This document shows, in pieces, positions 1 to 64,000 of a stretch of 64,000 nt of DNA. How positions within the stretch are numbered: position 1 is the first letter of the stretch; each line of letters opens with the position of its first letter. The notes under the pieces are model-generated. The model was not told the origin of the DNA. It was given only the letters and a program-made list of their open reading frames with translations, and made no database searches. Source of the stretch: Flavobacterium subsaxonicum WB 4.1-42 = DSM 21790 (GTDB lineage Bacteria; Bacteroidota; Bacteroidia; Flavobacteriales; Flavobacteriaceae); assembly GCF_000422725.1 (NCBI RefSeq), contig NZ_AUGP01000017.1, forward strand, positions 186,001 to 250,000, given 5' to 3'. The translations under genes were made by a program, and so were the position numbers.

Positions 1-178
1 CCGGCTTTAAATTTTCAAGATCACCTTTTGCGGTAAGCGAGGCAATAGTAATAATGCTTTTTTCCGTAGGGCTTAGCGTTGCATCCTGTGTTGTCATCTG
101 TTGTGCGTTTACACGGTTACTAAACATTGCCATGCCCAAAACCATAAGTAGTAAAGCGATTAATTGATACTGTTTCAT
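1..178 (-). CDS. Carboxymuconolactone decarboxylase-family protein, exported, partial
   Basis: The 5' end of a gene that runs off the left edge of the window. The first 26 residues are a Sec signal peptide (hydrophobic LIALLLMVLGMAMF, ending NAQ). The mature part begins with LSPTEKSIITIASLTAKGDL, which resembles the first helix of AhpD/carboxymuconolactone decarboxylase-like proteins. The CxxC-type or catalytic region lies outside the window, so the activity cannot be judged. It is the last visible gene of the operon, 29 bp after the flavodoxin gene. A link to the neighbouring redox enzymes is inferred from position only. Confidence 0.7.
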   Translation of the reverse strand, partial: MKQYQLIALLLMVLGMAMFSNRVNAQQMTTQDATLSPTEKSIITIASLTAKGDLENLKP

Positions 179-207
179 AAAGATTTTTATTATTAATTGG
201 TTAAAGG

Positions 208-840
208 TTAATTAGCTATCGCACCAATTTTAGTTAGCCATTGCTGTACTTTCTTTTGGGCTTCAACTTTCTTTTCGCCTTCCATAACAAACAAAACCCC
301 GTCTCTTTCTATACCGCCTTTAATCGAGAAACCTTCTAATATCGTGCTGCCGGGGCATAATTTTTTTACGGTATCAAAACTACTGCCTATACCGTAGCCG
401 GCATTGGTATTAAACGGCACAATTGTTTTGCCGCCTAAATTGTAGTCTTTTAAAAAGCTTTTAATGGGCGGCGGTAACTGCATTCCCCAGGTTGGAAAAC
501 CAAGATAAATTACATCATACGTTGCAATACTGTCAATCTTTGTTTTTAGTGGCGGTAAAAAACCCGTTTCATTTTCTTTGGCTACCTGTGCAACAATTTG
601 CTGGTAGTTTTCAGGGTATGGATTTTGCAGTTCCAATGCTACAAGGTCGCCGCCTATCTGTTGGTGTATCATCTCTGCTACCGCTTTAGTATTCCTGGTG
701 CGGGATAAATAGACTATGAGAATTTTTTTAGCACCCACACTTTTATTGTTTTGCGCTATGGTTTCCTGCGCCTTGGAACATGATGTTAAGCATAAGAAAA
801 CAGCAATAGATATTGTATAATATTTTAAGTTACTTTTCAT
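208..840 (-). CDS. Flavodoxin-like lipoprotein
   Basis: 210 residues. The N-terminus is a lipoprotein signal (lipobox LTSC at about residue 21), so the protein is predicted to sit in an envelope membrane. The rest is a flavodoxin fold: the FMN phosphate loop SRTRNTKAVA follows strand 1 (ILIVYL), and the FMN-flanking loop GFPTWGMQLPPP lies near the middle. Flavodoxins carry electrons on FMN; an exported form must receive FMN outside the cytoplasm or be secreted folded. It lies 8 bp after the alpha/beta hydrolase gene in the same operon. Its electron donor and acceptor are unknown. Confidence 0.85.
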   Translation of the reverse strand: MKSNLKYYTISIAVFLCLTSCSKAQETIAQNNKSVGAKKILIVYLSRTRNTKAVAEMIHQQIGGDLVALELQNPYPENYQQIVAQVAKENETGFLPPLKTKIDSIATYDVIYLGFPTWGMQLPPPIKSFLKDYNLGGKTIVPFNTNAGYGIGSSFDTVKKLCPGSTILEGFSIKGGIERDGVLFVMEGEKKVEAQKKVQQWLTKIGAIAN

Positions 841-848
841 GTAATAAA

Positions 849-1934
849 CTATTTATCAAGCCCTTTTTCTTTGAGCCATTTACTCATTAAATCGGCTACT
901 TCAATATTATTCAGGTCAGAAAAAGGAAAATGGGTATTGCCCTTAAGCCCCGCTTCAGGAAGGTGTACTACGGTAACGTCGCCACCGTGTTTGTTTACAG
1001 CACCGCGCCACAGCCTTGCCATTTCCAGGCGTGCCCTCCAGCCATCTGCGCCGGGATTGTTAGATGGTTTATCCGGTATATTATCTCCGTAATAGATAAC
1101 GATAGGGATTTTTGTAAGCAGCATAAAGTCTTTCATTGAAATAGCGGTAGCTTCAAGTGCCCCAGCCGAACTTGCAATGGGCGCGGGCACCTGCCCTTCT
1201 GGGAATAAGAACCCGCTTCCCGGCTCGTAAGATACAATGGCTTTTACATTTTTATTTTTGATGGCAGTGAGCCAGCCCATACCCCCTGAATGCGAATGCG
1301 TTACTAACACTGCCGGGCCAATTTTATCAAACAGGGCAGATGCCGCATTGACATTTACCTTAATATCGATCTCCCCTATATTGGGTACCATCGAACGGAA
1401 GTACTGGTTAAGCGTGGCAGTATCTTTTGCAAACTGCACACCTTCAAAATAATTGGGCCATACACCTACACGAAAAACATCGAACCACTGCTGCTCATCG
1501 GGTACCGGATTTATAGTAGCTGCTACGGTGCTACGTCCGGCATTTCCCCTTCGGGGCTGGTCTATTATATACACAGGAAAACGCCTGCGCAAAAAAATGT
1601 TCTGGTACCCTTCGCGCCCATCGGGCGTGGTTTCCCAGGTTTTAGAAAACTGGCCTATACCATGCCACATTACTAAAGGATATTTACGCGCCTCTGCCGG
1701 CACCTGGTAAAAAACATAGGCATGGTCGCCCCTAAAAGTCTGTCCTGCCGGGGTTGGCTTGTACGGATCGAACGTACCGGGATTTTCTATAACGGTACCA
1801 CCAATGGCAAAGCTGCCCTGTTGCTCTATAACCAATGGTTTTTGCTTACTTGCTTTTTGTGCATGAAGCATGGGGCCGGCTGCAAGCAGTAATACGCATA
1901 GTGTACCCCAATACGATATATTTTTCTTCTTCAT
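849..1934 (-). CDS. Secreted alpha/beta hydrolase
   Basis: 361 residues with a Sec signal peptide (hydrophobic stretch LCVLLLAAGPMLHA, cleavage near HAQ). An oxyanion-hole type loop MWHGIGQ is followed by a nucleophile elbow VTHSHSGGMGW, in which a serine takes the GxSxG-like position although the first glycine is replaced. A C-terminal histidine (NTHFPFSD) can complete the triad. The family includes esterases and lactonases; the substrate cannot be read from the sequence. It is 30 bp downstream of the carboxylesterase gene and belongs to the same minus-strand operon. Confidence 0.8.
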   Translation of the reverse strand: MKKKNISYWGTLCVLLLAAGPMLHAQKASKQKPLVIEQQGSFAIGGTVIENPGTFDPYKPTPAGQTFRGDHAYVFYQVPAEARKYPLVMWHGIGQFSKTWETTPDGREGYQNIFLRRRFPVYIIDQPRRGNAGRSTVAATINPVPDEQQWFDVFRVGVWPNYFEGVQFAKDTATLNQYFRSMVPNIGEIDIKVNVNAASALFDKIGPAVLVTHSHSGGMGWLTAIKNKNVKAIVSYEPGSGFLFPEGQVPAPIASSAGALEATAISMKDFMLLTKIPIVIYYGDNIPDKPSNNPGADGWRARLEMARLWRGAVNKHGGDVTVVHLPEAGLKGNTHFPFSDLNNIEVADLMSKWLKEKGLDK

Positions 1935-1964
1935 TTTTGATATATTTTATATGAATACCGGATG

Positions 1965-3563
1965 TTACTTTTTATCGACTGACTTTTCAATTACATCCAG
2001 CCGTTCTTTTCTCTGGTCTAAAGTGTTACCTGCCGAACCATCTTGTTTAAACTCAAAAACCTCGTTATTAGAACTTTGGTAGGCGGGCCATTGCGGCAGG
2101 CCTATACCATTGGGATTGCCTGTTTTAGCAAAATTTACCCAATAGGCATTTATAACTTTAGCAACTTCTTTGTCTTTTGGTGTAAACGTAGCCCAATCGC
2201 TATCCTTAAGATCATCAAAAACAAAAGAAATTTCTGAGGCATGCGATGCCCCAAACGGCATCCTTTGCTGTAACGATGCTGGTACATAAGAAAAAAGATA
2301 CAGGTAAACAGGTGCTCCCTTGGCAGTGAAAGCCCTCGCCGTAAAACGCGCAGGTTCTGCCCATACTTTATCGGTATTTACAAGCGTAAGCATTTTAGCA
2401 AAGTCGGCCGTACCATCAGGGTCGTATGCTTTAGAAACTTCACTTTTAAGATTATCAAATAAGGTAAGCAGTTCTTCTTTAGAGCCTGCATTTACAAATC
2501 CTGCCGGTACCTCCGCACTGTTAGACCCTATAATTAAAGGAACAAGTGGCTGCCTTCCGGCTTTATAGGCACTCTCGGCAGTCTCGGTAACCAAACGTCC
2601 GTCTAATATAGGCCCGGGATAGGTAGGCGCCCCGTTTGGCCCGGCAGATTCCTGCCCGTCATCAACAATTTCGGCAGCGCTTAGTGCCCTAAGTTTTTTA
2701 AGGGCAGTTGCATCTGTACCTTCAATAATATAACGTTTGGCAAAATTTACACCAATGGTTTCGGCAGATATAGGATAGTGTATATCGGCATTTTCTTTAG
2801 CAATTGGCCTGCCTGTAAGTACGCCATCGCGCCCGCCGCCGGACTCGATAATGGCTTTTTGAAAAAGTCCTCTTGCGGCAGGTATGGTTAATAACGAATG
2901 TACCGACACCCCACCGGCCGATTCACCAAAAATGGTTACATTTTTTGGGTCGCCACCAAAAGCGGTAATGTTTTTCTGAACCCATTGTAGGGCAGCAATC
3001 TGGTCCATATAGCCATAATTGCCTTTATAGTCGTTTGGCTGCTCTTTGCTTAGCGCCGGAAAGGCAAAGAAGCCAAGGCGGCCCAAACGGTAATTAATAG
3101 ACACAAGGATTACACCCTGCTTTGCAAAGGCAGTACCATCGGTACCGGCACCACTACCCGCCACAAACCCGCCGCCATGAATCCAGACCATTACCGGCAA
3201 TTTTGATGTATTTGTAGCTGCTGTGGGTTTCCAAATATTAAGAAACAAACAATCTTCAGATGCATTCTTTGACATGCCATTTCCACGGGGCCAGCCTGCC
3301 TGCGGGCAATCAGCACAAAATTTACTGGCATCTCTTACGCCTTTCCATGCAGCAACGGGCTGTGGGGGCCGCCAGCGGTTTGCACCCACCGGTGGCGCCG
3401 CGTAAGGTATCCCTTTAAAAACGGCATTACCGTTCTCTATTGCTCCCCTAACGATTCCTGAAGCCGTACCAATCTCGGGACCGTTGCCTGATGCAATGCC
3501 TTCCTGCGCCTGCACGTAGAGGACAGAAAGGAGTATTATGCCAATAATTTGTAGCTTTTTCAT
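1965..3563 (-). CDS. Secreted type B carboxylesterase
   Basis: 532 residues, with a signal peptide of about 19 residues ending in VQAQ. It has the usual carboxylesterase/lipase family layout: an early ANRWRPPQP motif, an oxyanion loop [13 protein letters not shown], the catalytic serine in GESAGGVSV, an acidic residue near SNSAEVP and the histidine in [10 protein letters not shown]. The length matches family members. The expected activity is hydrolysis of carboxylic esters in the periplasm or outside. It lies between the alcohol dehydrogenase and the alpha/beta hydrolase in the operon; with the reductases it could act on ester-linked aromatic or xenobiotic compounds, which is inference only. 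Confidence 0.88.
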
Positions 3564-3607
3564 TGTATTGATGTTTGTCGGTAACCTGTGTTCTTAACTA
3601 GCCTTTG

Positions 3608-4759
3608 TTACTTTTTATTGCTTTTTACGGCACTGTTTAGTGTAGCCATATCAATTACATAACGGAATTTTACTTTGCCGTCGATAACGTTTTGATAGGC
3701 TTCATCTATTTTATTTGCCGGTATAATTTCTACCTCAGGATAAATGTTGTTGGCTACAGAATAGTCTAACATTTCCTGCGTTTCAGGGATGCCACCAATC
3801 AGTGAACCGTACACTTTGCGGTGCGCAGCATATACCAGGGCGCTCGATGTCATGGTTGGCGTATTTTCATTTGCAGGCAGCCCAACAATGGCCATTTCGC
3901 CACCCATTTTTAGCATATTTACATACATCACCGGATCGTATTTTGCAGGAATCGTGCTAATGATAAAACTAAATTTCTCATTCTGCCCTTTTAATTCGAC
4001 AGGGTTATTTACGTTTACATATGCAACAGCACCTAAACGTTTGGCATCAGCCCTTTTTTCTTCGGTAAGGTCAAAGATGGTTACTTTAGCACCTAACTTT
4101 ACAAGGTATTGTACGGCCATGTGCCCTAATCCGCCTAAGCCTGCAACGGCCACAGTATCTCCTTTTTTTACATTTGAAAAATGGATGGGAGAGTAGGTTG
4201 TAACGCCTGCACAAAGCAACGGGGCCACCCTTTTCATATCGGCATTCTTAGGTATTTTAATTGCATATTTTTCTGAAACCACATAGTTATTTGCATATCC
4301 TCCCTGTGTAATTTCATCGTTATGCTTGTAATCCTTAGATTGATATGTTCCAATCATACCCTTTTCGCAAAATTGTTCTTCACCTTTTTTGCAGTGGTCG
4401 CACTCCCCGCATGAATTGATAATGCAGCCGATGCCCGCGTAGTCTCCCACTTTGAATTTAGTCACGTTTTTGCCCACTTTTGCAACACGGCCTGCAATTT
4501 CGTGCCCACCCACATACGGGTATGTAGTGGGCCTCCATTCGTTTTTACCCATGTGGATGTCACTATGGCAAATGCCGGAATACATGATGTCTATCAAAAT
4601 ATCATTATCACCTACAGCGTGCCTTGTAAATTCTAAAGGTGTAAAATGGGGTTCTTTAGAGGTCATGGCCATACCCTTTGCCCACACACGGCCGTTCTGC
4701 GCAAAAAGGCTGGTTGATACCAATAACATTAACGTTATAAAGCTTAGTAGTTGTTTCAT
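3608..4759 (-). CDS. Zinc-dependent alcohol dehydrogenase (CAD/YahK-like) with signal peptide
   Basis: 383 residues. From about residue 30 it is a typical cinnamyl-alcohol-type medium-chain dehydrogenase: catalytic zinc ligands in GICHSDIH and GGHEIAG, a four-cysteine structural zinc lobe (CGECDHCKKGEEQFC) and a Rossmann loop GLGGLGHMAVQ. Such enzymes reduce aldehydes to alcohols with NADPH. The odd part is the first 20 residues, MKQLLSFITLMLLVSTSLFA, a clear Sec signal followed by a Q. A start at the later methionines (residues 30 or 32) would remove it. Export of an NAD(P)H enzyme is unusual, so the start needs proof. Confidence 0.85.
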   Translation of the reverse strand: MKQLLSFITLMLLVSTSLFAQNGRVWAKGMAMTSKEPHFTPLEFTRHAVGDNDILIDIMYSGICHSDIHMGKNEWRPTTYPYVGGHEIAGRVAKVGKNVTKFKVGDYAGIGCIINSCGECDHCKKGEEQFCEKGMIGTYQSKDYKHNDEITQGGYANNYVVSEKYAIKIPKNADMKRVAPLLCAGVTTYSPIHFSNVKKGDTVAVAGLGGLGHMAVQYLVKLGAKVTIFDLTEEKRADAKRLGAVAYVNVNNPVELKGQNEKFSFIISTIPAKYDPVMYVNMLKMGGEMAIVGLPANENTPTMTSSALVYAAHRKVYGSLIGGIPETQEMLDYSVANNIYPEVEIIPANKIDEAYQNVIDGKVKFRYVIDMATLNSAVKSNKK

Positions 4760-4791
4760 TATGCTGTTTTGAGGTTAAAAATAGAGTGGTA

Positions 4792-6944
<2,153 letters not shown>

Positions 6945-6955
6945 ATTAAAATATG

Positions 6956-7986
<1,031 letters not shown>

Positions 7987-8655
7987 TCAGTTTAGCCTGC
8001 CGAACTTTATTTTTGAAATATTTTTGCCAAGTTCCGGATCGTGCTGAAGGCCTCTTATGAGTCCCGGTATTTCGGCCCATACATCCTGAGTTAGATAGTT
8101 GCTGCCCGTACGCGGATAGGTGATAAACTGCTTTTCATATAAGCCCTGGGCTATATCAAGTGTCTCAGATGCAGTTAACCCCTACTTCCGGTTAGCTTCC
8201 TTTTGCAATGCCGTCAGATCAAACAGCAATGGAACGGGTTCATGAACGGTTTCTGATAGTATCCTGGATACTGTGGCGTGGCCATGGCGCTGTATCGATT
8301 TTAAAGATTCTTCGGCTTCCTGCTGTGTATCAAAATGCAAAGTACCATCGCTCCCGAATTCTATAAATGATTTGGTATGTGACAGCTGAATCTGCCAGTA
8401 TTTTGTGGGTTTATGGTCACGGTCTTTCAAAAACCTTTTGCAGATTAAGCCTAAGGTGGGCGTTTACACACGGCCAAGGGAGTAAACCCCTGTACCTGCT
8501 GCTATACTGAGCGCCTGCGAAGCATTGATTCCGACCAGCCAGTCCGCACTGCTGCGTGCCCTGGCGGCGAGGTACAGGTTCTCGAAGTCTTTTCCCGGCA
8601 ATAAGTTGGCAAAAGCATGCCTGAGTGCCTTTTCGGTCAGGGATCTGACCCAAAG
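7987..8655 (-). pseudogene. topB: DNA topoisomerase III (topB) remnant
   Basis: One reading frame on the minus strand carries a type IA topoisomerase fragment: SLTEKALRHAFANL, then an arginine-rich segment ending in ADWLVGINASQA, then TPTLGLICKRF, and finally GLTASETLDIAQGLYEKQ with ITYPRTGS. The catalytic tyrosine lies in the TYPRTGS motif. The frame is broken by TAA at 8464-8466, where the family has Gln (GRVQTPT), and by TAG at 8182-8184, where an aromatic residue is expected before GLTAS. Both are single-base nonsense changes without frameshift. The N-terminal Toprim part and the C-terminus are missing. Such topB genes are common on Bacteroidota conjugative elements. Confidence 0.8.
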
Positions 8656-8905
8656 TGATGCCACAGACATCTGCAATCTCTTTTATCAATATGTTTATAG
8701 CGGTTTCGATTACCAGTAAGAGAGAGATTTAGTGTAAAAAGATGACAATTGTGAACAGTTGGTTAGGTTTAACGAATCTCTAAAAATATTTTCATTATTT
8801 TTTTGCACATAATTAAATCGATAAAATTTTTATCCAGTTAAAAAAAACGCTATTTTTATCTTGAACTAAGATTTAAAGTTAGAACCCGCTGTACAATCGT
8901 GCAGT
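8656..8905. other. Non-coding gap before RHS tip 1
   Basis: AT-rich, without a convincing gene. It shows no clear similarity to the corresponding sequence upstream of the second RHS tip. The reading frame of the RHS tip runs back to a TAA about 19 codons before its first ATG. Confidence 0.4.
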
Positions 8906-8979
8906 GATTACTATCCTTTCGGGATGCTTGTACCTGGAAGGCATGGCAACACGCCAGAGTACCGTTATGGGTTTAATGG
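8906..8979 (+). repeat. Arm 1 of a 74-bp inverted repeat (RHS core end)
   Basis: These 74 bp encode DYYPFGMLVPGRHGNTPEYR and the following YGFNG. They match 14033-14106 in reverse orientation with two mismatches, both near position 45. The repeat is the conserved end of an RHS core, and the two copies face each other across 5.1 kb that contain a tyrosine recombinase gene. Confidence 0.9.
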
Positions 8980-9979
8980 CAAAGAAATGGATGATGAAGT
9001 GAAGGGCGAAGGCTTACAATATGATTACGGTTTTAGGATCTATGACCCCAGGTTAGGGAGATTCTTAAGTATGGATCCCTTATTTTCAGGCTATCCTTAT
9101 TACACTCCATATCAATTTGCGGGAAACAGGCCAATATGGGCAGTAGATTTAGACGGATTAGAAGAATTAACACGAACTAAAGTAAATGTTTTTAAGATTA
9201 ATGTATATGGAACATATTATGATGAATTTGAAGATCCAAAGACAGGTGAATATCATAAAGCATATAAGGAAGTCATTCAAGAGGGTGATCCTGGAGCAGA
9301 AACTGAAATTACTACATATGATTATCATTATGCAGGAGATTCGCAATATAGACTTCATAAATCATTTAAAGTTACACCAGGGAAACCATTGCCTACTCCT
9401 AGTGTCGAAGTACCCGCCACTGATCCAAATGATAATAACAAATTAATTACATCCCCAATCATTGTAAATGTCGAAAAGCCGGCTATTCAAACAACAAAAC
9501 AATTAGATGTTATAAAGAAAGTGAATCAACCATCGGTAAAGAAGACAGTTCCCAAACCAAATGTGGCAATAAAACAACCAAACAATGTCATTACATCTAG
9601 TACAACCACGCGGATTGACAAAGTTAAATTATCGGTAGATTTTGAAAATGATAGGAAAAACTTTGCTGATCCTCAAGAAGCAGCAAAAATATTAGGACCA
9701 ATTTTAAACAAATTAAAAGCAAATCCAAATAATACAATTACATTAAGTCCTAATACTTATTATAAAAAAAATAAAGATATACTTGATATGGGAGGGTTAA
9801 TGGCTGATGGCGATACTTCAAATGAACTTGTAAAATTGAGAGGACAGACATTAATCAAATGGTTTACCAGTAGAGGTGTAAATCCAAATCAGATTAAGAT
9901 AGATACCTCAAATAGTTATGATAAACAACCGAATGTCACAGGTACATTAACTACTACTACCACTACTAAAAACAATTGA
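8924..9979 (+). CDS. Orphan RHS C-terminal tip 1, with OmpA-like end; 5' incomplete
   Basis: 351 residues from the first ATG, which lies inside the RHS core motif YYPFGM, so the real N-terminus is missing. Residues 1-75 are the hyperconserved core end (YGFNGKEMDDE, RIYDPRLGRFLSMDPL, FAGNRPIWAVDLDG). The rest is a variable tip: a Pro/Thr/Val-rich middle, then about 120 residues with an OmpA-like pattern (ILNKLKANPNNTITLSPN, then ELVKLRGQTLIKWF). RHS tips are usually toxins released by core self-cleavage. Here the gene has no core, signal peptide or obvious start, so it may be silent until recombined onto a full RHS gene. Confidence 0.75.
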   Translation: MLVPGRHGNTPEYRYGFNGKEMDDEVKGEGLQYDYGFRIYDPRLGRFLSMDPLFSGYPYYTPYQFAGNRPIWAVDLDGLEELTRTKVNVFKINVYGTYYDEFEDPKTGEYHKAYKEVIQEGDPGAETEITTYDYHYAGDSQYRLHKSFKVTPGKPLPTPSVEVPATDPNDNNKLITSPIIVNVEKPAIQTTKQLDVIKKVNQPSVKKTVPKPNVAIKQPNNVITSSTTTRIDKVKLSVDFENDRKNFADPQEAAKILGPILNKLKANPNNTITLSPNTYYKKNKDILDMGGLMADGDTSNELVKLRGQTLIKWFTSRGVNPNQIKIDTSNSYDKQPNVTGTLTTTTTTKNN

Positions 9980-10016
9980 TATGATTATAAATAAATTACC
10001 TCAATTTAAATATATT

Positions 10017-10640
10017 ATGAAAATAAAATTTCTAACCTTTTTTTTTCTAATTTGCAATTACGCCTATTGTCAGGAAGAAGATTATGTTACAAATATTTTC
10101 AGTGATGAATTTCATTTCAACACCAATAAAGTTTTTTTAAATAAAAATCAAGATTTGGTATTTTTTACAGATATTTATTCAAATTCCAAACTTAAATTGG
10201 GTGAAATTCAAAATGATTCAATCTTTTTCAGTAGCGTAAAATTTACGCCTCAAAAAAATAGATATTTTCTAAGGCGCATTTATCGGAAAGATACAGTTAA
10301 TGGTGAGTACAAGCGAGTTGGTAATTATATTTTAAAAGAAGCTGATATATCTAATTACCAAGAGGTTATTTTCAGAAAAGTAGCAAATGCCGATTCTTTT
10401 TTTAAATGTGGCGATAGTATTTATAAAAATACAATTTTAAAAAAATTTTTTAGCAACACAGGTGTAATTATTAATAATTTAAATTCTAATGAAATCTCTG
10501 TAAATATGATTGCAGAAGATTGTAAAATTATTAATTCTGAAACTTATAATTTTAACTACGTCGAATATTCTGAAAGCGATAAATTTTTATGCTTGAAAAT
10601 AAGGGATTTTTTTATTTTCTACTACCCGAAAAACAGATAA
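10017..10640 (+). CDS. Exported protein of unknown function, candidate partner of RHS tip 1
   Basis: 207 residues when started at the ATG at 10017, which places a good signal peptide (KIKFLTFFFLICNYAYC, then QEED) at the N-terminus. A start at 9981 is possible but would bury it. The mature protein is Asn/Lys/Phe-rich with no motif I recognise. It follows tip 1 by 37 bp on the same strand, the usual place of an immunity gene; an exported immunity protein would fit a toxin that acts in the envelope. That role is inferred from position only. Confidence 0.6.
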   Translation: MKIKFLTFFFLICNYAYCQEEDYVTNIFSDEFHFNTNKVFLNKNQDLVFFTDIYSNSKLKLGEIQNDSIFFSSVKFTPQKNRYFLRRIYRKDTVNGEYKRVGNYILKEADISNYQEVIFRKVANADSFFKCGDSIYKNTILKKFFSNTGVIINNLNSNEISVNMIAEDCKIINSETYNFNYVEYSESDKFLCLKIRDFFIFYYPKNR

Positions 10641-10696
10641 AAGACAACGTAATTTCAAAGATGCTAACATGTAACATATATAATGGCATAAAATTA

Positions 10697-11740
10697 TTAA
10701 TACTGCTCCATTTTAACATAAACCTTTTCAATTTCAGTATCCATATAGGCCTGGGCATAGTGCACATAGCGGTTAAAAGAGCTGCTTGCTGTACTATGCC
10801 CGCTTATTTTACGTACTAAATGTTCTGGCATTCCTAAAATAAGCAGGGTAGTTATAGCGGTGCGGCGCATCATGTGCGAACTCATTTTATCGCAAAATCT
10901 ATTTTGTGATTTGGCCGTTTTGGTTATTTTTTTGGTTTTGCCCTGTTTTTCTCGCGATACTTCTACAATAGTTGTAAATCCAGCGTGTTCGCCTATTTGC
11001 TTTAAGCTTTTATTAAAGTTAAACAGGCTTATGGTGCCAAAAATGGGAGTTTTGCTATTATCCGGTTTGTGTTTTTTGTAAATTTCTACAGCATAGCCCG
11101 GAAGTTTTATATAGCTAAATACCTTGGTTTTTTGCGATTTTAGTTTAAGGTACCAGTCGCCATTATTATGCTCAATATTTTTATTGGTAAGTAAAAATAT
11201 ATCAGAGAACCGTAGCCCGGTGGTACACCCAAAAACAAAAACATCTTTAATACGGCGTAGCGAAGGTATAAGGCTTTGTTCAAACTCTTTATTGTGTATC
11301 AGGAATTTTAACTGATCTGGCGATAGCACAAAAATATCTATTTCTTCTTTACGCACATAAAACATACGTTGAAAATCGCCGGTAGCAAAATCTTTATCGT
11401 TTTTAAGATAGTTAAAAAATACGCGAATGGTTTTTATATTGTTACCTACATAATTATCATAACAGCCTTTTTTGTATAAAAAACCGGTAAACTTTTGATA
11501 AAACTTTTTCCAGTAGTTTTTTTCACTCAGCAACTCACGCGAATTGAGTTTAGAGGCATCGCAAATACGTAATTCAAACCCGGCTTCTGTACTAAACTGA
11601 ACCAGGTTTTGCATTACATAATAATAATTTTGTATGGATTGCGGCTGTATACGCTCGCCATTTTTTTTGAGCCGCTTGCCAGTCTCAGTATCTTTTATAA
11701 ATTGTTTAAATAAAGGCAGGAATGGGCTTAGCTTTTTCAT
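10697..11740 (-). CDS. Tyrosine recombinase / integrase
   Basis: 347 residues with an N-terminal SAM-like DNA-binding domain (about residues 1-140) and a C-terminal catalytic domain. The catalytic set looks complete: Arg in TTGLRFSD, Lys in the beta-hairpin after LKLKSQKTK, HxxR in SSHMMRRTA, His in ISGHSTAS and the nucleophile Tyr in FNRYVHYAQ. It should cut and rejoin DNA at a specific site. It lies between two facing RHS tips and is convergent with 10017-10640. An inverted repeat 48 bp before its start is a possible core site. It may move the island, flip the segment, or be a leftover. Confidence 0.9.
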   Translation of the reverse strand: MKKLSPFLPLFKQFIKDTETGKRLKKNGERIQPQSIQNYYYVMQNLVQFSTEAGFELRICDASKLNSRELLSEKNYWKKFYQKFTGFLYKKGCYDNYVGNNIKTIRVFFNYLKNDKDFATGDFQRMFYVRKEEIDIFVLSPDQLKFLIHNKEFEQSLIPSLRRIKDVFVFGCTTGLRFSDIFLLTNKNIEHNNGDWYLKLKSQKTKVFSYIKLPGYAVEIYKKHKPDNSKTPIFGTISLFNFNKSLKQIGEHAGFTTIVEVSREKQGKTKKITKTAKSQNRFCDKMSSHMMRRTAITTLLILGMPEHLVRKISGHSTASSSFNRYVHYAQAYMDTEIEKVYVKMEQY

Positions 11741-11788
11741 TACAGTTGTTTGCCCAAATATATAAAATAAGAAGCCGTCTCAATTTTA

Positions 11789-11810
11789 AGACAATTACTT
11801 TATATTGTCT
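11789..11810. repeat. 7-8-7 inverted repeat upstream of the integrase
   Basis: AGACAAT, an 8-bp spacer, then ATTGTCT. Arms of about this length around a spacer of this size are the layout of a tyrosine-recombinase core site. It lies 48 bp upstream of the integrase start, so it could instead be an operator for that gene. Confidence 0.4.
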
Positions 11811-11883
11811 AAATTTTATAGCGTGGATTACAAGCCGGACTATCCGGGTTACAGTGCTTCTATATACGAGCTTTATTAAGTAT

Positions 11884-12591
11884 TTACTCTATGATATATA
11901 CCTTCTCATGAGGTTGTTTGTACCTCGATAATTCTAAATTTTCATTCATAGCGGGTAAATTAAAGACCGAATTCTTAATGCTTTTTATTTTCATTTTCTT
12001 AAATGTTAAGGTAGTGGTAGAAAAGCCATTAATTTCTTTAATGATTTTTAAGGGCAAACATTTCGCAATTTCCAAATATTTATTCCACATATCATACGTG
12101 TGAAACTTAAATGGTTCATTGTTAATTTTTAAAAAATCTGAATTGTAATAATAATAATATGTACCTAATTTCCAAGCTACTTTGACAACACGACAATTTA
12201 TTCCATTCACTATTGACTCATTAGTTAATAGTTCCACAGTTGGCTTTTTACCTATCGTAGACTCTAAATCAACCGAAGCATTGGCTGCCACTACAAGGTT
12301 GTCTTTGAAAAAATAAATAGTATTTATTTTAGACAAATAAAGTTGTTTAACTTTAGAATTAAGTTTTGGAGTTATTACATAATTTCCATTTTTGCAGATA
12401 TAATATAACTTTTTAAGGTTTGATAACGTATCATATAATTTGTCAATGTCTTCTATATTTTCTCCATTGCTATTCTTAAAATGATCTGGGAATTTAATTT
12501 CAACATTGTATTCAACAATTCCCTCAAAATAATTTTGGGAGTACATATTAAATGATAATACTAATAATAAGAAAGCATATAACTGTTTCAT
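11884..12591 (-). CDS. Exported GLPGLI/DUF4412-like protein
   Basis: 235 residues with a signal peptide (QLYAFLLLVLSFNMYS). The mature start YFEGIVEYNVEI is the beta-rich opening seen in GLPGLI and DUF4412-type secreted proteins of Bacteroidota. A short segment with an unusual Tyr run (YYYYYN) follows in the middle. No enzymatic motif is visible. The start overlaps the stop of the upstream membrane-protein gene by 4 bp (ATGA), so the two are translationally coupled and belong to the RHS tip 2 unit. It could be a second immunity or accessory protein. Confidence 0.6.
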   Translation of the reverse strand: MKQLYAFLLLVLSFNMYSQNYFEGIVEYNVEIKFPDHFKNSNGENIEDIDKLYDTLSNLKKLYYICKNGNYVITPKLNSKVKQLYLSKINTIYFFKDNLVVAANASVDLESTIGKKPTVELLTNESIVNGINCRVVKVAWKLGTYYYYYNSDFLKINNEPFKFHTYDMWNKYLEIAKCLPLKIIKEINGFSTTTLTFKKMKIKSIKNSVFNLPAMNENLELSRYKQPHEKVYIIE

Positions 12592-13091
12592 CTTTTAAAA
12601 AGTTTAATTGGTTTAACAATTATAAAGGATTTCCAAATACCTTTTTTTAAATATATTTTTATTTTTATGTGATCTTTATAGTACTGTTTATTCTTACTTG
12701 TAATATCATATTTTAGCAGCTCCTTACCGGCATAAATATTTACTGTCCCATTAAATGTATAATATAATTGCACTGAATTATCTTTCTTTTTAATATTAAT
12801 ATCTTTTAAAGATAATTCATAAACGGTAAGACGGTTTTTCTTCGTGTAATAAAAAATGTTAAGACTGTTTATGACTGTCCATAAAACACATGTTAGTAGC
12901 AATGAGTATAAAATACTACCCCCTTTTTTTTTGGAAGGAAGTAAACTCGAAAATAAAATTAATATAAGAATAAAGTATATAATATATATTAAAAAATGCA
13001 ATTGATCATTTATAAAAACATTTAGGTTTATACTAAATAATATAATAATATAACCAATTAAAAATACCATTAAATATTTAGTTTTGTCCAT
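12588..13091 (-). CDS. Small membrane protein, candidate immunity protein for RHS tip 2
   Basis: 167 residues when started at 13091 (MDKTKYLM); an alternative start at 13145 would overlap the tip gene further. Three hydrophobic segments lie in the first 95 residues (VFLIGYIIILFSI, FLIYIIYFILILILF, LLTCVLWTVI), followed by a soluble Lys-rich tail of about 90 residues. The chosen start overlaps the stop of the RHS tip gene by 14 bp. A small inner-membrane protein directly coupled to a toxin tip is a common immunity arrangement, but there is no recognisable family to confirm it. Confidence 0.6.
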   Translation of the reverse strand: MDKTKYLMVFLIGYIIILFSINLNVFINDQLHFLIYIIYFILILILFSSLLPSKKKGGSILYSLLLTCVLWTVINSLNIFYYTKKNRLTVYELSLKDINIKKKDNSVQLYYTFNGTVNIYAGKELLKYDITSKNKQYYKDHIKIKIYLKKGIWKSFIIVKPIKLFKR

Positions 13092-14115
13092 TTTTTTTAT
13101 CCGGAATTCCTTCGTCTGGGATTGCTTCAATAATTGCATCTCCAAAAGATATTGTTAATTTGGCAGTTTCACTTTCGGTTTTGTCTGCCACTTTGTTTGT
13201 TATGCCATTAACTAAATCGGAATTTACCATGTCATCTAATTCTTTTCTTGATTGTGTTAAATTAGATACATTATTGTTTGCTTTAGCAAGTTTTCTCCCT
13301 GCCTTATCCATTTTTTTAGCTTTTTTAGCTATTTTATTTCCAGAAGCATTAGTGAATTCTGATATAGCTTTATCATATTTTATTTGTAATCTATCTCTTT
13401 TAATGGTTGCTTTATCTAAACTTTTCTCAATGGATTTGACAGCTTTTTCAAAACCATATTTAATTAGTTTACGAGATAAAACTTGAAAAATTATAGTGGT
13501 TATTTCTTCTTTATTAAAAAGCTTTTCCGAAACGAAATTGCCTTCTTCATCATTATAATTTCCATTCGTGTAATTATCAATAAGTATATCTTTAACTTCA
13601 TTAGCAACTTCCAAAGCAATTTTACCAATTTTATTCTTACGTATGTTATTAAGAACCCTGATAGTTCCGGCTCCACTAAAAAATAGAGAAACTGCGTACG
13701 TCTCTCCTGCATTATAAGCTGCTCCTTTCCAATTAATTTTCTTCATAGCTTGTTCATGATTATACTGTTCTAAGATTCTAGCCGACAAATAATCAAGCCC
13801 TACACTAAGGCCAAATGATAGCGCAGCTTCACCTATTGCGCCAATAGGATCATCACCTTTAGTATCTTTAAAATACATTGGGCTATTGAAGCACATAGAG
13901 TATGGCGAGAATTGAGCATATTGATTCATTGCTGGATCTAAACTTGTGAATCTACCAATTCGTGGATCATATTGTCTAAATTCTGTAGTATAACTATTCC
14001 CTTCGCCTTTTAACTCATCATCCATCTCCATACCATTAAACCCATAACGGTACTCTGGTGTATTGCCATGCCTTCCAGGTACAAGCATCCCGAAAGGATA
14101 GTAATCGTTAATCAA
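13078..14115 (-). CDS. Orphan RHS C-terminal tip 2; 5' incomplete
   Basis: 345 residues counted from an ATT codon; the first ATG is at 14088, inside the RHS core motif, so the N-terminus is lost. The core end is clear (YGFNGMEMDDE, RQYDPRIGRFTSLDPAMN, PYSMCFNSPMYFKD) but diverges from tip 1 after the shared 74 bp. The variable tip begins with a Gly/Ala-rich segment (GAIGEAALSFGLSVGLDYL) that could span a membrane. A long Lys/Glu/Ala-rich helical stretch of coiled-coil character follows at about residues 215-290. No nuclease or ADP-ribosyltransferase motif is recognisable. Two overlapping downstream genes complete the cassette. Confidence 0.75.
   Translation of the reverse strand: MINDYYPFGMLVPGRHGNTPEYRYGFNGMEMDDELKGEGNSYTTEFRQYDPRIGRFTSLDPAMNQYAQFSPYSMCFNSPMYFKDTKGDDPIGAIGEAALSFGLSVGLDYLSARILEQYNHEQAMKKINWKGAAYNAGETYAVSLFFSGAGTIRVLNNIRKNKIGKIALEVANEVKDILIDNYTNGNYNDEEGNFVSEKLFNKEEITTIIFQVLSRKLIKYGFEKAVKSIEKSLDKATIKRDRLQIKYDKAISEFTNASGNKIAKKAKKMDKAGRKLAKANNNVSNLTQSRKELDDMVNSDLVNGITNKVADKTESETAKLTISFGDAIIEAIPDEGIPDKKNGQN
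14033..14106 (-). repeat. Arm 2 of the 74-bp inverted repeat (RHS core end)
   Basis: Reverse-complement copy of 8906-8979 with two mismatches. Homology stops within a few codons on the 3' side, where the two tips diverge, and at the DYYP codons on the 5' side. Confidence 0.9.
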
Positions 14116-14324
14116 AGAACGTTTCTGATGTAAAAATAGTTACATTTACTTAATTAAAGTTATATTTTATCGTTAACTTTATGAGTTTACGTTTAATTTT
14201 CACGATATTTAATCCCAGGATTATTTTTATCTGCCGGGAAATAGCTCCTTAGTGTTTGCTGATTTATTTCTTCGTCACCATGCTGAAAATACTTGCAACC
14301 CATACTGCATAAACCGAATGTAAT

Positions 14325-14412
14325 TGACCCCTTTCGCCGATTTAGATTGACCCCCATTTCTCTTGAATTTCAAGTGATTAGTGATCTAAATAAAATTGGC
14401 GGAAAGGGGTCA
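14325..14412. mobile_element. MITE-like or solo IS21-type terminal remnant
   Basis: An 88-bp element with imperfect terminal inverted repeats: TGACCCCTTTCGCCGATTT at the left end, and a right end whose complement reads TGACCCCTTTCCGCCAATTT. A second internal TGACCCCC follows the left repeat. Tandem TGACCCC-type ends resemble those of IS21-family elements. There is no transposase reading frame. No clear target-site duplication is visible. The right end lies 11 bp from the stop of the truncated integrase. Confidence 0.5.
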
Positions 14413-14423
14413 ACATAATTAAT

Positions 14424-14954
14424 TTATCCAGTATAGTTAACCAGGTAACTCTCAAAGTCCATTAGAAACTTATAATTGAGTTCAGAAAGAACTATATCAT
14501 TTCTATAGTATTTCTGCCGGATGAATTTGATAATGTATCGCTGTGTGGTCTTGTAATTCTTCATAGTGCCGGGAGCCAGTCTATGTGCTGCATGCTCACT
14601 GTGGTAGTCCATGAGTTTAACCAAGGTCATTATTTCCTCATCGCAGCCCAGGAACAGGGACTTAACGCTATCAACGGTTACGGGCTTACGCTGTTGCACC
14701 AGATCATGGTAATCATCAGCAATGAGCGTGCGTATACGTTCGATATAGTTGTTAAGCTTTATAATTTCTTCACTCTTTCCTTTCGCGCGGCCTTTCACCT
14801 CATCCCACGCATCCGGGTCAACTTTTTGTTTTAGGGAAATTTCTGCCCTACGGCCATTTACAGTAATACGGGCGTAAACAGTAGCCTGCTTACTTTTGCC
14901 CTGCTTAAAAATCCTAATAACGAACTGGATTCCAAAGGTGTTTGTGTTTTTCAT
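14424..14954 (-). pseudogene. Integrase truncated before its catalytic domain
   Basis: 176 residues that match only the first half of a Bacteroidota site-specific integrase of about 400 residues. There is an Arm-type DNA-binding domain (VYARITVNGRRAEISL, then KVDPDAWDEVKGRAKG) and the start of the SAM-like core-binding domain (APGTMKNYKTTQRYI, NYKFLMDFESYL). The sequence then ends within a few codons, next to the IS21-like remnant at 14325-14412. All catalytic residues are missing. It probably was the integrase that put an element into the tRNA-Pro locus 300 bp away, and was cut by insertion or deletion at the remnant. Confidence 0.8.
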
Positions 14955-15104
14955 ACCAAATGCATTTAAGTTAAACTGAACATTAAGTACCGATTCAATT
15001 AAACTGCTTTAAAAAAGTGGCATTTAAAGGCTGCATTTGGCAATAAAAAAGTGTTAAAGAAACAGGTGTAAAACATTTACATACAGTAACTTACAGTACT
15101 TTTT

Positions 15105-15137
15105 GTGAGTAAAAAAATGGATACCCTTTTTACTCAC
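15105..15137. repeat. 11-bp inverted repeat between truncated integrase and tRNA-Pro
   Basis: GTGAGTAAAAA and TTTTTACTCAC, 11 bp between the arms. Two TACAGTA direct repeats precede it. It sits between the integrase start and the tRNA gene, the usual place of an attachment region, but could also be a simple terminator or operator. Confidence 0.4.
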
Positions 15138-15195
15138 CGAATTGCTCACATTAACTTTGATTTTTTTTGGATATTTTGACACTAAAAGGCACAAA

Positions 15196-15228
15196 AAAAC
15201 CCGTAAATTCTTACAATTTACGGGTTTT
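15196..15228 (-). terminator. Terminator downstream of tRNA-Pro
   Basis: Stem AAAACCCGTAAA paired with its complement, with A/T runs on both sides, so it can act in both directions. It begins 24 bp after the tRNA 3' end. Confidence 0.7.
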
Positions 15229-15251
15229 GAGGTGTTTTGACCTCTTTTTTG

Positions 15252-15326
15252 TCGGGGTGGCAGGATTCGAACCTGCGACCTCCTGGTCCCAAACCAGGCG
15301 CGATGACCGGGCTACGCTACACCCCG
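15252..15326 (-). tRNA. tRNA-Pro(TGG)
   Basis: Read on the minus strand it begins CGGGGTGTAGC, and the anticodon stem CCTGG/CCAGG encloses the loop TTTGGGA with anticodon TGG. The T-arm GGTTCGAATCC is present and the acceptor closes with CACCCCG plus discriminator A. CCA is not encoded. tRNA genes are frequent integration targets, and a truncated integrase lies next to it. Confidence 0.95.
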
Positions 15327-15483
15327 AGTGGTCTTTTAAATTACGGCTGGCAGTGTTACTGTGTGCTGTAATTGTGGGTGCAAATATAGTATTTAATTTA
15401 ATATACCAAAACACTATAAGGTATTTTTATTTCATGATAGCTAAAACAGCTGTTTTTGGTTAGTTATTGTTTGTTTAAAAACT

Positions 15484-15491
15484 TACATTTG
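15484..15491 (+). promoter_or_regulatory. Probable -7 box for trxB
   Basis: TACATTTG matches the Bacteroidota -7 consensus TAnnTTTG and lies 33 bp before the trxB start. A -33 box at proper spacing is not clear. Confidence 0.5.
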
Positions 15492-15524
15492 CATCGTTAA
15501 ATTTTCAAATTAGCAATTAATATT

Positions 15525-16478
15525 ATGTCTGATACTATAGAAAAAATCAAGTGTTTAATTATAGGTTCAGGCCCTGCAGGATACACGGCAGCCATTTATG
15601 CCGCCAGGGCTGATATGAACCCGATTATGTATACAGGTATGGAGCCGGGTGGGCAATTAACCACTACTACAGAGGTAGATAACTTTCCTGGTTATCCGGA
15701 GGGTATAGATGGCCCTACTATGATGCTGCAGTTGCAACAGCAGGCAGAACGCTTTGGCACGCAGGTGCGCATAGGTATGGCTACCGCTGTAGAATTTAGC
15801 ACAGAACAAGGTGGCTGGCATAAAGTTACCATAGATACAAATAAACAAGTGCTTGCACATACCATAATAATTTCTACCGGGGCTACGGCAAAATACCTTG
15901 GCCTGCCAAGCGAACAGCGCCTAAGGGGCGGTGGCGTTTCGGCGTGTGCCGTGTGCGACGGTTTCTTTTACCGCGGACAGGATGTTGCCATTGTGGGCGC
16001 CGGGGATACTGCTGCCGAAGAGGCTACGTACCTTGCTAACATTTGCAAAAATGTAACCATGCTGGTACGTAAAGATGTTATGCGCGCCAGTAAGGCAATG
16101 CAACACCGTGTGCAAAACACGCCTAACTTAACTGTTCTTTACAATACCGAAGTAGACGAGGTACTGGGCGATCAGGTGGTTGAGGGCTTAAGGGTTGTAA
16201 ACAACCAAAGCGGCGAAAAACAAGAAATTGCCGTTACCGGTTTATTTGTTGCTATTGGGCACAAACCTAATACAGATATTTTTAAAGGCCAGCTTGAAAT
16301 GGACGAGACAGGCTATTTAATTACGCAGCCTAAAACAACCAAAACAAACCTGCCGGGTGTATTTGCGGCAGGCGATGTACAGGATAAAGATTACCGCCAG
16401 GCTATTACAGCAGCAGGCAGTGGCTGTATGGCTGCTCTTGATGCAGAGCGTTACCTGGGCGAACTTGGCAGCCACTAA
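15525..16478 (+). CDS. trxB: Thioredoxin-disulfide reductase
   Basis: 317 residues, cytoplasmic. The FAD-binding GSGPAGYTAAIYAARA is at the N-terminus. The redox-active CAVCDG lies at about residue 142, the NADPH-binding GAGDTAAEEATYL follows, and a second FAD segment (GVFAAGDVQDKDYRQAITAAGSGC) lies near the C-terminus. This is the full low-molecular-weight TrxR layout and length. It passes electrons from NADPH to thioredoxin. It is transcribed alone, with a promoter in front and a terminator behind. Confidence 0.97.
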   Translation: MSDTIEKIKCLIIGSGPAGYTAAIYAARADMNPIMYTGMEPGGQLTTTTEVDNFPGYPEGIDGPTMMLQLQQQAERFGTQVRIGMATAVEFSTEQGGWHKVTIDTNKQVLAHTIIISTGATAKYLGLPSEQRLRGGGVSACAVCDGFFYRGQDVAIVGAGDTAAEEATYLANICKNVTMLVRKDVMRASKAMQHRVQNTPNLTVLYNTEVDEVLGDQVVEGLRVVNNQSGEKQEIAVTGLFVAIGHKPNTDIFKGQLEMDETGYLITQPKTTKTNLPGVFAAGDVQDKDYRQAITAAGSGCMAALDAERYLGELGSH

Positions 16479-16511
16479 TTTTTGTGCCAAAAGGCAAAAC
16501 ATTTTATATAG

Positions 16512-16538
16512 AGCCGGGCAGTAATGTCCGGCTTTTTT
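16512..16538 (+). terminator. trxB terminator
   Basis: Stem AGCCGG/CCGGCT with a loop of about 10 bases, followed by six T. Confidence 0.8.
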
Positions 16539-16596
16539 ATGGGCAATCCTCTGCCCTATACTTTTGTATAGCATTAATTTAACTTACCAAATCTAC

Positions 16597-16616
16597 ATAT
16601 CGGAAAAAACCGATAT
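16597..16616. promoter_or_regulatory. Palindromic operator of the ArsR-type regulator
   Basis: ATATCGG, six A, CCGATAT: a perfect 7-bp inverted repeat 12 bp before the regulator start. Its size and position suit a dimeric winged-helix repressor that controls its own gene and the following reductase. Confidence 0.7.
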
Positions 16617-16627
16617 AACTTTGTATC

Positions 16628-16927
16628 ATGGATCAGGTAGAAATTTTTAAGGCATTATCTAACAAATCGCGCCTGCAAATATTAGAGTGGCTAAAAGACC
16701 CCGAAGCAAGCTTTCCGGAGCAAAAGCCCAATGGTTACGAGCATGGCGTTTGCGTTGGCCAAATACAGGTTAAGGCAGGACTTACACAGTCTACAATTTC
16801 AGAATATCTTTCTGTTTTGCTGCGCGCCGGCTTTGTAGAGGCCACCCGAATGGGACAATGGACCTACTACAAACGCAACGAGCAGGCAATTAAAAATTTT
16901 ACCGAGGCCATAAAAACTGATTTATAA
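16628..16927 (+). CDS. ArsR-family transcriptional regulator
   Basis: 99 residues, a compact winged helix: VEIFKALSNKSRLQILEWLK is the opening helix pair of ArsR-type proteins, and TQSTISEYLSVLLRAGFVEA is the recognition helix with the wing. No classical CVC metal site is present; single cysteines occur only in GVCVGQ, so it probably senses something other than arsenic. The gene lies 18 bp before an Old Yellow Enzyme gene, and a perfect palindrome precedes it. A self-controlled repressor of the reductase is the simplest reading. Confidence 0.88.
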   Translation: MDQVEIFKALSNKSRLQILEWLKDPEASFPEQKPNGYEHGVCVGQIQVKAGLTQSTISEYLSVLLRAGFVEATRMGQWTYYKRNEQAIKNFTEAIKTDL

Positions 16928-16945
16928 ATTACAGACATACAAAAA

Positions 16946-18052
16946 ATGAGTACAGATAGCTTGTTTGCGCCCTTTGCGCTAAAATCCCTAAACTTAAAAA
17001 ACCGTATTGTAATGGCGCCTATGACGCGTTCATTCTCACCAGACGGAATACCAACCGATGCTGTTGCTGCCTACTACCAAAAAAGAGCCGAAGGCGAAGT
17101 TGGCCTTATATTATCTGAAGGTACGGTTATTAACCGCCCATCGGCTTCTAACGATGGTAACGTACCTCATTTTTACGGTGATAAAGCCCTTGTAGGCTGG
17201 CAGCATGTAATAGATGGCGTACATAGCGCAGGTAGCCAGATGGGGCCGCAAATATGGCACATGGGCGTTATGGACAACCACCATTCGGGTTGGGTGCCGC
17301 CGGTACCTTTCGAGGGGCCGTCTGGCTTAAACAGGCCGGGTAACAACAATGGTTCTGCCATGACAACTAAAGATATAGAAGATACTATTTTAGCTTACGG
17401 CCAGGCTGCTGCCGATGCCAAAAGACTTGGTTTTGATACGGTAGAGCTTCATGGGGCACACGGTTATCTTATCGACCAGTTTTTTTGGGATGGCACCAAC
17501 CAGCGTACCGATGGCTATGGCGGTAAAACCCTTGCTGAACGTACCCGTTTTGGCGTAGAGGTTATTAAAGAAGTTAGAAGGCGTGTTGGCGAAGACTTCG
17601 CCATCATTATAAGGCTATCGCAATTTAAGCCATCGGCTTATGATTATAAACTGGCTGCTAATGCTAACGAAATGGAAGCGTGGCTAAACCCGTTGGTAGA
17701 TGCCGGCGTAGATATTTTACATTGCTCGCAACGCCGTTTCTGGGAGCCTGAATTTGAGGGGTCTGACCTTAACTTTGCGGGTTGGGCTAAAAAAATTACA
17801 GGCAAGGCTACTATTACTGTTGGTTCTGTTGGCCTTAGCGGCGATTTCTTTGGTGCCTTTGCAGGCGAAAGCTCTCAGCCAAGCTCTCTCGACGAATTAA
17901 CACGTCGTTTAGACCGTGGCGATTTCGACCTGGTTGCGGTAGGAAGGCCAATTTTAGCCGACCCTAACTGGACCAAAAAAATTAAAGCCGGCCAAACCGA
18001 AGAGCTTAAAGGCTTTAGTAAAGAGGCTTTAGCCGAATTGGTTATGGAATAA
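16946..18052 (+). CDS. Old Yellow Enzyme-family NADH:flavin oxidoreductase
   Basis: 368 residues forming an FMN TIM barrel: NRIVMAPMTRS near the N-terminus, a central VELHGAHGYLIDQFFWDGTN and QRTDGYGGKTLAERTRFGVE, and the phosphate-binding strand end FDLVAVGRPILADPNW. It resembles N-ethylmaleimide/xenobiotic reductases, which reduce activated double bonds with NAD(P)H. It follows the ArsR-type regulator by 18 bp and is closed by a terminator, so the two form an inducible unit for electrophile or quinone stress. Confidence 0.92.
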   Translation: MSTDSLFAPFALKSLNLKNRIVMAPMTRSFSPDGIPTDAVAAYYQKRAEGEVGLILSEGTVINRPSASNDGNVPHFYGDKALVGWQHVIDGVHSAGSQMGPQIWHMGVMDNHHSGWVPPVPFEGPSGLNRPGNNNGSAMTTKDIEDTILAYGQAAADAKRLGFDTVELHGAHGYLIDQFFWDGTNQRTDGYGGKTLAERTRFGVEVIKEVRRRVGEDFAIIIRLSQFKPSAYDYKLAANANEMEAWLNPLVDAGVDILHCSQRRFWEPEFEGSDLNFAGWAKKITGKATITVGSVGLSGDFFGAFAGESSQPSSLDELTRRLDRGDFDLVAVGRPILADPNWTKKIKAGQTEELKGFSKEALAELVME

Positions 18053-18073
18053 CATCTTATTCAAAAAAATATC

Positions 18074-18106
18074 AAAATCCTTCCTGTTTTGCAGGAGGGA
18101 TTTTTT
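18074..18106 (+). terminator. Terminator after the Old Yellow Enzyme gene
   Basis: Stem AAAATCCTTCCTG against CAGGAGGGATTTT with a short loop and a T run. Confidence 0.8.
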
Positions 18107-18160
18107 GTTTTTAGCTCACACTGTACCTTCCCCCCTCGCTTTTTGTTAATTATTTTACCT

Positions 18161-18207
18161 GATTTCGTTGAAAAAAGCATAATCAACGAAATCCCGTTGA
18201 TTTCAAC
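18161..18207. promoter_or_regulatory. Nested inverted repeats upstream of the hydrolase cluster
   Basis: GATTTCGTTGA and its exact complement TCAACGAAATC (18161-18193) are followed by the palindrome GTTGATTTCAAC (18196-18207). All share a GTTGA core. They lie 100 bp before the first hydrolase gene and look like repeated binding sites; the cognate regulator is not evident nearby. Confidence 0.5.
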
Positions 18208-18306
18208 TTCATAAAAACTATATAAAATACTGATTATCAAATAAATAAAATTAAGGCATTCTATTTGGCATATACCAAGCGCAACAGGCAATTAAGTATA
18301 CGTTAC

Positions 18307-19092
18307 ATGAAAACCACCAGATCTAATACTATTTTATTTATAACCGGCGCTTTTGTAAGCCACACCACATGGAACAACTGGAAACTTTTTTTTGAAGAGA
18401 AAGGCTTTACAACACTTGCACCGGCATGGCCGTTTAAAGATGCCCCGGCAGAGGTGTTGCGCAACCGCCACCCCGATTCAGATCTGGCTACTTTAAGGCT
18501 CGCCGAACTGGTAGAATATTATGTAAATATCATTTTAAAAATGCCCGAAGAGCCCATTTTAATAGGCCACTCTATGGGCGGGCTTATAGTGCAGCTTTTG
18601 CTGCAACGCAAATTTGGTGTGGCCGGTGTGGCTATACACTCGGTTCCGCCGCAGGGGGTGTTTACCTTTAAATGGTCGTTCTACAAATCGGCTATGGGCC
18701 CGCTTGGGTTGTTTACATCGGTTAAACAAACGTACCTGATGCCTTTTAAACAATGGCAGTATGCTTTTACCAACAACATGCCTTTACAGGATCAAAAAAA
18801 TGCTTACGAGAGCTATGCCGTGCCGGAATCTAAACTTTTAATACGCGATGGTTTATCCGATGCTGCCAAAATAGATTTTAAAAAACAACACGCACCACTG
18901 CTGTTTATTGCCGGTAGTACAGATCATATAATGCCGGCATCATTAAACTTTTCTAACTATAAAAAGTACAAAAACAAAGAGTCGGTAATCGACTATATGG
19001 AGTTTGAAGGCAGCAACCATTTTGTGCTTGGCCAGCCCACCTGGAAAAACGAAGCCAACTTTATTGCCTGCTGGCTCGAAAATAAATCGTAA
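18307..19092 (+). CDS. Alpha/beta hydrolase
   Basis: 261 residues from the ATG at 18307; a TTG start at 18265 would add 14 residues without a domain. No signal peptide. The fold begins with NTILFITGAFVSHTTWNNW. The nucleophile elbow is IGHSMGGLIVQ, the acid is likely in FIAGSTDHIMPA and the histidine in EGSNHFVLGQ. The family spans esterases, lipases and dehalogenase-like enzymes. It is the first gene of a loosely spaced plus-strand group with an exported isochorismatase-like protein and another hydrolase. Confidence 0.82.
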   Translation: MKTTRSNTILFITGAFVSHTTWNNWKLFFEEKGFTTLAPAWPFKDAPAEVLRNRHPDSDLATLRLAELVEYYVNIILKMPEEPILIGHSMGGLIVQLLLQRKFGVAGVAIHSVPPQGVFTFKWSFYKSAMGPLGLFTSVKQTYLMPFKQWQYAFTNNMPLQDQKNAYESYAVPESKLLIRDGLSDAAKIDFKKQHAPLLFIAGSTDHIMPASLNFSNYKKYKNKESVIDYMEFEGSNHFVLGQPTWKNEANFIACWLENKS

Positions 19093-19185
19093 CCATTTTG
19101 CTCAAATACAAATAACAATAATTGCCAATATTCATTTAAAAACAAAAATCACAAATTCATTATTAACCACAAATTTTTATTTATC

Positions 19186-19875
19186 ATGAAAAAATTACTT
19201 TTAACAGCAGCCTTAGTTGTATCGTCTTTTAGTGCCTTTGCACAAAAACCAGGTCCGGGATTATTGAACCCTACAAACCACACATTAATACTTGTAGACT
19301 ACGAAAGCCAGATGGCATTTGCAGTAGGCAGTATGCCAATAGACAGGCTTAGAACCAACACCGCTTTGGTTGCCGGGGCTTCTAAAATTTTTAATGTACC
19401 AACCATTGTAACTACCGTTGCAGAAAAATCGTTCAGTGGTCCGGTATTTAGGGAAGTTGAAGAATTTTACCCTCAAAAAACCTCTAATTACATCGACCGT
19501 ACCAGCATGAATACTTGGGAAGATGCAAATGCCTACAAAGCTATTGTTGGCAAAGGCAAAAAGAAAATTGTATTGGGCGGTTTATGGACAAGCGTTTGTA
19601 TAGTTGGCCCTGCCCTATCTGCCATTAACGATGGTTATGAGGTTTATTTTATTGCCGATGCCAGTGCCGATGTATCTACCGAAGCCCACGAAATGGCAAT
19701 TGCCAGGATGATACAGGCAGGCGCCCACCCTATTACATCATTACAATACCTTTTAGAGTTACAACGCGACTGGGCTCGCCAGGAAACCTACAAAGCGGTT
19801 ACCGACCTTGTTAAAAAATACGGTGGTGCTTACGGTGTTGGAGTACAATACGGCCACGAAATGCTAAAACACTAA
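19186..19875 (+). CDS. Exported isochorismatase-family hydrolase
   Basis: 229 residues with a signal peptide (LLLTAALVVSSFSAFA, then QKPG). The cysteine-hydrolase core follows: Asp in HTLILVDYESQM, and the catalytic Cys in LGGLWTSVCIVGPAL with the cis-peptide region before it. The C-terminal SADVSTEAHEMAIARMIQAG matches the family. It resembles YcaC-type and nicotinamidase-like enzymes, which hydrolyse amides or related bonds; the substrate is unknown. Most relatives are cytoplasmic, so the signal is notable. It is 93 bp after the hydrolase gene and 41 bp before a lipoprotein hydrolase. Confidence 0.85.
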   Translation: MKKLLLTAALVVSSFSAFAQKPGPGLLNPTNHTLILVDYESQMAFAVGSMPIDRLRTNTALVAGASKIFNVPTIVTTVAEKSFSGPVFREVEEFYPQKTSNYIDRTSMNTWEDANAYKAIVGKGKKKIVLGGLWTSVCIVGPALSAINDGYEVYFIADASADVSTEAHEMAIARMIQAGAHPITSLQYLLELQRDWARQETYKAVTDLVKKYGGAYGVGVQYGHEMLKH

Positions 19876-19916
19876 TAAATAACAAAACCAACCTGCCTTT
19901 TATTAGGACAAACAGC

Positions 19917-20873
19917 ATGAAAACCACACACCTTAATTATATAAAAACAGCCGCATTAGTTTGCACCTTACTGCTACTAAACGCCTGTAATAAACAAGAA
20001 GCGCCAACCACTCCTCCTAATGCAGAAAAGCCGGCCGACCGTTCGGCGGCTTCTGCCGGAAGGGAAGAATTTATCGAAGTCGAAAAAAATGTAAAGCTGC
20101 ACGTTACCGATGTTGGCGACGGAAAAGTAGTTGTACTTATTCCCGGATGGCCTTTTAGCGATGCCATGTACGATTATCAATACCAGGAACTGGTAGACAA
20201 AGGCTACAGGGTTATAGGCATAACCATGAGGGGCTTTGGCCAGTCGGGCAAGCCGTATGGCAAATACAACTACGATGTTTTTGCCGATGATATTAAAGTA
20301 GTACTCGATAAGCTCGATATTAAAGATGCCACTTTAGGCGGCCACTCTATGGGTGGAGGTATTGTGCTTAACTATGTTATTCGCCATAACGCTGCACACG
20401 TTTCTAAACTTGCCTTTTTTGGTGGTGCCACACCGTTGTTTACCCAAAGGCCGGATTATTCGTTCGGGCCTAAAAAAGAAAATATAGACGGTATGATAAG
20501 CCAGCTAAAAGCCGACAGGACCGTATTATACGAAGGCCTCGATAAAATTTTTGGCGCCAGTGCCACCTCTATTTCTCCCGGTATCCGAAAATGGTTTTAT
20601 GATATGAGCATGGAGGCATCGCCTTATGCCGTTACCCAGTGCCTTATTGCCTTACGCGATACCGACTTAAGAAGTGGATTAAGCAAAGTAACCATCCCCG
20701 TGTTGTTTTTGCACGGTACTAAAGATAATGTTGTGCCTTTTGCTATTGCAGAAAACGCCCAGAAAAGCATTAAAAATTCGCGACTGGTGCGTTTTGAAAA
20801 CAGCGGCCACGAATTATTTGTAGAAGAAAGGGTAAAGTTTAATACCGAACTTTTAAAGTTTATAGAAGAGTAA
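19917..20873 (+). CDS. Alpha/beta hydrolase lipoprotein
   Basis: 318 residues. The signal ends in a lipobox LLNAC, so it is membrane-anchored, with a flexible Pro/Ala-rich linker to about residue 45. The domain resembles non-heme chloroperoxidases and related esterases: LIPGWPFSDAMYDYQ, the nucleophile elbow GGHSMGGGIVLNYV, the acid in LHGTKDNVVPF and the histidine in ENSGHELFVEE. It hydrolyses an unknown ester or amide in the envelope. A strong terminator directly behind it separates it from the amidohydrolase gene. Confidence 0.87.
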   Translation: MKTTHLNYIKTAALVCTLLLLNACNKQEAPTTPPNAEKPADRSAASAGREEFIEVEKNVKLHVTDVGDGKVVVLIPGWPFSDAMYDYQYQELVDKGYRVIGITMRGFGQSGKPYGKYNYDVFADDIKVVLDKLDIKDATLGGHSMGGGIVLNYVIRHNAAHVSKLAFFGGATPLFTQRPDYSFGPKKENIDGMISQLKADRTVLYEGLDKIFGASATSISPGIRKWFYDMSMEASPYAVTQCLIALRDTDLRSGLSKVTIPVLFLHGTKDNVVPFAIAENAQKSIKNSRLVRFENSGHELFVEERVKFNTELLKFIEE

Positions 20874-20877
20874 CTAC

Positions 20878-20910
20878 AAGGCTGTGCTTACGGCACAGCC
20901 TTTATTTTTT
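20878..20910 (+). terminator. Terminator between hydrolase and amidohydrolase genes
   Basis: Stem AAGGCTGTGC/GCACAGCCTT and a T-rich tail. It lies only 31 bp before the next start, so part of the transcription of the next gene may depend on read-through or a weak internal promoter. Confidence 0.75.
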
Positions 20911-20940
20911 ACATCGCAATTCAACCTAAAAATACCCATC

Positions 20941-22752
20941 ATGAAAATTTTTACCAAAATAACCTGCCTGCTGCTGTTGTTTACATCCGTAAGCTTTGCG
21001 CAGAACAAAACCGTTGCCACACTTATTGTGCACAACGCAAAAATACATACGCTGGACGATAAAAATACCGTTACCGAAGCCCTTGCCGTTGCCGATGGCA
21101 GGATTATTAAAACCGGAAAAAACAGCGAGATACTAAAGCTTAAAAATAAGAACACAACTGTTATAGATGCCAAAGGCAAGACTATCATTCCCGGGTTGTT
21201 CGATTCGCACATGCATATTATCCGTGGCGGCCGCTTTTTTAATACAGAGCTGCGCTGGGATGGTGTAAAATCGTTAAAACGAGCATTAGCCATGCTTAAA
21301 GAACAGGCTGCCAGAACGCCAAAAGGTCAGTGGGTACGCGTTGTGGGTGGTTGGAATGCTTATCAGTTCGAAGAAAAAAGGCTACCTACTCTGGACGAGA
21401 TAAACCAGGCAACCGGAGATGTACCCACCTTTGTACTGCACCTGTACGGCCATGCCTATTTAAACAAAGCGGGTATTGCTACCCTAAAATTAGATGCCAA
21501 TACACCCAATCCCAACGGGGGGCTTATAGAGAAAGATATATACGGCAACCCAACGGGCATGCTGATAGCAGAGCCTAATGCTTTTATACTGTACTCTACC
21601 CTGTCTAAACTGCCGGAGCTTAGCCCCGAAGAAAAGGTAAACTCTACCAAATTGTTTATGACAGAAATGAACCGCCTTGGTGTTACTGCTATTATGGATG
21701 CAGGTGGTGGCTTTCAGAATTATCCGGATGACTATGGTGTTACCGGCAAGCTTTGCGAAAATAACGAGCTTACCGTAAGGATGCCTTATTACCTGTTCGC
21801 TCAAAAAGCGGGTAACGAACTGGCCGATTACACTAAATGGATTAGCAGCGTAGAAATTGGCGATGGCTGCGATGTGCCTCAGGATAACACTAAAAAATTT
21901 GGGAAACTGCCTAAATTAGAATACCATGTGCAGGGCGGCGGCGAGAACCTTGTAATGAGCGCCGGCGACTTTGAGAATTTTGATGAGCCAAGGCCCGACC
22001 TTAGCCCCGCTATGGAAGGCCAACTTAAGGCAGTGCTTTCACTACTTATAAAAAACAAGTGGCCCTTTAGGATACATGCTACCTATAATGAGAGCATCAC
22101 ACGATTTTTAAATGTGATAGAAGACATTAATAAAGAAAACCCGCTAAATGGCCTGCTGTGGTTTTTTGATCACGCCGAAACGGTTTCTACAGAGAATTTG
22201 CAACGCATTAAAGCCTTAAACGGCGGTATTGCCATACAACACAGGATGGCCTATCAGGGCGAGGCGTTTATAAAACGCTACGGCAAAACGGCTGCGGCCA
22301 ATACTGTTCCGCTTAAAAAAATGATGGATATGGGCATTAAAGTAGGCATGGGTACCGATGGTACACGTGTAGCCAGCTACAATCCTTGGGTTGGCCTGTA
22401 CTGGCTTACTACCGGTAAAACGCTGGGCGGCTTACAATACATGGCTCCCGAAAATATTGTAGACCGCACCACCGCCCTTAAACTTTTTACCCAGGGCAGC
22501 GCACAGCTTATTAACCTTGATAAAGACAGGGGCGCCTTAAAAGAAAATTACCTGGCCGATTTCGCCATATTATCTGATGATTATTTTGCTACGGCAGAAG
22601 ATAACATCTTAAATATAGAATCGAAACTTACGGTGGTTAATGGTAAAGTGGTATATGCCGATGCCGATTTCAGGGCGTTTGCAGCACCACAGGTTAAGGC
22701 TATACCAGACTGGAGCCCTGTTAATTACTTTGGCGGCTATCAGAAAAACTAA
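20941..22752 (+). CDS. Exported amidohydrolase (YtcJ-like)
   Basis: 603 residues from the ATG at 20941, which gives a signal peptide (IFTKITCLLLLFTSVSFA, then QNKT). A start at 20884 would overlap the terminator. The enzyme has the amidohydrolase composite barrel: GLFDSHMHIIRGG with the first metal histidines, RIHATYNESITRF, FFDHAETV, then GMGTDGTRVASYNPW with the metal Asp, and a C-terminal beta-sandwich (GALKENYLADFAIL). YtcJ-type members hydrolyse amide or imide bonds in diverse substrates. It is preceded by three other hydrolases on the same strand. Confidence 0.88.
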   Translation: MKIFTKITCLLLLFTSVSFAQNKTVATLIVHNAKIHTLDDKNTVTEALAVADGRIIKTGKNSEILKLKNKNTTVIDAKGKTIIPGLFDSHMHIIRGGRFFNTELRWDGVKSLKRALAMLKEQAARTPKGQWVRVVGGWNAYQFEEKRLPTLDEINQATGDVPTFVLHLYGHAYLNKAGIATLKLDANTPNPNGGLIEKDIYGNPTGMLIAEPNAFILYSTLSKLPELSPEEKVNSTKLFMTEMNRLGVTAIMDAGGGFQNYPDDYGVTGKLCENNELTVRMPYYLFAQKAGNELADYTKWISSVEIGDGCDVPQDNTKKFGKLPKLEYHVQGGGENLVMSAGDFENFDEPRPDLSPAMEGQLKAVLSLLIKNKWPFRIHATYNESITRFLNVIEDINKENPLNGLLWFFDHAETVSTENLQRIKALNGGIAIQHRMAYQGEAFIKRYGKTAAANTVPLKKMMDMGIKVGMGTDGTRVASYNPWVGLYWLTTGKTLGGLQYMAPENIVDRTTALKLFTQGSAQLINLDKDRGALKENYLADFAILSDDYFATAEDNILNIESKLTVVNGKVVYADADFRAFAAPQVKAIPDWSPVNYFGGYQKN

Positions 22753-22775
22753 TTCGCTTTAGCGTATAAAAAACA

Positions 22776-22811
22776 AAAAAGAGGTAGCCTAATCTTGGCC
22801 TACCTCTTTTT
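22776..22811. terminator. Bidirectional terminator
   Basis: AAAAAGAGGTAG paired with CTACCTCTTTTT between convergent genes; the stop of the minus-strand gene lies inside the stem. Confidence 0.8.
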
Positions 22812-23175
22812 GTAACACTTCTATTTCGGTTTTTTCTTTTTTAATAGCCTGTCGCAACAGTGCAAAAATGCTCATATAAAAATTAGCGACAAATACAAGC
22901 GCAAAGCCTGCAATTGCGTAACCGCGCCAGTCCGGCAACAGCAATTGGAATTTTGTAAACAGTAAAAATACCACCGTAACGTAATGGCTAAAACAGTATT
23001 CGCAGGTAAAAAGGTAGAAGAATTTTCGCCTAAGCAACGTCTTACCATTCTTGCTGCAATTAACACAATATTCGCGGGGTTCTCTAAATACTTCTTCGTG
23101 GGTAACGGTCCAGGCAATGCAACCGATGGGCAATGCCATGGTAAAAAGCCAGAAAAGTTGGGTAGATATATCCAT
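22789..23175 (-). CDS. Small membrane protein with two CxxC pairs
   Basis: 128 residues from the ATG at 23175; an upstream start at 23283 would run through the promoter of the divergent gene. Three hydrophobic segments surround a cytoplasmic-type loop with YCVNCSKNGK and FTCEYCFSHY. Two CxxC pairs about 20 residues apart, with a histidine nearby, form a probable zinc ribbon. A short acidic/lysine tail (KKEKTEIEVLQKEV) follows. I do not recognise the family. It is divergent from the DUF1275 gene. Confidence 0.65.
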   Translation of the reverse strand: MDISTQLFWLFTMALPIGCIAWTVTHEEVFREPREYCVNCSKNGKTLLRRKFFYLFTCEYCFSHYVTVVFLLFTKFQLLLPDWRGYAIAGFALVFVANFYMSIFALLRQAIKKEKTEIEVLQKEVGQD

Positions 23176-23271
23176 AAAGTAAGGTAGGTTATTATAACTA
23201 TTAAAGATAACAAAACCCAATTGCTTAATTAAACTACTTAACACATAGTTAGTACTACTAATTTTAAAAAA

Positions 23272-23946
23272 ATGGAACAACAAAACAACATAGGCTTTGT
23301 AACACTGTTTTTAGCCGCCGTGGCAGGCTATTGCGATACGGTTACGTTTGTGTCTGCCGATGCGGTGTTCTCGGCACACGTTACCGGCAACTTTATAGTG
23401 TTTGCCTACCAGGCTACAAAAGGGTTTGATGCAAACTCCTGGATAAAGCTGCTAACATTTCCGGTGTTTATAATTTCGATTATAACCGGAGGGTGGATAG
23501 CCGGCAAGACAGCCAACAAGCATATACTCTTACTTTTAGAGGGCCTGTTGTTATTGATGTGTGGATGCATAGCATTTTATTGCGATATTTCGGGCAGCGT
23601 TACTATTACCTACACTATTGTAATGATGATTGTTTTTGCTATGGGATTGCAAAACGCATTCGGGAAACTTTTTGGTAAAGAAACTTACGGGCCTACCACC
23701 ATGATGACGGGCAATGTTACCCAGGCATCATTAGATTTTGGCAGCCTGCTTAAATCAGGGTTAAAGGATGCCGATGTAATGGCCGGTTTAAAAAAGCAAC
23801 TGTACGCCATTATCGGCTTTTTAGGCGGATGCTTTACAGGTGCACTTGCCGCCAATAATTTCGGGCTACAGGCCATTATACTACCGGGCATTGGCATGCT
23901 GATATGCTATTTTTTAACCCGCCGAAACAGTAGCGACAGTAAATAA
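23272..23946 (+). CDS. DUF1275 (YoaK-like) membrane protein
   Basis: 224 residues with about six membrane segments. The family signature is visible: TLFLAAVAGYCDTVTFV at the N-terminus, AHVTGNFIVFAY, then MGLQNAFGKLF and TTMMTGNVTQASLDFG. DUF1275 proteins are small multi-pass membrane proteins without a known function. It is a single gene with its own terminator. Confidence 0.9.
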   Translation: MEQQNNIGFVTLFLAAVAGYCDTVTFVSADAVFSAHVTGNFIVFAYQATKGFDANSWIKLLTFPVFIISIITGGWIAGKTANKHILLLLEGLLLLMCGCIAFYCDISGSVTITYTIVMMIVFAMGLQNAFGKLFGKETYGPTTMMTGNVTQASLDFGSLLKSGLKDADVMAGLKKQLYAIIGFLGGCFTGALAANNFGLQAIILPGIGMLICYFLTRRNSSDSK

Positions 23947-23948
23947 AA

Positions 23949-23980
23949 ATTCCCCTTCAATAGCTCACATGAAGGGGAAT
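23949..23980 (+). terminator. Terminator after the DUF1275 gene
   Basis: Perfect 11-bp stem ATTCCCCTTCA/TGAAGGGGAAT; it may also serve the convergent transketolase operon. Confidence 0.7.
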
Positions 23981-24006
23981 CTTATCACAATAACCAAACT
24001 GTATTT

Positions 24007-24966
24007 TTATGCCTTTTTGCGGGCTATAACTTTTTTAACCGCTGCAATAATATGCTCGGCATCAAGGCCATATTTTGTCATAAGCTGTGCCGGTGTGCCG
24101 CTTTCTCCAAAACTATCATCTACAGCCACATATTCCTGTGGTGTAGGGTTAGTGGTAGAAAGCAGTTGCGCAATACTGTCGCCCAACCCACCAAGCCTGT
24201 TGTGCTCTTCGGCAGTAACCACGCAGCCTGTTTTGGCTACAGATTTTAATACCGCCTCGGCATCTAATGGCTTTATGGTATGTATGTTGATAATCTCTAC
24301 ATCAATACCTTCTTCGGCAAGTTTTTCGCCGGCCTGTATGGCTTCCCAAACCAAATGCCCTGTAGCAAAAATGCTTACATCGGCACCTTCGTTAACCATC
24401 CATGCTTTGCCTATTTCAAATTTCTGGTCGGCATCGGTAAACACGGGTAGCACCGGGCGGCCAAAGCGCAGGTAAACCGGACCTTCATACTCGGCAATAG
24501 CAATGGTAGCCGCTTTGGTCTGGTTGTAATCGCAGGTATTGATAACCGTCATGCCCGGAAGCATTTTCATAAGGCCAATATCTTCAAGTATCTGGTGGGT
24601 AGCACCATCTTCGCCAAGGGTAAGCCCGGCGTGCGAGGCACATATTTTTACATTCTTGTCAGAATACGCCACACTCTGGCGAATCTGATCGTACACCCTG
24701 CCTGTAGAAAAGTTGGCAAACGTACCCGTAAACGGTATCTTGCCACCAATAGTCATACCCGCAGCAATGCCAATCATGTTGGCCTCGGCTATGCCTACCT
24801 GTACAAAACGCTCTGGAAACGCATTTATAAAATCCTGCATTTTAAGCGACGCCACAAGGTCGGCACAAAGCGCCACCACATCGGGGTTGCGTTTACCGGC
24901 TTCTAAAAGCCCGTCGCCAAAACCCGATCGGGTATCTTTTTTTTCTGTATATGTATATTTTTTCAT
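24007..24966 (-). CDS. Transketolase, C-terminal subunit
   Basis: 319 residues that cover only the pyrimidine-binding and C-terminal domains of transketolase: FVQVGIAEANMIGIAAGM with the TPP-activating Glu, KICASHAGLTLGEDGATHQ, and the C-terminal domain with GCVVTAEEHNRLGGLGD. It needs the N-terminal partner encoded upstream. Together they move two-carbon units between sugar phosphates in the pentose phosphate pathway. It is the last gene of the araA operon, 101 bp after the partner gene. Confidence 0.93.
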   Translation of the reverse strand: MKKYTYTEKKDTRSGFGDGLLEAGKRNPDVVALCADLVASLKMQDFINAFPERFVQVGIAEANMIGIAAGMTIGGKIPFTGTFANFSTGRVYDQIRQSVAYSDKNVKICASHAGLTLGEDGATHQILEDIGLMKMLPGMTVINTCDYNQTKAATIAIAEYEGPVYLRFGRPVLPVFTDADQKFEIGKAWMVNEGADVSIFATGHLVWEAIQAGEKLAEEGIDVEIINIHTIKPLDAEAVLKSVAKTGCVVTAEEHNRLGGLGDSIAQLLSTTNPTPQEYVAVDDSFGESGTPAQLMTKYGLDAEHIIAAVKKVIARKKA

Positions 24967-25067
24967 TTTGTTCTATTTAAAATTTGAAATTGAAAATTGA
25001 AAAATCCCACTGTTGCTACAGTTGCTGAATCTTTAAATCTTTCAATTTCAAATCTTCAATCTAAAAA

Positions 25068-25913
25068 TTAATAATCTCCCAGCGTTTCTTCAAGTTGTGC
25101 CAATGCCAAAGCCAATTGCGCGTCGTTTGGTGCTGCGCCGTGCCATTTGTGGCTGCCCATCATATAGTCTACGCCGTGGCCCATTCCGGTTTTAAGCAAT
25201 ATCATAATCGGGGTGCCTTTGCCTGTAAGGGCTTTTGCCTCGGCCAGTACCTCTACTACTTTTGCCATATCGTTGCCTTCACCTTCTAAAACCGTCCATC
25301 CAAAAGCCACAAATTTAGCTTTAAGGTCGCCCAAAGAAAGTACCTGGCTTGTAGGGCCATCTATCTGCTGGCCGTTATAATCTACCGTGCAAATAAGGTT
25401 ATCTACCTTATTGTGCGGGGCAAACATTGCGGCTTCCCAAATCTGGCCTTCCTGCAATTCGCCATCGCCATGAAGCGTATATACTATAGATTTATCGCCG
25501 TTTAGCTTTTTAGTAAGTGCCGCACCAATGGCAACGCTCATGCCCTGCCCAAGAGACCCTGATGCAATGCGCACACCCGGAAGATGCTCGTGCGTTGTAG
25601 GGTGGCCCTGTAACCTCGACTCCAGTTTACGGAAGGTTGCCAGCTCTTTAGGATCAAAATAACCTGAGTGTGCCAGTACGCTGTAAAATACCGGAGAAAT
25701 ATGCCCGTTGGAAAGGAAGAACAAATCTTCGCCCACCCCGTTCATATCAAAACCCTCTTTGCGGTTCATGGCTTCAAAATACAGAGCCACTAAAAAATCG
25801 GCGCACCCTAAAGAACCTCCGGGGTGGCCACTCTGGCAGCCGTGTACCATTCTAACAACATCGCGGCGAACCTGAGAGGCTACACGCTCTAATTGTGCTA
25901 TATCGTGTTTCAT
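25068..25913 (-). CDS. Transketolase, N-terminal subunit
   Basis: 281 residues with the pyrophosphate domain of transketolase: SGHPGGSLGCADFLV and LSNGHISPVFYSVL, followed by the TPP/Mg motif beginning GDGELQEGQIWEA and ending in VDYNGQQ. The second half of a normal transketolase is supplied by the next gene, so the enzyme is a split two-subunit type. It begins 2 bp after the transaldolase-type gene. In this operon it removes xylulose 5-phosphate formed from L-arabinose. Confidence 0.93.
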   Translation of the reverse strand: MKHDIAQLERVASQVRRDVVRMVHGCQSGHPGGSLGCADFLVALYFEAMNRKEGFDMNGVGEDLFFLSNGHISPVFYSVLAHSGYFDPKELATFRKLESRLQGHPTTHEHLPGVRIASGSLGQGMSVAIGAALTKKLNGDKSIVYTLHGDGELQEGQIWEAAMFAPHNKVDNLICTVDYNGQQIDGPTSQVLSLGDLKAKFVAFGWTVLEGEGNDMAKVVEVLAEAKALTGKGTPIMILLKTGMGHGVDYMMGSHKWHGAAPNDAQLALALAQLEETLGDY

Positions 25914-25915
25914 AA

Positions 25916-26584
25916 TTATACTGTTGCTGCAGCCGCTGCCTTATTATGGTCGGCTAAAAACTGGGCCAGTCCATTATCTGTAAGCGGGTGTTTTAATAAA
26001 GATTCTATTGCGCTAAGCGGGCCTGTAATAACATCGGCCCCCAGCTTGGCACAGTTTACAATGTGCATGGTATGGCGTACCGATGCTGCTAATATCTCGG
26101 TCTCATAACCGTAGTTATCGTAAATAAGGCGAATGTCTTCGATAAGCTGTAAGCCATCGGTAGATACATCATCTAAACGGCCAATAAATGGCGATACATA
26201 GGTAGCCCCTGCTTTGGCGGCAAGCAATGCCTGCCCGGCAGAGAACACTAAAGTAACGTTGGTTTTAATACCTTTTTCAGAAAAATATTTAGCCGCCTTA
26301 ACGCCATCTTTAATCATGGGGAGCTTTACCACAATGCGCTCGTGCAGTGCGGCAAGCTCTTCGCCTTCGGCCACCATTTCATCAAATGTAGTAGCAATAA
26401 CCTCGGCACTCACATCGCCATCGGTAATATTACAAATATCTACATAGTGTTTTAATATATTGTTTTTACCCGTAATGCCCTCTTTTGCCATTAGCGAGGG
26501 GTTTGTGGTAACACCATCAAGAACGCCCATATCGTGGGCATCCCTAATTTGTGCAAGGTTTGCAGTGTCAATAAAAAATTTCAT
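25916..26584 (-). CDS. Transaldolase / fructose-6-phosphate aldolase-family protein
   Basis: 222 residues, the short TalC/FSA type. [20 protein letters not shown] and [14 protein letters not shown] open the barrel. The Schiff-base lysine is likely in [12 protein letters not shown], and [20 protein letters not shown] with PFIGRLDD follows. It either transfers dihydroxyacetone units (transaldolase) or cleaves fructose 6-phosphate; the pairing with transketolase in a pentose operon favours transaldolase. It lies 21 bp after the symporter gene. Confidence 0.9.
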
Positions 26585-26605
26585 ATTCTTTCTTCTTTTT
26601 GTTTT

Positions 26606-28312
26606 TTACCAGAATGTAATGTAAAGGCCTGCTACACAAAGCAGTGTTACCACTATAAGTGCCAGTGTTGATGGTGCTACTTTAAACATGGTAGTGTCCA
26701 GTTTAAAAGCTTTTGGATTTATTTTAGGTCCGGCAAGGCTTATAACTATCATAAGCAGTAAGGTAAACACAAACGCCCAGCCCATATTTATAAGGAACGG
26801 AATTTCGTAAACACCTGCTTTGTTTAAATAACCTGTCCATAACCATGTTTCAGGGCCAAATACCTTAACGGCATAATCATTAAAGAAAACCGAAAGTACA
26901 ACACCCATTACAACACCTGTTACCGCTGCCGCACCTGTAGTACGTTTCCAGAACATACCTAACAGGAACACTGCAAATACACCCGGGCTAAAGAAGCCGG
27001 TATATTTTTGTATGAAGGTAAAACCACCTTCGCCCCCTATATCAAGAGCATCGTTCCAGGTTAGTACTACCGAGAAGATAATGGCGGCAAGTATAGCAAA
27101 GCGCCCTACAACAACCATTTTCTTTTCTTCGGCATCTTTGTTTATGTACCTTTTGTAAATATCAAGGGTAAAAATAGTTGATATACTATTTGCTTTACCC
27201 GCAAGCGACGCCACAATAGCCGCTGTTAATGCTGCTACCGATAGCCCTTTTAGGCCCGTTGGCAAAAAACCCAGGATTGCCGAGTAAGCATTATCTGAGT
27301 TAAAAGCATCGCCCACACCCATTTCGGTTTGAAGGGCTCCGTTTTTATACAATACGTACGCTGCAATACCCGGAAGCATTACAATAACCGGCATGGCAAG
27401 TTTCATTAATCCTGCAAATAAAATACCAGTACGCGCCGTTTTTAGGTCGGCACCCAACGCACGCTGTGTAATGTACTGGTTACAGCCCCAGTAATTAAGG
27501 TTAACAATCCAGATACCTGCAAAATACATGGCAATGCCGGGTAACATAAGGTATTTATTTACGTCGGCCTGTGTAGCCCCCGGACCCGGTTTTTCAGCCA
27601 TAAGCTTAAAGTGGTCCGGCGCGTCTTCCATCATTTTACTAAAACCTGCAAGAGCATTGCTGCCAAGTCCAAAATGCTCGCTTACCAGTGTTAGTGCTAT
27701 GTAAGTGGTTGCAAGGCCTCCTATTACAAGTACTACTACCTGTATAACATCGGTAAAGCCTATTACTTTCATCCCGCCAAGGGTAATTACCAACGAGAAA
27801 ACAGCCATTGCTATTACAATAGCATGAAAATGCTCAGGCCCTGCCATTGCAGATATTGCCTTAGCACCCAAATAAAGTATAGATGTAAGGTTAACAAACA
27901 CATATAAAAACAGCCAGAATATAGACATAATAAGGCTGGTAGTCTGGTTGTAACGTGTTTCTAAAAACTGTGGCATGGTAAATATCCTGTTTTTAAGATA
28001 CACCGGTATAAACCATACGGCCACAATAATAAGTGCTATGGCAGCTATCCACTCGTAAGCGGCAACAGCCACACCCACAACAAAACCGTTACCGCTCATG
28101 CCGATGAACTGTTCTGCAGAAATGTTACTCGCTATTAGCGATGCCCCGATGGCCCACCATGTAAGAGAGCCCTCGGCTAAAAAGAAGTCTTTAGAATCGG
28201 ATACCTCTCCTTCTTTCTTCTTTTTGCTTTTATAGATCCAGTACCCGTAGCCGGATACCAGGAAAAAGTACACAATAAAAATTACATAATCGATGGTAGA
28301 AAACTTGCCCAT
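26606..28312 (-). CDS. Sodium/solute symporter (SSS family), probable arabinose importer
   Basis: 568 residues with about 14 membrane helices, all of SGLT/SSS type. WWAIGASLIASNISAEQFIG is the conserved sodium-site helix, and AALTAAIVASLAGKANSIST a later conserved helix. The length matches sugar symporters such as vSGLT. It imports a sugar with sodium. The position, 40 bp downstream of araA and upstream of the pentose phosphate genes, points to L-arabinose; the specificity is inferred from context. Confidence 0.9.
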   Translation of the reverse strand: MGKFSTIDYVIFIVYFFLVSGYGYWIYKSKKKKEGEVSDSKDFFLAEGSLTWWAIGASLIASNISAEQFIGMSGNGFVVGVAVAAYEWIAAIALIIVAVWFIPVYLKNRIFTMPQFLETRYNQTTSLIMSIFWLFLYVFVNLTSILYLGAKAISAMAGPEHFHAIVIAMAVFSLVITLGGMKVIGFTDVIQVVVLVIGGLATTYIALTLVSEHFGLGSNALAGFSKMMEDAPDHFKLMAEKPGPGATQADVNKYLMLPGIAMYFAGIWIVNLNYWGCNQYITQRALGADLKTARTGILFAGLMKLAMPVIVMLPGIAAYVLYKNGALQTEMGVGDAFNSDNAYSAILGFLPTGLKGLSVAALTAAIVASLAGKANSISTIFTLDIYKRYINKDAEEKKMVVVGRFAILAAIIFSVVLTWNDALDIGGEGGFTFIQKYTGFFSPGVFAVFLLGMFWKRTTGAAAVTGVVMGVVLSVFFNDYAVKVFGPETWLWTGYLNKAGVYEIPFLINMGWAFVFTLLLMIVISLAGPKINPKAFKLDTTMFKVAPSTLALIVVTLLCVAGLYITFW

Positions 28313-28352
28313 AATTTAGTTTGGTTTGGTTAGCAGTGCTTAAAGCAGCACT

Positions 28353-29846
28353 CTATAATTTATAAGCAGCGTCGTTCCATCTAATCTCGTTTCTAAACTG
28401 GTCCAGTTTAGTATCTTTACCTATACGCAAAAATTCGATTCCTGCCATATCTGTAAAGTCCTGTATCAGCTCTGCCGAAAGGTTCTGGCTGTAAGCTGTG
28501 TGGTGTGCACCACCGGCATAGATCCATGCGGCACAACCTGTTTTCATATCCGGTAACGGTTTCCAAAGTACACGTGCAACCGGCAGGTTAGGAAGTTCTT
28601 CCAACGGCTCTACGGCCTCAACCTCGTTAACGATCATCCTGAAACGGTTGCCCATATCTACAATAGAAGCGTTTAGCGCAGCACCACCGGCAACATTAAA
28701 TACCAGCCTTGCAGGATCTGCCTTGCCGCCAATACCCAATGGGTGAACCTCTAACGATGGCTTAGTGCTTGCAAGCGATGCATCTATTTCCAGCATGTGC
28801 GAACCTAATACTAACGAATTATCCGGAGCAAAATGATAGGTATAGTCTTCCATAAAGCCGTTACCGCCTTCAAGGCCACTGCCCATTACTTTAAATGCAC
28901 GCACCAAAGCAGCTGTTTTCCAGTCGCCCTCACCGGCAAAGCCGTAGCCATCGGCCAATAGGCGCTGTACGGCAAGGCCCGGTAATTGTACCATACCATG
29001 CAGGTCTTCAAAAGTATCAGAGAAGCCTTTAAAGCCACCGTCTACTAAAAATTTACGAAGCGCGATTTCTATCCTTGCAGCTTCGTATACCGATGAATGC
29101 CTTTCGCCACCCGGCTTAAGGTCATCTGTCATTGTATATAATTCCTGGTATTCTGCCACCAATTTATCGATATCGTTTGCGGAAACCTGCTCAATTAAAG
29201 CCACAAGATCGCCTATACCATAACTGTTTACAGAAAACCCGAATTTAAGTTCGGCCTCTACTTTATCGCCATCAGTAACGGCAACAAAACGCATATTATC
29301 GCCAAAACGTGCAAATTTAGCACCCTGCCAGTCGTACCATCCTGCCGCAGCCCTTGTCCATGCGCCTATCTCGGCCAAAGCCTCAGGATCCTGCCAGTGG
29401 CCAACAACTACCTTGCGGTTTTTACGCATGCGCGATACCATAAAACCAAACTCCCTGTCGCCGTGTGCGCTTTGGTTAAGGTTCATAAAGTCCATATCTA
29501 TAGAGCTCCACGGTATGTCGCGGTTATATTGTGTGTGCAGGTGCAATAACGGTTTGTTTAAAACGCTAAGCCCGCGAATCCACATCTTAGCAGGCGAAAA
29601 TGTATGCATCCAGGTAATTACCCCAATTACGTTTTCGGCAGTATTTGCTGCTACTAAGGTATCGTATATTTCTTGTGTAGTTTTTACTGTAGGCTTGTAA
29701 ACCACGCGTACGGGTATTTGCCCTGCGGCATCTATGCCGGCAGCAATTGCTTTAGAATGTTCTGCAACCAGATTTAAAGTTTCTTCGCCATATAAATGCT
29801 GGCTTCCTGTTATAAACCAAACTTCAAATGTTTTTAAATTTATCAT
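28353..29846 (-). CDS. araA: L-arabinose isomerase
   Basis: 497 residues, the usual length. Clear family motifs: [14 protein letters not shown] at the start, [32 protein letters not shown] with a metal Glu, FMEDYTYHF with the second Glu, and [11 protein letters not shown] and [10 protein letters not shown] with metal histidines. It converts L-arabinose to L-ribulose in the cytoplasm. It is the first gene of a five-gene operon, and a candidate AraR site lies 94 bp upstream of the start. Confidence 0.98.
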
Positions 29847-29939
29847 AATATGTAATTAAAAAAGGATTGTTTGTGTTTGCGACTCCCTTAGCCGATGCTA
29901 ATTTGCTTAATCAGAACGTTAAAGAAATCAAAATTTAAT

Positions 29940-29958
29940 AAGTGTCGAAATAACACTA
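29940..29958. promoter_or_regulatory. Candidate AraR operator upstream of araA
   Basis: AAGTGT, 7 bp, ACACTA: the most symmetric of five sites with the pattern AARTGT-N7-ACACTW. It is 94 bp before the araA start. Confidence 0.7.
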
Positions 29959-30118
29959 ATTTTTTGACATATACAAGCAATCGGCAAAAAAAATATAAGA
30001 TTGTTTGATTTACGTTCTAAAAATTATTATATAAATTAAATTATCCCACTAAACTTAGCAGATAATAATAACAGTTTATATTTTTTTTGCTTCAAAACAA
30101 GGCAATGAACCATTAAAT

Positions 30119-30137
30119 AATTGTTACAAATACACTT
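30119..30137. promoter_or_regulatory. Candidate AraR operator upstream of the MFS gene
   Basis: AATTGT, 7 bp, ACACTT: one mismatch to the common pattern. It lies between the -33 and -7 boxes of the MFS promoter, a position where a bound regulator would block RNA polymerase. Confidence 0.55.
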
Positions 30138-30144
30138 ATTAATA

Positions 30145-30152
30145 TATATTTG
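30145..30152 (+). promoter_or_regulatory. -7 box of the MFS gene
   Basis: TATATTTG, a perfect match to TAnnTTTG, with a TTG 21 bp upstream. Confidence 0.65.
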
Positions 30153-30173
30153 CCCTACCAATTACGTTTACCA

Positions 30174-31307
30174 ATGAGCCACTCCCCTAAAACATTTCGT
30201 ATTGCTGTTGCCGCCATGTTTTTTATGGCCGGTTTGTGTTTTGCAAGCTGGGCATCGCGCATAGCTACCATACAGCAAAAACTATCCTTATCTGATGCGC
30301 AGTTGGGCGGGGTGCTTTTTGCATTACCCGTGGGGCTAATGCTGTCGTTACCCATATCGGGTTGGGCGGTTACAAAAATGGGCAGCCGTAAAGTACTGGC
30401 TATCGCGTTAACGCTGTATGCTTTGGCTTTGGTTAGCCTGGGCTATGCAGATACTACCTTTGTACTGGTTGCCTGCCTGACAGTTTACGGATTAGCGAGT
30501 AACGCGGTAAACATATCGGTCAATACGCAGGCGGTTGCTACCGAGGTTATGTACACAAAACCCATTATGGCGTCTTTTCATGGGCTGTGGAGCCTGGCTG
30601 GTTTTCTTGGTGCCGGCGTTGGTACTTTAATGATAGCACAGGGTGTTGTACCCCAAACCCACTTTATTATTATTGCCGTTATAATTATTGCCACCATAGT
30701 TATTTGCTGGAACTTTTTACATAACGACCGCAGCCCTGTTAAAAGCGAGGGATCTGGGTTTGTTATGCCCGATAAATCGCTTATTTCGCTGGGGCTGATT
30801 GCCTTTTGCTCTATGGTGGTAGAGGGTGCAATGTTCGACTGGAGCGTTATTTATCTTAAGAAAGTGGTGCAGACCGAAGAAGCCCTTATTGGCGCAGGCT
30901 ATACCGCCGGCATGTGCTTTATGGCGGCTGGCCGCTTTGTAGCCGACTGGTTCTCGCACCGTTTCGGCCTAAAGACTACGCTACAGGTTAGTGGTGCACT
31001 AAGCACCGCCGGATTGCTTGTAGTAGTAATTTTCCCCACCTTTGTACCGGCGCTTATAGGCTTTATGCTGGTGGGTGCAGGTATATCATCGGTAGTGCCA
31101 ATGGTGTACAGCGCGGCAGGCAGAAGCACTACTATGCTGCCCGGCCCGGCTATTGCGGCAGTATCTACAATAAGCTTCGTAGGATTTTTAGTGGGCCCGC
31201 CTGTTATTGGTTTTCTTGCCGAAGCCAGCTCTCTTAAAATATCTTTTTTATTCCTGGCTGTAATGGCATTGTTTGTAGTAATACTTTCTACAAGGGCTAA
31301 AATTTAG
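30174..31307 (+). CDS. MFS transporter
   Basis: 377 residues from the ATG at 30174; the longer frame begins with a TTG inside the promoter. About 12 membrane segments, with the MFS loop motif GWAVTKMGSRKVL between helices 2 and 3 and a related GRFVADWFSHRFGLKT after helix 8. It resembles the sugar/fucose-permease-like group. The divergent position to araA and the AraR-like site in its promoter suggest transport of arabinose or export of a by-product. The direction and substrate cannot be read from sequence. Confidence 0.85.
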   Translation: MSHSPKTFRIAVAAMFFMAGLCFASWASRIATIQQKLSLSDAQLGGVLFALPVGLMLSLPISGWAVTKMGSRKVLAIALTLYALALVSLGYADTTFVLVACLTVYGLASNAVNISVNTQAVATEVMYTKPIMASFHGLWSLAGFLGAGVGTLMIAQGVVPQTHFIIIAVIIIATIVICWNFLHNDRSPVKSEGSGFVMPDKSLISLGLIAFCSMVVEGAMFDWSVIYLKKVVQTEEALIGAGYTAGMCFMAAGRFVADWFSHRFGLKTTLQVSGALSTAGLLVVVIFPTFVPALIGFMLVGAGISSVVPMVYSAAGRSTTMLPGPAIAAVSTISFVGFLVGPPVIGFLAEASSLKISFLFLAVMALFVVILSTRAKI

Positions 31308-31400
31308 CTATCAAATTCATACACAAAAAGTACTTTATCCTAATTTATTTCATAAAATTCAGCAATTTGTTGTTTCGCAAACGTTTTTTTGTATTTTTAT

Positions 31401-31419
31401 AAATGTAATTTAAACACTT
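31401..31419. promoter_or_regulatory. Candidate AraR operator upstream of the GH97 gene
   Basis: AAATGT, 7 bp, ACACTT, ending 4 bp before the start codon; it would cover the start of the message. Confidence 0.65.
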
Positions 31420-31423
31420 ATAA

Positions 31424-33349
31424 ATGATGAAGAATTATTTTTGCGGGGCATTGCTTATTGCCCTTGCTGCCTGCTCGTCTTCCAACAGCAAGACGGCAGA
31501 TAATGTGTCCAGCCCCGATGGAAAACTTACGGTAGACTTTGGTGTTACCAAAAAACAACAGGCTTATTATGTTGTAAAACGCAATAAAGAGGTAGTTATA
31601 GATACGTCTATGATTGGCCTTGTGAGGAAAGACGAGAACTTTTTTGAGAACCTGAGTGTAGCCTCTGTATCTGATGAAGAAAAGATATCTGATTCGTATA
31701 GCCTGTTGCACGGTAAAAAGAAAGAGGTTACCTATAAAGCCAACCAGAAAACGCTGCACCTTGAAAACAAGAACGGCAAAAAGCTCGACGTTATTTTTAA
31801 TGTGTCTAATGATGGTTTTGCCTTTAAATATAAATTCCCCGAAAAATCGGATGATGTAAAATACATTACCGAAGAAAAAACAGCCTATAATTTTAAGCCT
31901 TCGGCGAAGGCCTGGTTGCAACCCATGAGCAAAGCAAAATCGGGTTGGGAGCAGTGTAACCCCGGCTATGAAGAATATTACCAGATGGATGTGCCGGTAA
32001 GCGCAAAATCGCCTATTGGCGAAGGCTGGGTGTATCCTGCTTTGTTTAAGGAAGGCGATACTTGGATAGCAGTTTCCGAAACCGGTTTGGGCCGAACGTA
32101 TTGCGGCACCCACCTTGCTTATGATGATGCTGCCAAAGGTATGAAGGTGGTTTTTGCACAGCCTAAAGAGGTATTTGCAGAGGGCGCTGCCCTTAACCCT
32201 GAAGCTAAGTTGCCTTGGGAAACTCCGTGGCGCATTGTGGCTATTGGCGACCTGGCAACCGTTACCAACAGTACTTTAGGGACTGACCTTGCCGATAAGG
32301 CCGTTAGTAACGATACCGCTTACATTAACCCCGGTATTGCATCGTGGAGCTGGGCTATTTTAAAAGATGATTCGGTTAACTACAACACTACCAAAGAGTT
32401 TATTGATTATGCAGCCGACATGAAATGGCCGTACTGCCTAATTGATGCCGGTTGGGATACACGCATTGGCGAACCTAAAGTTAAAGAGCTGATTGCTTAT
32501 GCCAAAGGCAAGAATGTTAAGCTTATTTTGTGGTACAATTCTGCCGGTAGCTGGAATACGGTTAAGTATACCCCTAAAGATAAATTCCTAACCAAAGAAA
32601 GCCGCGATGCCGAGTTTAAAAAATTGCACGATTGGGGCATTGCAGGTGTAAAAGTCGACTTTTTTGGTGGCGATGGCCAATCGATGATTGCTTACTACCA
32701 TGATATATTAGATTCGGCTTTAAAGAACCAGATACTGATTAACTTTCACGGTGCTACATTGCCGCGTGGCTGGCAACGCACCTACCCTAACCTTATGACG
32801 GCCGAGGCCATTAAAGGTTTTGAGTTTATATCTTTCGAGCAAAATGTAGCCGACCAGGCTCCTGCGCATTGCGCAATGCTGCCGTTTACCCGCAACCTGT
32901 ACGAGCCTATGGATTTTACACCTATGGCATTAGATACCATACCAAACATTAACAGGAGGTCTACCAGTGCTTTTGAGCTGGCTTTGCCTACATTATTCCT
33001 GTCAGGTATTCAGCACTTGGCCGAGATACCCCAGGGAATGGCTAAAATGCCCGATTATGTAAAAACCTACCTACAGGACATTCATACCAATTGGGACGAA
33101 TCTAAGCTATTGGCGGGCTTTCCTGGTAAAGATGTAGTTATGGCACGCCGCAAAGGCAACGTTTGGTTTATTACCGGTATTAATGGCGAGAACAAAGCTA
33201 AAGACATTGCCATAGACCTTAGCTTTATTAAAAAAGACGGTTATATGATTACCGATGGCGCCACCGCCCTGTTTGACAAAACTACGGTTAAGCCCGGCAA
33301 GACTACCATTAAACTAAAGCCTTACGGCGGATTTGTAATGAAGTTTTAG
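31424..33349 (+). CDS. Glycoside hydrolase family 97, candidate beta-L-arabinopyranosidase / alpha-galactosidase
   Basis: 641 residues with a lipoprotein signal (IALAACSSS). It has the GH97 N-terminal beta-sandwich (SSPDGKLTVDFGVTKKQQAY), a TIM barrel and a C-terminal domain. AGVKVDFFGGDG holds an Asp and MTAEAIKGFEF a Glu at the positions of the nucleophile and acid/base of retaining GH97 enzymes, which act on alpha-galactosides. One such member was shown to cleave beta-L-arabinopyranosides, which have the same ring configuration. The AraR-like site in front makes that activity attractive here, but this is inference. Confidence 0.85.
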   Translation: MMKNYFCGALLIALAACSSSNSKTADNVSSPDGKLTVDFGVTKKQQAYYVVKRNKEVVIDTSMIGLVRKDENFFENLSVASVSDEEKISDSYSLLHGKKKEVTYKANQKTLHLENKNGKKLDVIFNVSNDGFAFKYKFPEKSDDVKYITEEKTAYNFKPSAKAWLQPMSKAKSGWEQCNPGYEEYYQMDVPVSAKSPIGEGWVYPALFKEGDTWIAVSETGLGRTYCGTHLAYDDAAKGMKVVFAQPKEVFAEGAALNPEAKLPWETPWRIVAIGDLATVTNSTLGTDLADKAVSNDTAYINPGIASWSWAILKDDSVNYNTTKEFIDYAADMKWPYCLIDAGWDTRIGEPKVKELIAYAKGKNVKLILWYNSAGSWNTVKYTPKDKFLTKESRDAEFKKLHDWGIAGVKVDFFGGDGQSMIAYYHDILDSALKNQILINFHGATLPRGWQRTYPNLMTAEAIKGFEFISFEQNVADQAPAHCAMLPFTRNLYEPMDFTPMALDTIPNINRRSTSAFELALPTLFLSGIQHLAEIPQGMAKMPDYVKTYLQDIHTNWDESKLLAGFPGKDVVMARRKGNVWFITGINGENKAKDIAIDLSFIKKDGYMITDGATALFDKTTVKPGKTTIKLKPYGGFVMKF

Positions 33350-33431
33350 TTTGATAACAATTAAATCTGCATAGGATATACAGATCCTGAGGAGCGTTAT
33401 ATTTATAGAAAAATATAGGCGAGAAGTTTTT

Positions 33432-33487
33432 AGAGCTCCGGGGGAGCGGCATATAATTATATGCTGCTCATCCGGAGCTCTTTTTTT
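33432..33487 (+). terminator. Long hairpin terminator after GH97
   Basis: AGAGCTCCGG pairs with CCGGAGCTCT; an inner stem GCATATAATTATATGC sits in the loop, and seven T follow. The gap 33350-33720 holds this and two further hairpins but no gene. Confidence 0.8.
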
Positions 33488-33538
33488 ATGCATACCAATA
33501 TCCTCGCTATAGATATGGCGCTCCTCCGCAGCTCTGTA

Positions 33539-33559
33539 GAGACGCATTGCATGCGTCTC
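33539..33559. repeat. Palindrome GAGACGCA-TGCGTCTC
   Basis: 8-bp arms around a 5-bp centre. Similar GAGACGCA palindromes are scattered between genes in many flavobacteria, so it may be a dispersed repeat. Confidence 0.5.
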
Positions 33560-33584
33560 CCAATCTGATATCTGATCAAAATAC

Positions 33585-33615
33585 AAAAGGCCGTTTCGAA
33601 AGAAACGGCCTTTTT
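33585..33615. terminator. Terminator between GH97 and galM
   Basis: AAAAGGCCGTTTC, GAAA loop, GAAACGGCCTTTT: a perfect stem that works in both directions for the convergent genes. Confidence 0.85.
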
Positions 33616-33720
33616 CATTAGAAATAAATAACTAAACTAACCCAATGTAATAGTATTAACCCAAAATAATATTACCCAAATTTAGTATTTAACGTTAAAT
33701 GCTTTTATTACCCTTAACCC

Positions 33721-34893
33721 TTATTTTACAGAGAATTTATAGGTTGTTTTAGATGTATATTTTTCTCCCGGGCTTAACACCGTGGTAGGGAATTTTGGCT
33801 GGTTTGGTGCATCCGGATAGTGCTGTGTTTCCAGGCACAATCCGCTGCGTTTTTCGTACTTGCCACCTGTTTTGCTGTCTTTGGTGCCATCTATAAAGTT
33901 ACCGCTGTAAAACTGTATGGCGGGCTCTGTAGTGTACACTTCCATGTAACGGCCCGATGTTTTATGATACAGGCTGCCTACGTGGCGAAGGTCTTTAGTA
34001 TTGTTATCGGTAAATACCCAACAATGATCGTAACCACCGCCTTTTTTAAGCTGGTCATCGGTAGCATTAATATCTTTACCAACTTGTTTAGCAGTCGTAA
34101 AATCAAACGGCGTGCCTGCAACAGGTTTAAGTTCGCCTGTAGGTATAAGTGTAGCATCTACCGGCAGCATCCTGTCGGCATTAAGCTGTAACTCATGGTC
34201 TAAGATTGTTTTACCGGCCCCCGAAAGGTTAAAGTACGAGTGCTGTGTTAAATTCACAACTGTTTTCTTATCTGTTACAGCTTCATAATCAATTTCTAAA
34301 GCATTATCGTTAGTAAGCGTGTACGTAACAATAGTTTTAAGGTTACCGGGGTAGCCCTCTTCGCCATCTTTAGCGGTATACGTTAGCCTAATTGTTGGGT
34401 TGGCACCTGCAACCTCTTCGGCTGTAAATATCCTTTTATCAAAACCTTTACCCCCGTGAAGCGAGTTAGGCCCATCGTTAACAGTTAATTGGTACTGTTT
34501 ACCATCTAAAGAAAATTTGCCTTTGGCAATACGGTTACCGTAGCGGCCAATGGCAGCACCAAAAAAGTAAGGGTTACCATTAAAATAATCTTCTTTTTTT
34601 GCATAACCCAAAACAATATCTTCATACTTACCGTCTTTATCAGGAGCGGTTAAAGAGGTTATAATACCGCCAAGGGTAATTACTTCCATCTTCATACCCT
34701 TCTCGTTAGTAAGGGTATATTTTTCAATCTTGGCACCATCGGGCGTTGTACCGTAATCTGCTTTTATAATTCCTGATTTTTTGGCTTGCTGCTCTGTAGT
34801 TTCGGGCATTGTCTCTTCTTTTTTATCGGTTTTGCAACTGAAAAGCAATGCACTGCACATCAAAAGACAAATACCTATTTTTATTTTTTTCAT
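33721..34893 (-). CDS. galM: Aldose 1-epimerase lipoprotein
   Basis: 390 residues from the ATG at 34893, which gives a clean lipoprotein signal (LLMCSALLFSC); a start at 34917 adds eight residues. The mutarotase fold shows NGPNSLHGGKGFDKR with a substrate His, LTQHSYFNLSGAG with the catalytic His, GGGYDHCWVF and the catalytic Glu in GLCLETQHYPDAPN. It interconverts alpha and beta anomers. As an envelope lipoprotein in the araB-araD unit it would prepare free arabinose for uptake. It is the last gene of that unit, 57 bp after araD. Confidence 0.93.
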   Translation of the reverse strand: MKKIKIGICLLMCSALLFSCKTDKKEETMPETTEQQAKKSGIIKADYGTTPDGAKIEKYTLTNEKGMKMEVITLGGIITSLTAPDKDGKYEDIVLGYAKKEDYFNGNPYFFGAAIGRYGNRIAKGKFSLDGKQYQLTVNDGPNSLHGGKGFDKRIFTAEEVAGANPTIRLTYTAKDGEEGYPGNLKTIVTYTLTNDNALEIDYEAVTDKKTVVNLTQHSYFNLSGAGKTILDHELQLNADRMLPVDATLIPTGELKPVAGTPFDFTTAKQVGKDINATDDQLKKGGGYDHCWVFTDNNTKDLRHVGSLYHKTSGRYMEVYTTEPAIQFYSGNFIDGTKDSKTGGKYEKRSGLCLETQHYPDAPNQPKFPTTVLSPGEKYTSKTTYKFSVK

Positions 34894-34950
34894 AATTTTA
34901 GTTTGGTTGGTTTGCATTCTTTACTGCAATATCAGCAAAAATATGTACAA

Positions 34951-35655
34951 TTAGCTTTGCCCGTAGTACGAATCTTTACCGTGTTTGCGGTCGTAATGCT
35001 TTTTAATTAATGAGTCTTTAAGCCTTGGCGCGGCAGGGTTTATTTGCAGCGTTAGGTAAGCCATTTCGGCAACAGCCTCAAGCACTTTACTGTTGTAAAC
35101 CGCCTTGGCAGCATTTTTACCCCATGTAAACGGCCCGTGGTTACCCAGCAGTACCATTTCTACTTCTTTATACGATAAGCCTTTGTCTTTAAAGCAATCC
35201 AGTATCTGGATGCCGGTATTGTGCTCATAATTGCCCTGTATTAAATCATCGGCCATTGGTGGTGCGCATGGTATATCTGCCGTAAGATGGTCGGCATGCG
35301 TAGTACCAAATATCGGGATATCGCGTTGCGACTGCGCCCATGCCACCGAATACGTTGCATGCGTGTGGGCAATACCGCCAATGTCTTCCCAGTGTTTGTA
35401 AAGATAGGCATGCGTTTTAGTGTCGGACGACGGACGCATAGTGCCTTCTATAATGTTATTATCAAAATCAAGTATAACAATATCTTCGGGTTTTAAAATG
35501 TCGTACGGAACGCCACTGGGCTTAATGGCGAAAACGCCCCTTGCCCTGTCTACAGCGCTTACGTTTCCAAAAGTGTAAATTACCAGCTTTAATGCGTCTA
35601 ACTGCATGTTGGCCTCATAACACTCCTGTTTTAGATCTTTATAGCTGGAACTCAT
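34951..35655 (-). CDS. araD: L-ribulose-5-phosphate 4-epimerase
   Basis: 234 residues of the class II aldolase/epimerase type. FGNVSAVDR and IKPSGVPYDILKPEDIVILD bind the phosphate. The zinc histidines lie in GGIAHTHATYSVAWAQ and LGNHGPFTWGK, and YYGQS at the end is the typical tail. It converts L-ribulose 5-phosphate to D-xylulose 5-phosphate. The gene overlaps the end of araB by 17 bp, so the two are translationally coupled. Confidence 0.97.
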   Translation of the reverse strand: MSSSYKDLKQECYEANMQLDALKLVIYTFGNVSAVDRARGVFAIKPSGVPYDILKPEDIVILDFDNNIIEGTMRPSSDTKTHAYLYKHWEDIGGIAHTHATYSVAWAQSQRDIPIFGTTHADHLTADIPCAPPMADDLIQGNYEHNTGIQILDCFKDKGLSYKEVEMVLLGNHGPFTWGKNAAKAVYNSKVLEAVAEMAYLTLQINPAAPRLKDSLIKKHYDRKHGKDSYYGQS

Positions 35656-37330
35656 AATTTTTAGATTTTATTGCGGTTTCTACAAAGTTGCCTAAATCTT
35701 TGTACGATTGCAATAGCGTTTCGTATTTAACTACCTGGTCTGCCTGAGGGAAGTACTCTGCCTCAAAATCGCTGCCCATTACTTTGCTGGCTTCTATTAC
35801 ATTGCTGTAAACACCGGCAGCAACAGCCGCATAAATAGCTGCACCCAATGCCGGAGCCTGGTCTGACTCGGCCACTTTAATTGGCATATCCAGTACGTTG
35901 GCAAGCGTTTGCATAATAAATGGCGACTTACGTGCCACACCGCCAATACCAATAACACTGTTTATTTTAACGCCCTCGGCTTCAAAACGATCAACGATCA
36001 TTTTAGAGCCAAAACAAATGGCATTAACCAAAGCTTTGAAAATATGCGGTGCTTTTGTACCTAACGAAAGTCCCGTCATAGCACTTTTTAGTTCCTGGTT
36101 GGCATCGGGGGTACGGCGGCCATTAACCCAGTCTAACGCCACAGGAATAGCCTCTGACAACGGAATATTTTCTGCCTGGGCAGTAAGCGTACGTATAAAA
36201 TTATTATCTATCTCTACCTGTAATTTTTGTTTCTGGTCGTCGGTTAAGATGGCCGATTTCATTACAAGGTTGTCTATTGGCCACGAAAGTATGTCTTTAA
36301 ACCAGGCCAGTACATCGCCAAAGGCCGATTGCCCGGCCTCAAGGCCAATAAGCCCCGGAATAACCGAACCGTCTACCTGCCCGCAAATACCTTTAACGGT
36401 ATTGGTACCGATGATCTCTGACGGAGATATCATGATATCGCATGTTGATGTACCCATAATACGTACCAACACGTTCTCATCTACCTTAGCCCCTACTGCA
36501 CCGGAGTGTGCATCAAATGTGCCCACAGCAATAACAGTATCGGTTGTAAGACCTAATTTAGCAGCCCATTCGGCATTAAGGTTACCCGCAACAACATCTG
36601 ATGTATAGGTTTCATCATACAAATTGTTACGAAGTGTAGCAAGGTATGGGTGCAGTTGCGAAAGGAATTCTTCTGCCGGAAGGCCATTCCAGCTTTCGTG
36701 CCACATGGCTTTATGCCCTGCTGCACAACGGCTGCGTTTAAACGATTTTAAATCGGCGTTGTCTATAAGCAAATACGTCATTAGGTCGCAGTGCTCCATC
36801 CAGGTATGTGCTGCATTTTTAACCGCTTCATCTTCCCTTACAATGTGAAGTATCTTTGCCCAGAACCATTCAGACGAATAGATACCGCCTTCAAATTTGG
36901 TAAAATCTTCGCCACCCCACGAGGCCGCAAGCTGGTTAATTTCGTTGGCTTCTTTTATAGAGGTATGGTCTTTCCACAATACCATCATAGCGTTAGGGTT
37001 TTCTTCAAAACCTTTAACCAGGGCAAGTGGCGTACCATCCTGAGCAACTGGAATGGGCGACGAACCCGTGGTATCAATACAAATACCCACTACCGATGCC
37101 GGATTAACCTCGCTGGTGCTAACTATAGCTTTTATAGTATTTTCTAAGCCTTCTATATGGTCTAACGGATGCTGCCTGAAACGGTTGGCCTGCGCATCGC
37201 AGTACATACCTTTTTTCCAGCGTGCATACATGTGCACTTCAGAGGCCAGCTCTGCACCGTTCTCTGTATCTATAAGTACTGCACGTACCGAATCTGTACC
37301 ATAGTCCAGACCTATTACATATTTTTTCAT
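35639..37330 (-). CDS. araB: Ribulokinase
   Basis: 563 residues of the FGGY kinase family, the length of AraB. VIGLDYGTDSVRAVLID is the N-terminal phosphate loop. GTFDAHSGAVGAKVDENV and MGTSTCDIMIS follow in the middle, and GGVARKSPFIMQTLANVL is the C-terminal FGGY segment. It phosphorylates L-ribulose with ATP. It is the first gene of araB-araD-galM; a candidate AraR site lies 100 bp before its start and a perfect -7 box 77 bp before it. Confidence 0.97.
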   Translation of the reverse strand: MKKYVIGLDYGTDSVRAVLIDTENGAELASEVHMYARWKKGMYCDAQANRFRQHPLDHIEGLENTIKAIVSTSEVNPASVVGICIDTTGSSPIPVAQDGTPLALVKGFEENPNAMMVLWKDHTSIKEANEINQLAASWGGEDFTKFEGGIYSSEWFWAKILHIVREDEAVKNAAHTWMEHCDLMTYLLIDNADLKSFKRSRCAAGHKAMWHESWNGLPAEEFLSQLHPYLATLRNNLYDETYTSDVVAGNLNAEWAAKLGLTTDTVIAVGTFDAHSGAVGAKVDENVLVRIMGTSTCDIMISPSEIIGTNTVKGICGQVDGSVIPGLIGLEAGQSAFGDVLAWFKDILSWPIDNLVMKSAILTDDQKQKLQVEIDNNFIRTLTAQAENIPLSEAIPVALDWVNGRRTPDANQELKSAMTGLSLGTKAPHIFKALVNAICFGSKMIVDRFEAEGVKINSVIGIGGVARKSPFIMQTLANVLDMPIKVAESDQAPALGAAIYAAVAAGVYSNVIEASKVMGSDFEAEYFPQADQVVKYETLLQSYKDLGNFVETAIKSKNYEFQL

Positions 37331-37406
37331 GGTGTTTATCTATTTAGATCAATTGCCTGAACGATAATTGTTATTACCCCCTTGCAACCGATTGCGTTAT
37401 GTGCGA

Positions 37407-37414
37407 CAAATATA
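37407..37414 (-). promoter_or_regulatory. -7 box of araB
   Basis: TATATTTG on the minus strand, matching TAnnTTTG. The AraR-like site 37430-37448 occupies the place of the -33 box. Confidence 0.55.
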
Positions 37415-37429
37415 ATTACAAATTTTAAT

Positions 37430-37448
37430 AAATGTATTTTTTACACTT
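37430..37448. promoter_or_regulatory. Candidate AraR operator upstream of araB
   Basis: AAATGT, 7 bp, ACACTT: identical over all 19 bp to the site in front of susC, 14 kb away. Confidence 0.8.
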
Positions 37449-37458
37449 GTTATTTTTA

Positions 37459-39435
37459 TTACATCTTAACTTTTATAACCACAAAAGAGTAAGCAGGAAC
37501 ATCTACATTAATTTTACCGCCACTTAATTTAAAAGTGCTCTCTTTTGGAGCCACTGTTTCGGTCTGAAAATTATTCTCTGATTTTAGGTTATCGTTCTTT
37601 AAAGTTATCAGCGTACCGCTTGCAGCCAGTTTTTTACCTTTAACGCTAATGTCTGTCTGTTGGGCTTTATCGGTAGTGTTAACTACTTTAATAATAACCT
37701 CTTTGGTGTTTTTATCGGTTACAGCAGTTGCAAAAAGTCCGTTTTGACCGGTAATGGCTTTACCACCTTCGGTAATGGCAACTAAATCGGTACCTGCATT
37801 GTTACCATATAACTTCTGAACGTAATAATTTGGCGTAGCATAACTTTGAAGATTGTTGAACCATATAAGGTCGGGAGTCCACTGCCAGCCATCGGCGTGG
37901 GCAAAAAGTGGCGCATAGCTCGTCATGTGTACTACCTCAGCATTACGCTCAAGGCCGGTCATAAATGCAGCTTCGGCAAGGGCGCAATCCCATGTATTTT
38001 TGTTCTCGGCACTGGCAATGTCTTTACTTTGTGCAGCGTATTCTCCGGCAAAAACTTTAGGGCCTTTGCGATCGTATTTGTCATAACGCGTAGCGTTGTC
38101 TTTAAACCAGGTTGGGCTGTTGTAGTAATGCTCGTCTACAATTTGGGCATTCAGCTCTTTAAGTTGTTTCCAGCCATAGTCAAAATAATCACCATCAGGG
38201 AAAGGCCCGCTACCCGAAACAATTTTAATTGTTGGGTATTTAGCATGGATGGCTTTTTCGAACACTTTATAGCGTGCAATGTAATCAGGGCCCCACTGCT
38301 CGTTACCCACACCTATAAATTTAAGGTTAAAGGGTTGCGGATGGCCCATATCGGTACGCAGCTTACCCCATTTGGTAGAAGCGCTGCCATTAGCAAACTC
38401 AATAAGGTCTAACGCATCCTGAACGTAAGGGTCAAGCTCTGCCAGAGGCACAAGCTCGCCGGTATTAAACTGGCAGGCAATACCACAGCTTAAAATAGGT
38501 AATGGCTCGGCACCAATATCTTCGGCCAACTGAAAATACTCAAAGAAGCCTAAACCAAACGACTGGAAATAATCAGGGGTTGGCTTGTGGGCAAACTCGG
38601 TATTCCAACGGTTAATAAGTGTTTCCCGGTCTTCTACAGCACCAACTGTTTTTTTCCACTGGTAGCGTTGCTCCAGCACGCGGCCCTCTACAATACAGCC
38701 CCCCGGAAAACGAAGGAAGCCCGGGTTAAGGTCGTATAATTTCTGAACAAGGTCTTTTCTTAAACCGCTTGGCCTGTTTTTCCAGGTATCCTGCGGGAAG
38801 ATAGAAACCATATCTATATTGATGGTACCTTTGCCTTCAAACGTAATTTTAAGTTTGGCTTTAGCTTCTGTTTTTGTAGCTTTTAGCTGAGCGGTATATT
38901 TTTTCCATTCTTTAGATGATGGGCTTACCGAAGTCTCGCCCACCACAGCACCGTTGGCATCTATAAACTGGAATTTTATTTTAGAGATGTTACCCTCCTG
39001 GTTGGCCGCCATAATGGATAGATTGTAGGTATCGTTAGCCTTTACACCGATGCCTCTAAAACCTTCATTTATTAGTGTGTACCCGCCGGCATCTTTTACC
39101 TCAACACGGCAAAAGTTTTTGTTGCCCTCTTTGTTGTTGGTTATAATGGTAGCAAAGCCTGATTTATCGTTAAGCTTGTGCTTGTCGCTGTTGGGTTGTT
39201 CCCATCCCATAAGGGGAGCTTCAAACTCAAACGAGCGGTTTTTAACCAACTCGGCATACAAGCCACCATCGGCACCAAAATTAATATCTTCAAAAAAGAT
39301 ACCGTACATGGTGGGCTGAATCTTAACGCCGGTATCGGCAAGGTCTAATGTTAATTTGTGTTGTTGTGCGTTGCAAAGCGCCGTACCTGCAAGGGCAAGC
39401 GTAAGGGCTGTGCTTTTTAAAAAATTTGTCTTCAT
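37459..39435 (-). CDS. GH51 alpha-L-arabinofuranosidase with N-terminal carbohydrate-binding module
   Basis: 658 residues with a signal peptide (ALTLALAGTALC). The beta-sandwich of about 160 residues (GYTLINEGFRGIGV to TINIDMVSIFP) resembles CBM4/9. The GH51 barrel follows with GFLRFPGGCIVEG and the acid/base Glu in GVGNEQWGPDY. The nucleophile Glu lies in VFAGEYAAQS, and a C-terminal jelly roll ends in PAYSFVVIKV. It removes alpha-L-arabinofuranosyl side groups. It is the last gene of the susC operon, 33 bp after GH127. It is longer than, and not a close copy of, the other GH51 protein here. Confidence 0.94.
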   Translation of the reverse strand: MKTNFLKSTALTLALAGTALCNAQQHKLTLDLADTGVKIQPTMYGIFFEDINFGADGGLYAELVKNRSFEFEAPLMGWEQPNSDKHKLNDKSGFATIITNNKEGNKNFCRVEVKDAGGYTLINEGFRGIGVKANDTYNLSIMAANQEGNISKIKFQFIDANGAVVGETSVSPSSKEWKKYTAQLKATKTEAKAKLKITFEGKGTINIDMVSIFPQDTWKNRPSGLRKDLVQKLYDLNPGFLRFPGGCIVEGRVLEQRYQWKKTVGAVEDRETLINRWNTEFAHKPTPDYFQSFGLGFFEYFQLAEDIGAEPLPILSCGIACQFNTGELVPLAELDPYVQDALDLIEFANGSASTKWGKLRTDMGHPQPFNLKFIGVGNEQWGPDYIARYKVFEKAIHAKYPTIKIVSGSGPFPDGDYFDYGWKQLKELNAQIVDEHYYNSPTWFKDNATRYDKYDRKGPKVFAGEYAAQSKDIASAENKNTWDCALAEAAFMTGLERNAEVVHMTSYAPLFAHADGWQWTPDLIWFNNLQSYATPNYYVQKLYGNNAGTDLVAITEGGKAITGQNGLFATAVTDKNTKEVIIKVVNTTDKAQQTDISVKGKKLAASGTLITLKNDNLKSENNFQTETVAPKESTFKLSGGKINVDVPAYSFVVIKVKM

Positions 39436-39468
39436 TTAATTGGGTTGTATTATAATTCTTTCTTCTTT

Positions 39469-41472
39469 TTATTTTGATGCAACAGGTATCCATACCTCCA
39501 TTTTACCTATACCACGGTTAGACCATGAGTAGTAAGGCACGGCAGTAAATTTGCTCTTGCCAGATGTACCCTCTATAGTATAAATGCCTTTTAAAAGCTC
39601 TGGCCTGTGCGTTACTTTAAATGATGTATTTTTAGTAATACTGATATCGCCAAAGGTTTTGGCATTGTCTATTTCTTCAACAGCATATACAAGCGGACCG
39701 TATTCTAACGATACTTTGCCTTTGTCATCGGCAATTTTATCGCTGGCTGCCACCTCCCTAACTTCCATTGGGAAGTTAACCTCAACAACATCATTTTTCT
39801 TCCAGGTACGGTCTATTACAAAATAACCCTCCTTAATGGTAGCGGCTACTTTTTTACCGTTAATAGATAATGTTGGTGCAGCAGGTGCGGCGTTTTTGTA
39901 CGAATACAATCCGCCCGGCATAACCTCGTTACGTGCCCAGCCCGGTACGCGCATTTTTACAATAAAGCTGCCTTCTTTTTCCGGGTTAACCGATAGCTTT
40001 ACCTTACCATTCCACGGGTAGGCCGTTTCCTGAGATACTTTAAGTTTACCACTGTCTAAAACAACATCGGCTGTGTTAGACATGTATAAGTTTACGTACA
40101 GTGTATTTTTTTGATGCGCATAAATAAGCCCCGGTATGGCCGGAATAAAACGTATTAAGTTGGTTGGGCAGCAAGAACAGTCAAACCAGCCCTGGCGGGT
40201 GCATGCCCCACGGTTGAAAAGGAATTTACCATCGGCCTCCAGCGCATTAGGGTAAAAGAACTCTGTACCGGCTAATGATATACCCGAAATTAAACCGTTA
40301 TACATGGTGCGCTCCAAAAGGTCGTTGTACTTAACATCTCCCGTAAGGTTAAAAAGGCGGTTGTTCCAGTACACACTGCCAATGGCAGCACAGGTTTCGT
40401 TATAGGCGGTAAGGTTAGGCAGCTCATAATTAGCGCCGAAAGCCTCTCCATCGTGTTTAGCACCAATACCACCGGTAATATAGGTTTTCTTTTCTACCAT
40501 GTTGTTCCAAAGCTTGTCTACCGCAGCACGGTAGGCAGCATCCTTGTAAATAGCAGCAATGTCGGTCATACCGGCATACATGTATACGGCACGAACGGCA
40601 TGGCCTACCACCTCATCCTGTTGTATAACCGGCTTATGGTCTTGTGCATACGCACCATAATTTTCTTTTTTAGATGGATCGCCCCTGTGGTCTAAAAAGT
40701 ATTTGGCAAGCTTAAGGTAGTCTTCTTTACCGGTAATTTCGTAAAGCTTAATAAGTCCGGTTTCTATAATTTGGTGCCCCGGTACTGCATGAATCTGGTC
40801 TTTGCCATCGCCAAAGGTTTTCACAAACAGGTCGGCATTTTTTAGGGCAATGTCTAAAAAGTTGCGTTTTCCTGTAGCTTTAAAGTGTACCGCAGCAGCC
40901 TCGTACATGTGGCCGGCATTGTACTCTTCGTGACTCATATTCATATACTCCCAACGCACGCCTTTATCTACCTTAACCCAGTCTGCAGGTGGCTTTGCCG
41001 GATTAATGGTACGCCATGTGGTTAGATATCCGTCTTTTTCCTGGCCTATTTTTACGATGCTTATAAGCGAATCTAACAGCACCTCCAGCTTTTTATCGGG
41101 AGAGCTTATTAATGAGTTCGATGCACCCTCGATGATCTTGTAAACATCAGAATCATCAAAAGGCATTACACCCTTTACCGTGCCTTGCTTAACGCCGCCG
41201 GCAATCAGGAAGTTTTCGAAACGCCCCTCTTCACTGCATTTTACAATCGCATATTCTATGGTTTTTTCCTGAACCCTTTTTATTATGGGCAGCCAGAAAT
41301 CATCGGTAACTTTTACGTTGCTAATTTCTACAGGCTGTATTGGGTAACCCGAAATAAGCACGGTTTGCTGTGCCGGGGTTTGCGACACATTAGTGGGCGC
41401 AGTTTTTTTAGTTTGTGCATAGCCGGTGGTTGCAACGGCTAACAGTAAAAGGCTTATACTTTTAAATTTCAT
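39469..41472 (-). CDS. GH127 beta-L-arabinofuranosidase
   Basis: 667 residues with a signal peptide (LLLLAVATTGYA). It is an alpha/alpha-barrel of the former DUF1680 type. VKVTDDFWLPIIKRV opens the domain and GGIGAKHDGEAFG is present. ELPNLTAYNETCAAIG carries the zinc-ligand Glu region, and GWFDCSCCPTNLIRF the cysteine cluster used as zinc ligands and nucleophile. Family members release beta-L-arabinofuranose, as found in hydroxyproline-linked arabinosides and some plant glycans. Its presence widens the locus beyond plain alpha-linked arabinan. Confidence 0.93.
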   Translation of the reverse strand: MKFKSISLLLLAVATTGYAQTKKTAPTNVSQTPAQQTVLISGYPIQPVEISNVKVTDDFWLPIIKRVQEKTIEYAIVKCSEEGRFENFLIAGGVKQGTVKGVMPFDDSDVYKIIEGASNSLISSPDKKLEVLLDSLISIVKIGQEKDGYLTTWRTINPAKPPADWVKVDKGVRWEYMNMSHEEYNAGHMYEAAAVHFKATGKRNFLDIALKNADLFVKTFGDGKDQIHAVPGHQIIETGLIKLYEITGKEDYLKLAKYFLDHRGDPSKKENYGAYAQDHKPVIQQDEVVGHAVRAVYMYAGMTDIAAIYKDAAYRAAVDKLWNNMVEKKTYITGGIGAKHDGEAFGANYELPNLTAYNETCAAIGSVYWNNRLFNLTGDVKYNDLLERTMYNGLISGISLAGTEFFYPNALEADGKFLFNRGACTRQGWFDCSCCPTNLIRFIPAIPGLIYAHQKNTLYVNLYMSNTADVVLDSGKLKVSQETAYPWNGKVKLSVNPEKEGSFIVKMRVPGWARNEVMPGGLYSYKNAAPAAPTLSINGKKVAATIKEGYFVIDRTWKKNDVVEVNFPMEVREVAASDKIADDKGKVSLEYGPLVYAVEEIDNAKTFGDISITKNTSFKVTHRPELLKGIYTIEGTSGKSKFTAVPYYSWSNRGIGKMEVWIPVASK

Positions 41473-41506
41473 TGTGGTATGTATTTACTATTTATGCAGG
41501 AAAAGG

Positions 41507-42508
41507 CTAATCCAGAGGTGTTACCTTAGGCCAGCCATTTTCCCATTTAATTTCTTTAATTTTAAGTTTGGGTGCCCCTTTTTTGGCATTATCATAGGCA
41601 TGAAAAACAAAATAGTCTTTACCATTAAAGGTGTAGGTACTGTTATGCCCTGCCCCTGCCCAGTTTTTATTGCCCTCTATTACCAGTGTGCCGCCACCAT
41701 CGTTAAGTGATTTACCGGCTGCATCTACATAAGGCCCCTGAACGGTTTTGCTCCTGCCAACAACCACCTTATAGGTACTTTTTTCGCCACGGCAGCAATA
41801 ATCCCACGATAAAAACAGGTAGTAATATCCGTCTTTTTTAAATACAAAAGGCGCCTCAAGAGCAGCATCTCCGGGGTCTGTATCCGGCAGGTTAAAACTG
41901 CGCTCGCGGCGTGCCACGGTGTACCATTCCTCAGGTTTTGCAACCGAAAGCAAATCGGCACTAAGCTTAACCATTTTAAGTCCATTCCAAAACGAACCAA
42001 AGCTTAGCCACGGTGTGTTATTTTCATCAAAAATAAGGTTGGGGTCTATAGCATTCCACAGGTCGCGATTGGGTACCGACTGTACAACTATACCGTGGTC
42101 TTCCCACTTATAATTTTTATCGGACTGATTAAGCGTTTTATTAGTTGCAACGCCAATAGCCGACGTGTTTTTTGCAAAAGATGATACCGAGTAATATAAA
42201 TAATACTGCCCATTGTGGTAAGAAACATCGGGTGCCCAGATGTGGTCTTTAAAATCGGCCGCCACACCGGTTGCCCAGGTTGGAGGGGTTTCAAAAACCG
42301 GTTTAAGAAGCGTCCACTCCTTCATGTCTTTAGACGAGAACATAGAAATGCCATGCCCCGTGCAAAACAGGTAGTACGTGCCGTCCTGCTGAATCATTAC
42401 AGGGTCGTGCACAATAGTTTCGCTTATGGGCAGTGCTTTTTGAGCAAAAGCACTGCCATAAACGAAGGAAATAATTAAACTAACCCAAAAGTTTAACACT
42501 GTCTTCAT
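41507..42508 (-). CDS. GH43 endo-alpha-1,5-L-arabinanase
   Basis: 333 residues with a signal peptide ending in AFAQ. It is a five-bladed propeller of GH43 with general base Asp in ETIVHDPVMI, pKa-modulating Asp in AIDPNLIFD and acid Glu in DAALEAPFVFKK. The C-terminal blade motif GHNSTYTFNGKDYFVFHAYD is typical of endo-arabinanases. It cuts the alpha-1,5 backbone of arabinan. It has no lipobox, so it is probably periplasmic or secreted. It follows the next GH43 gene by 3 bp. Confidence 0.92.
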   Translation of the reverse strand: MKTVLNFWVSLIISFVYGSAFAQKALPISETIVHDPVMIQQDGTYYLFCTGHGISMFSSKDMKEWTLLKPVFETPPTWATGVAADFKDHIWAPDVSYHNGQYYLYYSVSSFAKNTSAIGVATNKTLNQSDKNYKWEDHGIVVQSVPNRDLWNAIDPNLIFDENNTPWLSFGSFWNGLKMVKLSADLLSVAKPEEWYTVARRERSFNLPDTDPGDAALEAPFVFKKDGYYYLFLSWDYCCRGEKSTYKVVVGRSKTVQGPYVDAAGKSLNDGGGTLVIEGNKNWAGAGHNSTYTFNGKDYFVFHAYDNAKKGAPKLKIKEIKWENGWPKVTPLD

Positions 42509-42511
42509 ATC

Positions 42512-43516
42512 TTATTGTATTCCTTCCGATGTCATTACCACGCGTTTCATGGTACCATCTGTGTTATAGTAAAGTTTGTCTATGCAAACAGATCGTCTAA
42601 AGCTGCCGCCATCGGGCTGTGTAGCGCCGTTGTGGTAAATAAAATACGGCTGCCCTTTAAAATCGATAATGCTTTGGTGGTTGGTGTTGCAGTTGCCTGC
42701 CAGTTCGTTAAGTATACCTTTATACTCCCAAGGGCCTTCCGGCGATTTGCTCATAGCATAGGCAATCTTCTCGGGAAACTGGTAAGCGTAAGAAAGGTAA
42801 TACCAGTCGCCGTGCTTGTGCAGCCAAGGTGCTTCGGTAAAATTTTCCAGCCGTTTTACCACGTTAACAGGTCCATCGGCCTCCAGCATGTTTTCTTTAA
42901 GCTTTATGTATTTACACACCTGGTTACCCCAATATAGGTAAGCCTGGCCGTTATCGTCTATAAATACGGTTGGGTCTATATCGTCCCAGCTTATGCTTAC
43001 CTGCTTTGTCATATCGTTTGTAATAAGGGCTTTGCCCAGCGCATCTTTAAACGGCCCTGTAGGCGAATCTGACACTGCTACACCTATTGCCTTACCGGGA
43101 ATAGTAGCGTGCTCTACCGTAACATACCAGTAAAATTTGCCGTTGCGCTCTATAACCTGAGCTGCCCAGGCATCGCCTTTTGCCCATTTAAAATCGGTTG
43201 TTTTTAACGGAACGGGATGTTCTTTAAAATGAACCATATCGGCGGTTGAATAAACCAGCCACTCGTTCATCTTATAAAAATTGAAATCGTTTGGCGCTTC
43301 ATCGTGCCCTGCATACAGGTATACCGAATCTTTGTAAACCAATGCGGCGGGGTCGCCAGTGTATTTGCCTTTTATTACCGGATTGTTTACCGCCAACGGT
43401 TTTGCCCCCGCAACCGTAACATCTGTATTTTCTTGTTTAGATGCATCAGGTGTTGTATCGTTTTTACACGAAAACAACACCAATGCATTTAATATAACCA
43501 TTACAACTTTCTTCAT
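42512..43516 (-). CDS. GH43 arabinofuranosidase/xylosidase-like lipoprotein
   Basis: 334 residues with a lipobox (LVLFSCKND). GH43 propeller: base Asp in YTGDPAALVYKD, Asp in DDIDPTVFIDDNG and acid Glu in LENFTEAPWLHKHGD. NTNHQSIIDFKGQPYFIYHN is the last blade with a conserved His. It resembles exo-acting members (arabinofuranosidase or xylosidase) rather than endo-arabinanases. As a lipoprotein it would trim oligosaccharides near the membrane. It is 13 bp from the preceding GH43 gene. Confidence 0.9.
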   Translation of the reverse strand: MKKVVMVILNALVLFSCKNDTTPDASKQENTDVTVAGAKPLAVNNPVIKGKYTGDPAALVYKDSVYLYAGHDEAPNDFNFYKMNEWLVYSTADMVHFKEHPVPLKTTDFKWAKGDAWAAQVIERNGKFYWYVTVEHATIPGKAIGVAVSDSPTGPFKDALGKALITNDMTKQVSISWDDIDPTVFIDDNGQAYLYWGNQVCKYIKLKENMLEADGPVNVVKRLENFTEAPWLHKHGDWYYLSYAYQFPEKIAYAMSKSPEGPWEYKGILNELAGNCNTNHQSIIDFKGQPYFIYHNGATQPDGGSFRRSVCIDKLYYNTDGTMKRVVMTSEGIQ

Positions 43517-43529
43517 AATTGTGTTTGCG

Positions 43530-45035
43530 TTATTGTATTTTTTTACCCCAAATTGCGGTACCGTTGTTATTTAAACCCGACAGCAGTATGGTAGATTCTA
43601 TTTTATTCTCCCAGTCGCGGCCACGCTCTACATGCAGTTTATCTACATACGTGCCGCCCCAGGTAAGTGTTAGCCACGGTGCTGTGTACGTCCACGTGTT
43701 AGCGGCCTCGCCGTTTATGGTACCGCCAGCATCTAACTTAAGGGCTACCGAGGTTTGAAAATTAGGATTAGTTTGTTCGTTAGCATAGCCCGGAACAATT
43801 TGGTAGCCTAAGATTATCTGCTCATACGTGCCCACAAGATCTGTAGCAGTAACAGCCGTTTGCGGTACCGCAGCATAACGCTCCGGCGATACTATAGGCC
43901 AGCCGTCTTCTGTCCAAAATACAGGGCGCACATGCAAGTCCATAAAAAAGCTGTTCTCTCCAGGCCTGCCCTGATGTGCCATATAGTACTGGCTGCCTTC
44001 ATCTTTAAATACAGCGCAATGCGCTACGCCCTGCCAACCCGAATGCCCGTTAAACTTGTACGGGGCAAGTATCATAGGGCCATCATCGAGGTTGTTGTTA
44101 ATATCATTACCGGCAAAATCCAGAAACGGGCCTTCGGCAGTATCGCTGCGGCCTACGCGCACGTTATATTTTGTCTGAAGCCAATCATAAGCAATAAACA
44201 GGTAATATTTGTTAAACTGGGCGTTGTAAATAACTTCGGGCCCTTCTATATTGCCATTAATGCTGCTGCCAGTAGACCCTCGCTGTGCCACCCTTATGCC
44301 TTTATCGCCGTTATTCATGGCAAGGCCGGTAGCAGGATTTAGTTGTAACATATAGATGCCATCCCAGGCAGAGCCGTAATACATCCAGTGCTTGCCACTC
44401 TGGTCTATTAAAACGGTTGGATCTATAGCATTGGTTTGTATCGAATTATCGGCTAAGGATGTTACCGTAAGGCCTTTCTCAGTCCACGGGCCAAGCGGCG
44501 ATGTTGCCGTTGCCAACCCTATAACGCTTAACCTTGGAGTTGGCGATGATAACGAATAGTATAAACGGTACTCGCTGTTAACTTTTATAACATAAGGTGC
44601 CCAAAGTGCATTAAAAGGCGTACCCCCATGCGATTGAATAAAAGTCGACCCCATTACCGGCAATTGCGGAAACACCCAACCTTTAAACTCCCATTTAATT
44701 AAATCGGTAGAGGTGCGTATTTGCAGGCCGGGCTGTACTTCTGCACCAAAAGCAACGTCGGTACTGTAACAATAATAGGTATCGCCGTTTTTTATGATCG
44801 ACGGGTCGTGCACATTGCGGTAGCCCCAATTGTAAATATTGCCAATGGCGGCCTCGTTATAATACGTATCTGTAATAGAGTTGATATCAAAATTAACCGG
44901 GGTATCATCGGTTGGAGTATCGTCTGTAGCAGCAACTTCTTCGTCGGGCGTGTCTTTAGAACATGACACCGTTAATACTGAAGCCAGCACGAACGTTGCA
45001 ACTACCGCCTTATATGTTATTTGAGTAAGTTTCAT
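43530..45035 (-). CDS. GH43 endo-arabinanase, surface lipoprotein with C-terminal domain
   Basis: 501 residues. The lipobox VLTVSC is followed by an acidic Asp/Thr-rich linker (about residues 30-50), as in surface-exposed lipoproteins of Bacteroidota. The propeller shows base Asp in RNVHDPSIIKN, Asp in NAIDPTVLID and Glu in NGNIEGPEVIYNAQFN. After about residue 390 there is an extra beta-rich domain (GTYEQIILGYQIVP to the end), typical of the longer endo-arabinanases. It should make the first cuts in arabinan at the cell surface, before SusC/SusD import. Confidence 0.92.
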   Translation of the reverse strand: MKLTQITYKAVVATFVLASVLTVSCSKDTPDEEVAATDDTPTDDTPVNFDINSITDTYYNEAAIGNIYNWGYRNVHDPSIIKNGDTYYCYSTDVAFGAEVQPGLQIRTSTDLIKWEFKGWVFPQLPVMGSTFIQSHGGTPFNALWAPYVIKVNSEYRLYYSLSSPTPRLSVIGLATATSPLGPWTEKGLTVTSLADNSIQTNAIDPTVLIDQSGKHWMYYGSAWDGIYMLQLNPATGLAMNNGDKGIRVAQRGSTGSSINGNIEGPEVIYNAQFNKYYLFIAYDWLQTKYNVRVGRSDTAEGPFLDFAGNDINNNLDDGPMILAPYKFNGHSGWQGVAHCAVFKDEGSQYYMAHQGRPGENSFFMDLHVRPVFWTEDGWPIVSPERYAAVPQTAVTATDLVGTYEQIILGYQIVPGYANEQTNPNFQTSVALKLDAGGTINGEAANTWTYTAPWLTLTWGGTYVDKLHVERGRDWENKIESTILLSGLNNNGTAIWGKKIQ

Positions 45036-45047
45036 ACCAATCAGTTT

Positions 45048-46586
45048 TTATTTACCCTCTAATACTACTACCGAGAATGGCGGCAGTGTTACGGATAGCA
45101 CTCCGTTTTTAAGTTTAAAATCCTTGAAATCTTTAGGTGCAATTACGTTGGGTTTTTCGAACGTATTATGATCCTGAAGTTTAGGTGATGCTACAATTTG
45201 AGCGGTGATGTTTTTAAGCTTAAGTGCATCTACATTAATTTCTACCGTAATTTTTTCGGTTGAATGGATGTTAACCAACGATACATGCGTTTTACCGTCT
45301 TTTGCTGAAGCCGAAGCCGATATGGCCGGTAACGTTTTATTGCCGAATTTATATTCCGGCGATGCCACTTTAAGCGGAATTAGCTTAGCATCCTGGTGTA
45401 CTTTGTACAAATGCATTACATGGTAGGTTGGCGTTAAGATCATTTTATCGCCTTTGGTTAGTATAACCGCCTGTAATACGTTAACCGTTTGTGCCAGGTT
45501 CGCCATGCGCACCCTGTCGCTGTGGTTATTAAAAATGTTTAATGTTGTGCCTGCAATCATTGCATCTCTCATGGTGTTTTGCTGGTATAAAAAGCCGGGG
45601 TTGGTACCCTCTTCTACGTCATACCATCCACCCCACTCGTCTACAATAAGTGCTATTTTTTTATTGGTATCATATTTATCCATTATTTCGCTGTGCTTGG
45701 TAACCAGCTCTTCCATTTTAAGGGCAGTTTGCATGGTGGTAAAATACTGCTCCTCGTTAAAATTGGTAGACGACCCTTTTTTCTCCCACTCTACAAAAGA
45801 ATACGAGTGCAGCGCCACCCCCTCTATAAGGTTTTTAGGGATATCGCGCATTAAAACTTCGGTCCAGTGGTAATCGGCCACGTTAGCACCCGATGCTATC
45901 CTGAACAGTTTGCCGGTATTGCTCCAGTCTGACATAAAGGTTGAATACTGCTTGAAAAGGTTGGCATAATACTCCGGTGTCATGTTGCCGCCGCAGCCCC
46001 ACATTTCGTTACCCACACCCCAGATAGAAACACCCCAGGCTTTATCTCTTTTATTCTTTTTCCTAAGGTCGCTCATTGGGCTTTTACCCGAATGGTTTAC
46101 ATACTGTACCCAATCTGTAAACTCCTGAACCGTACCGCTACCCACATTAGCAGCCAGGTAAGGCTCTGTGCCCAGGGTTTCGCACAGGTCTAAAAAGTCG
46201 TGCGTACCAAAGCTGTTATCTTCTGTAACGCCGCCCCACCACTGGTTAACCATTGTTGGCCGCTCGTCTTTAGGGCCAATACCGTCTTTCCAGTGGTAGG
46301 TATCGGCAAAGCAGCCACCCGGCCATCTTAAATTGGGTATACCCAAATCTTTAAGCGCTGCAATAATATCGTTACGCACACCATTGGTGTTGGGTATCTT
46401 ACTGTTTTCGCCCACATAAAAACCATCGTAAATACACCTGCCCAAATGCTCAGCAAAATGCCCATAGATATGTTTATTTATGGTAGGGGCATTTTCCTGG
46501 CTGGTTAATGTAATGGTCGATTTTTGCTGTGCCGATAAGTTAGTAAGTGTAAAAAGAGCTATAGCAGCTGTGCAGATAAATTTCAT
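45048..46586 (-). CDS. GH51 alpha-L-arabinofuranosidase
   Basis: 512 residues with a signal peptide (CTAAIALFTLTNLSA, then QQKS). The classic GH51 features are present: HIYGHFAEHLGRCIYDG, LRWPGGCFADTYHWKDGIG, acid/base Glu in GVGNEMWGCGG, nucleophile Glu in IVDEWGGWYD, and a C-terminal domain ending in PPFSVVVLEGK. It removes terminal alpha-L-arabinofuranose. Close relatives are often cytoplasmic, so the signal points to a periplasmic role here. It lies between susD (67 bp) and the GH43 genes (12 bp). Confidence 0.94.
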   Translation of the reverse strand: MKFICTAAIALFTLTNLSAQQKSTITLTSQENAPTINKHIYGHFAEHLGRCIYDGFYVGENSKIPNTNGVRNDIIAALKDLGIPNLRWPGGCFADTYHWKDGIGPKDERPTMVNQWWGGVTEDNSFGTHDFLDLCETLGTEPYLAANVGSGTVQEFTDWVQYVNHSGKSPMSDLRKKNKRDKAWGVSIWGVGNEMWGCGGNMTPEYYANLFKQYSTFMSDWSNTGKLFRIASGANVADYHWTEVLMRDIPKNLIEGVALHSYSFVEWEKKGSSTNFNEEQYFTTMQTALKMEELVTKHSEIMDKYDTNKKIALIVDEWGGWYDVEEGTNPGFLYQQNTMRDAMIAGTTLNIFNNHSDRVRMANLAQTVNVLQAVILTKGDKMILTPTYHVMHLYKVHQDAKLIPLKVASPEYKFGNKTLPAISASASAKDGKTHVSLVNIHSTEKITVEINVDALKLKNITAQIVASPKLQDHNTFEKPNVIAPKDFKDFKLKNGVLSVTLPPFSVVVLEGK

Positions 46587-46653
46587 AAATAGTTTATTTT
46601 AAAACCGTACAGGCTACATTGGGCCTGCACGGTTTGTATTCTTAAATTGTATA

Positions 46654-48210
46654 TTAGTTGGCCGAGTTGGGCAGTGCGTTAGGATTAACATCCAGTTCGC
46701 GTTGCGGTATCGGAAGATATTCCCTACCCGGAATCCAGGTGTTAAAATCAGAATCGTGCTCTCTTAGCATTGCTAATTTGGCCGGGTCGTACAACCAGCC
46801 CCAACGGATAATATCGTGTATACGGATGCTTTCTATCGAAAGTTCCAGTGCACGCTCGTGTGCTAACTGGTCTCTCATTTGAGTTTGTGTCATTCCCGGT
46901 TGTGTAACATGCAAATCGGGTAAATTAGCACGGTCTCTAACCTGCTGAATGTAATCGTAAGCCTGTGCGGTCTGGCCTAATTCGTTAAGCGCTTCGGCAT
47001 ACATTAACAATACATCTGCATAGCGCATTAAGCGGTAATTAATTTCAGAATACTCCACACCACCCTGGCTTTCGGTACTTACACCAAAACCATCGTGTGT
47101 ATATTTTCTTGGATATATTGCATCTAACGGATTTTGCCAGGGCGCACCATTATATACTGTAGTAGAATTTTCTGATGGCTCGTAAGAAGCAATAGAAACT
47201 AATAAACGAGGGTCTAAATGCCCGTCAACAGTCTGCTCTAATTTATACTCATCATAGATCCAGCGTGTTGGCAGGAAATCCGAATACCCATAACCGTCCA
47301 TAGCATAGGTATGCCCAACAGAGCTTACCTGCATCCATGATGAAAGCGGCTCTCCACCATAATTTTTAACGGTGCCCGAGCCAATAGCAAACTGTACTTC
47401 AAAAAGCGACTCAGAGTTGTTTTCTGCATACGGACTAAAGTTGTCTTTATAATTAGCGGTAAGGCTGTAAATATTAACTTCCGGGCCTACAACAAGCTTC
47501 TGAAATTCGGCTGCTGCCTGGCTCCACTGTTTTGTATATAAATACGATTTACCCAAAAAGCCTGTAGCAGCCCCTTTAGTTGCGCGGCCTACCTGCCCAC
47601 TGTCCGATCCGCTAAGGTCGGCATAACTTACAGGCAATGTGCTTTGTGCAGCAGCAAAGTCGGCTATTATTTGTGCCCATATTTCATCAGACGGTGCTGT
47701 TGCAGCATAATAATCAGATTCGCCGGTTGGCACTGTTGTTATTAACGGTACTTTTTCAAAATTTGTAACAAGGTTAAAATAAGCCAACCCCCTTAAAAAG
47801 TGTGCCTGCCCAAGGCAACGTGCCTTTACATTTTCATCCATTTCTATGGCAGGTACATATTCTATTACCTGATTGGCACGATAAATAGCCTGGTAATAAG
47901 CAGCCCAGGTCCATTCTACAGGGCCGGATGTTGGCAAGATAGAAAAGTTGGCCACCTGTATTAAATCCAGCCAGGGGCTGTCTCCTTTAAAATCGTCTCC
48001 CCTTCCATCAGTAAGGGCAGGCGTCATACGCATGTAGTAACCATCAATTAAAAGGCTGTTGTATATGGCGTTAACACCTTTAACAGCATGCTCTTCGGTT
48101 AGCCAGTACGTATCGGTAGTCTGGCTGTTTGGGTTTACTACATCTAATTCGTCATCGCAACTCATTGTTATAAATAACAAAAGGATAAATGCTATATTTA
48201 ATTTTTTCAT
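46654..48210 (-). CDS. susD: SusD/RagB-family surface glycan-binding lipoprotein
   Basis: 518 residues from the ATG at 48210, which gives a lipoprotein signal (FILLLFITMSC); the ATG at 48231 adds seven residues and overlaps the susC stop. SusD features: the N-terminal TDTYWLTEEHAVKGVNAIYN, TPR-like helices with YRANQVIEYVPAIE and FLRGLAYFNLVTNF, and the C-terminal YRLMRYADVLLMYAEALNE with ERALELSIESIRIHDIIRWGW, both family hallmarks. It forms the lid on SusC and captures arabino-oligosaccharides. Confidence 0.95.
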   Translation of the reverse strand: MKKLNIAFILLLFITMSCDDELDVVNPNSQTTDTYWLTEEHAVKGVNAIYNSLLIDGYYMRMTPALTDGRGDDFKGDSPWLDLIQVANFSILPTSGPVEWTWAAYYQAIYRANQVIEYVPAIEMDENVKARCLGQAHFLRGLAYFNLVTNFEKVPLITTVPTGESDYYAATAPSDEIWAQIIADFAAAQSTLPVSYADLSGSDSGQVGRATKGAATGFLGKSYLYTKQWSQAAAEFQKLVVGPEVNIYSLTANYKDNFSPYAENNSESLFEVQFAIGSGTVKNYGGEPLSSWMQVSSVGHTYAMDGYGYSDFLPTRWIYDEYKLEQTVDGHLDPRLLVSIASYEPSENSTTVYNGAPWQNPLDAIYPRKYTHDGFGVSTESQGGVEYSEINYRLMRYADVLLMYAEALNELGQTAQAYDYIQQVRDRANLPDLHVTQPGMTQTQMRDQLAHERALELSIESIRIHDIIRWGWLYDPAKLAMLREHDSDFNTWIPGREYLPIPQRELDVNPNALPNSAN

Positions 48211-48230
48211 GATCTGAATATTATTTTTCA

Positions 48231-51200
48231 TTAAAATGTCATTTGTACACCAAAAAGATAGGTTCTTGGCCTTGGATAAGTACCTCCGTCAAAACCAGGA
48301 TTAAATACTCCTGCATTAAAATCAGGGTTAAAACCTTTGTATTTTGTAAAAGTATACAGGTTTTGAACAGTACTGTAAATTCTTATCGACTGGATAACTT
48401 TACCAAAAAGGTTAGGCAGTGTATAGCCTAAAGAAACCGTATTGATACGCAGGTAGTCTCCTTTTTGCAGCCATCCCGGCCTGTTAGAATCTCTTGCATT
48501 ACCGTTAGGGTCGTTAGCCACCACTCTTGGTATGTTGGTATCGGTATTTTCCGGTGTCCAGCGGTCTAATATATCTTCATGAGAGTTTATGTAGTCTGTA
48601 GACCACATAAGGCTCCTGTACAAACTACTGTTAATGTAGTATCCTGCCGCACCCGATGCAAATACTGTAAAATCAAGGTTTTTGTATTTGGCTGCAAAAT
48701 TAAAACCGTAGGTAACAGTAGGTATTGCGCTGCCTAAAAAGGTACGGTCATCGGCATCAATTACGCCATCATCATTAAGGTCTTTAAATTTAACATCTCC
48801 GGGAGCTGTGGCAGCGCTTTGAAAAGCATGGTCGGCCACTTCTTCGTTAGACTGAAACAAGCCTTCGTATACATATCCAAAATGTTCGCCCACTTTACCG
48901 CCTACCTGGGTTTTAGACCCGGTACCATAAATTGGCTCATTGTTTCCGCCAAGTGCCAAAACTTCATTTTTTAGTGTACTTGCATTAGCCGAAATATCAA
49001 AGCTAAAATCTTTGCCTTTATCATAATGGTAACCTACCTCTATATCTATACCCGTATTACGCAAACTACCTGCATTTACTACAGGCGTAGTATTTATAGA
49101 CCCTGTAGATAGAGGTATTGGCACACCAACTAAAACATCGGTTGTTTTTTTGTTATAATACTCAACAGTAAAACTTAAAGCATCGTTTAAAAAGCTGGCA
49201 TCTAAACCAATGTTTGCAGATGTTGTTGTTTCCCATTTAATATTCTCATCTACTACGCTGGTTTGCAGGCCACCAACAGCAGTTGCGCCATTAAAATTAT
49301 AAAGGATATTGCCGTTAATAACGGGTTGGAACAAATAGTCGCCAATATTCTGGTTACCTAATTCGCCATAGCTACCACGCAGTTTAATTTGCGAAACAAT
49401 ATCTTTTGAAACCTTAAAGAACTTTTCGTTCGATAATTTCCAGCCCAGTGCAACAGACGGGAAAGTACCATATCTGTTAGAAGCCGCAAACCTTGACGAT
49501 CCGTCGCGCCTTACTGTAGCTGTTAATAAATACCTGTCGTCAAAACTATATGTTACACGACCTAATAATGAAGCTAATGTACTGTTAAACAAAGACCCAC
49601 CAGATGTTTGGTTACTACCATTAGAAAGCACAGGGTGGTAAGGCTCAGGTAAGTTTTCTGAGTGGCCTGTTCTTGTAACGGCATCATTAGTCTGGTACGT
49701 TTGCCCTACCAAAACATCTACATCGTGTTTACCAAATACTTTTTTATAGTTTATAGTATTTTCTACAAGTGTTGTGGTGTATATCCTTGAGTTATCGTCT
49801 AATAGCGATTTACCCGAACCGAAGAAATACCCCATTTCAAATTTTGGTACAAAAGAAAAATCTCTTGCCTGGGTTTTATCGTAGCTTAAATTTAGCTTAT
49901 ACGTTAGTTCATGCCCGCCGCTGTTTATTAGTTTAAACTCAGGGTTAATAATAGCAAACGTTCTGTCTACCTCTACAGAGTTAGTAAACAATGAGTTAAT
50001 ACCCGGAACGTTAAGTGCTATAGTTTGGTGTATTGTAGAATCTGTACCGCCATAGCCGCCTATATTGTTTTCATCGTACAATGCCATAGTAGGTATTGCA
50101 ATAACTAAGTCGTTGATTAGCGGTGGCCTGCCTCCGGTTAACACGTCTCCCCTAAAGGTTAAAGAGTTTTCGAAAGAGTGTGTATAGTATAATGAAGGCG
50201 ACATTTTAAAGATACCTTTCTCTATAGTAACATTTATACGCCCCGAATATCTTTCGTAAGATGGCCCGTTGCCCACAAACATACCTTTGTTTTCAAAATA
50301 ATCCATAGAGGCGTTATAGGTAACGTTTTCGCCACCACCCGAAAAATTAAAGCTATGATTTTTACGGGTACCATCTTTTAAGCCTATTTTTTGCCAGTCG
50401 TTATCTATATTATCCACAAACAGGTCAGACGACGGGTCGTTACCTGCAATTAGCGGTAAGCCGGCATTTGTACGCTTCTCATTTACAATCATTTGGTAAT
50501 CCTGCCTTCCTAAAACCGGAATTTTTTGCGCTACCTGGTCTACACCATAGTAACCGCTGTAATCTATTTTTAGCGGCGAGTTCTTAACACCTCTTTTAGT
50601 AGTAATAATAACTACACCATTGGCAGCCCTTGAACCGTAAATAGCACCTGCCGAAGCATCTTTTAACACCTGTATACTCTTGATATCATTAGGGTTAAAA
50701 TCCCTTACCGATGTTCCTACCGGTACACCATCTACAACATACAAAGGCTGGTTATCGCCAAATGTACCTATACCCCTAATCCTGATGTTTGGTGCTGCAC
50801 CCGGCTGACCATCGCTGGTTACGTTTACACCTGCAGAGCGCCCCTGTAGTAACTGAGACACATCGCTGTTAGATACTTTTAGCACCTCGCCAACGTCTAC
50901 CACGGCAACAGACCCTGTAATATCTGCCTTTTTTTGGGTACCATAGCCAATTACAACAACATCATCTAAGGTTGTAGCTTCAGATACCAATACTACATTT
51001 AAAGTTGTGTTAGTGCCCACTTTAATTTCCTGGGGAGTAAACCCAATGTAGGAAAAAACTAATACATCGTTTGCGTTAGCAGTGATAGAATAAGAGCCAT
51101 CTATATCTGTAGCCGCAGAATTAGACGTGCCCTTTACCACTACGCTCGCTCCTGGCAAACCCAGGCCGTCGTCTTTAGAGGTTATTTCCCCTTTAACTGT

Positions 51201-51320
51201 CACGCTTTGAGCGTTAACGGTGCAAACAGAAAATAGAATTAATGCAAATCCTGCTAACTTCATTTTCATGAGCCGGCCGGAAGCGCATCGTAAAAAGTTG
51301 GTAATTTTCATCATAATCAA
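48231..51320 (-). CDS. susC: SusC/RagA-family TonB-dependent outer-membrane transporter
   Basis: 1029 residues; inner starts at Met4 or Met18 would place the signal (LAGFALILFSVCTVNA) at the very N-terminus. A carboxypeptidase-D-like beta domain (GLGLPGASVVVKGT, FSYIGFTPQEI) leads to the TonB contact DVVVIGYGTQKKADITGSV. The plug follows (QLLQGRSAGVNVTSDGQPG, then ASAGAIYGSRAANGVVIITT), and a 22-strand barrel ends in the aromatic YLFGVQMTF. It imports oligosaccharides bound by SusD. It heads an eight-gene operon that reaches 37459, controlled by the site at 51341. Confidence 0.96.
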   Translation of the reverse strand: MIMMKITNFLRCASGRLMKMKLAGFALILFSVCTVNAQSVTVKGEITSKDDGLGLPGASVVVKGTSNSAATDIDGSYSITANANDVLVFSYIGFTPQEIKVGTNTTLNVVLVSEATTLDDVVVIGYGTQKKADITGSVAVVDVGEVLKVSNSDVSQLLQGRSAGVNVTSDGQPGAAPNIRIRGIGTFGDNQPLYVVDGVPVGTSVRDFNPNDIKSIQVLKDASAGAIYGSRAANGVVIITTKRGVKNSPLKIDYSGYYGVDQVAQKIPVLGRQDYQMIVNEKRTNAGLPLIAGNDPSSDLFVDNIDNDWQKIGLKDGTRKNHSFNFSGGGENVTYNASMDYFENKGMFVGNGPSYERYSGRINVTIEKGIFKMSPSLYYTHSFENSLTFRGDVLTGGRPPLINDLVIAIPTMALYDENNIGGYGGTDSTIHQTIALNVPGINSLFTNSVEVDRTFAIINPEFKLINSGGHELTYKLNLSYDKTQARDFSFVPKFEMGYFFGSGKSLLDDNSRIYTTTLVENTINYKKVFGKHDVDVLVGQTYQTNDAVTRTGHSENLPEPYHPVLSNGSNQTSGGSLFNSTLASLLGRVTYSFDDRYLLTATVRRDGSSRFAASNRYGTFPSVALGWKLSNEKFFKVSKDIVSQIKLRGSYGELGNQNIGDYLFQPVINGNILYNFNGATAVGGLQTSVVDENIKWETTTSANIGLDASFLNDALSFTVEYYNKKTTDVLVGVPIPLSTGSINTTPVVNAGSLRNTGIDIEVGYHYDKGKDFSFDISANASTLKNEVLALGGNNEPIYGTGSKTQVGGKVGEHFGYVYEGLFQSNEEVADHAFQSAATAPGDVKFKDLNDDGVIDADDRTFLGSAIPTVTYGFNFAAKYKNLDFTVFASGAAGYYINSSLYRSLMWSTDYINSHEDILDRWTPENTDTNIPRVVANDPNGNARDSNRPGWLQKGDYLRINTVSLGYTLPNLFGKVIQSIRIYSTVQNLYTFTKYKGFNPDFNAGVFNPGFDGGTYPRPRTYLFGVQMTF

Positions 51321-51340
51321 TAAAATTTGGTTTGTTTTAT

Positions 51341-51359
51341 AAATGTATTTTTTACACTT
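51341..51359. promoter_or_regulatory. Candidate AraR operator at the susC promoter
   Basis: AAATGT, 7 bp, ACACTT, directly downstream of the -7 box, so over the likely transcription start. It is identical to the araB site. Confidence 0.8.
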
Positions 51360-51360
51360 C

Positions 51361-51393
51361 CAAATTTATATAATTATTTTGAAAAAAAGCAAA
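51361..51393 (-). promoter_or_regulatory. susC promoter
   Basis: On the minus strand: -33 TTTG (51390-51393), 21 bp, -7 TAAATTTG (51361-51368). It matches the Bacteroidota consensus. Confidence 0.65.
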
Positions 51394-51542
51394 TAAAAAT
51401 CCACATATGTGAAAATATACTTAAAAAAAAGATAAACATCGCAATACTCAAACGTTCTCTATAACAATAAATGTATTATTTTAGCAACACGAAATAGGTT
51501 GCAAATTACCGCCATTGTTAGTATCTTGCCATTTTTTAAATA

Positions 51543-52226
51543 ATGAAAAACTACAATAATCAGAAGAAAGTCCTCCTTGCGGTAGACTGTATAATTTTTG
51601 GGTTCGATAAAAAAAACCTAAAGATTTTACTTATTAAAAGAGATTTTGAACCCGAAAAAGGCCACTGGTCTTTGATGGGGGGGTTCTTAAAAACCGATGA
51701 AAACCTCGATGAAGCCGCAACAAGGGTACTAAACCATCTAACAGGCTTAGATAATGTGTATATGGAACAGCTCCGCTCGTACAGTGCCCTGGACAGGGAC
51801 CCTGTAGAGCGCACGGTATCAGTATCTTACTATGCGCTAATTAACATAGAAGAGCACAGCACCCTTAACGAGAGCTTCTCGGCAAAGTGGTTTAATATAG
51901 AAGATAAACCCGACCTTATCTTCGACCATAACCTTATGGTTAAAAACGCAATGAGCCGCCTGCGCTACCGTGCCTCTACCAAGCCCATTGGGTTTGAGCT
52001 GCTGCCTGAAAAGTTCACTATGAAGCAGTTACAAACACTTTACGAGGCTATTTTGGGCGAAACATTAGACAAACGTAACTTTATTAACAAGATAAACGGT
52101 CTCGACATCCTGATAAAAACCGAAGAAAAAGACATGGGGTCGTCTCGAAAGGGGTCGTACTTTTATACGTTTGATGAAGAAAAATACAAGGTAAAAGTGT
52201 CCGACGGGTTTGCCTTTAAATTGTAA
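51543..52226 (+). CDS. araR: NUDIX-type transcriptional regulator of arabinose use
   Basis: 227 residues: a NUDIX domain (about 1-145) and a C-terminal winged helix (EKFTMKQLQTLYEAILGETL, RNFINKINGLDIL). The Nudix box at residues 47-69 keeps Gly, the first Glu and Arg, but the catalytic REUxEE reads RVLNHL. Hydrolysis is therefore unlikely and the domain should serve as a sugar sensor, as known for the AraR regulator of Bacteroides thetaiotaomicron. It is divergent from susC. Five matching palindromes in the window are its probable targets. A half-site AAATGT (51469) precedes its own start. Confidence 0.9.
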   Translation: MKNYNNQKKVLLAVDCIIFGFDKKNLKILLIKRDFEPEKGHWSLMGGFLKTDENLDEAATRVLNHLTGLDNVYMEQLRSYSALDRDPVERTVSVSYYALINIEEHSTLNESFSAKWFNIEDKPDLIFDHNLMVKNAMSRLRYRASTKPIGFELLPEKFTMKQLQTLYEAILGETLDKRNFINKINGLDILIKTEEKDMGSSRKGSYFYTFDEEKYKVKVSDGFAFKL

Positions 52227-52443
52227 TTTTTGGGTCAAAAAAGGCTTAATATTTCACTTTTGGAGTTCGACATTCGCTACTAAACACACCTTTTAAGAGG
52301 TTTGTTGCAGCCACTGCTATTTTTAAAAATTCTTACAGTAATAATTTTTAAATCTTACATAATTTTATCCTCCTGTTAAAACTTCGGTAAAACAAAAACA
52401 CCCAAAAAATTTGCGGCGTAACTTTAAGCATAAATAAAGTTGT

Positions 52444-53178
52444 ATGCCCGAAGGTCCTTCCATCATCATTGCAAAAAATGCGGCCAAGCATTTTATAGGC
52501 AAAAAAGTTATTGCCGCCGCCGGCAATGCCAAAATAGACGTTAGCCGGCTCGAAAACAAAAAGCTTGTAGATATTAAAACCTGGGGCAAGCACCTGCTGC
52601 TTTGCTTTGACGGCTTTACTGTGCGCATCCACTTCCTGCTTTTTGGCACCTATTTTATAAACCAGACCAAAAATGCCCTGCTTCGGCTTGGGTTAACTTT
52701 TAAAAATGGCGAATTCAACATCTATACCGCTGCGGTAACCGTGCTGGAGGGCAACGTGGCCGACCATTACGATTTTACTGCCGATGTAATGAACGACACC
52801 TGGAACCCCGCTTCGGCGAAAGCCAAACTGGCCGATGTGCCCAATAAGCAGGTGTGCGATGCCCTGTTGGAGCAGGATATCTTTTCTGGCGTGGGCAACA
52901 TTATAAAAAACGAGGTGCTGTACAGGGTGCACGTACACCCGGAGTCGTTGGTGGGCAGCATACAGCCCGATGTTTTAGATGCCGTGGTAACCGAGGCCCG
53001 CAACTACAGCTTCGACTTTTTGCACTGGAAAGAAAAAGACGAGCTTAAAAAGCACTGGCTGGCACATTCTAAAAAGGTGTGCAAGCGCTGCGACCTCCCT
53101 TTGTATAAAGAGTACACGGGGGTTAAAAAGCGGCGCAGCTTTTTTTGCACCAATTGCCAGGTACTGTATAAGGAGTAA
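52444..53178 (+). CDS. Fpg/Nei-family DNA glycosylase
   Basis: 244 residues. The N-terminal PEGPS (Pro2 as nucleophile, Glu3 as helper) is intact. The helix-two-turn-helix LLEQDIFSGVGNIIKNEVLY is present, and the C-terminal zinc finger has CKRCDLP and FFCTNCQ. It removes oxidised bases and nicks the site. It is shorter than E. coli Fpg or Nei and belongs to an Nei-like group common in Bacteroidota, whose substrate range is less clear. It is transcribed alone; the 217 bp in front show no clear structure. Confidence 0.9.
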   Translation: MPEGPSIIIAKNAAKHFIGKKVIAAAGNAKIDVSRLENKKLVDIKTWGKHLLLCFDGFTVRIHFLLFGTYFINQTKNALLRLGLTFKNGEFNIYTAAVTVLEGNVADHYDFTADVMNDTWNPASAKAKLADVPNKQVCDALLEQDIFSGVGNIIKNEVLYRVHVHPESLVGSIQPDVLDAVVTEARNYSFDFLHWKEKDELKKHWLAHSKKVCKRCDLPLYKEYTGVKKRRSFFCTNCQVLYKE

Positions 53179-53277
53179 ACCACTTTCTTACAACAAAACC
53201 ATTAATATTTTAAAATACAGGCGGTTTGCTGTAAGAGGTATTAAATTTTTATTATTACCCTATAAAAAAGGTAGACT

Positions 53278-53310
53278 TTGTAGGTTGTAATAATTTTTTA
53301 TTTACATTTG
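53278..53310 (+). promoter_or_regulatory. Promoter of the metNIQ leader
   Basis: TTG (53278-53280), 22 bp, -7 TACATTTG (53303-53310). Transcription would start near 53317, exactly before the first hairpin of the leader. Confidence 0.6.
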
Positions 53311-53316
53311 CATCAT

Positions 53317-53538
53317 AATTCGGCTAACCATCCATAGTAAGATTAATCCAGCCGATTTTTAAATACGTTATATATGGCTACCTACAACAACATGTTTATG
53401 CTAAAATGTTGCTGCATGAATTTTTTTTCGTGTTGCAGGAGCGCCCGTGTATAGCCATACCAAAACTATACTAAGCCCTTTTACAGCACTGTAAAGGGGC
53501 TTTTTTTATACCAAAATTATACTAACTATAGTAACCAG
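53317..53538 (+). ncRNA. Structured 5' leader of metNIQ, candidate riboswitch or attenuator
   Basis: About 220 nt between promoter and metN. First comes a hairpin TCGGCT/AGCCGA (53320-53355). Then a three-way junction: P1 TATGGCTA/TAGCCATA (53373-53380 with 53452-53459) encloses P2 CAACAT/ATGTTG (53388-53411) and P3 CTGCA/TGCAG (53412-53438). An intrinsic terminator follows at 53473-53507, 32 bp before the start codon. This is aptamer-plus-terminator layout. I see no SAM-I core. The ligand is unknown; methionine or SAM is a guess from the genes it controls. Confidence 0.55.
53473..53507 (+). terminator. Leader terminator in front of metN
   Basis: AAGCCCTTTTAC pairs with GTAAAGGGGCTT (one G-T pair), then a T run. 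It stands between a promoter and its first gene, so it must be conditional. Confidence 0.8.
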
Positions 53539-54570
53539 ATGATTGAATTACAAAATGTAACCAAAAAATTTTACCAAAAAGACCGCGAAGTTACTGCCTT
53601 AAACGGCGTATCGCTAAAGGTGCCGCCGGGTAAAATATTTGGTGTAATAGGCACATCGGGCGCGGGCAAGAGCACGCTTATACGCTGTGTTAACCTGCTG
53701 GAAAAGCCCACATCGGGACAGGTAATTGTAGATGGCAAAAACCTCATCAGCCTGTCTAACGCGCAGTTAGCACAGGAGCGCAGGCAAATAGGCATGATCT
53801 TTCAGCACTTTAACCTGCTATCATCGCGCACGGTGTTTCAAAATGTGGCCTTTCCGTTAGAGCTTGCCGGCACCCCAAAAGGTGCCATTAAAGAGCGCGT
53901 GCAGGAGCTGCTGCAACTGGTAGGCCTGGCCGAAAAAGCCAACGACTACCCCGCAAGCCTTTCGGGCGGGCAAAAACAGCGTGTTGCCATAGCGCGCACC
54001 CTGGCCAACAATCCAAAAGTATTGCTGTGCGACGAGGCCACCAGCGCCTTAGACCCCGCCACTACCCGATCGATACTCAACCTGCTAAAAGATATTAACC
54101 GCCGCCTTAACATTACCATATTACTTATTACCCACCAAATGGAGGTTGTAAAATCTATTTGCGATGAAGTAGCGGTAATAAGCAATGGCGAGCTTATTGA
54201 GCAGGGCACGGTGGGCGAAATTTTTGCCAATCCAAAACAGGCCCTTACGCGAGAGTTTATAGCATCGTCGCTGCACATCGAAATTCCGGCTGCTTACGCC
54301 GAAAGGCTGTCGGCTACCGATGCCGAAGGGCTGCATCCGTTACTAAAACTGGAGCTAACCGGCCAATCGGTTAACGAGCCGGTACTCTCTGAGGCCAGCC
54401 GACTGTTTGGCATCAACTTTAAAATTATAAGCGCACAGATGGACCATGCGGGCAATGTAAATTTTGGCATACTGCTTATAGAGCTTTCGGGCAACCGCGA
54501 TAACTACACCGCCGCTATTAACTACTTTATTGGCAAACATATTAAAACACAAATTTTAGGCTATGTCTGA
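53539..54570 (+). CDS. metN: Methionine ABC transporter, ATP-binding protein
   Basis: 343 residues. ABC ATPase: Walker A GTSGAGKS at about residue 38, Q-loop [13 protein letters not shown], signature LSGGQKQR, Walker [14 protein letters not shown] and the switch LLITHQM. The last 80 residues form the NIL domain, which binds methionine and inhibits transport in MetN. It lies behind the structured leader and overlaps metI by 8 bp. Confidence 0.95.
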
Positions 54571-55216
54571 TTCTATTATACAATTACTGCTGCACGGCAC
54601 CTGGGAGACCATAGTAATGACGTTTGTTTCCGGCTTCTTCGGCTTCGTCCTGGGCCTGCCAACGGGCATACTCCTGTTCCTTACCCGCAAGGGGCAAATA
54701 CTGGAGCAAAAAGTTGCCAACCGCACCCTGTCGGTACTGGTAAACATTTTCAGGTCGATACCTTTTATCATCTTAATTGTATGGATGATACCCTTTACAC
54801 GCGCCCTTGTGGGCACCTCTATTGGTGTTAGCGCCGCACTGGTGCCGCTTAGTATTGGTGCCGCCCCATTTATTGCCCGCCTTGTAGAAAACAGCCTGCT
54901 TGGCCTGCCACCGGGGCTTATAGAGGCCGCACGCGCATTGGGTGCTACCCCACTGCAAATTGTGTATAAGGTGCTGCTGCCGGAGGCCCTGCCCTCTCTA
55001 ATAAACGCAGCCTCGATTACATTAATAACCTTGGTAGGGTACTCTGCAATGGGTGGTGCTGTTGGAGCCGGCGGTTTGGGCCAGGTGGGCTACCAGTATG
55101 GGTATATAGGCTATGATGCCGTAACCATGAATTCTGTACTAATACTACTGGTACTGCTGGTATTTATAATTCAGTATGCCGGCGATGCCCTTTCTAAACG
55201 TTTCGATCATCGATAA
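54563..55216 (+). CDS. metI: Methionine ABC transporter, permease
   Basis: 217 residues with five membrane helices. [20 protein letters not shown] opens the protein, and the EAA-type coupling loop is [20 protein letters not shown]. The loop [15 protein letters not shown] is typical of MetI. It forms the membrane channel with MetN. The start overlaps the metN stop, so they are coupled. Confidence 0.95.
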
Positions 55217-55250
55217 ATTTCAAATACAAAAACCCATAATACCTATATAT

Positions 55251-56069
55251 ATGAATGCATTAGCAAAACTTATCAACCTAACGGGCATTATTGCCTTAAC
55301 CCTGAGCCTTACCAATTGTTCTGACAAGAAAAATACCGACCCCCATTTTATAAAAGTGGGCGTGGCAAGCGGGCCCGAATTAACCGTGGCACAAACGGCC
55401 AAGAAAGTAGCCAAAGAAAAGTATGGCCTGGAGGTAGAACTGGTATCGTTTAACGATTACGTAATACCAAACGAGGCACTAAGCCAGGGCGATATCGATG
55501 CTAATGCGTTTCAGCACCAGCCGTATTTAGACGAGCAGTCTAAACAAAGGGGCTACAAACTGGCCGTGGTGGGCAAAACCTTTATTTATCCTATTGCCGC
55601 CTATTCCAAGAAAATTAAGTCGCTGGCCGAGCTTAAAGACGGCAGCACCATCATTATCCCTAACGACCCAACCAACGGCGGCAGGTCGCTGCTGTTGCTC
55701 CAAAAAAACGGGTTGCTAACACTTAAAGAAGGTGTTGGGTTATTACCGAAGGTGACCGACATTACCGCCAACCCTAAAAACCTTAAGATACTGGAACTGG
55801 AAGCACCGCAATTGCCAAGGGCGCTGGAAGACCAGAATGTAACCATAGCCATAATAAATAACACCTTCGCATCGCAAGCCGGGTTAGTGCCCGCACGCGA
55901 TGCCCTGTTTGTAGAGGATAAAGATTCGCCTTATGTAAACCTCATCGTTACCCGCGAGGATAACAAAAATGCCGAGAACGTAAAGCAGTTTGTAAAAGCC
56001 TGGCAGGATGCCGAAGTAGAGGCTTCTGCACTTAAAGAGTTTAAAGGCGGCGCTGTAAAAGGCTGGTAA
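55251..56069 (+). CDS. metQ: Methionine-binding lipoprotein
   Basis: 272 residues from the ATG at 55251, which gives a lipobox (LSLTNCSDK); the open frame runs further up into metI but without a signal. NlpA/MetQ family: KVGVASGPELTVAQTAKKVA, VSFNDYVIPNEALSQGDIDA and NAFQHQPYLDEQS at the start, and IPNDPTNGGRSLLLLQ in the middle. It delivers methionine to MetNI. It follows metI by 34 bp. Confidence 0.95.
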   Translation: MNALAKLINLTGIIALTLSLTNCSDKKNTDPHFIKVGVASGPELTVAQTAKKVAKEKYGLEVELVSFNDYVIPNEALSQGDIDANAFQHQPYLDEQSKQRGYKLAVVGKTFIYPIAAYSKKIKSLAELKDGSTIIIPNDPTNGGRSLLLLQKNGLLTLKEGVGLLPKVTDITANPKNLKILELEAPQLPRALEDQNVTIAIINNTFASQAGLVPARDALFVEDKDSPYVNLIVTREDNKNAENVKQFVKAWQDAEVEASALKEFKGGAVKGW

Positions 56070-56108
56070 CCATCAATCAATTAAAAATAAATCAATTAGC
56101 ATATCCCC

Positions 56109-57395
56109 ATGAGTTCATCCATCATACAACAAAACCCGTTCCAGTCGATGTTGGACCGGTTTAATACCGCTGCCGATATACTGGAGCTTAAAGAATCGTT
56201 GCGCCAAAAACTGCAACGCCCGGAAAAACAGGTAACCGTAAACTTTTCGATAACGCTGGATAACGGCGAAGAAAGGAATTTTGAGGGCTACCGCATTATC
56301 CACTCCACCGCATTGGGCCCGTCTAAAGGGGGCATTCGCTACGACAGCGATGTGCATACCGAAGAGGTTAAGGCACTTGCAGCCTGGATGACCTGGAAAT
56401 CGGCTGTTACAGGCATACCGTTTGGCGGTGCCAAGGGCGGCATTATCTGCAACCCAAAAGAGCATTCAAAATCTGAATTAGAAAAAATAACCCGTGCCTA
56501 CACCAAGGCACTTGCCGATACTTTTGGCCCCAATAAAGATGTACCCGCACCCGATATGGGTACCGGCCCCGACGAAATGGGCTGGCTTATGGAGGAGTTC
56601 TCGCTGCTGCACGGCAAACCTATACATGCCGTGGTTACCGGCAAGCATTTAAACGCTGGCGGCTCGTTAGGCCGTGTAGAGGCTACCGGCCGTGGCGTTA
56701 GTATTATTACCCTGCTTACGCTGCAAAAACTGGGTTACAATGCCCAGACTACATCGGCAGCCATACAGGGATTTGGCAATGTGGGCCTGCATTCGGCATT
56801 GTTTTTATACGAAGCCGGTGTAAAGATAACCGCCGTAAGCGATGTTAACGTGGCACTGCACAACCCTGAGGGATTGAACATTCCGGAACTGATACTGTAC
56901 TTTAACCTGAACAACAGGAGCATTACAGGCTACCCTAAAGCCGACGTTATTCCGCACGCCGACCTGCTGCTGCTTAATGTAGATGTACTGATACCGGCGG
57001 CTAAAGAAGATGTTATTACGGCGGCAAACGCCCATAACATACAGGCCAGTATTATTGTAGAGGGGGCTAATGGCCCGGTATCGTCGGACGCGGATGAGAT
57101 ACTAAAAAACAAGAACATTACCGTAGTGCCCGATATTGTTGCCAATGCCGGCGGGGTAACGGTGTCTTATTTTGAATGGCTGCAAAACAGCCTTAACCAG
57201 CAATGGCCCGTGCAGCAGGTAAACACCCGCCTGGAAGATATTTTAAACCAGAGCTTTGCCGATGTTTTTGCCGCCGCCCAAGAGTATAATGTAACGCTGC
57301 GCATAGCGGCTTATGTACTGGCGGTTAAAAAGGTAGCGCAAACGCACCTTTTAAAAGAGGCCGTTGGCAGGGGCAAAAATTTCACTCAAAATTAA
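56109..57395 (+). CDS. gdhA: Glutamate dehydrogenase (Glu/Leu/Phe/Val dehydrogenase family)
   Basis: 428 residues. The substrate-binding segment GPSKGGIRYDSDVHTEE and the catalytic-lysine motif PFGGAKGGI are present. PAPDMGTGPDEMGWLMEEF follows, then SLGRVEATGRGV and the dinucleotide loop IQGFGNVG. NANAGGVTVSYFEWLQN-type ends (here ANAGGVTVSYFEWLQNS) are typical of the catabolic NAD-dependent form. It interconverts glutamate and 2-oxoglutarate plus ammonium. It is 39 bp after metQ with no terminator between, so it may share the leader-controlled transcript. Confidence 0.95.
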   Translation: MSSSIIQQNPFQSMLDRFNTAADILELKESLRQKLQRPEKQVTVNFSITLDNGEERNFEGYRIIHSTALGPSKGGIRYDSDVHTEEVKALAAWMTWKSAVTGIPFGGAKGGIICNPKEHSKSELEKITRAYTKALADTFGPNKDVPAPDMGTGPDEMGWLMEEFSLLHGKPIHAVVTGKHLNAGGSLGRVEATGRGVSIITLLTLQKLGYNAQTTSAAIQGFGNVGLHSALFLYEAGVKITAVSDVNVALHNPEGLNIPELILYFNLNNRSITGYPKADVIPHADLLLLNVDVLIPAAKEDVITAANAHNIQASIIVEGANGPVSSDADEILKNKNITVVPDIVANAGGVTVSYFEWLQNSLNQQWPVQQVNTRLEDILNQSFADVFAAAQEYNVTLRIAAYVLAVKKVAQTHLLKEAVGRGKNFTQN

Positions 57396-57453
57396 CTACC
57401 CGGTTCTGTTAGAGGTGGCAGAACTGCAGTTATATTAATTAAATTTGTGATAG

Positions 57454-57481
57454 GCAGCGGCATTAATGCCGCTGCTTTTTT
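57454..57481 (+). terminator. Terminator after gdhA
   Basis: Perfect palindrome GCAGCGGCATTAATGCCGCTGC followed by T, ending 3 bp before the next start codon. Confidence 0.85.
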
Positions 57482-57483
57482 AC

Positions 57484-58218
57484 ATGGATGCGCCAAAAAT
57501 TATAATAGGATGTTCCGGTTTTTACAACAAGCAGTGGAAAGGCCTCTTTTACCCTGAAGACCTGCCCACGAGCCAGTGGTTTGCCTATTATTGCCAGCAT
57601 TTTACTACGTTTGAAATTAACGCTACGTTTTACCGTTTCCCCACGGTTAAGGGCATGCAGGGCTGGTATAAAAAAGCACCGGAGGGTTTTACCTACGCCG
57701 TAAAAGCACCCAAGCAAATTACCCACCTAAAACGCTTTGCTGATTGTGAAGATGAGATAGCAAAATTCTACAACTCCTCTAAAGAAGGCTTAGCCGAAAA
57801 GCTGGGTTGTATCTTATTTCAGCTGCCGCCAAGCTTTACGTATAGCCAGGAGCGGTTGGAGTTAATTACATCATCGCTTAGCGCGGAATTTAAAAACGTG
57901 GTAGAATTTAGGCACGAGAGCTGGTGGCGCGAAGATGTGTACCAGTCCCTCGCGGCTGCCAATATTACGTTTTGCAGCGTTAACTACCCTAAGCTATTTA
58001 CCGGTGTTATAGCCACTACCCCAACCGGCTATGTGCGCCTGCACGGCAACCCGAGGTTATTTTACTCAGAATATACTAAAGATGAACTACAACAACTGTA
58101 CGCCAACATTTTACAACAGCCCCACCTTACCGAAGCCTACATTTACTTTAACAACACTGCAAGCAGTGCGGCCATTATTAATGCGCTTCAATTAGAAGAT
58201 ATTACCGCGCAACACTAA
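57484..58218 (+). CDS. DUF72-family protein
   Basis: 244 residues from the ATG at 57484; a frame starting with TTG at 57466 would lie inside the terminator stem. DUF72 features: IIIGCSGFYNKQWKGLFYPE, FTTFEINATFYRFP, then YAVKAPKQITHLKR, VVEFRHESWW and GYVRLHGNPRL near the end. The family is a TIM-barrel group without a firmly known activity. It begins right after the gdhA terminator, so either it is weakly expressed or its promoter lies in gdhA. Confidence 0.9.
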   Translation: MDAPKIIIGCSGFYNKQWKGLFYPEDLPTSQWFAYYCQHFTTFEINATFYRFPTVKGMQGWYKKAPEGFTYAVKAPKQITHLKRFADCEDEIAKFYNSSKEGLAEKLGCILFQLPPSFTYSQERLELITSSLSAEFKNVVEFRHESWWREDVYQSLAAANITFCSVNYPKLFTGVIATTPTGYVRLHGNPRLFYSEYTKDELQQLYANILQQPHLTEAYIYFNNTASSAAIINALQLEDITAQH

Positions 58219-58253
58219 TAGCTTATTAAGATAAAAACTTAATATTCAAAAAC

Positions 58254-58283
58254 TTGTAAGTAAAATTGGATTTTTTATATTTG
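58254..58283 (+). promoter_or_regulatory. Promoter of the lipoprotein gene at 58312
   Basis: TTG (58254-58256), 19 bp, -7 TATATTTG (58276-58283): a textbook Bacteroidota promoter. Confidence 0.7.
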
Positions 58284-58311
58284 TTAGATCAACAATAAAA
58301 ATTCATTTGCT

Positions 58312-58842
58312 ATGAAAAAGTTATTCGTTTTATTTTCGGCGTTAAGCCTGTTTGTTTCCTGCCAGGACGATGATACCGTAGCTACAATCCCGGGCAGCTA
58401 TACATCATCCATTACAATTAATGGCGAAGCCTTTAATCCATCTCCTGCCACCACGGCCGAATCTAACGTTACCACATCGGTTTCTTACGGGGCGCCCAAT
58501 GTTAGCGAACGCAGTTTTGTTATCAGGCAAAACGTTGCAAACAGTTTGGCATCAAGGTCAATAATCCTGCACATTGTTTATTCGGGAGACGATGCTTCGG
58601 GCACGTATACCCAATACCCCGGTAATACTGTTGAACATGAGTTTACCGGAGACGGTATGTACCTGTTTGATGATATGGCCTCGCCTTTTACCGATGGCAG
58701 CACCTTTACCGTTACCGATAAGGGTAACGATACGTACAAGATAGAGTTCCATAATGTGGAGTTAAATCCGGCGGTAGATAATTCTCAAATTATATCGGGC
58801 AGTATAGAGGGTACTTTTACCAACATACCCTTAGAGCTATAG
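58312..58842 (+). CDS. Lipoprotein of unknown function
   Basis: 176 residues with a lipobox (LSLFVSCQDD) and an acidic start of the mature part. The rest is Ser/Thr/Asn-rich and of beta character, without a motif I recognise; it looks like a small beta-sandwich of a secreted or surface protein (TYTQYPGNTVEHEFTGDG in the middle). It has its own promoter and terminator. Confidence 0.75.
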   Translation: MKKLFVLFSALSLFVSCQDDDTVATIPGSYTSSITINGEAFNPSPATTAESNVTTSVSYGAPNVSERSFVIRQNVANSLASRSIILHIVYSGDDASGTYTQYPGNTVEHEFTGDGMYLFDDMASPFTDGSTFTVTDKGNDTYKIEFHNVELNPAVDNSQIISGSIEGTFTNIPLEL

Positions 58843-58864
58843 TATTTTATATTACATACAAGGT

Positions 58865-58892
58865 AACCGGACTTAACAGTCCGGTTTTTTTT
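58865..58892 (+). terminator. Terminator after the lipoprotein gene
   Basis: AACCGGACT/AGTCCGGTT with a four-base loop and eight T. Confidence 0.85.
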
Positions 58893-59106
58893 ATACGGAC
58901 AGCTAATGGGTAACTAAAAATTATGTTGATTGTAAATTATTTGGCAAGAGGCAAATATTGCAAAAATCGTAAAATAAGGCCCGTAATTTAGGCATGATAA
59001 TTGTTTGAGTAACGCATAAGGATATTTTTCAAAATAATACATCCTTTAACAACCTTGCTTGTTATTAAAACGTACTTTTATAAATAATTAATCCTAAAAA
59101 CAGGAA

Positions 59107-59325
59107 ATGAAAAATCGTAACCCCTTCTTTACAATCGGGACAGTAGGAATGATTGTAATTTCAGTACTGCACATACTATTTGCACTTGTGCTAAACCTGC
59201 CTTCGGTAAATACAGCTTTCTTTATACTATATCCTGCATTTTTATCTTTCTTAGCTATAGGCGCCGCCCAGCTAATTAAAGACCAGAAAAATTTACAGCC
59301 TATAAAAGTTAGGGTAAAAAAATAA
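59107..59325 (+). CDS. Small two-helix membrane protein
   Basis: 72 residues: two membrane helices (VGMIVISVLHILFALVLNL and AFFILYPAFLSFLAIGAA) and a basic tail ending KVRVKK. No family recognised. A terminator behind it and a separate upstream region support a real gene. Confidence 0.65.
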   Translation: MKNRNPFFTIGTVGMIVISVLHILFALVLNLPSVNTAFFILYPAFLSFLAIGAAQLIKDQKNLQPIKVRVKK

Positions 59326-59345
59326 GCACACAAACAATACAAAAA

Positions 59346-59372
59346 TAGCCCCACAATTATTTGTGGGGCTTT
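59346..59372. terminator. Terminator between convergent genes
   Basis: Stem AGCCCCACA/TGTGGGGCT, with A run before and T run after. Confidence 0.8.
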
Positions 59373-59392
59373 CTTGTTTAAAGTACCAACCC

Positions 59393-59983
59393 TTATTGCT
59401 TAAGCAGAACATAATTTTGTTCAGGCACTCGTAACGAAGTTGGAGCAGTATCTGAAGGAACTATCGACATTGAGCCTGTAAATTCAATTTCTATTTTGGC
59501 AGGTGTGTTTCCAACAGCAGCAATATATTTTATAAAAATGCCCATATTAAGATAGTCTCTTTCAGGATCTACAAAACCTAATTGAATCCTTCTGTTTCCT
59601 ACAGGTTGGCTATATTGGTCTTTAATTATTAAACCGGAAATATTGTATTTATACTGACTATCATAATTAGTACCAAGGTTAGGTAATGTATTTACAATAG
59701 TAACACCATTGCTAATATATTTATATTCGCCAATTATAATATCTTCGTAATAATTGTCATATGTATTATAAAACATTGCTTTTTTTTGTAGCGTAATTGT
59801 AAATGATGTGGTGCCAATTGTGTATTTCCAAGTACCAACAAATTTACCCAATTCGTTATCTAAGTCTTTATAATAGGCTCCCTGAACTATATTTGATGCA
59901 CTTTCAAGTATAGGTAAAATGAGAGACTGGGCTCTGCAAACAGTTGTTATACCTAAGATTATTAATATGTATATTGTTTTCAT
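59393..59983 (-). CDS. DUF6705-like exported protein, paralog 1
   Basis: 196 residues from the ATG at 59983, which gives a signal peptide (TIYILIILGITTVCRA, then QS). The pattern is that of small secreted DUF6705-type proteins of flavobacteria: LGKFVGTWKYTIGTTSFTIT, a set of beta strands, and a tail VPEQNYVLLKQ. The function is unknown. The next gene upstream (60102-60713) shows the same NxYVGTWEY-type core, so they are paralogs. Confidence 0.65.
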   Translation of the reverse strand: MKTIYILIILGITTVCRAQSLILPILESASNIVQGAYYKDLDNELGKFVGTWKYTIGTTSFTITLQKKAMFYNTYDNYYEDIIIGEYKYISNGVTIVNTLPNLGTNYDSQYKYNISGLIIKDQYSQPVGNRRIQLGFVDPERDYLNMGIFIKYIAAVGNTPAKIEIEFTGSMSIVPSDTAPTSLRVPEQNYVLLKQ

Positions 59984-60030
59984 ATCGTTTATGTAACAAG
60001 GCCTCATTTTTTAAGATGAGGCTTTTATGT

Positions 60031-60085
60031 TTACGGCTGCTTGGTTAACACATACTCGCCAAAAGGTATGGTGTAGCTTATGTAT
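60031..60085 (-). pseudogene. Tail of a third DUF6705-like paralog
   Basis: In the gap between the two paralogs an open stretch encodes ISYTIPFGEYVLTKQP and a stop. This resembles the tail of paralog 1 (RVPEQNYVLLKQ). The intact gene upstream ends differently (FTIPVGEIEMVKIN). A hairpin with AAGCCTCATC-type stem follows it (59999-60026), as expected behind a gene. Probably the 3' remnant of a deleted copy. Confidence 0.5.
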
Positions 60086-60101
60086 TGTTTAAGAATTAGC
60101 A

Positions 60102-60713
60102 TTAATTAATTTTAACCATTTCTATTTCTCCAACAGGTATAGTAAATAACGGTTGCCCGTCCTGATAGAAAGTGTCAGGATTGTGTTGTTTATAATTGAA
60201 ACGGCTCAAATTAAATAGTATTTTCTGAGGTGCTCCTATGAGTTTTTTAATTGTATAAGAGCCAACAACATTACGGGTATAGTCAAAAATACGGCCTCTC
60301 AAAAAATCAGAACTGGCTTGTTTAAATCCATAACTTGTAGATGTTGTTATAGATGTTACTGCCTGATTCAGGTTATTGTTGAGAGTTATACCATTCTTTA
60401 TCAGTTTATACCGTAAAATAACTTCGTCACAATAACTGTAATGTTCGGCTGTTGTACCGTTAGATTCTATTATTGTAATTACCTGATCTGCCTTTTCGAT
60501 TTTGAGTTGAAATATTATACCGTTTTGATTGTATTCCCATGTTCCTACATATTGATTTCGATCGTTATTAGTATCGATAGCATAATTACCATTTATAGTT
60601 AAAGTTGCATCGTGTTCAGTGTTTGCTAACGATGTAACGCTTAAAATTGGAGGCTGTTGAGAGAACCCAAAAGCACACCATAACAATATGTATATTTGAA
60701 GTTGTATTTTCAT
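60102..60713 (-). CDS. DUF6705-like exported protein, paralog 2
   Basis: 203 residues with a signal peptide (IYILLWCAFGFS, then QQPP). RNQYVGTWEYNQNGIIFQLK corresponds to KFVGTWKYTIGTTSFTIT of paralog 1, followed by a similar order of beta strands. Function unknown. It is 6 bp downstream of the lipoprotein gene 60720-61298, so they share a transcript. Confidence 0.65.
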   Translation of the reverse strand: MKIQLQIYILLWCAFGFSQQPPILSVTSLANTEHDATLTINGNYAIDTNNDRNQYVGTWEYNQNGIIFQLKIEKADQVITIIESNGTTAEHYSYCDEVILRYKLIKNGITLNNNLNQAVTSITTSTSYGFKQASSDFLRGRIFDYTRNVVGSYTIKKLIGAPQKILFNLSRFNYKQHNPDTFYQDGQPLFTIPVGEIEMVKIN

Positions 60714-60719
60714 ACTCTA

Positions 60720-61298
60720 CTAATAATACACCTGATACTTGATGTTTGATATTTGCACCCATTTGCCTTTCTTTTTCTCCATAACTATAAGTCCATAATT
60801 TTCAGTTAAGCAACCGCCGAAAGGTATACAACCTATGCTAAACAGAAACATGCTGTGTTTTTTATCCTTGCTAAAAACCGGCCTGGAAAGATATAATATA
60901 AAATTACTGGCACTTATATGTTTTAAAGAAAATGGGATACTCCTTATACTCTTATAGTATGTAGGTATATAATTTTTGTTTTTAAAGTCGAAACGTATCC
61001 AGTTGTTCTTCTCTCTTTTTATATTTTTTTCTTTCACAATATCCAGGCTATCCAAAGGCCAATTAGTAATTTTAGGTAATACCCAAACCAGTTCTTCTTC
61101 TCCATTTCTTTCATTATAAGCTGTTTCATAAAGTTCTAACATATACATTTTAGGCGTGCCCTCTCTGCTAACAAACAAAGTATCTACTTTTTTATTAGCG
61201 AGTTCGGTTTCTAAAAAATCATTTATAACATTGTAATCCTGCTTTGCAGAAGAACAGGAAAATAATAGTACAGTACAAAAAAACAGGATATATTTCAT
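60720..61298 (-). CDS. Lipoprotein of unknown function
   Basis: 192 residues with a lipobox (VLLFSCSSAK). Lys/Glu-rich mature part with a hydrophobic core, a short Cys-containing segment GCIPFGGCLTENYGLIVMEK and a basic/aromatic end (KWVQISNIKYQVYY). No family recognised. It is the first gene of a minus-strand unit with the DUF6705-like paralogs. Confidence 0.65.
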   Translation of the reverse strand: MKYILFFCTVLLFSCSSAKQDYNVINDFLETELANKKVDTLFVSREGTPKMYMLELYETAYNERNGEEELVWVLPKITNWPLDSLDIVKEKNIKREKNNWIRFDFKNKNYIPTYYKSIRSIPFSLKHISASNFILYLSRPVFSKDKKHSMFLFSIGCIPFGGCLTENYGLIVMEKKKGKWVQISNIKYQVYY

Positions 61299-61412
61299 AT
61301 TACTTTACAATCTTACAACTTAATTACCTGATTTCCTTACGGTTTTCCTCATTCGCGTTACGGAAAATCCGCAATTAACATTTCTTTAAGAATTACTATT
61401 AATGAGGCACAA

Positions 61413-61443
61413 AAAAAGCCGGACATAATATTGCCCGGCTTTT
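61413..61443. terminator. Terminator upstream of the 60.7-kb unit and after the propeller lipoproteins
   Basis: AAAAGCCGG/CCGGCTTTT stem; on the minus strand it closes the unit that ends at 61463. Confidence 0.75.
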
Positions 61444-61462
61444 CTGTGCTCCTGTTTTTTAT

Positions 61463-62203
61463 TTAAAAGTCAACCTGGCTATTAAGCGTTGCGCTGCCAA
61501 TAGCATCGGGGTTTAGTGTATAGTTATATACGGCGGTATTGCCAATGGCAAAAAGAGTGTTGCCATTTATAATAACATCGTTACATTGCTTGTTTATGCT
61601 TGCCGCCAGTACCGGCTCGGCAGGGTTGGCAATATCAAAAATCTTAATTTCGTCGTCGCACACAATAAGATAGTGCGAGCCGTAAAGCCCAAGGCCTTTT
61701 GGCTGCACCAAATTACGGGTGTGTATAAGTTGCGGGTGGCTTTTATCGGCAATATTGTACACATGCAGCACATTAAGGTTGTTGCCGCAAAACGTGTTAG
61801 AGTGCAGCGTTACAAACGCATGGGTAGTGTTGGCCACAACCGGGTCGCACGATGTAAAATGCTCTGCCCTTGATAGCAGCTGCGGATTTTCGGGGTTGGC
61901 AATAGAATACAAATACATGCCGTTTTGCGAACCTACGTACAAATAATCGCCATCGGCAAAAAGCGTTTCTATATTAAAGCCAATATCAATATCGTTAACC
62001 TTAACCGGCCCTGACGCTTCTATTAAAGAAAATACGTTAAGCGTAGCATTGTCTACACTGTACAGGTAATCGCCCTTTAAGGCAAAAATAGCTAACGATC
62101 CGCCTTTGCCATCGGCAGCGTTAGACGTACCACTGTCGCTATCGTCAGAACATCCTGCTATAGCCAGTACAACAAGAAGGCATAGTGTGTATATTTTTTT
62201 CAT
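61463..62203 (-). CDS. LVIVD-type beta-propeller lipoprotein
   Basis: 246 residues with a lipobox (LAIAGCSDD) and a Ser/Asp linker. Repeated blades of the LVIVD type: MYLYSIANPENPQLLSRAEH, VLHVYNIADKSHPQLIHTRN and IKIFDIANPAEPVLAASINK, spaced about 40-50 residues. These repeats form propellers with no catalytic function known. It is 2 bp downstream of a second lipoprotein that carries one such repeat. Confidence 0.8.
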   Translation of the reverse strand: MKKIYTLCLLVVLAIAGCSDDSDSGTSNAADGKGGSLAIFALKGDYLYSVDNATLNVFSLIEASGPVKVNDIDIGFNIETLFADGDYLYVGSQNGMYLYSIANPENPQLLSRAEHFTSCDPVVANTTHAFVTLHSNTFCGNNLNVLHVYNIADKSHPQLIHTRNLVQPKGLGLYGSHYLIVCDDEIKIFDIANPAEPVLAASINKQCNDVIINGNTLFAIGNTAVYNYTLNPDAIGSATLNSQVDF

Positions 62204-62205
62204 AA

Positions 62206-62700
62206 TTAAAGAGGATACCAGTTTATAATAATTGCATTTTCGTCGTACGGAATAGAGCTGTTATCGGGTGCTGTTTTTTGCGGAAATACGTTGCGGTTGC
62301 GCTTAACCATGTAAATGGCATTATTATCGAGCGTAAGCGTAACAAGGTCTACCGCCTGGTTTATGTAAAGGGTGTTGCCGCGCATAGAAAGGTCGGTAGC
62401 GCCGGGCACTTCTAAATAGGCCATAGGCGACGGATGCTGCGGATCTGAATAATTATAGATATGAAAACCACGGTTAACATCATTCACAAATAAATAATTG
62501 TCTTTTATATATATTTTGCCCGACTTTGTTACAGCCTGCGGGTCCAGCAGGTGTATGGAGTTTTCCAGTTCGGTTCGTGTCATTACCGTTGCCCCGTAGC
62601 CCGGGTTAACAATACCGGGGTCGTCGTCTCCGTGCCCGTAAATACAGCTTTGCAGCAGCAGCAATGCCACAAAAGCAACAATTAGTTTTATCTGTTTCAT
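62206..62700 (-). CDS. Lipoprotein with an LVIVD-like repeat
   Basis: 164 residues from the ATG at 62700 (lipobox LLLLQSCIYG); the frame is open further up but without a signal. One blade FHIYNYSDPQHPSPMAYLEV, preceded by YIKDNYLFVNDVNRG and followed by DLSMRGNTLYINQAVDLVTL, resembles the repeats of the next gene. It probably works together with that propeller lipoprotein, since the stop is 2 bp before its start. Confidence 0.75.
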   Translation of the reverse strand: MKQIKLIVAFVALLLLQSCIYGHGDDDPGIVNPGYGATVMTRTELENSIHLLDPQAVTKSGKIYIKDNYLFVNDVNRGFHIYNYSDPQHPSPMAYLEVPGATDLSMRGNTLYINQAVDLVTLTLDNNAIYMVKRNRNVFPQKTAPDNSSIPYDENAIIINWYPL

Positions 62701-62875
62701 AATTAGCGATTTATTGTTAGATAGCCAAAACACAAAAGGGTTGCGTGGCAATGTTAAAATTTTAATGATTTGGTAACATTGCCCACTTAAATTTTTGCAC
62801 CCCATATAAATTAGCCAATACAAATAGTAAGGCATGCATAATATTTATATATTTACAGTAAGTAAACAACACACC

Positions 62876-63757
62876 ATGAGTTATACCGATAAAATGCTTC
62901 GCGATAATGCGCTTGCAGATAAAGTTATAGTAATTACCGGGGGCGGCAGCGGCCTTGGCAAAGCCATGACCAAATATTTTATGGAGCTTGGCGCCAGGGT
63001 AGCCATAACATCGCGCGATTTAGAGAAACTGCAAAACACCGCTAAAGAGCTCGAAGAACAAACCGGTGGCAAATGCCTTGCCGTACAGTGCGATGTACGT
63101 AATTATGATGAGGTAGAAAACATGCTTAAAGCCGTTTTAGATGCCTATGGAACCGTAAACGTGTTGCTAAACAATGCGGCCGGCAACTTTATATCGCCTA
63201 CAGAGCGGCTGTCTGCCAACGCGTTCGATACTATTATAGATATAGTGCTTAAAGGCTCTAAAAACTGTACGCTTGCCTTTGGCAAACACTGGATAGATAC
63301 CAAACAAACCAACACTACCATACTTAATATTGTAACCACCTATGCCTGGACGGGCTCTGCCTATGTAGTGCCAAGTGCCACCGCAAAAGCAGGTGTACTG
63401 GCCATGACACGCAGCCTTGCTGTAGAGTGGGCTAAGTACGGCATACGCTCTAACGCCATTGCACCGGGGCCCTTCCCCACCAAAGGTGCGTGGGACAGGC
63501 TATTGCCGGGCGACCTGAAAGAAAAATTTGACCTTGCCCAAAAGGTGCCGCTTAAGCGTGTGGGCGACCACCAGGAGCTGGCTAACATTGCAGCCTACCT
63601 TGTGTCTGATTTTTCGGCCTATGTAAATGGCGAAGTTATTACCATAGATGGCGGCGAGTGGCTTAAAGGTGCAGGGCAGTTTAACCTGTTAGAAGCCATA
63701 CCCGAAGAATTGTGGGATGAGCTGGAAGCCATGATTAAAGCGAAAAAAAATAAATAG
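62876..63757 (+). CDS. Short-chain dehydrogenase, 2,4-dienoyl-CoA reductase-like
   Basis: 293 residues from the ATG at 62876. Cofactor loop VITGGGSGLGKAM, LLNNAAGNFISP with the active-site Asn, and a C-terminal IDGGEWLKGAGQF. The usual YxxxK is replaced: the sequence reads VVPSATAKAGVLAMTRSLAVEW, with Ser where most SDRs have Tyr and with the Lys kept. This is the hallmark of the mitochondrial-type 2,4-dienoyl-CoA reductases, which use another Tyr. It would help degrade unsaturated fatty acids with NADPH. Confidence 0.88.
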   Translation: MSYTDKMLRDNALADKVIVITGGGSGLGKAMTKYFMELGARVAITSRDLEKLQNTAKELEEQTGGKCLAVQCDVRNYDEVENMLKAVLDAYGTVNVLLNNAAGNFISPTERLSANAFDTIIDIVLKGSKNCTLAFGKHWIDTKQTNTTILNIVTTYAWTGSAYVVPSATAKAGVLAMTRSLAVEWAKYGIRSNAIAPGPFPTKGAWDRLLPGDLKEKFDLAQKVPLKRVGDHQELANIAAYLVSDFSAYVNGEVITIDGGEWLKGAGQFNLLEAIPEELWDELEAMIKAKKNK

Positions 63758-63819
63758 GCCGTTAGCAACAGGTTATGTTTGTATAACTAATATGTTGCCA
63801 ACCCCATATATTACTAATG

Positions 63820-63846
63820 AGGCAGAAAATTTTTCTGCCTTTTTTT
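63820..63846 (+). terminator. Terminator after the dienoyl-CoA reductase gene
   Basis: AGGCAGAAAA/TTTTCTGCCT followed by T. Confidence 0.85.
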
Positions 63847-63890
63847 ATTTATTTTTTCTATTTTATTTAGACTTAGTATAAATTAATAAT

Positions 63891-63898
63891 TATATTTG
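63891..63898 (+). promoter_or_regulatory. -7 box of the last gene
   Basis: TATATTTG, 42 bp before the start codon of the partial gene at 63940. Confidence 0.6.
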
Positions 63899-63939
63899 CG
63901 CTCGAAATATTATTCTTAATAAATCTAAATAACAACAAA

Positions 63940-64000
63940 ATGAAGAAAAATCTACTGTTAATGGCATCACTTTTTATAAGTGGCTTAATGTCTGCACAAG
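63940..64000 (+). CDS. Exported protein, partial
   Basis: Only 20 codons are inside the window: MKKNLLLMASLFISGLMSAQ, a complete signal peptide with the Ala-Gln junction usual in flavobacteria. The mature protein lies beyond the edge and cannot be named. Confidence 0.6.
   Translation, partial: MKKNLLLMASLFISGLMSAQ

Follow-up and report, generated by a model that had tools for sequence, protein, structure and literature searches.

Genes and predicted operators of the arabinose locus

The window (the whole 64-kb stretch of DNA analysed here) carries the genes araA, araB and araD, a susCD pair, a run of glycoside hydrolases, two transporter genes and a gene for a NUDIX-type regulator (Table 1). 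The araA operon includes a transaldolase and a split transketolase, the C-terminal part of which scores below the full-length cut-offs of the NCBIfam transketolase models, and the symporter encoded in the same region likely has a role in arabinose uptake.

Table 1. Genes and predicted AraR operators of the arabinose locus. Operators are the 19-bp sites plus one base on each side (21-mers).
Feature	Coordinates	Strand	Basis
transketolase C-terminal part, separate gene	24007..24966	-	top NCBIfam hits: C-terminal half of transketolase models
transketolase N-terminal part, separate gene	25068..25913	-	Pfam Transketolase_N
transaldolase / fructose-6-phosphate aldolase type gene	25916..26584	-	Pfam TAL_FSA; TIGR00875 above cut-off
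sodium:solute symporter 3' of araA	26606..28312	-	Pfam SSF; NCBIfam sss above cut-off
araA, L-arabinose isomerase	28353..29846	-	Pfam; NCBIfam PRK02929 above cut-off
predicted AraR operator before araA operon	29939..29959	none	score 19.0
weaker predicted AraR operator before MFS gene	30118..30138	none	score 11.9
MFS transporter	30174..31307	+	Pfam MFS_1; start in ORF list TTG 30150
predicted AraR operator before GH97	31400..31420	none	score 25.0; F. zepuense 21/21 identical
GH97 glycoside hydrolase	31424..33349	+	Pfam
aldose 1-epimerase (araM-like)	33721..34917	-	PRK11055 above cut-off
araD, L-ribulose-5-phosphate 4-epimerase	34951..35655	-	PRK08193 above cut-off
araB, ribulokinase	35639..37330	-	TIGR01234 and PRK04123 above cut-off
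predicted AraR operator before araB	37429..37449	none	score 24.7; F. zepuense 21/21 identical
hydrolase run: two GH51-type arabinofuranosidases, one GH127, three GH43	37459..46586	-	Pfam
susD	46654..48231	-	Pfam
TonB-dependent receptor susC (start probably at ATG 51314)	48231..51320	-	Pfam
predicted AraR operator before susC	51340..51360	none	score 23.1; F. zepuense 21/21 identical
araR, NUDIX-type (NrtR-family) regulator, winged-helix C-terminus, 227 aa	51543..52226	+	Pfam, PDB match, residues

The first-pass annotation had placed a 19-bp palindrome, AARTGT-N7-ACACTW, between genes and in front of five of them. We found exact matches at 29940-29958, 31401-31419, 37430-37448 and 51341-51359, while 100 shuffles of the window gave a mean of 0.02 matches and never four; the GH97 and araA sites, said to keep both half-sites and the 7-bp spacing, are thus exact, and the site before the MFS gene (30119-30137) has one mismatch. 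All five are intergenic as described, and the araB (37430) and susC (51341) copies are indeed identical over 19 bp, or 20 bp with the preceding T. The sites also lie before their genes, with two of the listed gene starts probably in need of revision: to ATG 30174 for the MFS gene, and to ATG 51314 rather than TTG 51320 for susC. Allowing one mismatch gave 11 strand matches in the window against 1.7 expected, a number reached in none of 100 shuffles; the sole other place of this kind, 48234-48252 at the 3' end of susC, has a matrix score below 9. At up to two mismatches the count (33 against 26.3 expected) was uninformative. The MFS site is the weakest of the five (matrix score 11.9 vs 19.0-25.0). 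Since the araB site is located within a same-strand gene run, between a GH51-type gene and araB, it would mark an internal promoter.

Each of the five sites has a counterpart before the corresponding gene of F. zepuense, the MFS site in the same place with 18 of 21 positions identical and a score of 17.2. The araA operator is identical over 21/21 positions in three relatives and 20/21 in two; in the three with a fully identical operator, 81, 70 and 50 of 120 flanking positions are identical.

The regulator encoded at 51543

Three Pfam domains were found above their cut-offs in the 51543 product: NUDIX (42.3 bits), NrtR_WHD (84.9) and AraR_C (42.2). The best PDB match is the AraR of Bacteroides thetaiotaomicron, BtAraR (5bs6, E 1.7e-69; next chain E 2.1e-23), with 111 of 216 aligned residues identical to that protein, and the score against the NCBIfam NtrR equivalog model (140.2 bits) is below its cut-off of 400. 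The proposal that this gene encodes a NUDIX-type AraR is well supported by the AraR_C domain and the closest solved structure, and judged by its sequence the gene is an AraR ortholog. The catalytic NUDIX signature, read by eye from the translation, is impaired (GX5E kept, RE to RV, EE to HL); in the AraR family two or three Glu residues of this signature are replaced (PMC4666351).

In BtAraR, arabinose is hydrogen-bonded by Arg34, Arg86 and His131 (PMC4666351), and the corresponding Arg33, Arg85 and His129 are present in the 51543 product and kept in 80 of 80 relatives. The hydrophobic pocket of BtAraR comprises Tyr5, Phe36, Gly47, Gly48, Phe49, Val92 and Phe129 (PMC4666351); six of these seven are equal in the multiple alignment, and Val92 is replaced by Thr, as in 71 relatives, with Ile in the other nine. 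Tyr5 was paired with Asn5 in the pairwise match and with Tyr in the multiple alignment. Of the DNA-reading helix, Asp178, Lys179, Arg180 and Asn181 are kept in the 51543 product and in 80/80 relatives. Six DNA contacts (Lys179, Arg180, Asn181, Lys184, Lys204, Arg205) were called absolutely conserved in a set of Bacteroides and Prevotella proteins (PMC4666351), and three of them differ here: Lys184 to Asn, Lys204 to Arg and Arg205 to Lys. Among the 80 relatives, Lys184 is replaced by Ser (56) or Asn (24), the position of Lys204 holds Arg (69), Lys (10) or Thr (1), and Arg205 is Lys in all 80. As Lys also often takes the place of Arg205 in another 20 genomes from the phylum, absolute conservation of these contacts looks too narrow a criterion.

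The palindrome in AraR loci of relatives

We analyzed the best 80 of 182 AraR loci; these loci are related, and counts over them are therefore not independent. Open reading frames were taken as crude open frames of at least 90 codons, and the scoring matrix was built from 214 pattern-found sites in these loci, none from the present genome. The AARTGT/ACAYT halves gave 394 strand matches at a spacing of 7, whereas none of the other spacings tried (2 to 14) gave more than 16. Of the distinct site centres, 207/220 are upstream of an ORF, and 227 of 229 strong matrix sites fall outside ORFs. A site precedes araR in 70/80 loci and, among loci holding the gene in question, susC in 40/46, araB in 20/27, SSF in 26/42 and the transketolase N gene closest to the C2 copy (see below) in 11/11. 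Within the same set no site was found directly 5' of SSF in 16/42, tal in 18/24, araA in 24/24 and araD in 26/26, for which operon structure may be the explanation. Four of the 80 loci have no strict site and 26 have a single one; beyond the Flavobacterium-type set, N7 sites are lacking altogether from 4 of 19 AraR loci over the stretch examined. In the intergenic DNA of more distant AraR genes, GTGT-N7-ACAC occurs 11 times, compared with 0 to 2 times at other spacings. Most distinct operators in relatives (99/134) pair one GTGT half with one ATGT half.

With looser halves, spacing 5 was also raised in the 80 loci (GTGT/ACAC, 28 vs 57 at spacing 7; RTGT/ACAC, 96 vs 242). By eye, many of these matches correspond to the same sites in a register shifted by two bases, where GTGTGT or ACACAC occurs, and others fall elsewhere, including coding sequence.

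Sites elsewhere in the genome

Many equally good matches at unrelated genes had been named in the first-pass annotation as evidence against a regulon. By exact pattern, the 4.64-Mb genome has six distinct places, of which four are the window sites; of the other two, one precedes a transketolase and the other a susCD locus. The reversed pattern gave two places, so the pattern by itself does not set a single exact place elsewhere in the genome apart from chance. The matrix was scored on the window and on pattern-listed places, some as extracted stretches (187,014 bases); among the places scored, two of the ten with at least 14 precede genes without a visible arabinose link (C7:3720, score 18.7; C5:166583, score 15.3). 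A genome scan with one mismatch gave 62 matches in each of the forward and reverse directions, compared with 37 and 36 when the pattern was reversed; as these were largely chance, the scan was abandoned as a regulon finder in favor of the matrix. Three places (C3:6753, C4:110975 and C1:815762) were dropped for lying inside ORFs with scores below 9.

The transketolase with its own exact site is a second split copy, outside the ara locus at about C2:59.8 kb. Relatives of this copy carry the site at 10/54 loci in AraR-bearing genomes and at 0/25 in genomes lacking AraR, counts that leave out seven further close copies without an assigned locus; being absent at 44 of the 54, the site is patchy. 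The genomes searched were 29 of the 80-locus set, 26 of 42 AraR-bearing genomes, two of which gave no transketolase match, and 25 lacking AraR. The reach of AraR would be wider than first proposed, taking in transaldolase, transketolase and two more polysaccharide loci.

A proposed model of repression relieved by arabinose

BtAraR binds 21-bp semi-palindromes with the layout GTGT-N7-ACAC (PMC4666351). Because the sites described here share both layout and length with that motif, the neighboring AraR-like product likely represses these genes. We consider it highly probable, from protein family, closest structure, operator layout, spacing specificity in the 80 loci and footprints in relatives, that the predicted sites are AraR operators and that a dimer of the 51543 product keeps five transcription units repressed as long as L-arabinose does not free it from the DNA; the candidate AraR regulon of the first-pass annotation is supported by the same evidence.

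Apo-AraR dimers would repress the five units from RTGT-N7-ACAY sites. The susC operator follows directly on a TAAATTTG box (51361-51368, minus strand), and bound AraR would there lie over the transcription start. For araB and the MFS gene, TATATTTG boxes lie on the gene side of the operator (37407-37414, minus strand, and 30145-30152, plus strand, respectively), and AraR would occupy the stretch immediately 5' of the -7 box. Promoter-like boxes of the form TANNTTTG accompany 89 of 195 oriented sites, against a mean of 23.8 and a maximum of 34 in 100 simple shuffles. The araA operator is not positioned by any such box, and for GH97 the listed box falls within the gene itself. Among 99 boxes, starts relative to the site centre are not uniform, with peaks at -18 (30 boxes), +26 (14) and +39 (18), which might indicate that AraR acts as an activator or dual regulator, aiding RNA polymerase where the operator is far upstream of the -7 box. 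We regard this as improbable, since arabinose turns the winged helices of BtAraR away from the DNA, which is released (PMC4666351), as fits repression, and the susC operator directly follows its box while the GH97 operator ends 3 bp 5' of ATG 31424.

The genome also encodes two AraR paralogs (42% and 38%), C15:897 and C6:29469, both with NUDIX, NrtR_WHD and AraR_C domains, which could share sites with the 51543 product; a one-mismatch match even lies upstream of the C6 paralog. That match scores only 8.5, however, and the C15 paralog, whose stretch has no site scoring 9 or more, adjoins a xylose isomerase gene, a neighbor that suggests a XylR-like role. As the motif in relatives clusters around the AraR ortholog, preceding araR in 70 of the best 80 of 182 loci, a paralog as the main or shared binder appears improbable. 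Finally, that an unrelated regulator happens to share these genes is very unlikely: the highest-scoring place among those scored (C1:690268) does adjoin a GntR-type regulator gene, but the layout equals that of published BtAraR operators (PMC4666351) and the N7 spacing recurs beside distant AraR genes.

Under repression by AraR, L-arabinose would contact the NUDIX domain through Arg33, Arg85 and His129, thereby turning the winged helices off the DNA. The derepressed units would then provide glycan capture by SusCD, arabinan cutting by GH43, GH51-type, GH127 and GH97 enzymes, and uptake via the SSF and MFS transporters followed by AraBDA, with transaldolase and transketolase carrying xylulose-5-phosphate onward. 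The second split transketolase would be raised together with the ara units through its own site; this site hints that a single sensor of the sugar may likewise increase the central step that has to absorb it. More tentatively, and with somewhat less than an even chance, the AraR of Flavobacteriia may be a pentose-flux regulator that governs, besides arabinose capture and araBDA, the non-oxidative pentose-phosphate step, with a stand-alone transketolase away from the ara locus among its targets. Its DNA interface would be re-tuned (Lys184 to Ser/Asn and Arg183 to Ile), giving a preference for unequal operators that pair a GTGT with an ATGT half. With altered contacts next to a shifted operator type, the way in which this family of regulators reads DNA becomes directly testable.

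Comparison with known systems

An AraR regulon is of a known kind, and our literature search found none for this genus. With these predictions, an arabinose switch known from gut bacteria, for which a structure has been solved, would extend to a large group of bacteria from soil and water, for which a list of candidate target genes is provided. NrtR-type NAD regulators, which respond to ADP-ribose (PMC4666351), have the same domain architecture as the 51543 product and match it more weakly (Shewanella, 3gz5, E 2.1e-23). The sister NUDIX-type xylose regulator XylR (BT0791) also belongs to the NrtR family and is sugar-linked like AraR, but differs in its linkage to xylose genes (PMC4666351, PMC3878776); its counterpart here is likely the C15:897 paralog. 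The XylR of PMC12125979 was set aside as a comparison because it is AraC-type and not a NUDIX regulator. The closest system is BT0354 AraR (PMC4666351), which the flavobacterial protein resembles in its NUDIX and winged-helix domains, arabinose contacts, Asp-Lys-Arg-Asn reading motif and operator layout, and in predicted targets comprising arabinose enzymes, SusCD, arabinan hydrolases and GH97. Unlike in BT0354, the contacts at Lys184, Lys204 and Arg205 are altered, most operators in relatives pair GTGT with an ATGT half, and transaldolase and transketolase are included in the predicted set. Likewise, araR is divergent from susC here, whereas in B. thetaiotaomicron it lies inside araMPRDAB.

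Predicted AraR Operators in the Window and in Related Loci

The first-pass annotation had read a 19-bp palindrome, AARTGT-N7-ACACTW, in front of five genes as the mark of a candidate AraR regulon, and that reading is supported. All five sites are present where it had placed them. The pattern is exact at four of them, compared with 0.02 expected and with none of 100 shuffles having four, and the MFS site carries the one mismatch already ascribed to it. When two mismatches are allowed, the pattern is near chance in the window (33 vs. 26.3), and 33 was attained in 10 of 100 shuffles.

We counted AARTGT-Nk-ACAYT on both strands, with k from 2 to 14, around AraR orthologs (the best 80 of 182 loci). 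A spacing of 7 gave 394 matches and any other spacing at most 16; with looser half-sites, spacing 5 was raised too. The k = 7 matches in these best 80 of 182 loci represent 220 distinct centers, of which 207 precede an ORF, 6 fall within one and 7 lie elsewhere, and 76 of the 80 loci have at least one. From 214 of these sites we built a symmetric matrix, which detected 229 sites scoring at least 14 in the same 80 loci, 2 within an ORF and 8 without a reachable gene start, while 0 of 305,360 positions reached 14 in the reversed sequence. Still among the best 80 of 182, and with one site between divergent genes potentially counting for both, sites preceded araR in 70 of 80 loci holding the gene, susC in 40/46, SSF in 26/42, araB in 20/27, GH51b in 20/59, GH127 in 8/17, tal in 6/24, GH51a in 1/10, the window-type transketolase N in 6/8 and the C2-type in 11/11. 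None stood directly before araA (24 loci), araM (46), araD (26), susD (44), three GH43 genes (29, 33, and 42), GH97 (1) or transketolase C (2) in that set.

Flavobacterium zepuense (genome G001, locus L027) has counterparts of all five window sites at the same genes, scoring 25.0, 24.7, 23.1, 19.0, and 17.2. The araA operator is equal at 21/21 bases in G001 and two other relatives, G147 and G003, where 81, 70, and 50 of 120 flanking columns are equal, and at 20/21 in G002 and G004 (54 and 47 of 120). The susC and araB pairs with F. zepuense alone are less informative, because their flanks are also well conserved (100/120 and 104/120). In two further relatives, the araB site is equal at 17/21 and 18/21 with flanks at 65/120 and 46/120; its scores there are nonetheless 25.0 and 26.2. 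At MFS, F. zepuense agrees with the window at 18/21 site bases and 62/120 flanking columns.

Features in the window and elsewhere in the genome (C, contig; L, fetched stretch); operators are predicted
Feature	Position	Score	Context
Operator (21-mer)	window 29939		araA
Operator (21-mer)	window 30118		MFS
Operator (21-mer)	window 31400		GH97
Operator (21-mer)	window 37429		araB
Operator (21-mer)	window 51340		susC
araR	window 51543-52226		227 aa; NUDIX, NrtR_WHD and AraR_C domains above cut-off
Split transketolase pair, first	window 25068-25913 and 24007-24966		two genes
Split transketolase pair, second	C2:59.8 kb (L112:9829-11734)		two genes
Exact-pattern place	C2:59703		~105 bp before second split transketolase
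Exact-pattern place	C1:1044838		before susCD locus with hybrid two-component regulator and GH31 gene
Matrix site	C1:1044372	15.1	start of that regulator's open frame
AraR-like site (21 bp)	C1:690268 (L113:4269-4289)	25.7	between GntR-type regulator and DUF2264 gene
Matrix site	C7:3720 (L122:3720-3740)	18.7	before 147-aa ORF without visible link
Matrix site	C5:166583 (L115:6584-6604)	15.3	before 370-aa ORF, weak GH16 match, without visible link
AraR paralog (42%)	C15:897-1547 (L120:891-1622)		divergent from xylose isomerase gene
AraR paralog (38%)	C6:29469-30137 (L117:7407-8153)		near GH42 beta-galactosidase and nucleoside-hydrolase-like genes

Further Candidate Targets in the Genome

Outside the window, the exact pattern occurs at two places in the 4.64-Mb genome, and a reversed-pattern control also gave two. 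Sugar-locus genes are found at 8 of the 10 places known to score at least 14 among the window and the places picked by pattern search. The highest score of all these places belongs to the site before the DUF2264 gene, which is followed by a gene matching the BT3686 rhamnosidase model at 607.8 bits, below the cut-off of 700; BT3686 acts on arabinogalactan proteins. The F. zepuense DUF2264 gene has an upstream site too (16.4), and none was found upstream in the other eight loci compared.

On the minus strand of the window, the order araA, sodium symporter, transaldolase-type gene, transketolase N, transketolase C suggests a single operon. With the C2 transketolase N as query, we took its best relatives and searched the 400 bases preceding each (plus 30) for sites scoring at least 14. 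Sites were found at 8 of 30 loci in a first set of AraR-bearing genomes (29 genomes), at 2 of 25 in a second (24 genomes; 26 searched, 2 without a match) and at 0 of 25 in genomes lacking an AraR match of at least 320 bits. After removal of a duplicate, this amounts to 10/54 vs. 0/25 (one-sided Fisher 0.017, ignoring relatedness). The transketolase sites look real where present; 44 of the 54 loci in AraR-bearing genomes have none, and the C2 site differs from its G001 and G003 counterparts at 7 of 21 bases.

Position Relative to the Promoter

The Bacteroidetes -7 box is TANNTTTG. It lies on the gene's strand between -45 and +60 of the site center at 89 of 195 distinct oriented sites, compared with a mean of 23.8 and a maximum of 34 in 100 simple shuffles. 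Same-strand boxes number 99, with peaks at -18 (30), +39 (18), and +26 (14), and opposite-strand boxes 33. Among the predicted operators of the window, the one at susC immediately follows its box and those at araB and MFS precede theirs; no box was found near the araA operator, and the single one at GH97 is inside the gene. These positions may be indicative of repression.

AraR and Comparison With Bacteroides

The closest solved relative of the AraR encoded here is Bacteroides thetaiotaomicron AraR (BtAraR; E 1.7e-69; four entries including 5bs6), with 111 of 216 aligned residues equal; the next match is a Shewanella protein (E 2.1e-23). F. zepuense AraR is 92% identical to the AraR of this genome. 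An AraR match of at least 320 bits is present in 42 of 150 sampled genomes of the genus, including this one. This genome also encodes two AraR paralogs, of which the one beside the xylose isomerase gene is likely its XylR.

We compared the best 80 of 182 orthologs, nearly all from Flavobacteriia. The protein encoded here and all 80 of these orthologs retain the three residues that form hydrogen bonds with L-arabinose in BtAraR, as well as the reading-helix residues Asp178, Lys179, Arg180, and Asn181. Arg183 is Ile and Arg205 is Lys here and in all of these best 80 of 182, Lys184 is Asn here (Ser in 56, Asn in 24), and Lys204 is Arg here (Arg in 69, Lys in 10, Thr in 1).

Three of the five window sites have one ATGT half each, and the MFS site has one ATTGT half. 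Among 134 distinct 25-mers from the 80 loci (best 80 of 182), 99 are mixed, pairing a GTGT with an ATGT half, 14 have two GTGT halves (GG) and 21 two ATGT halves (AA). Intergenic N7 sites of 19 loci with Lys/Arg184, found in 15 of them, comprise 11 GG, 5 mixed and 3 AA; those of the 80 Ser/Asn184 loci (best 80 of 182) comprise 48, 168, and 35. The GG share differs between the two groups (two-sided Fisher 0.0004, ignoring relatedness). However, the GG type is also seen at another Asn184 locus, L285, and at the araA and transketolase sites of this genome, and Lys often replaces Arg205 in the 19 Lys/Arg184 loci too. The association of residue 184 with operator halves is a correlation between clades.

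Judged by title and abstract beginning, none of the open-licence papers among the matches listed dealt with a flavobacterial AraR regulon, which is weak evidence of absence. The accessible main text of PMC3878776 describes the Bacteroides regulon and does not contain transketolase or tkt. The layout of the window sites is that of the three predicted sites in the BtAraR EMSA fragments, all GTGT-N7-ACAC in the accessible text of PMC4666351. According to the same text, six contacts, Lys184, Lys204, and Arg205 being three of them, are absolutely conserved across the phylum's AraR orthologs; this conservation fails for the best 80 of 182 orthologs compared here. The regulon is of a known kind, in a genus for which we found no description of it; what is new is its wider reach and, possibly, a shift in the DNA code.
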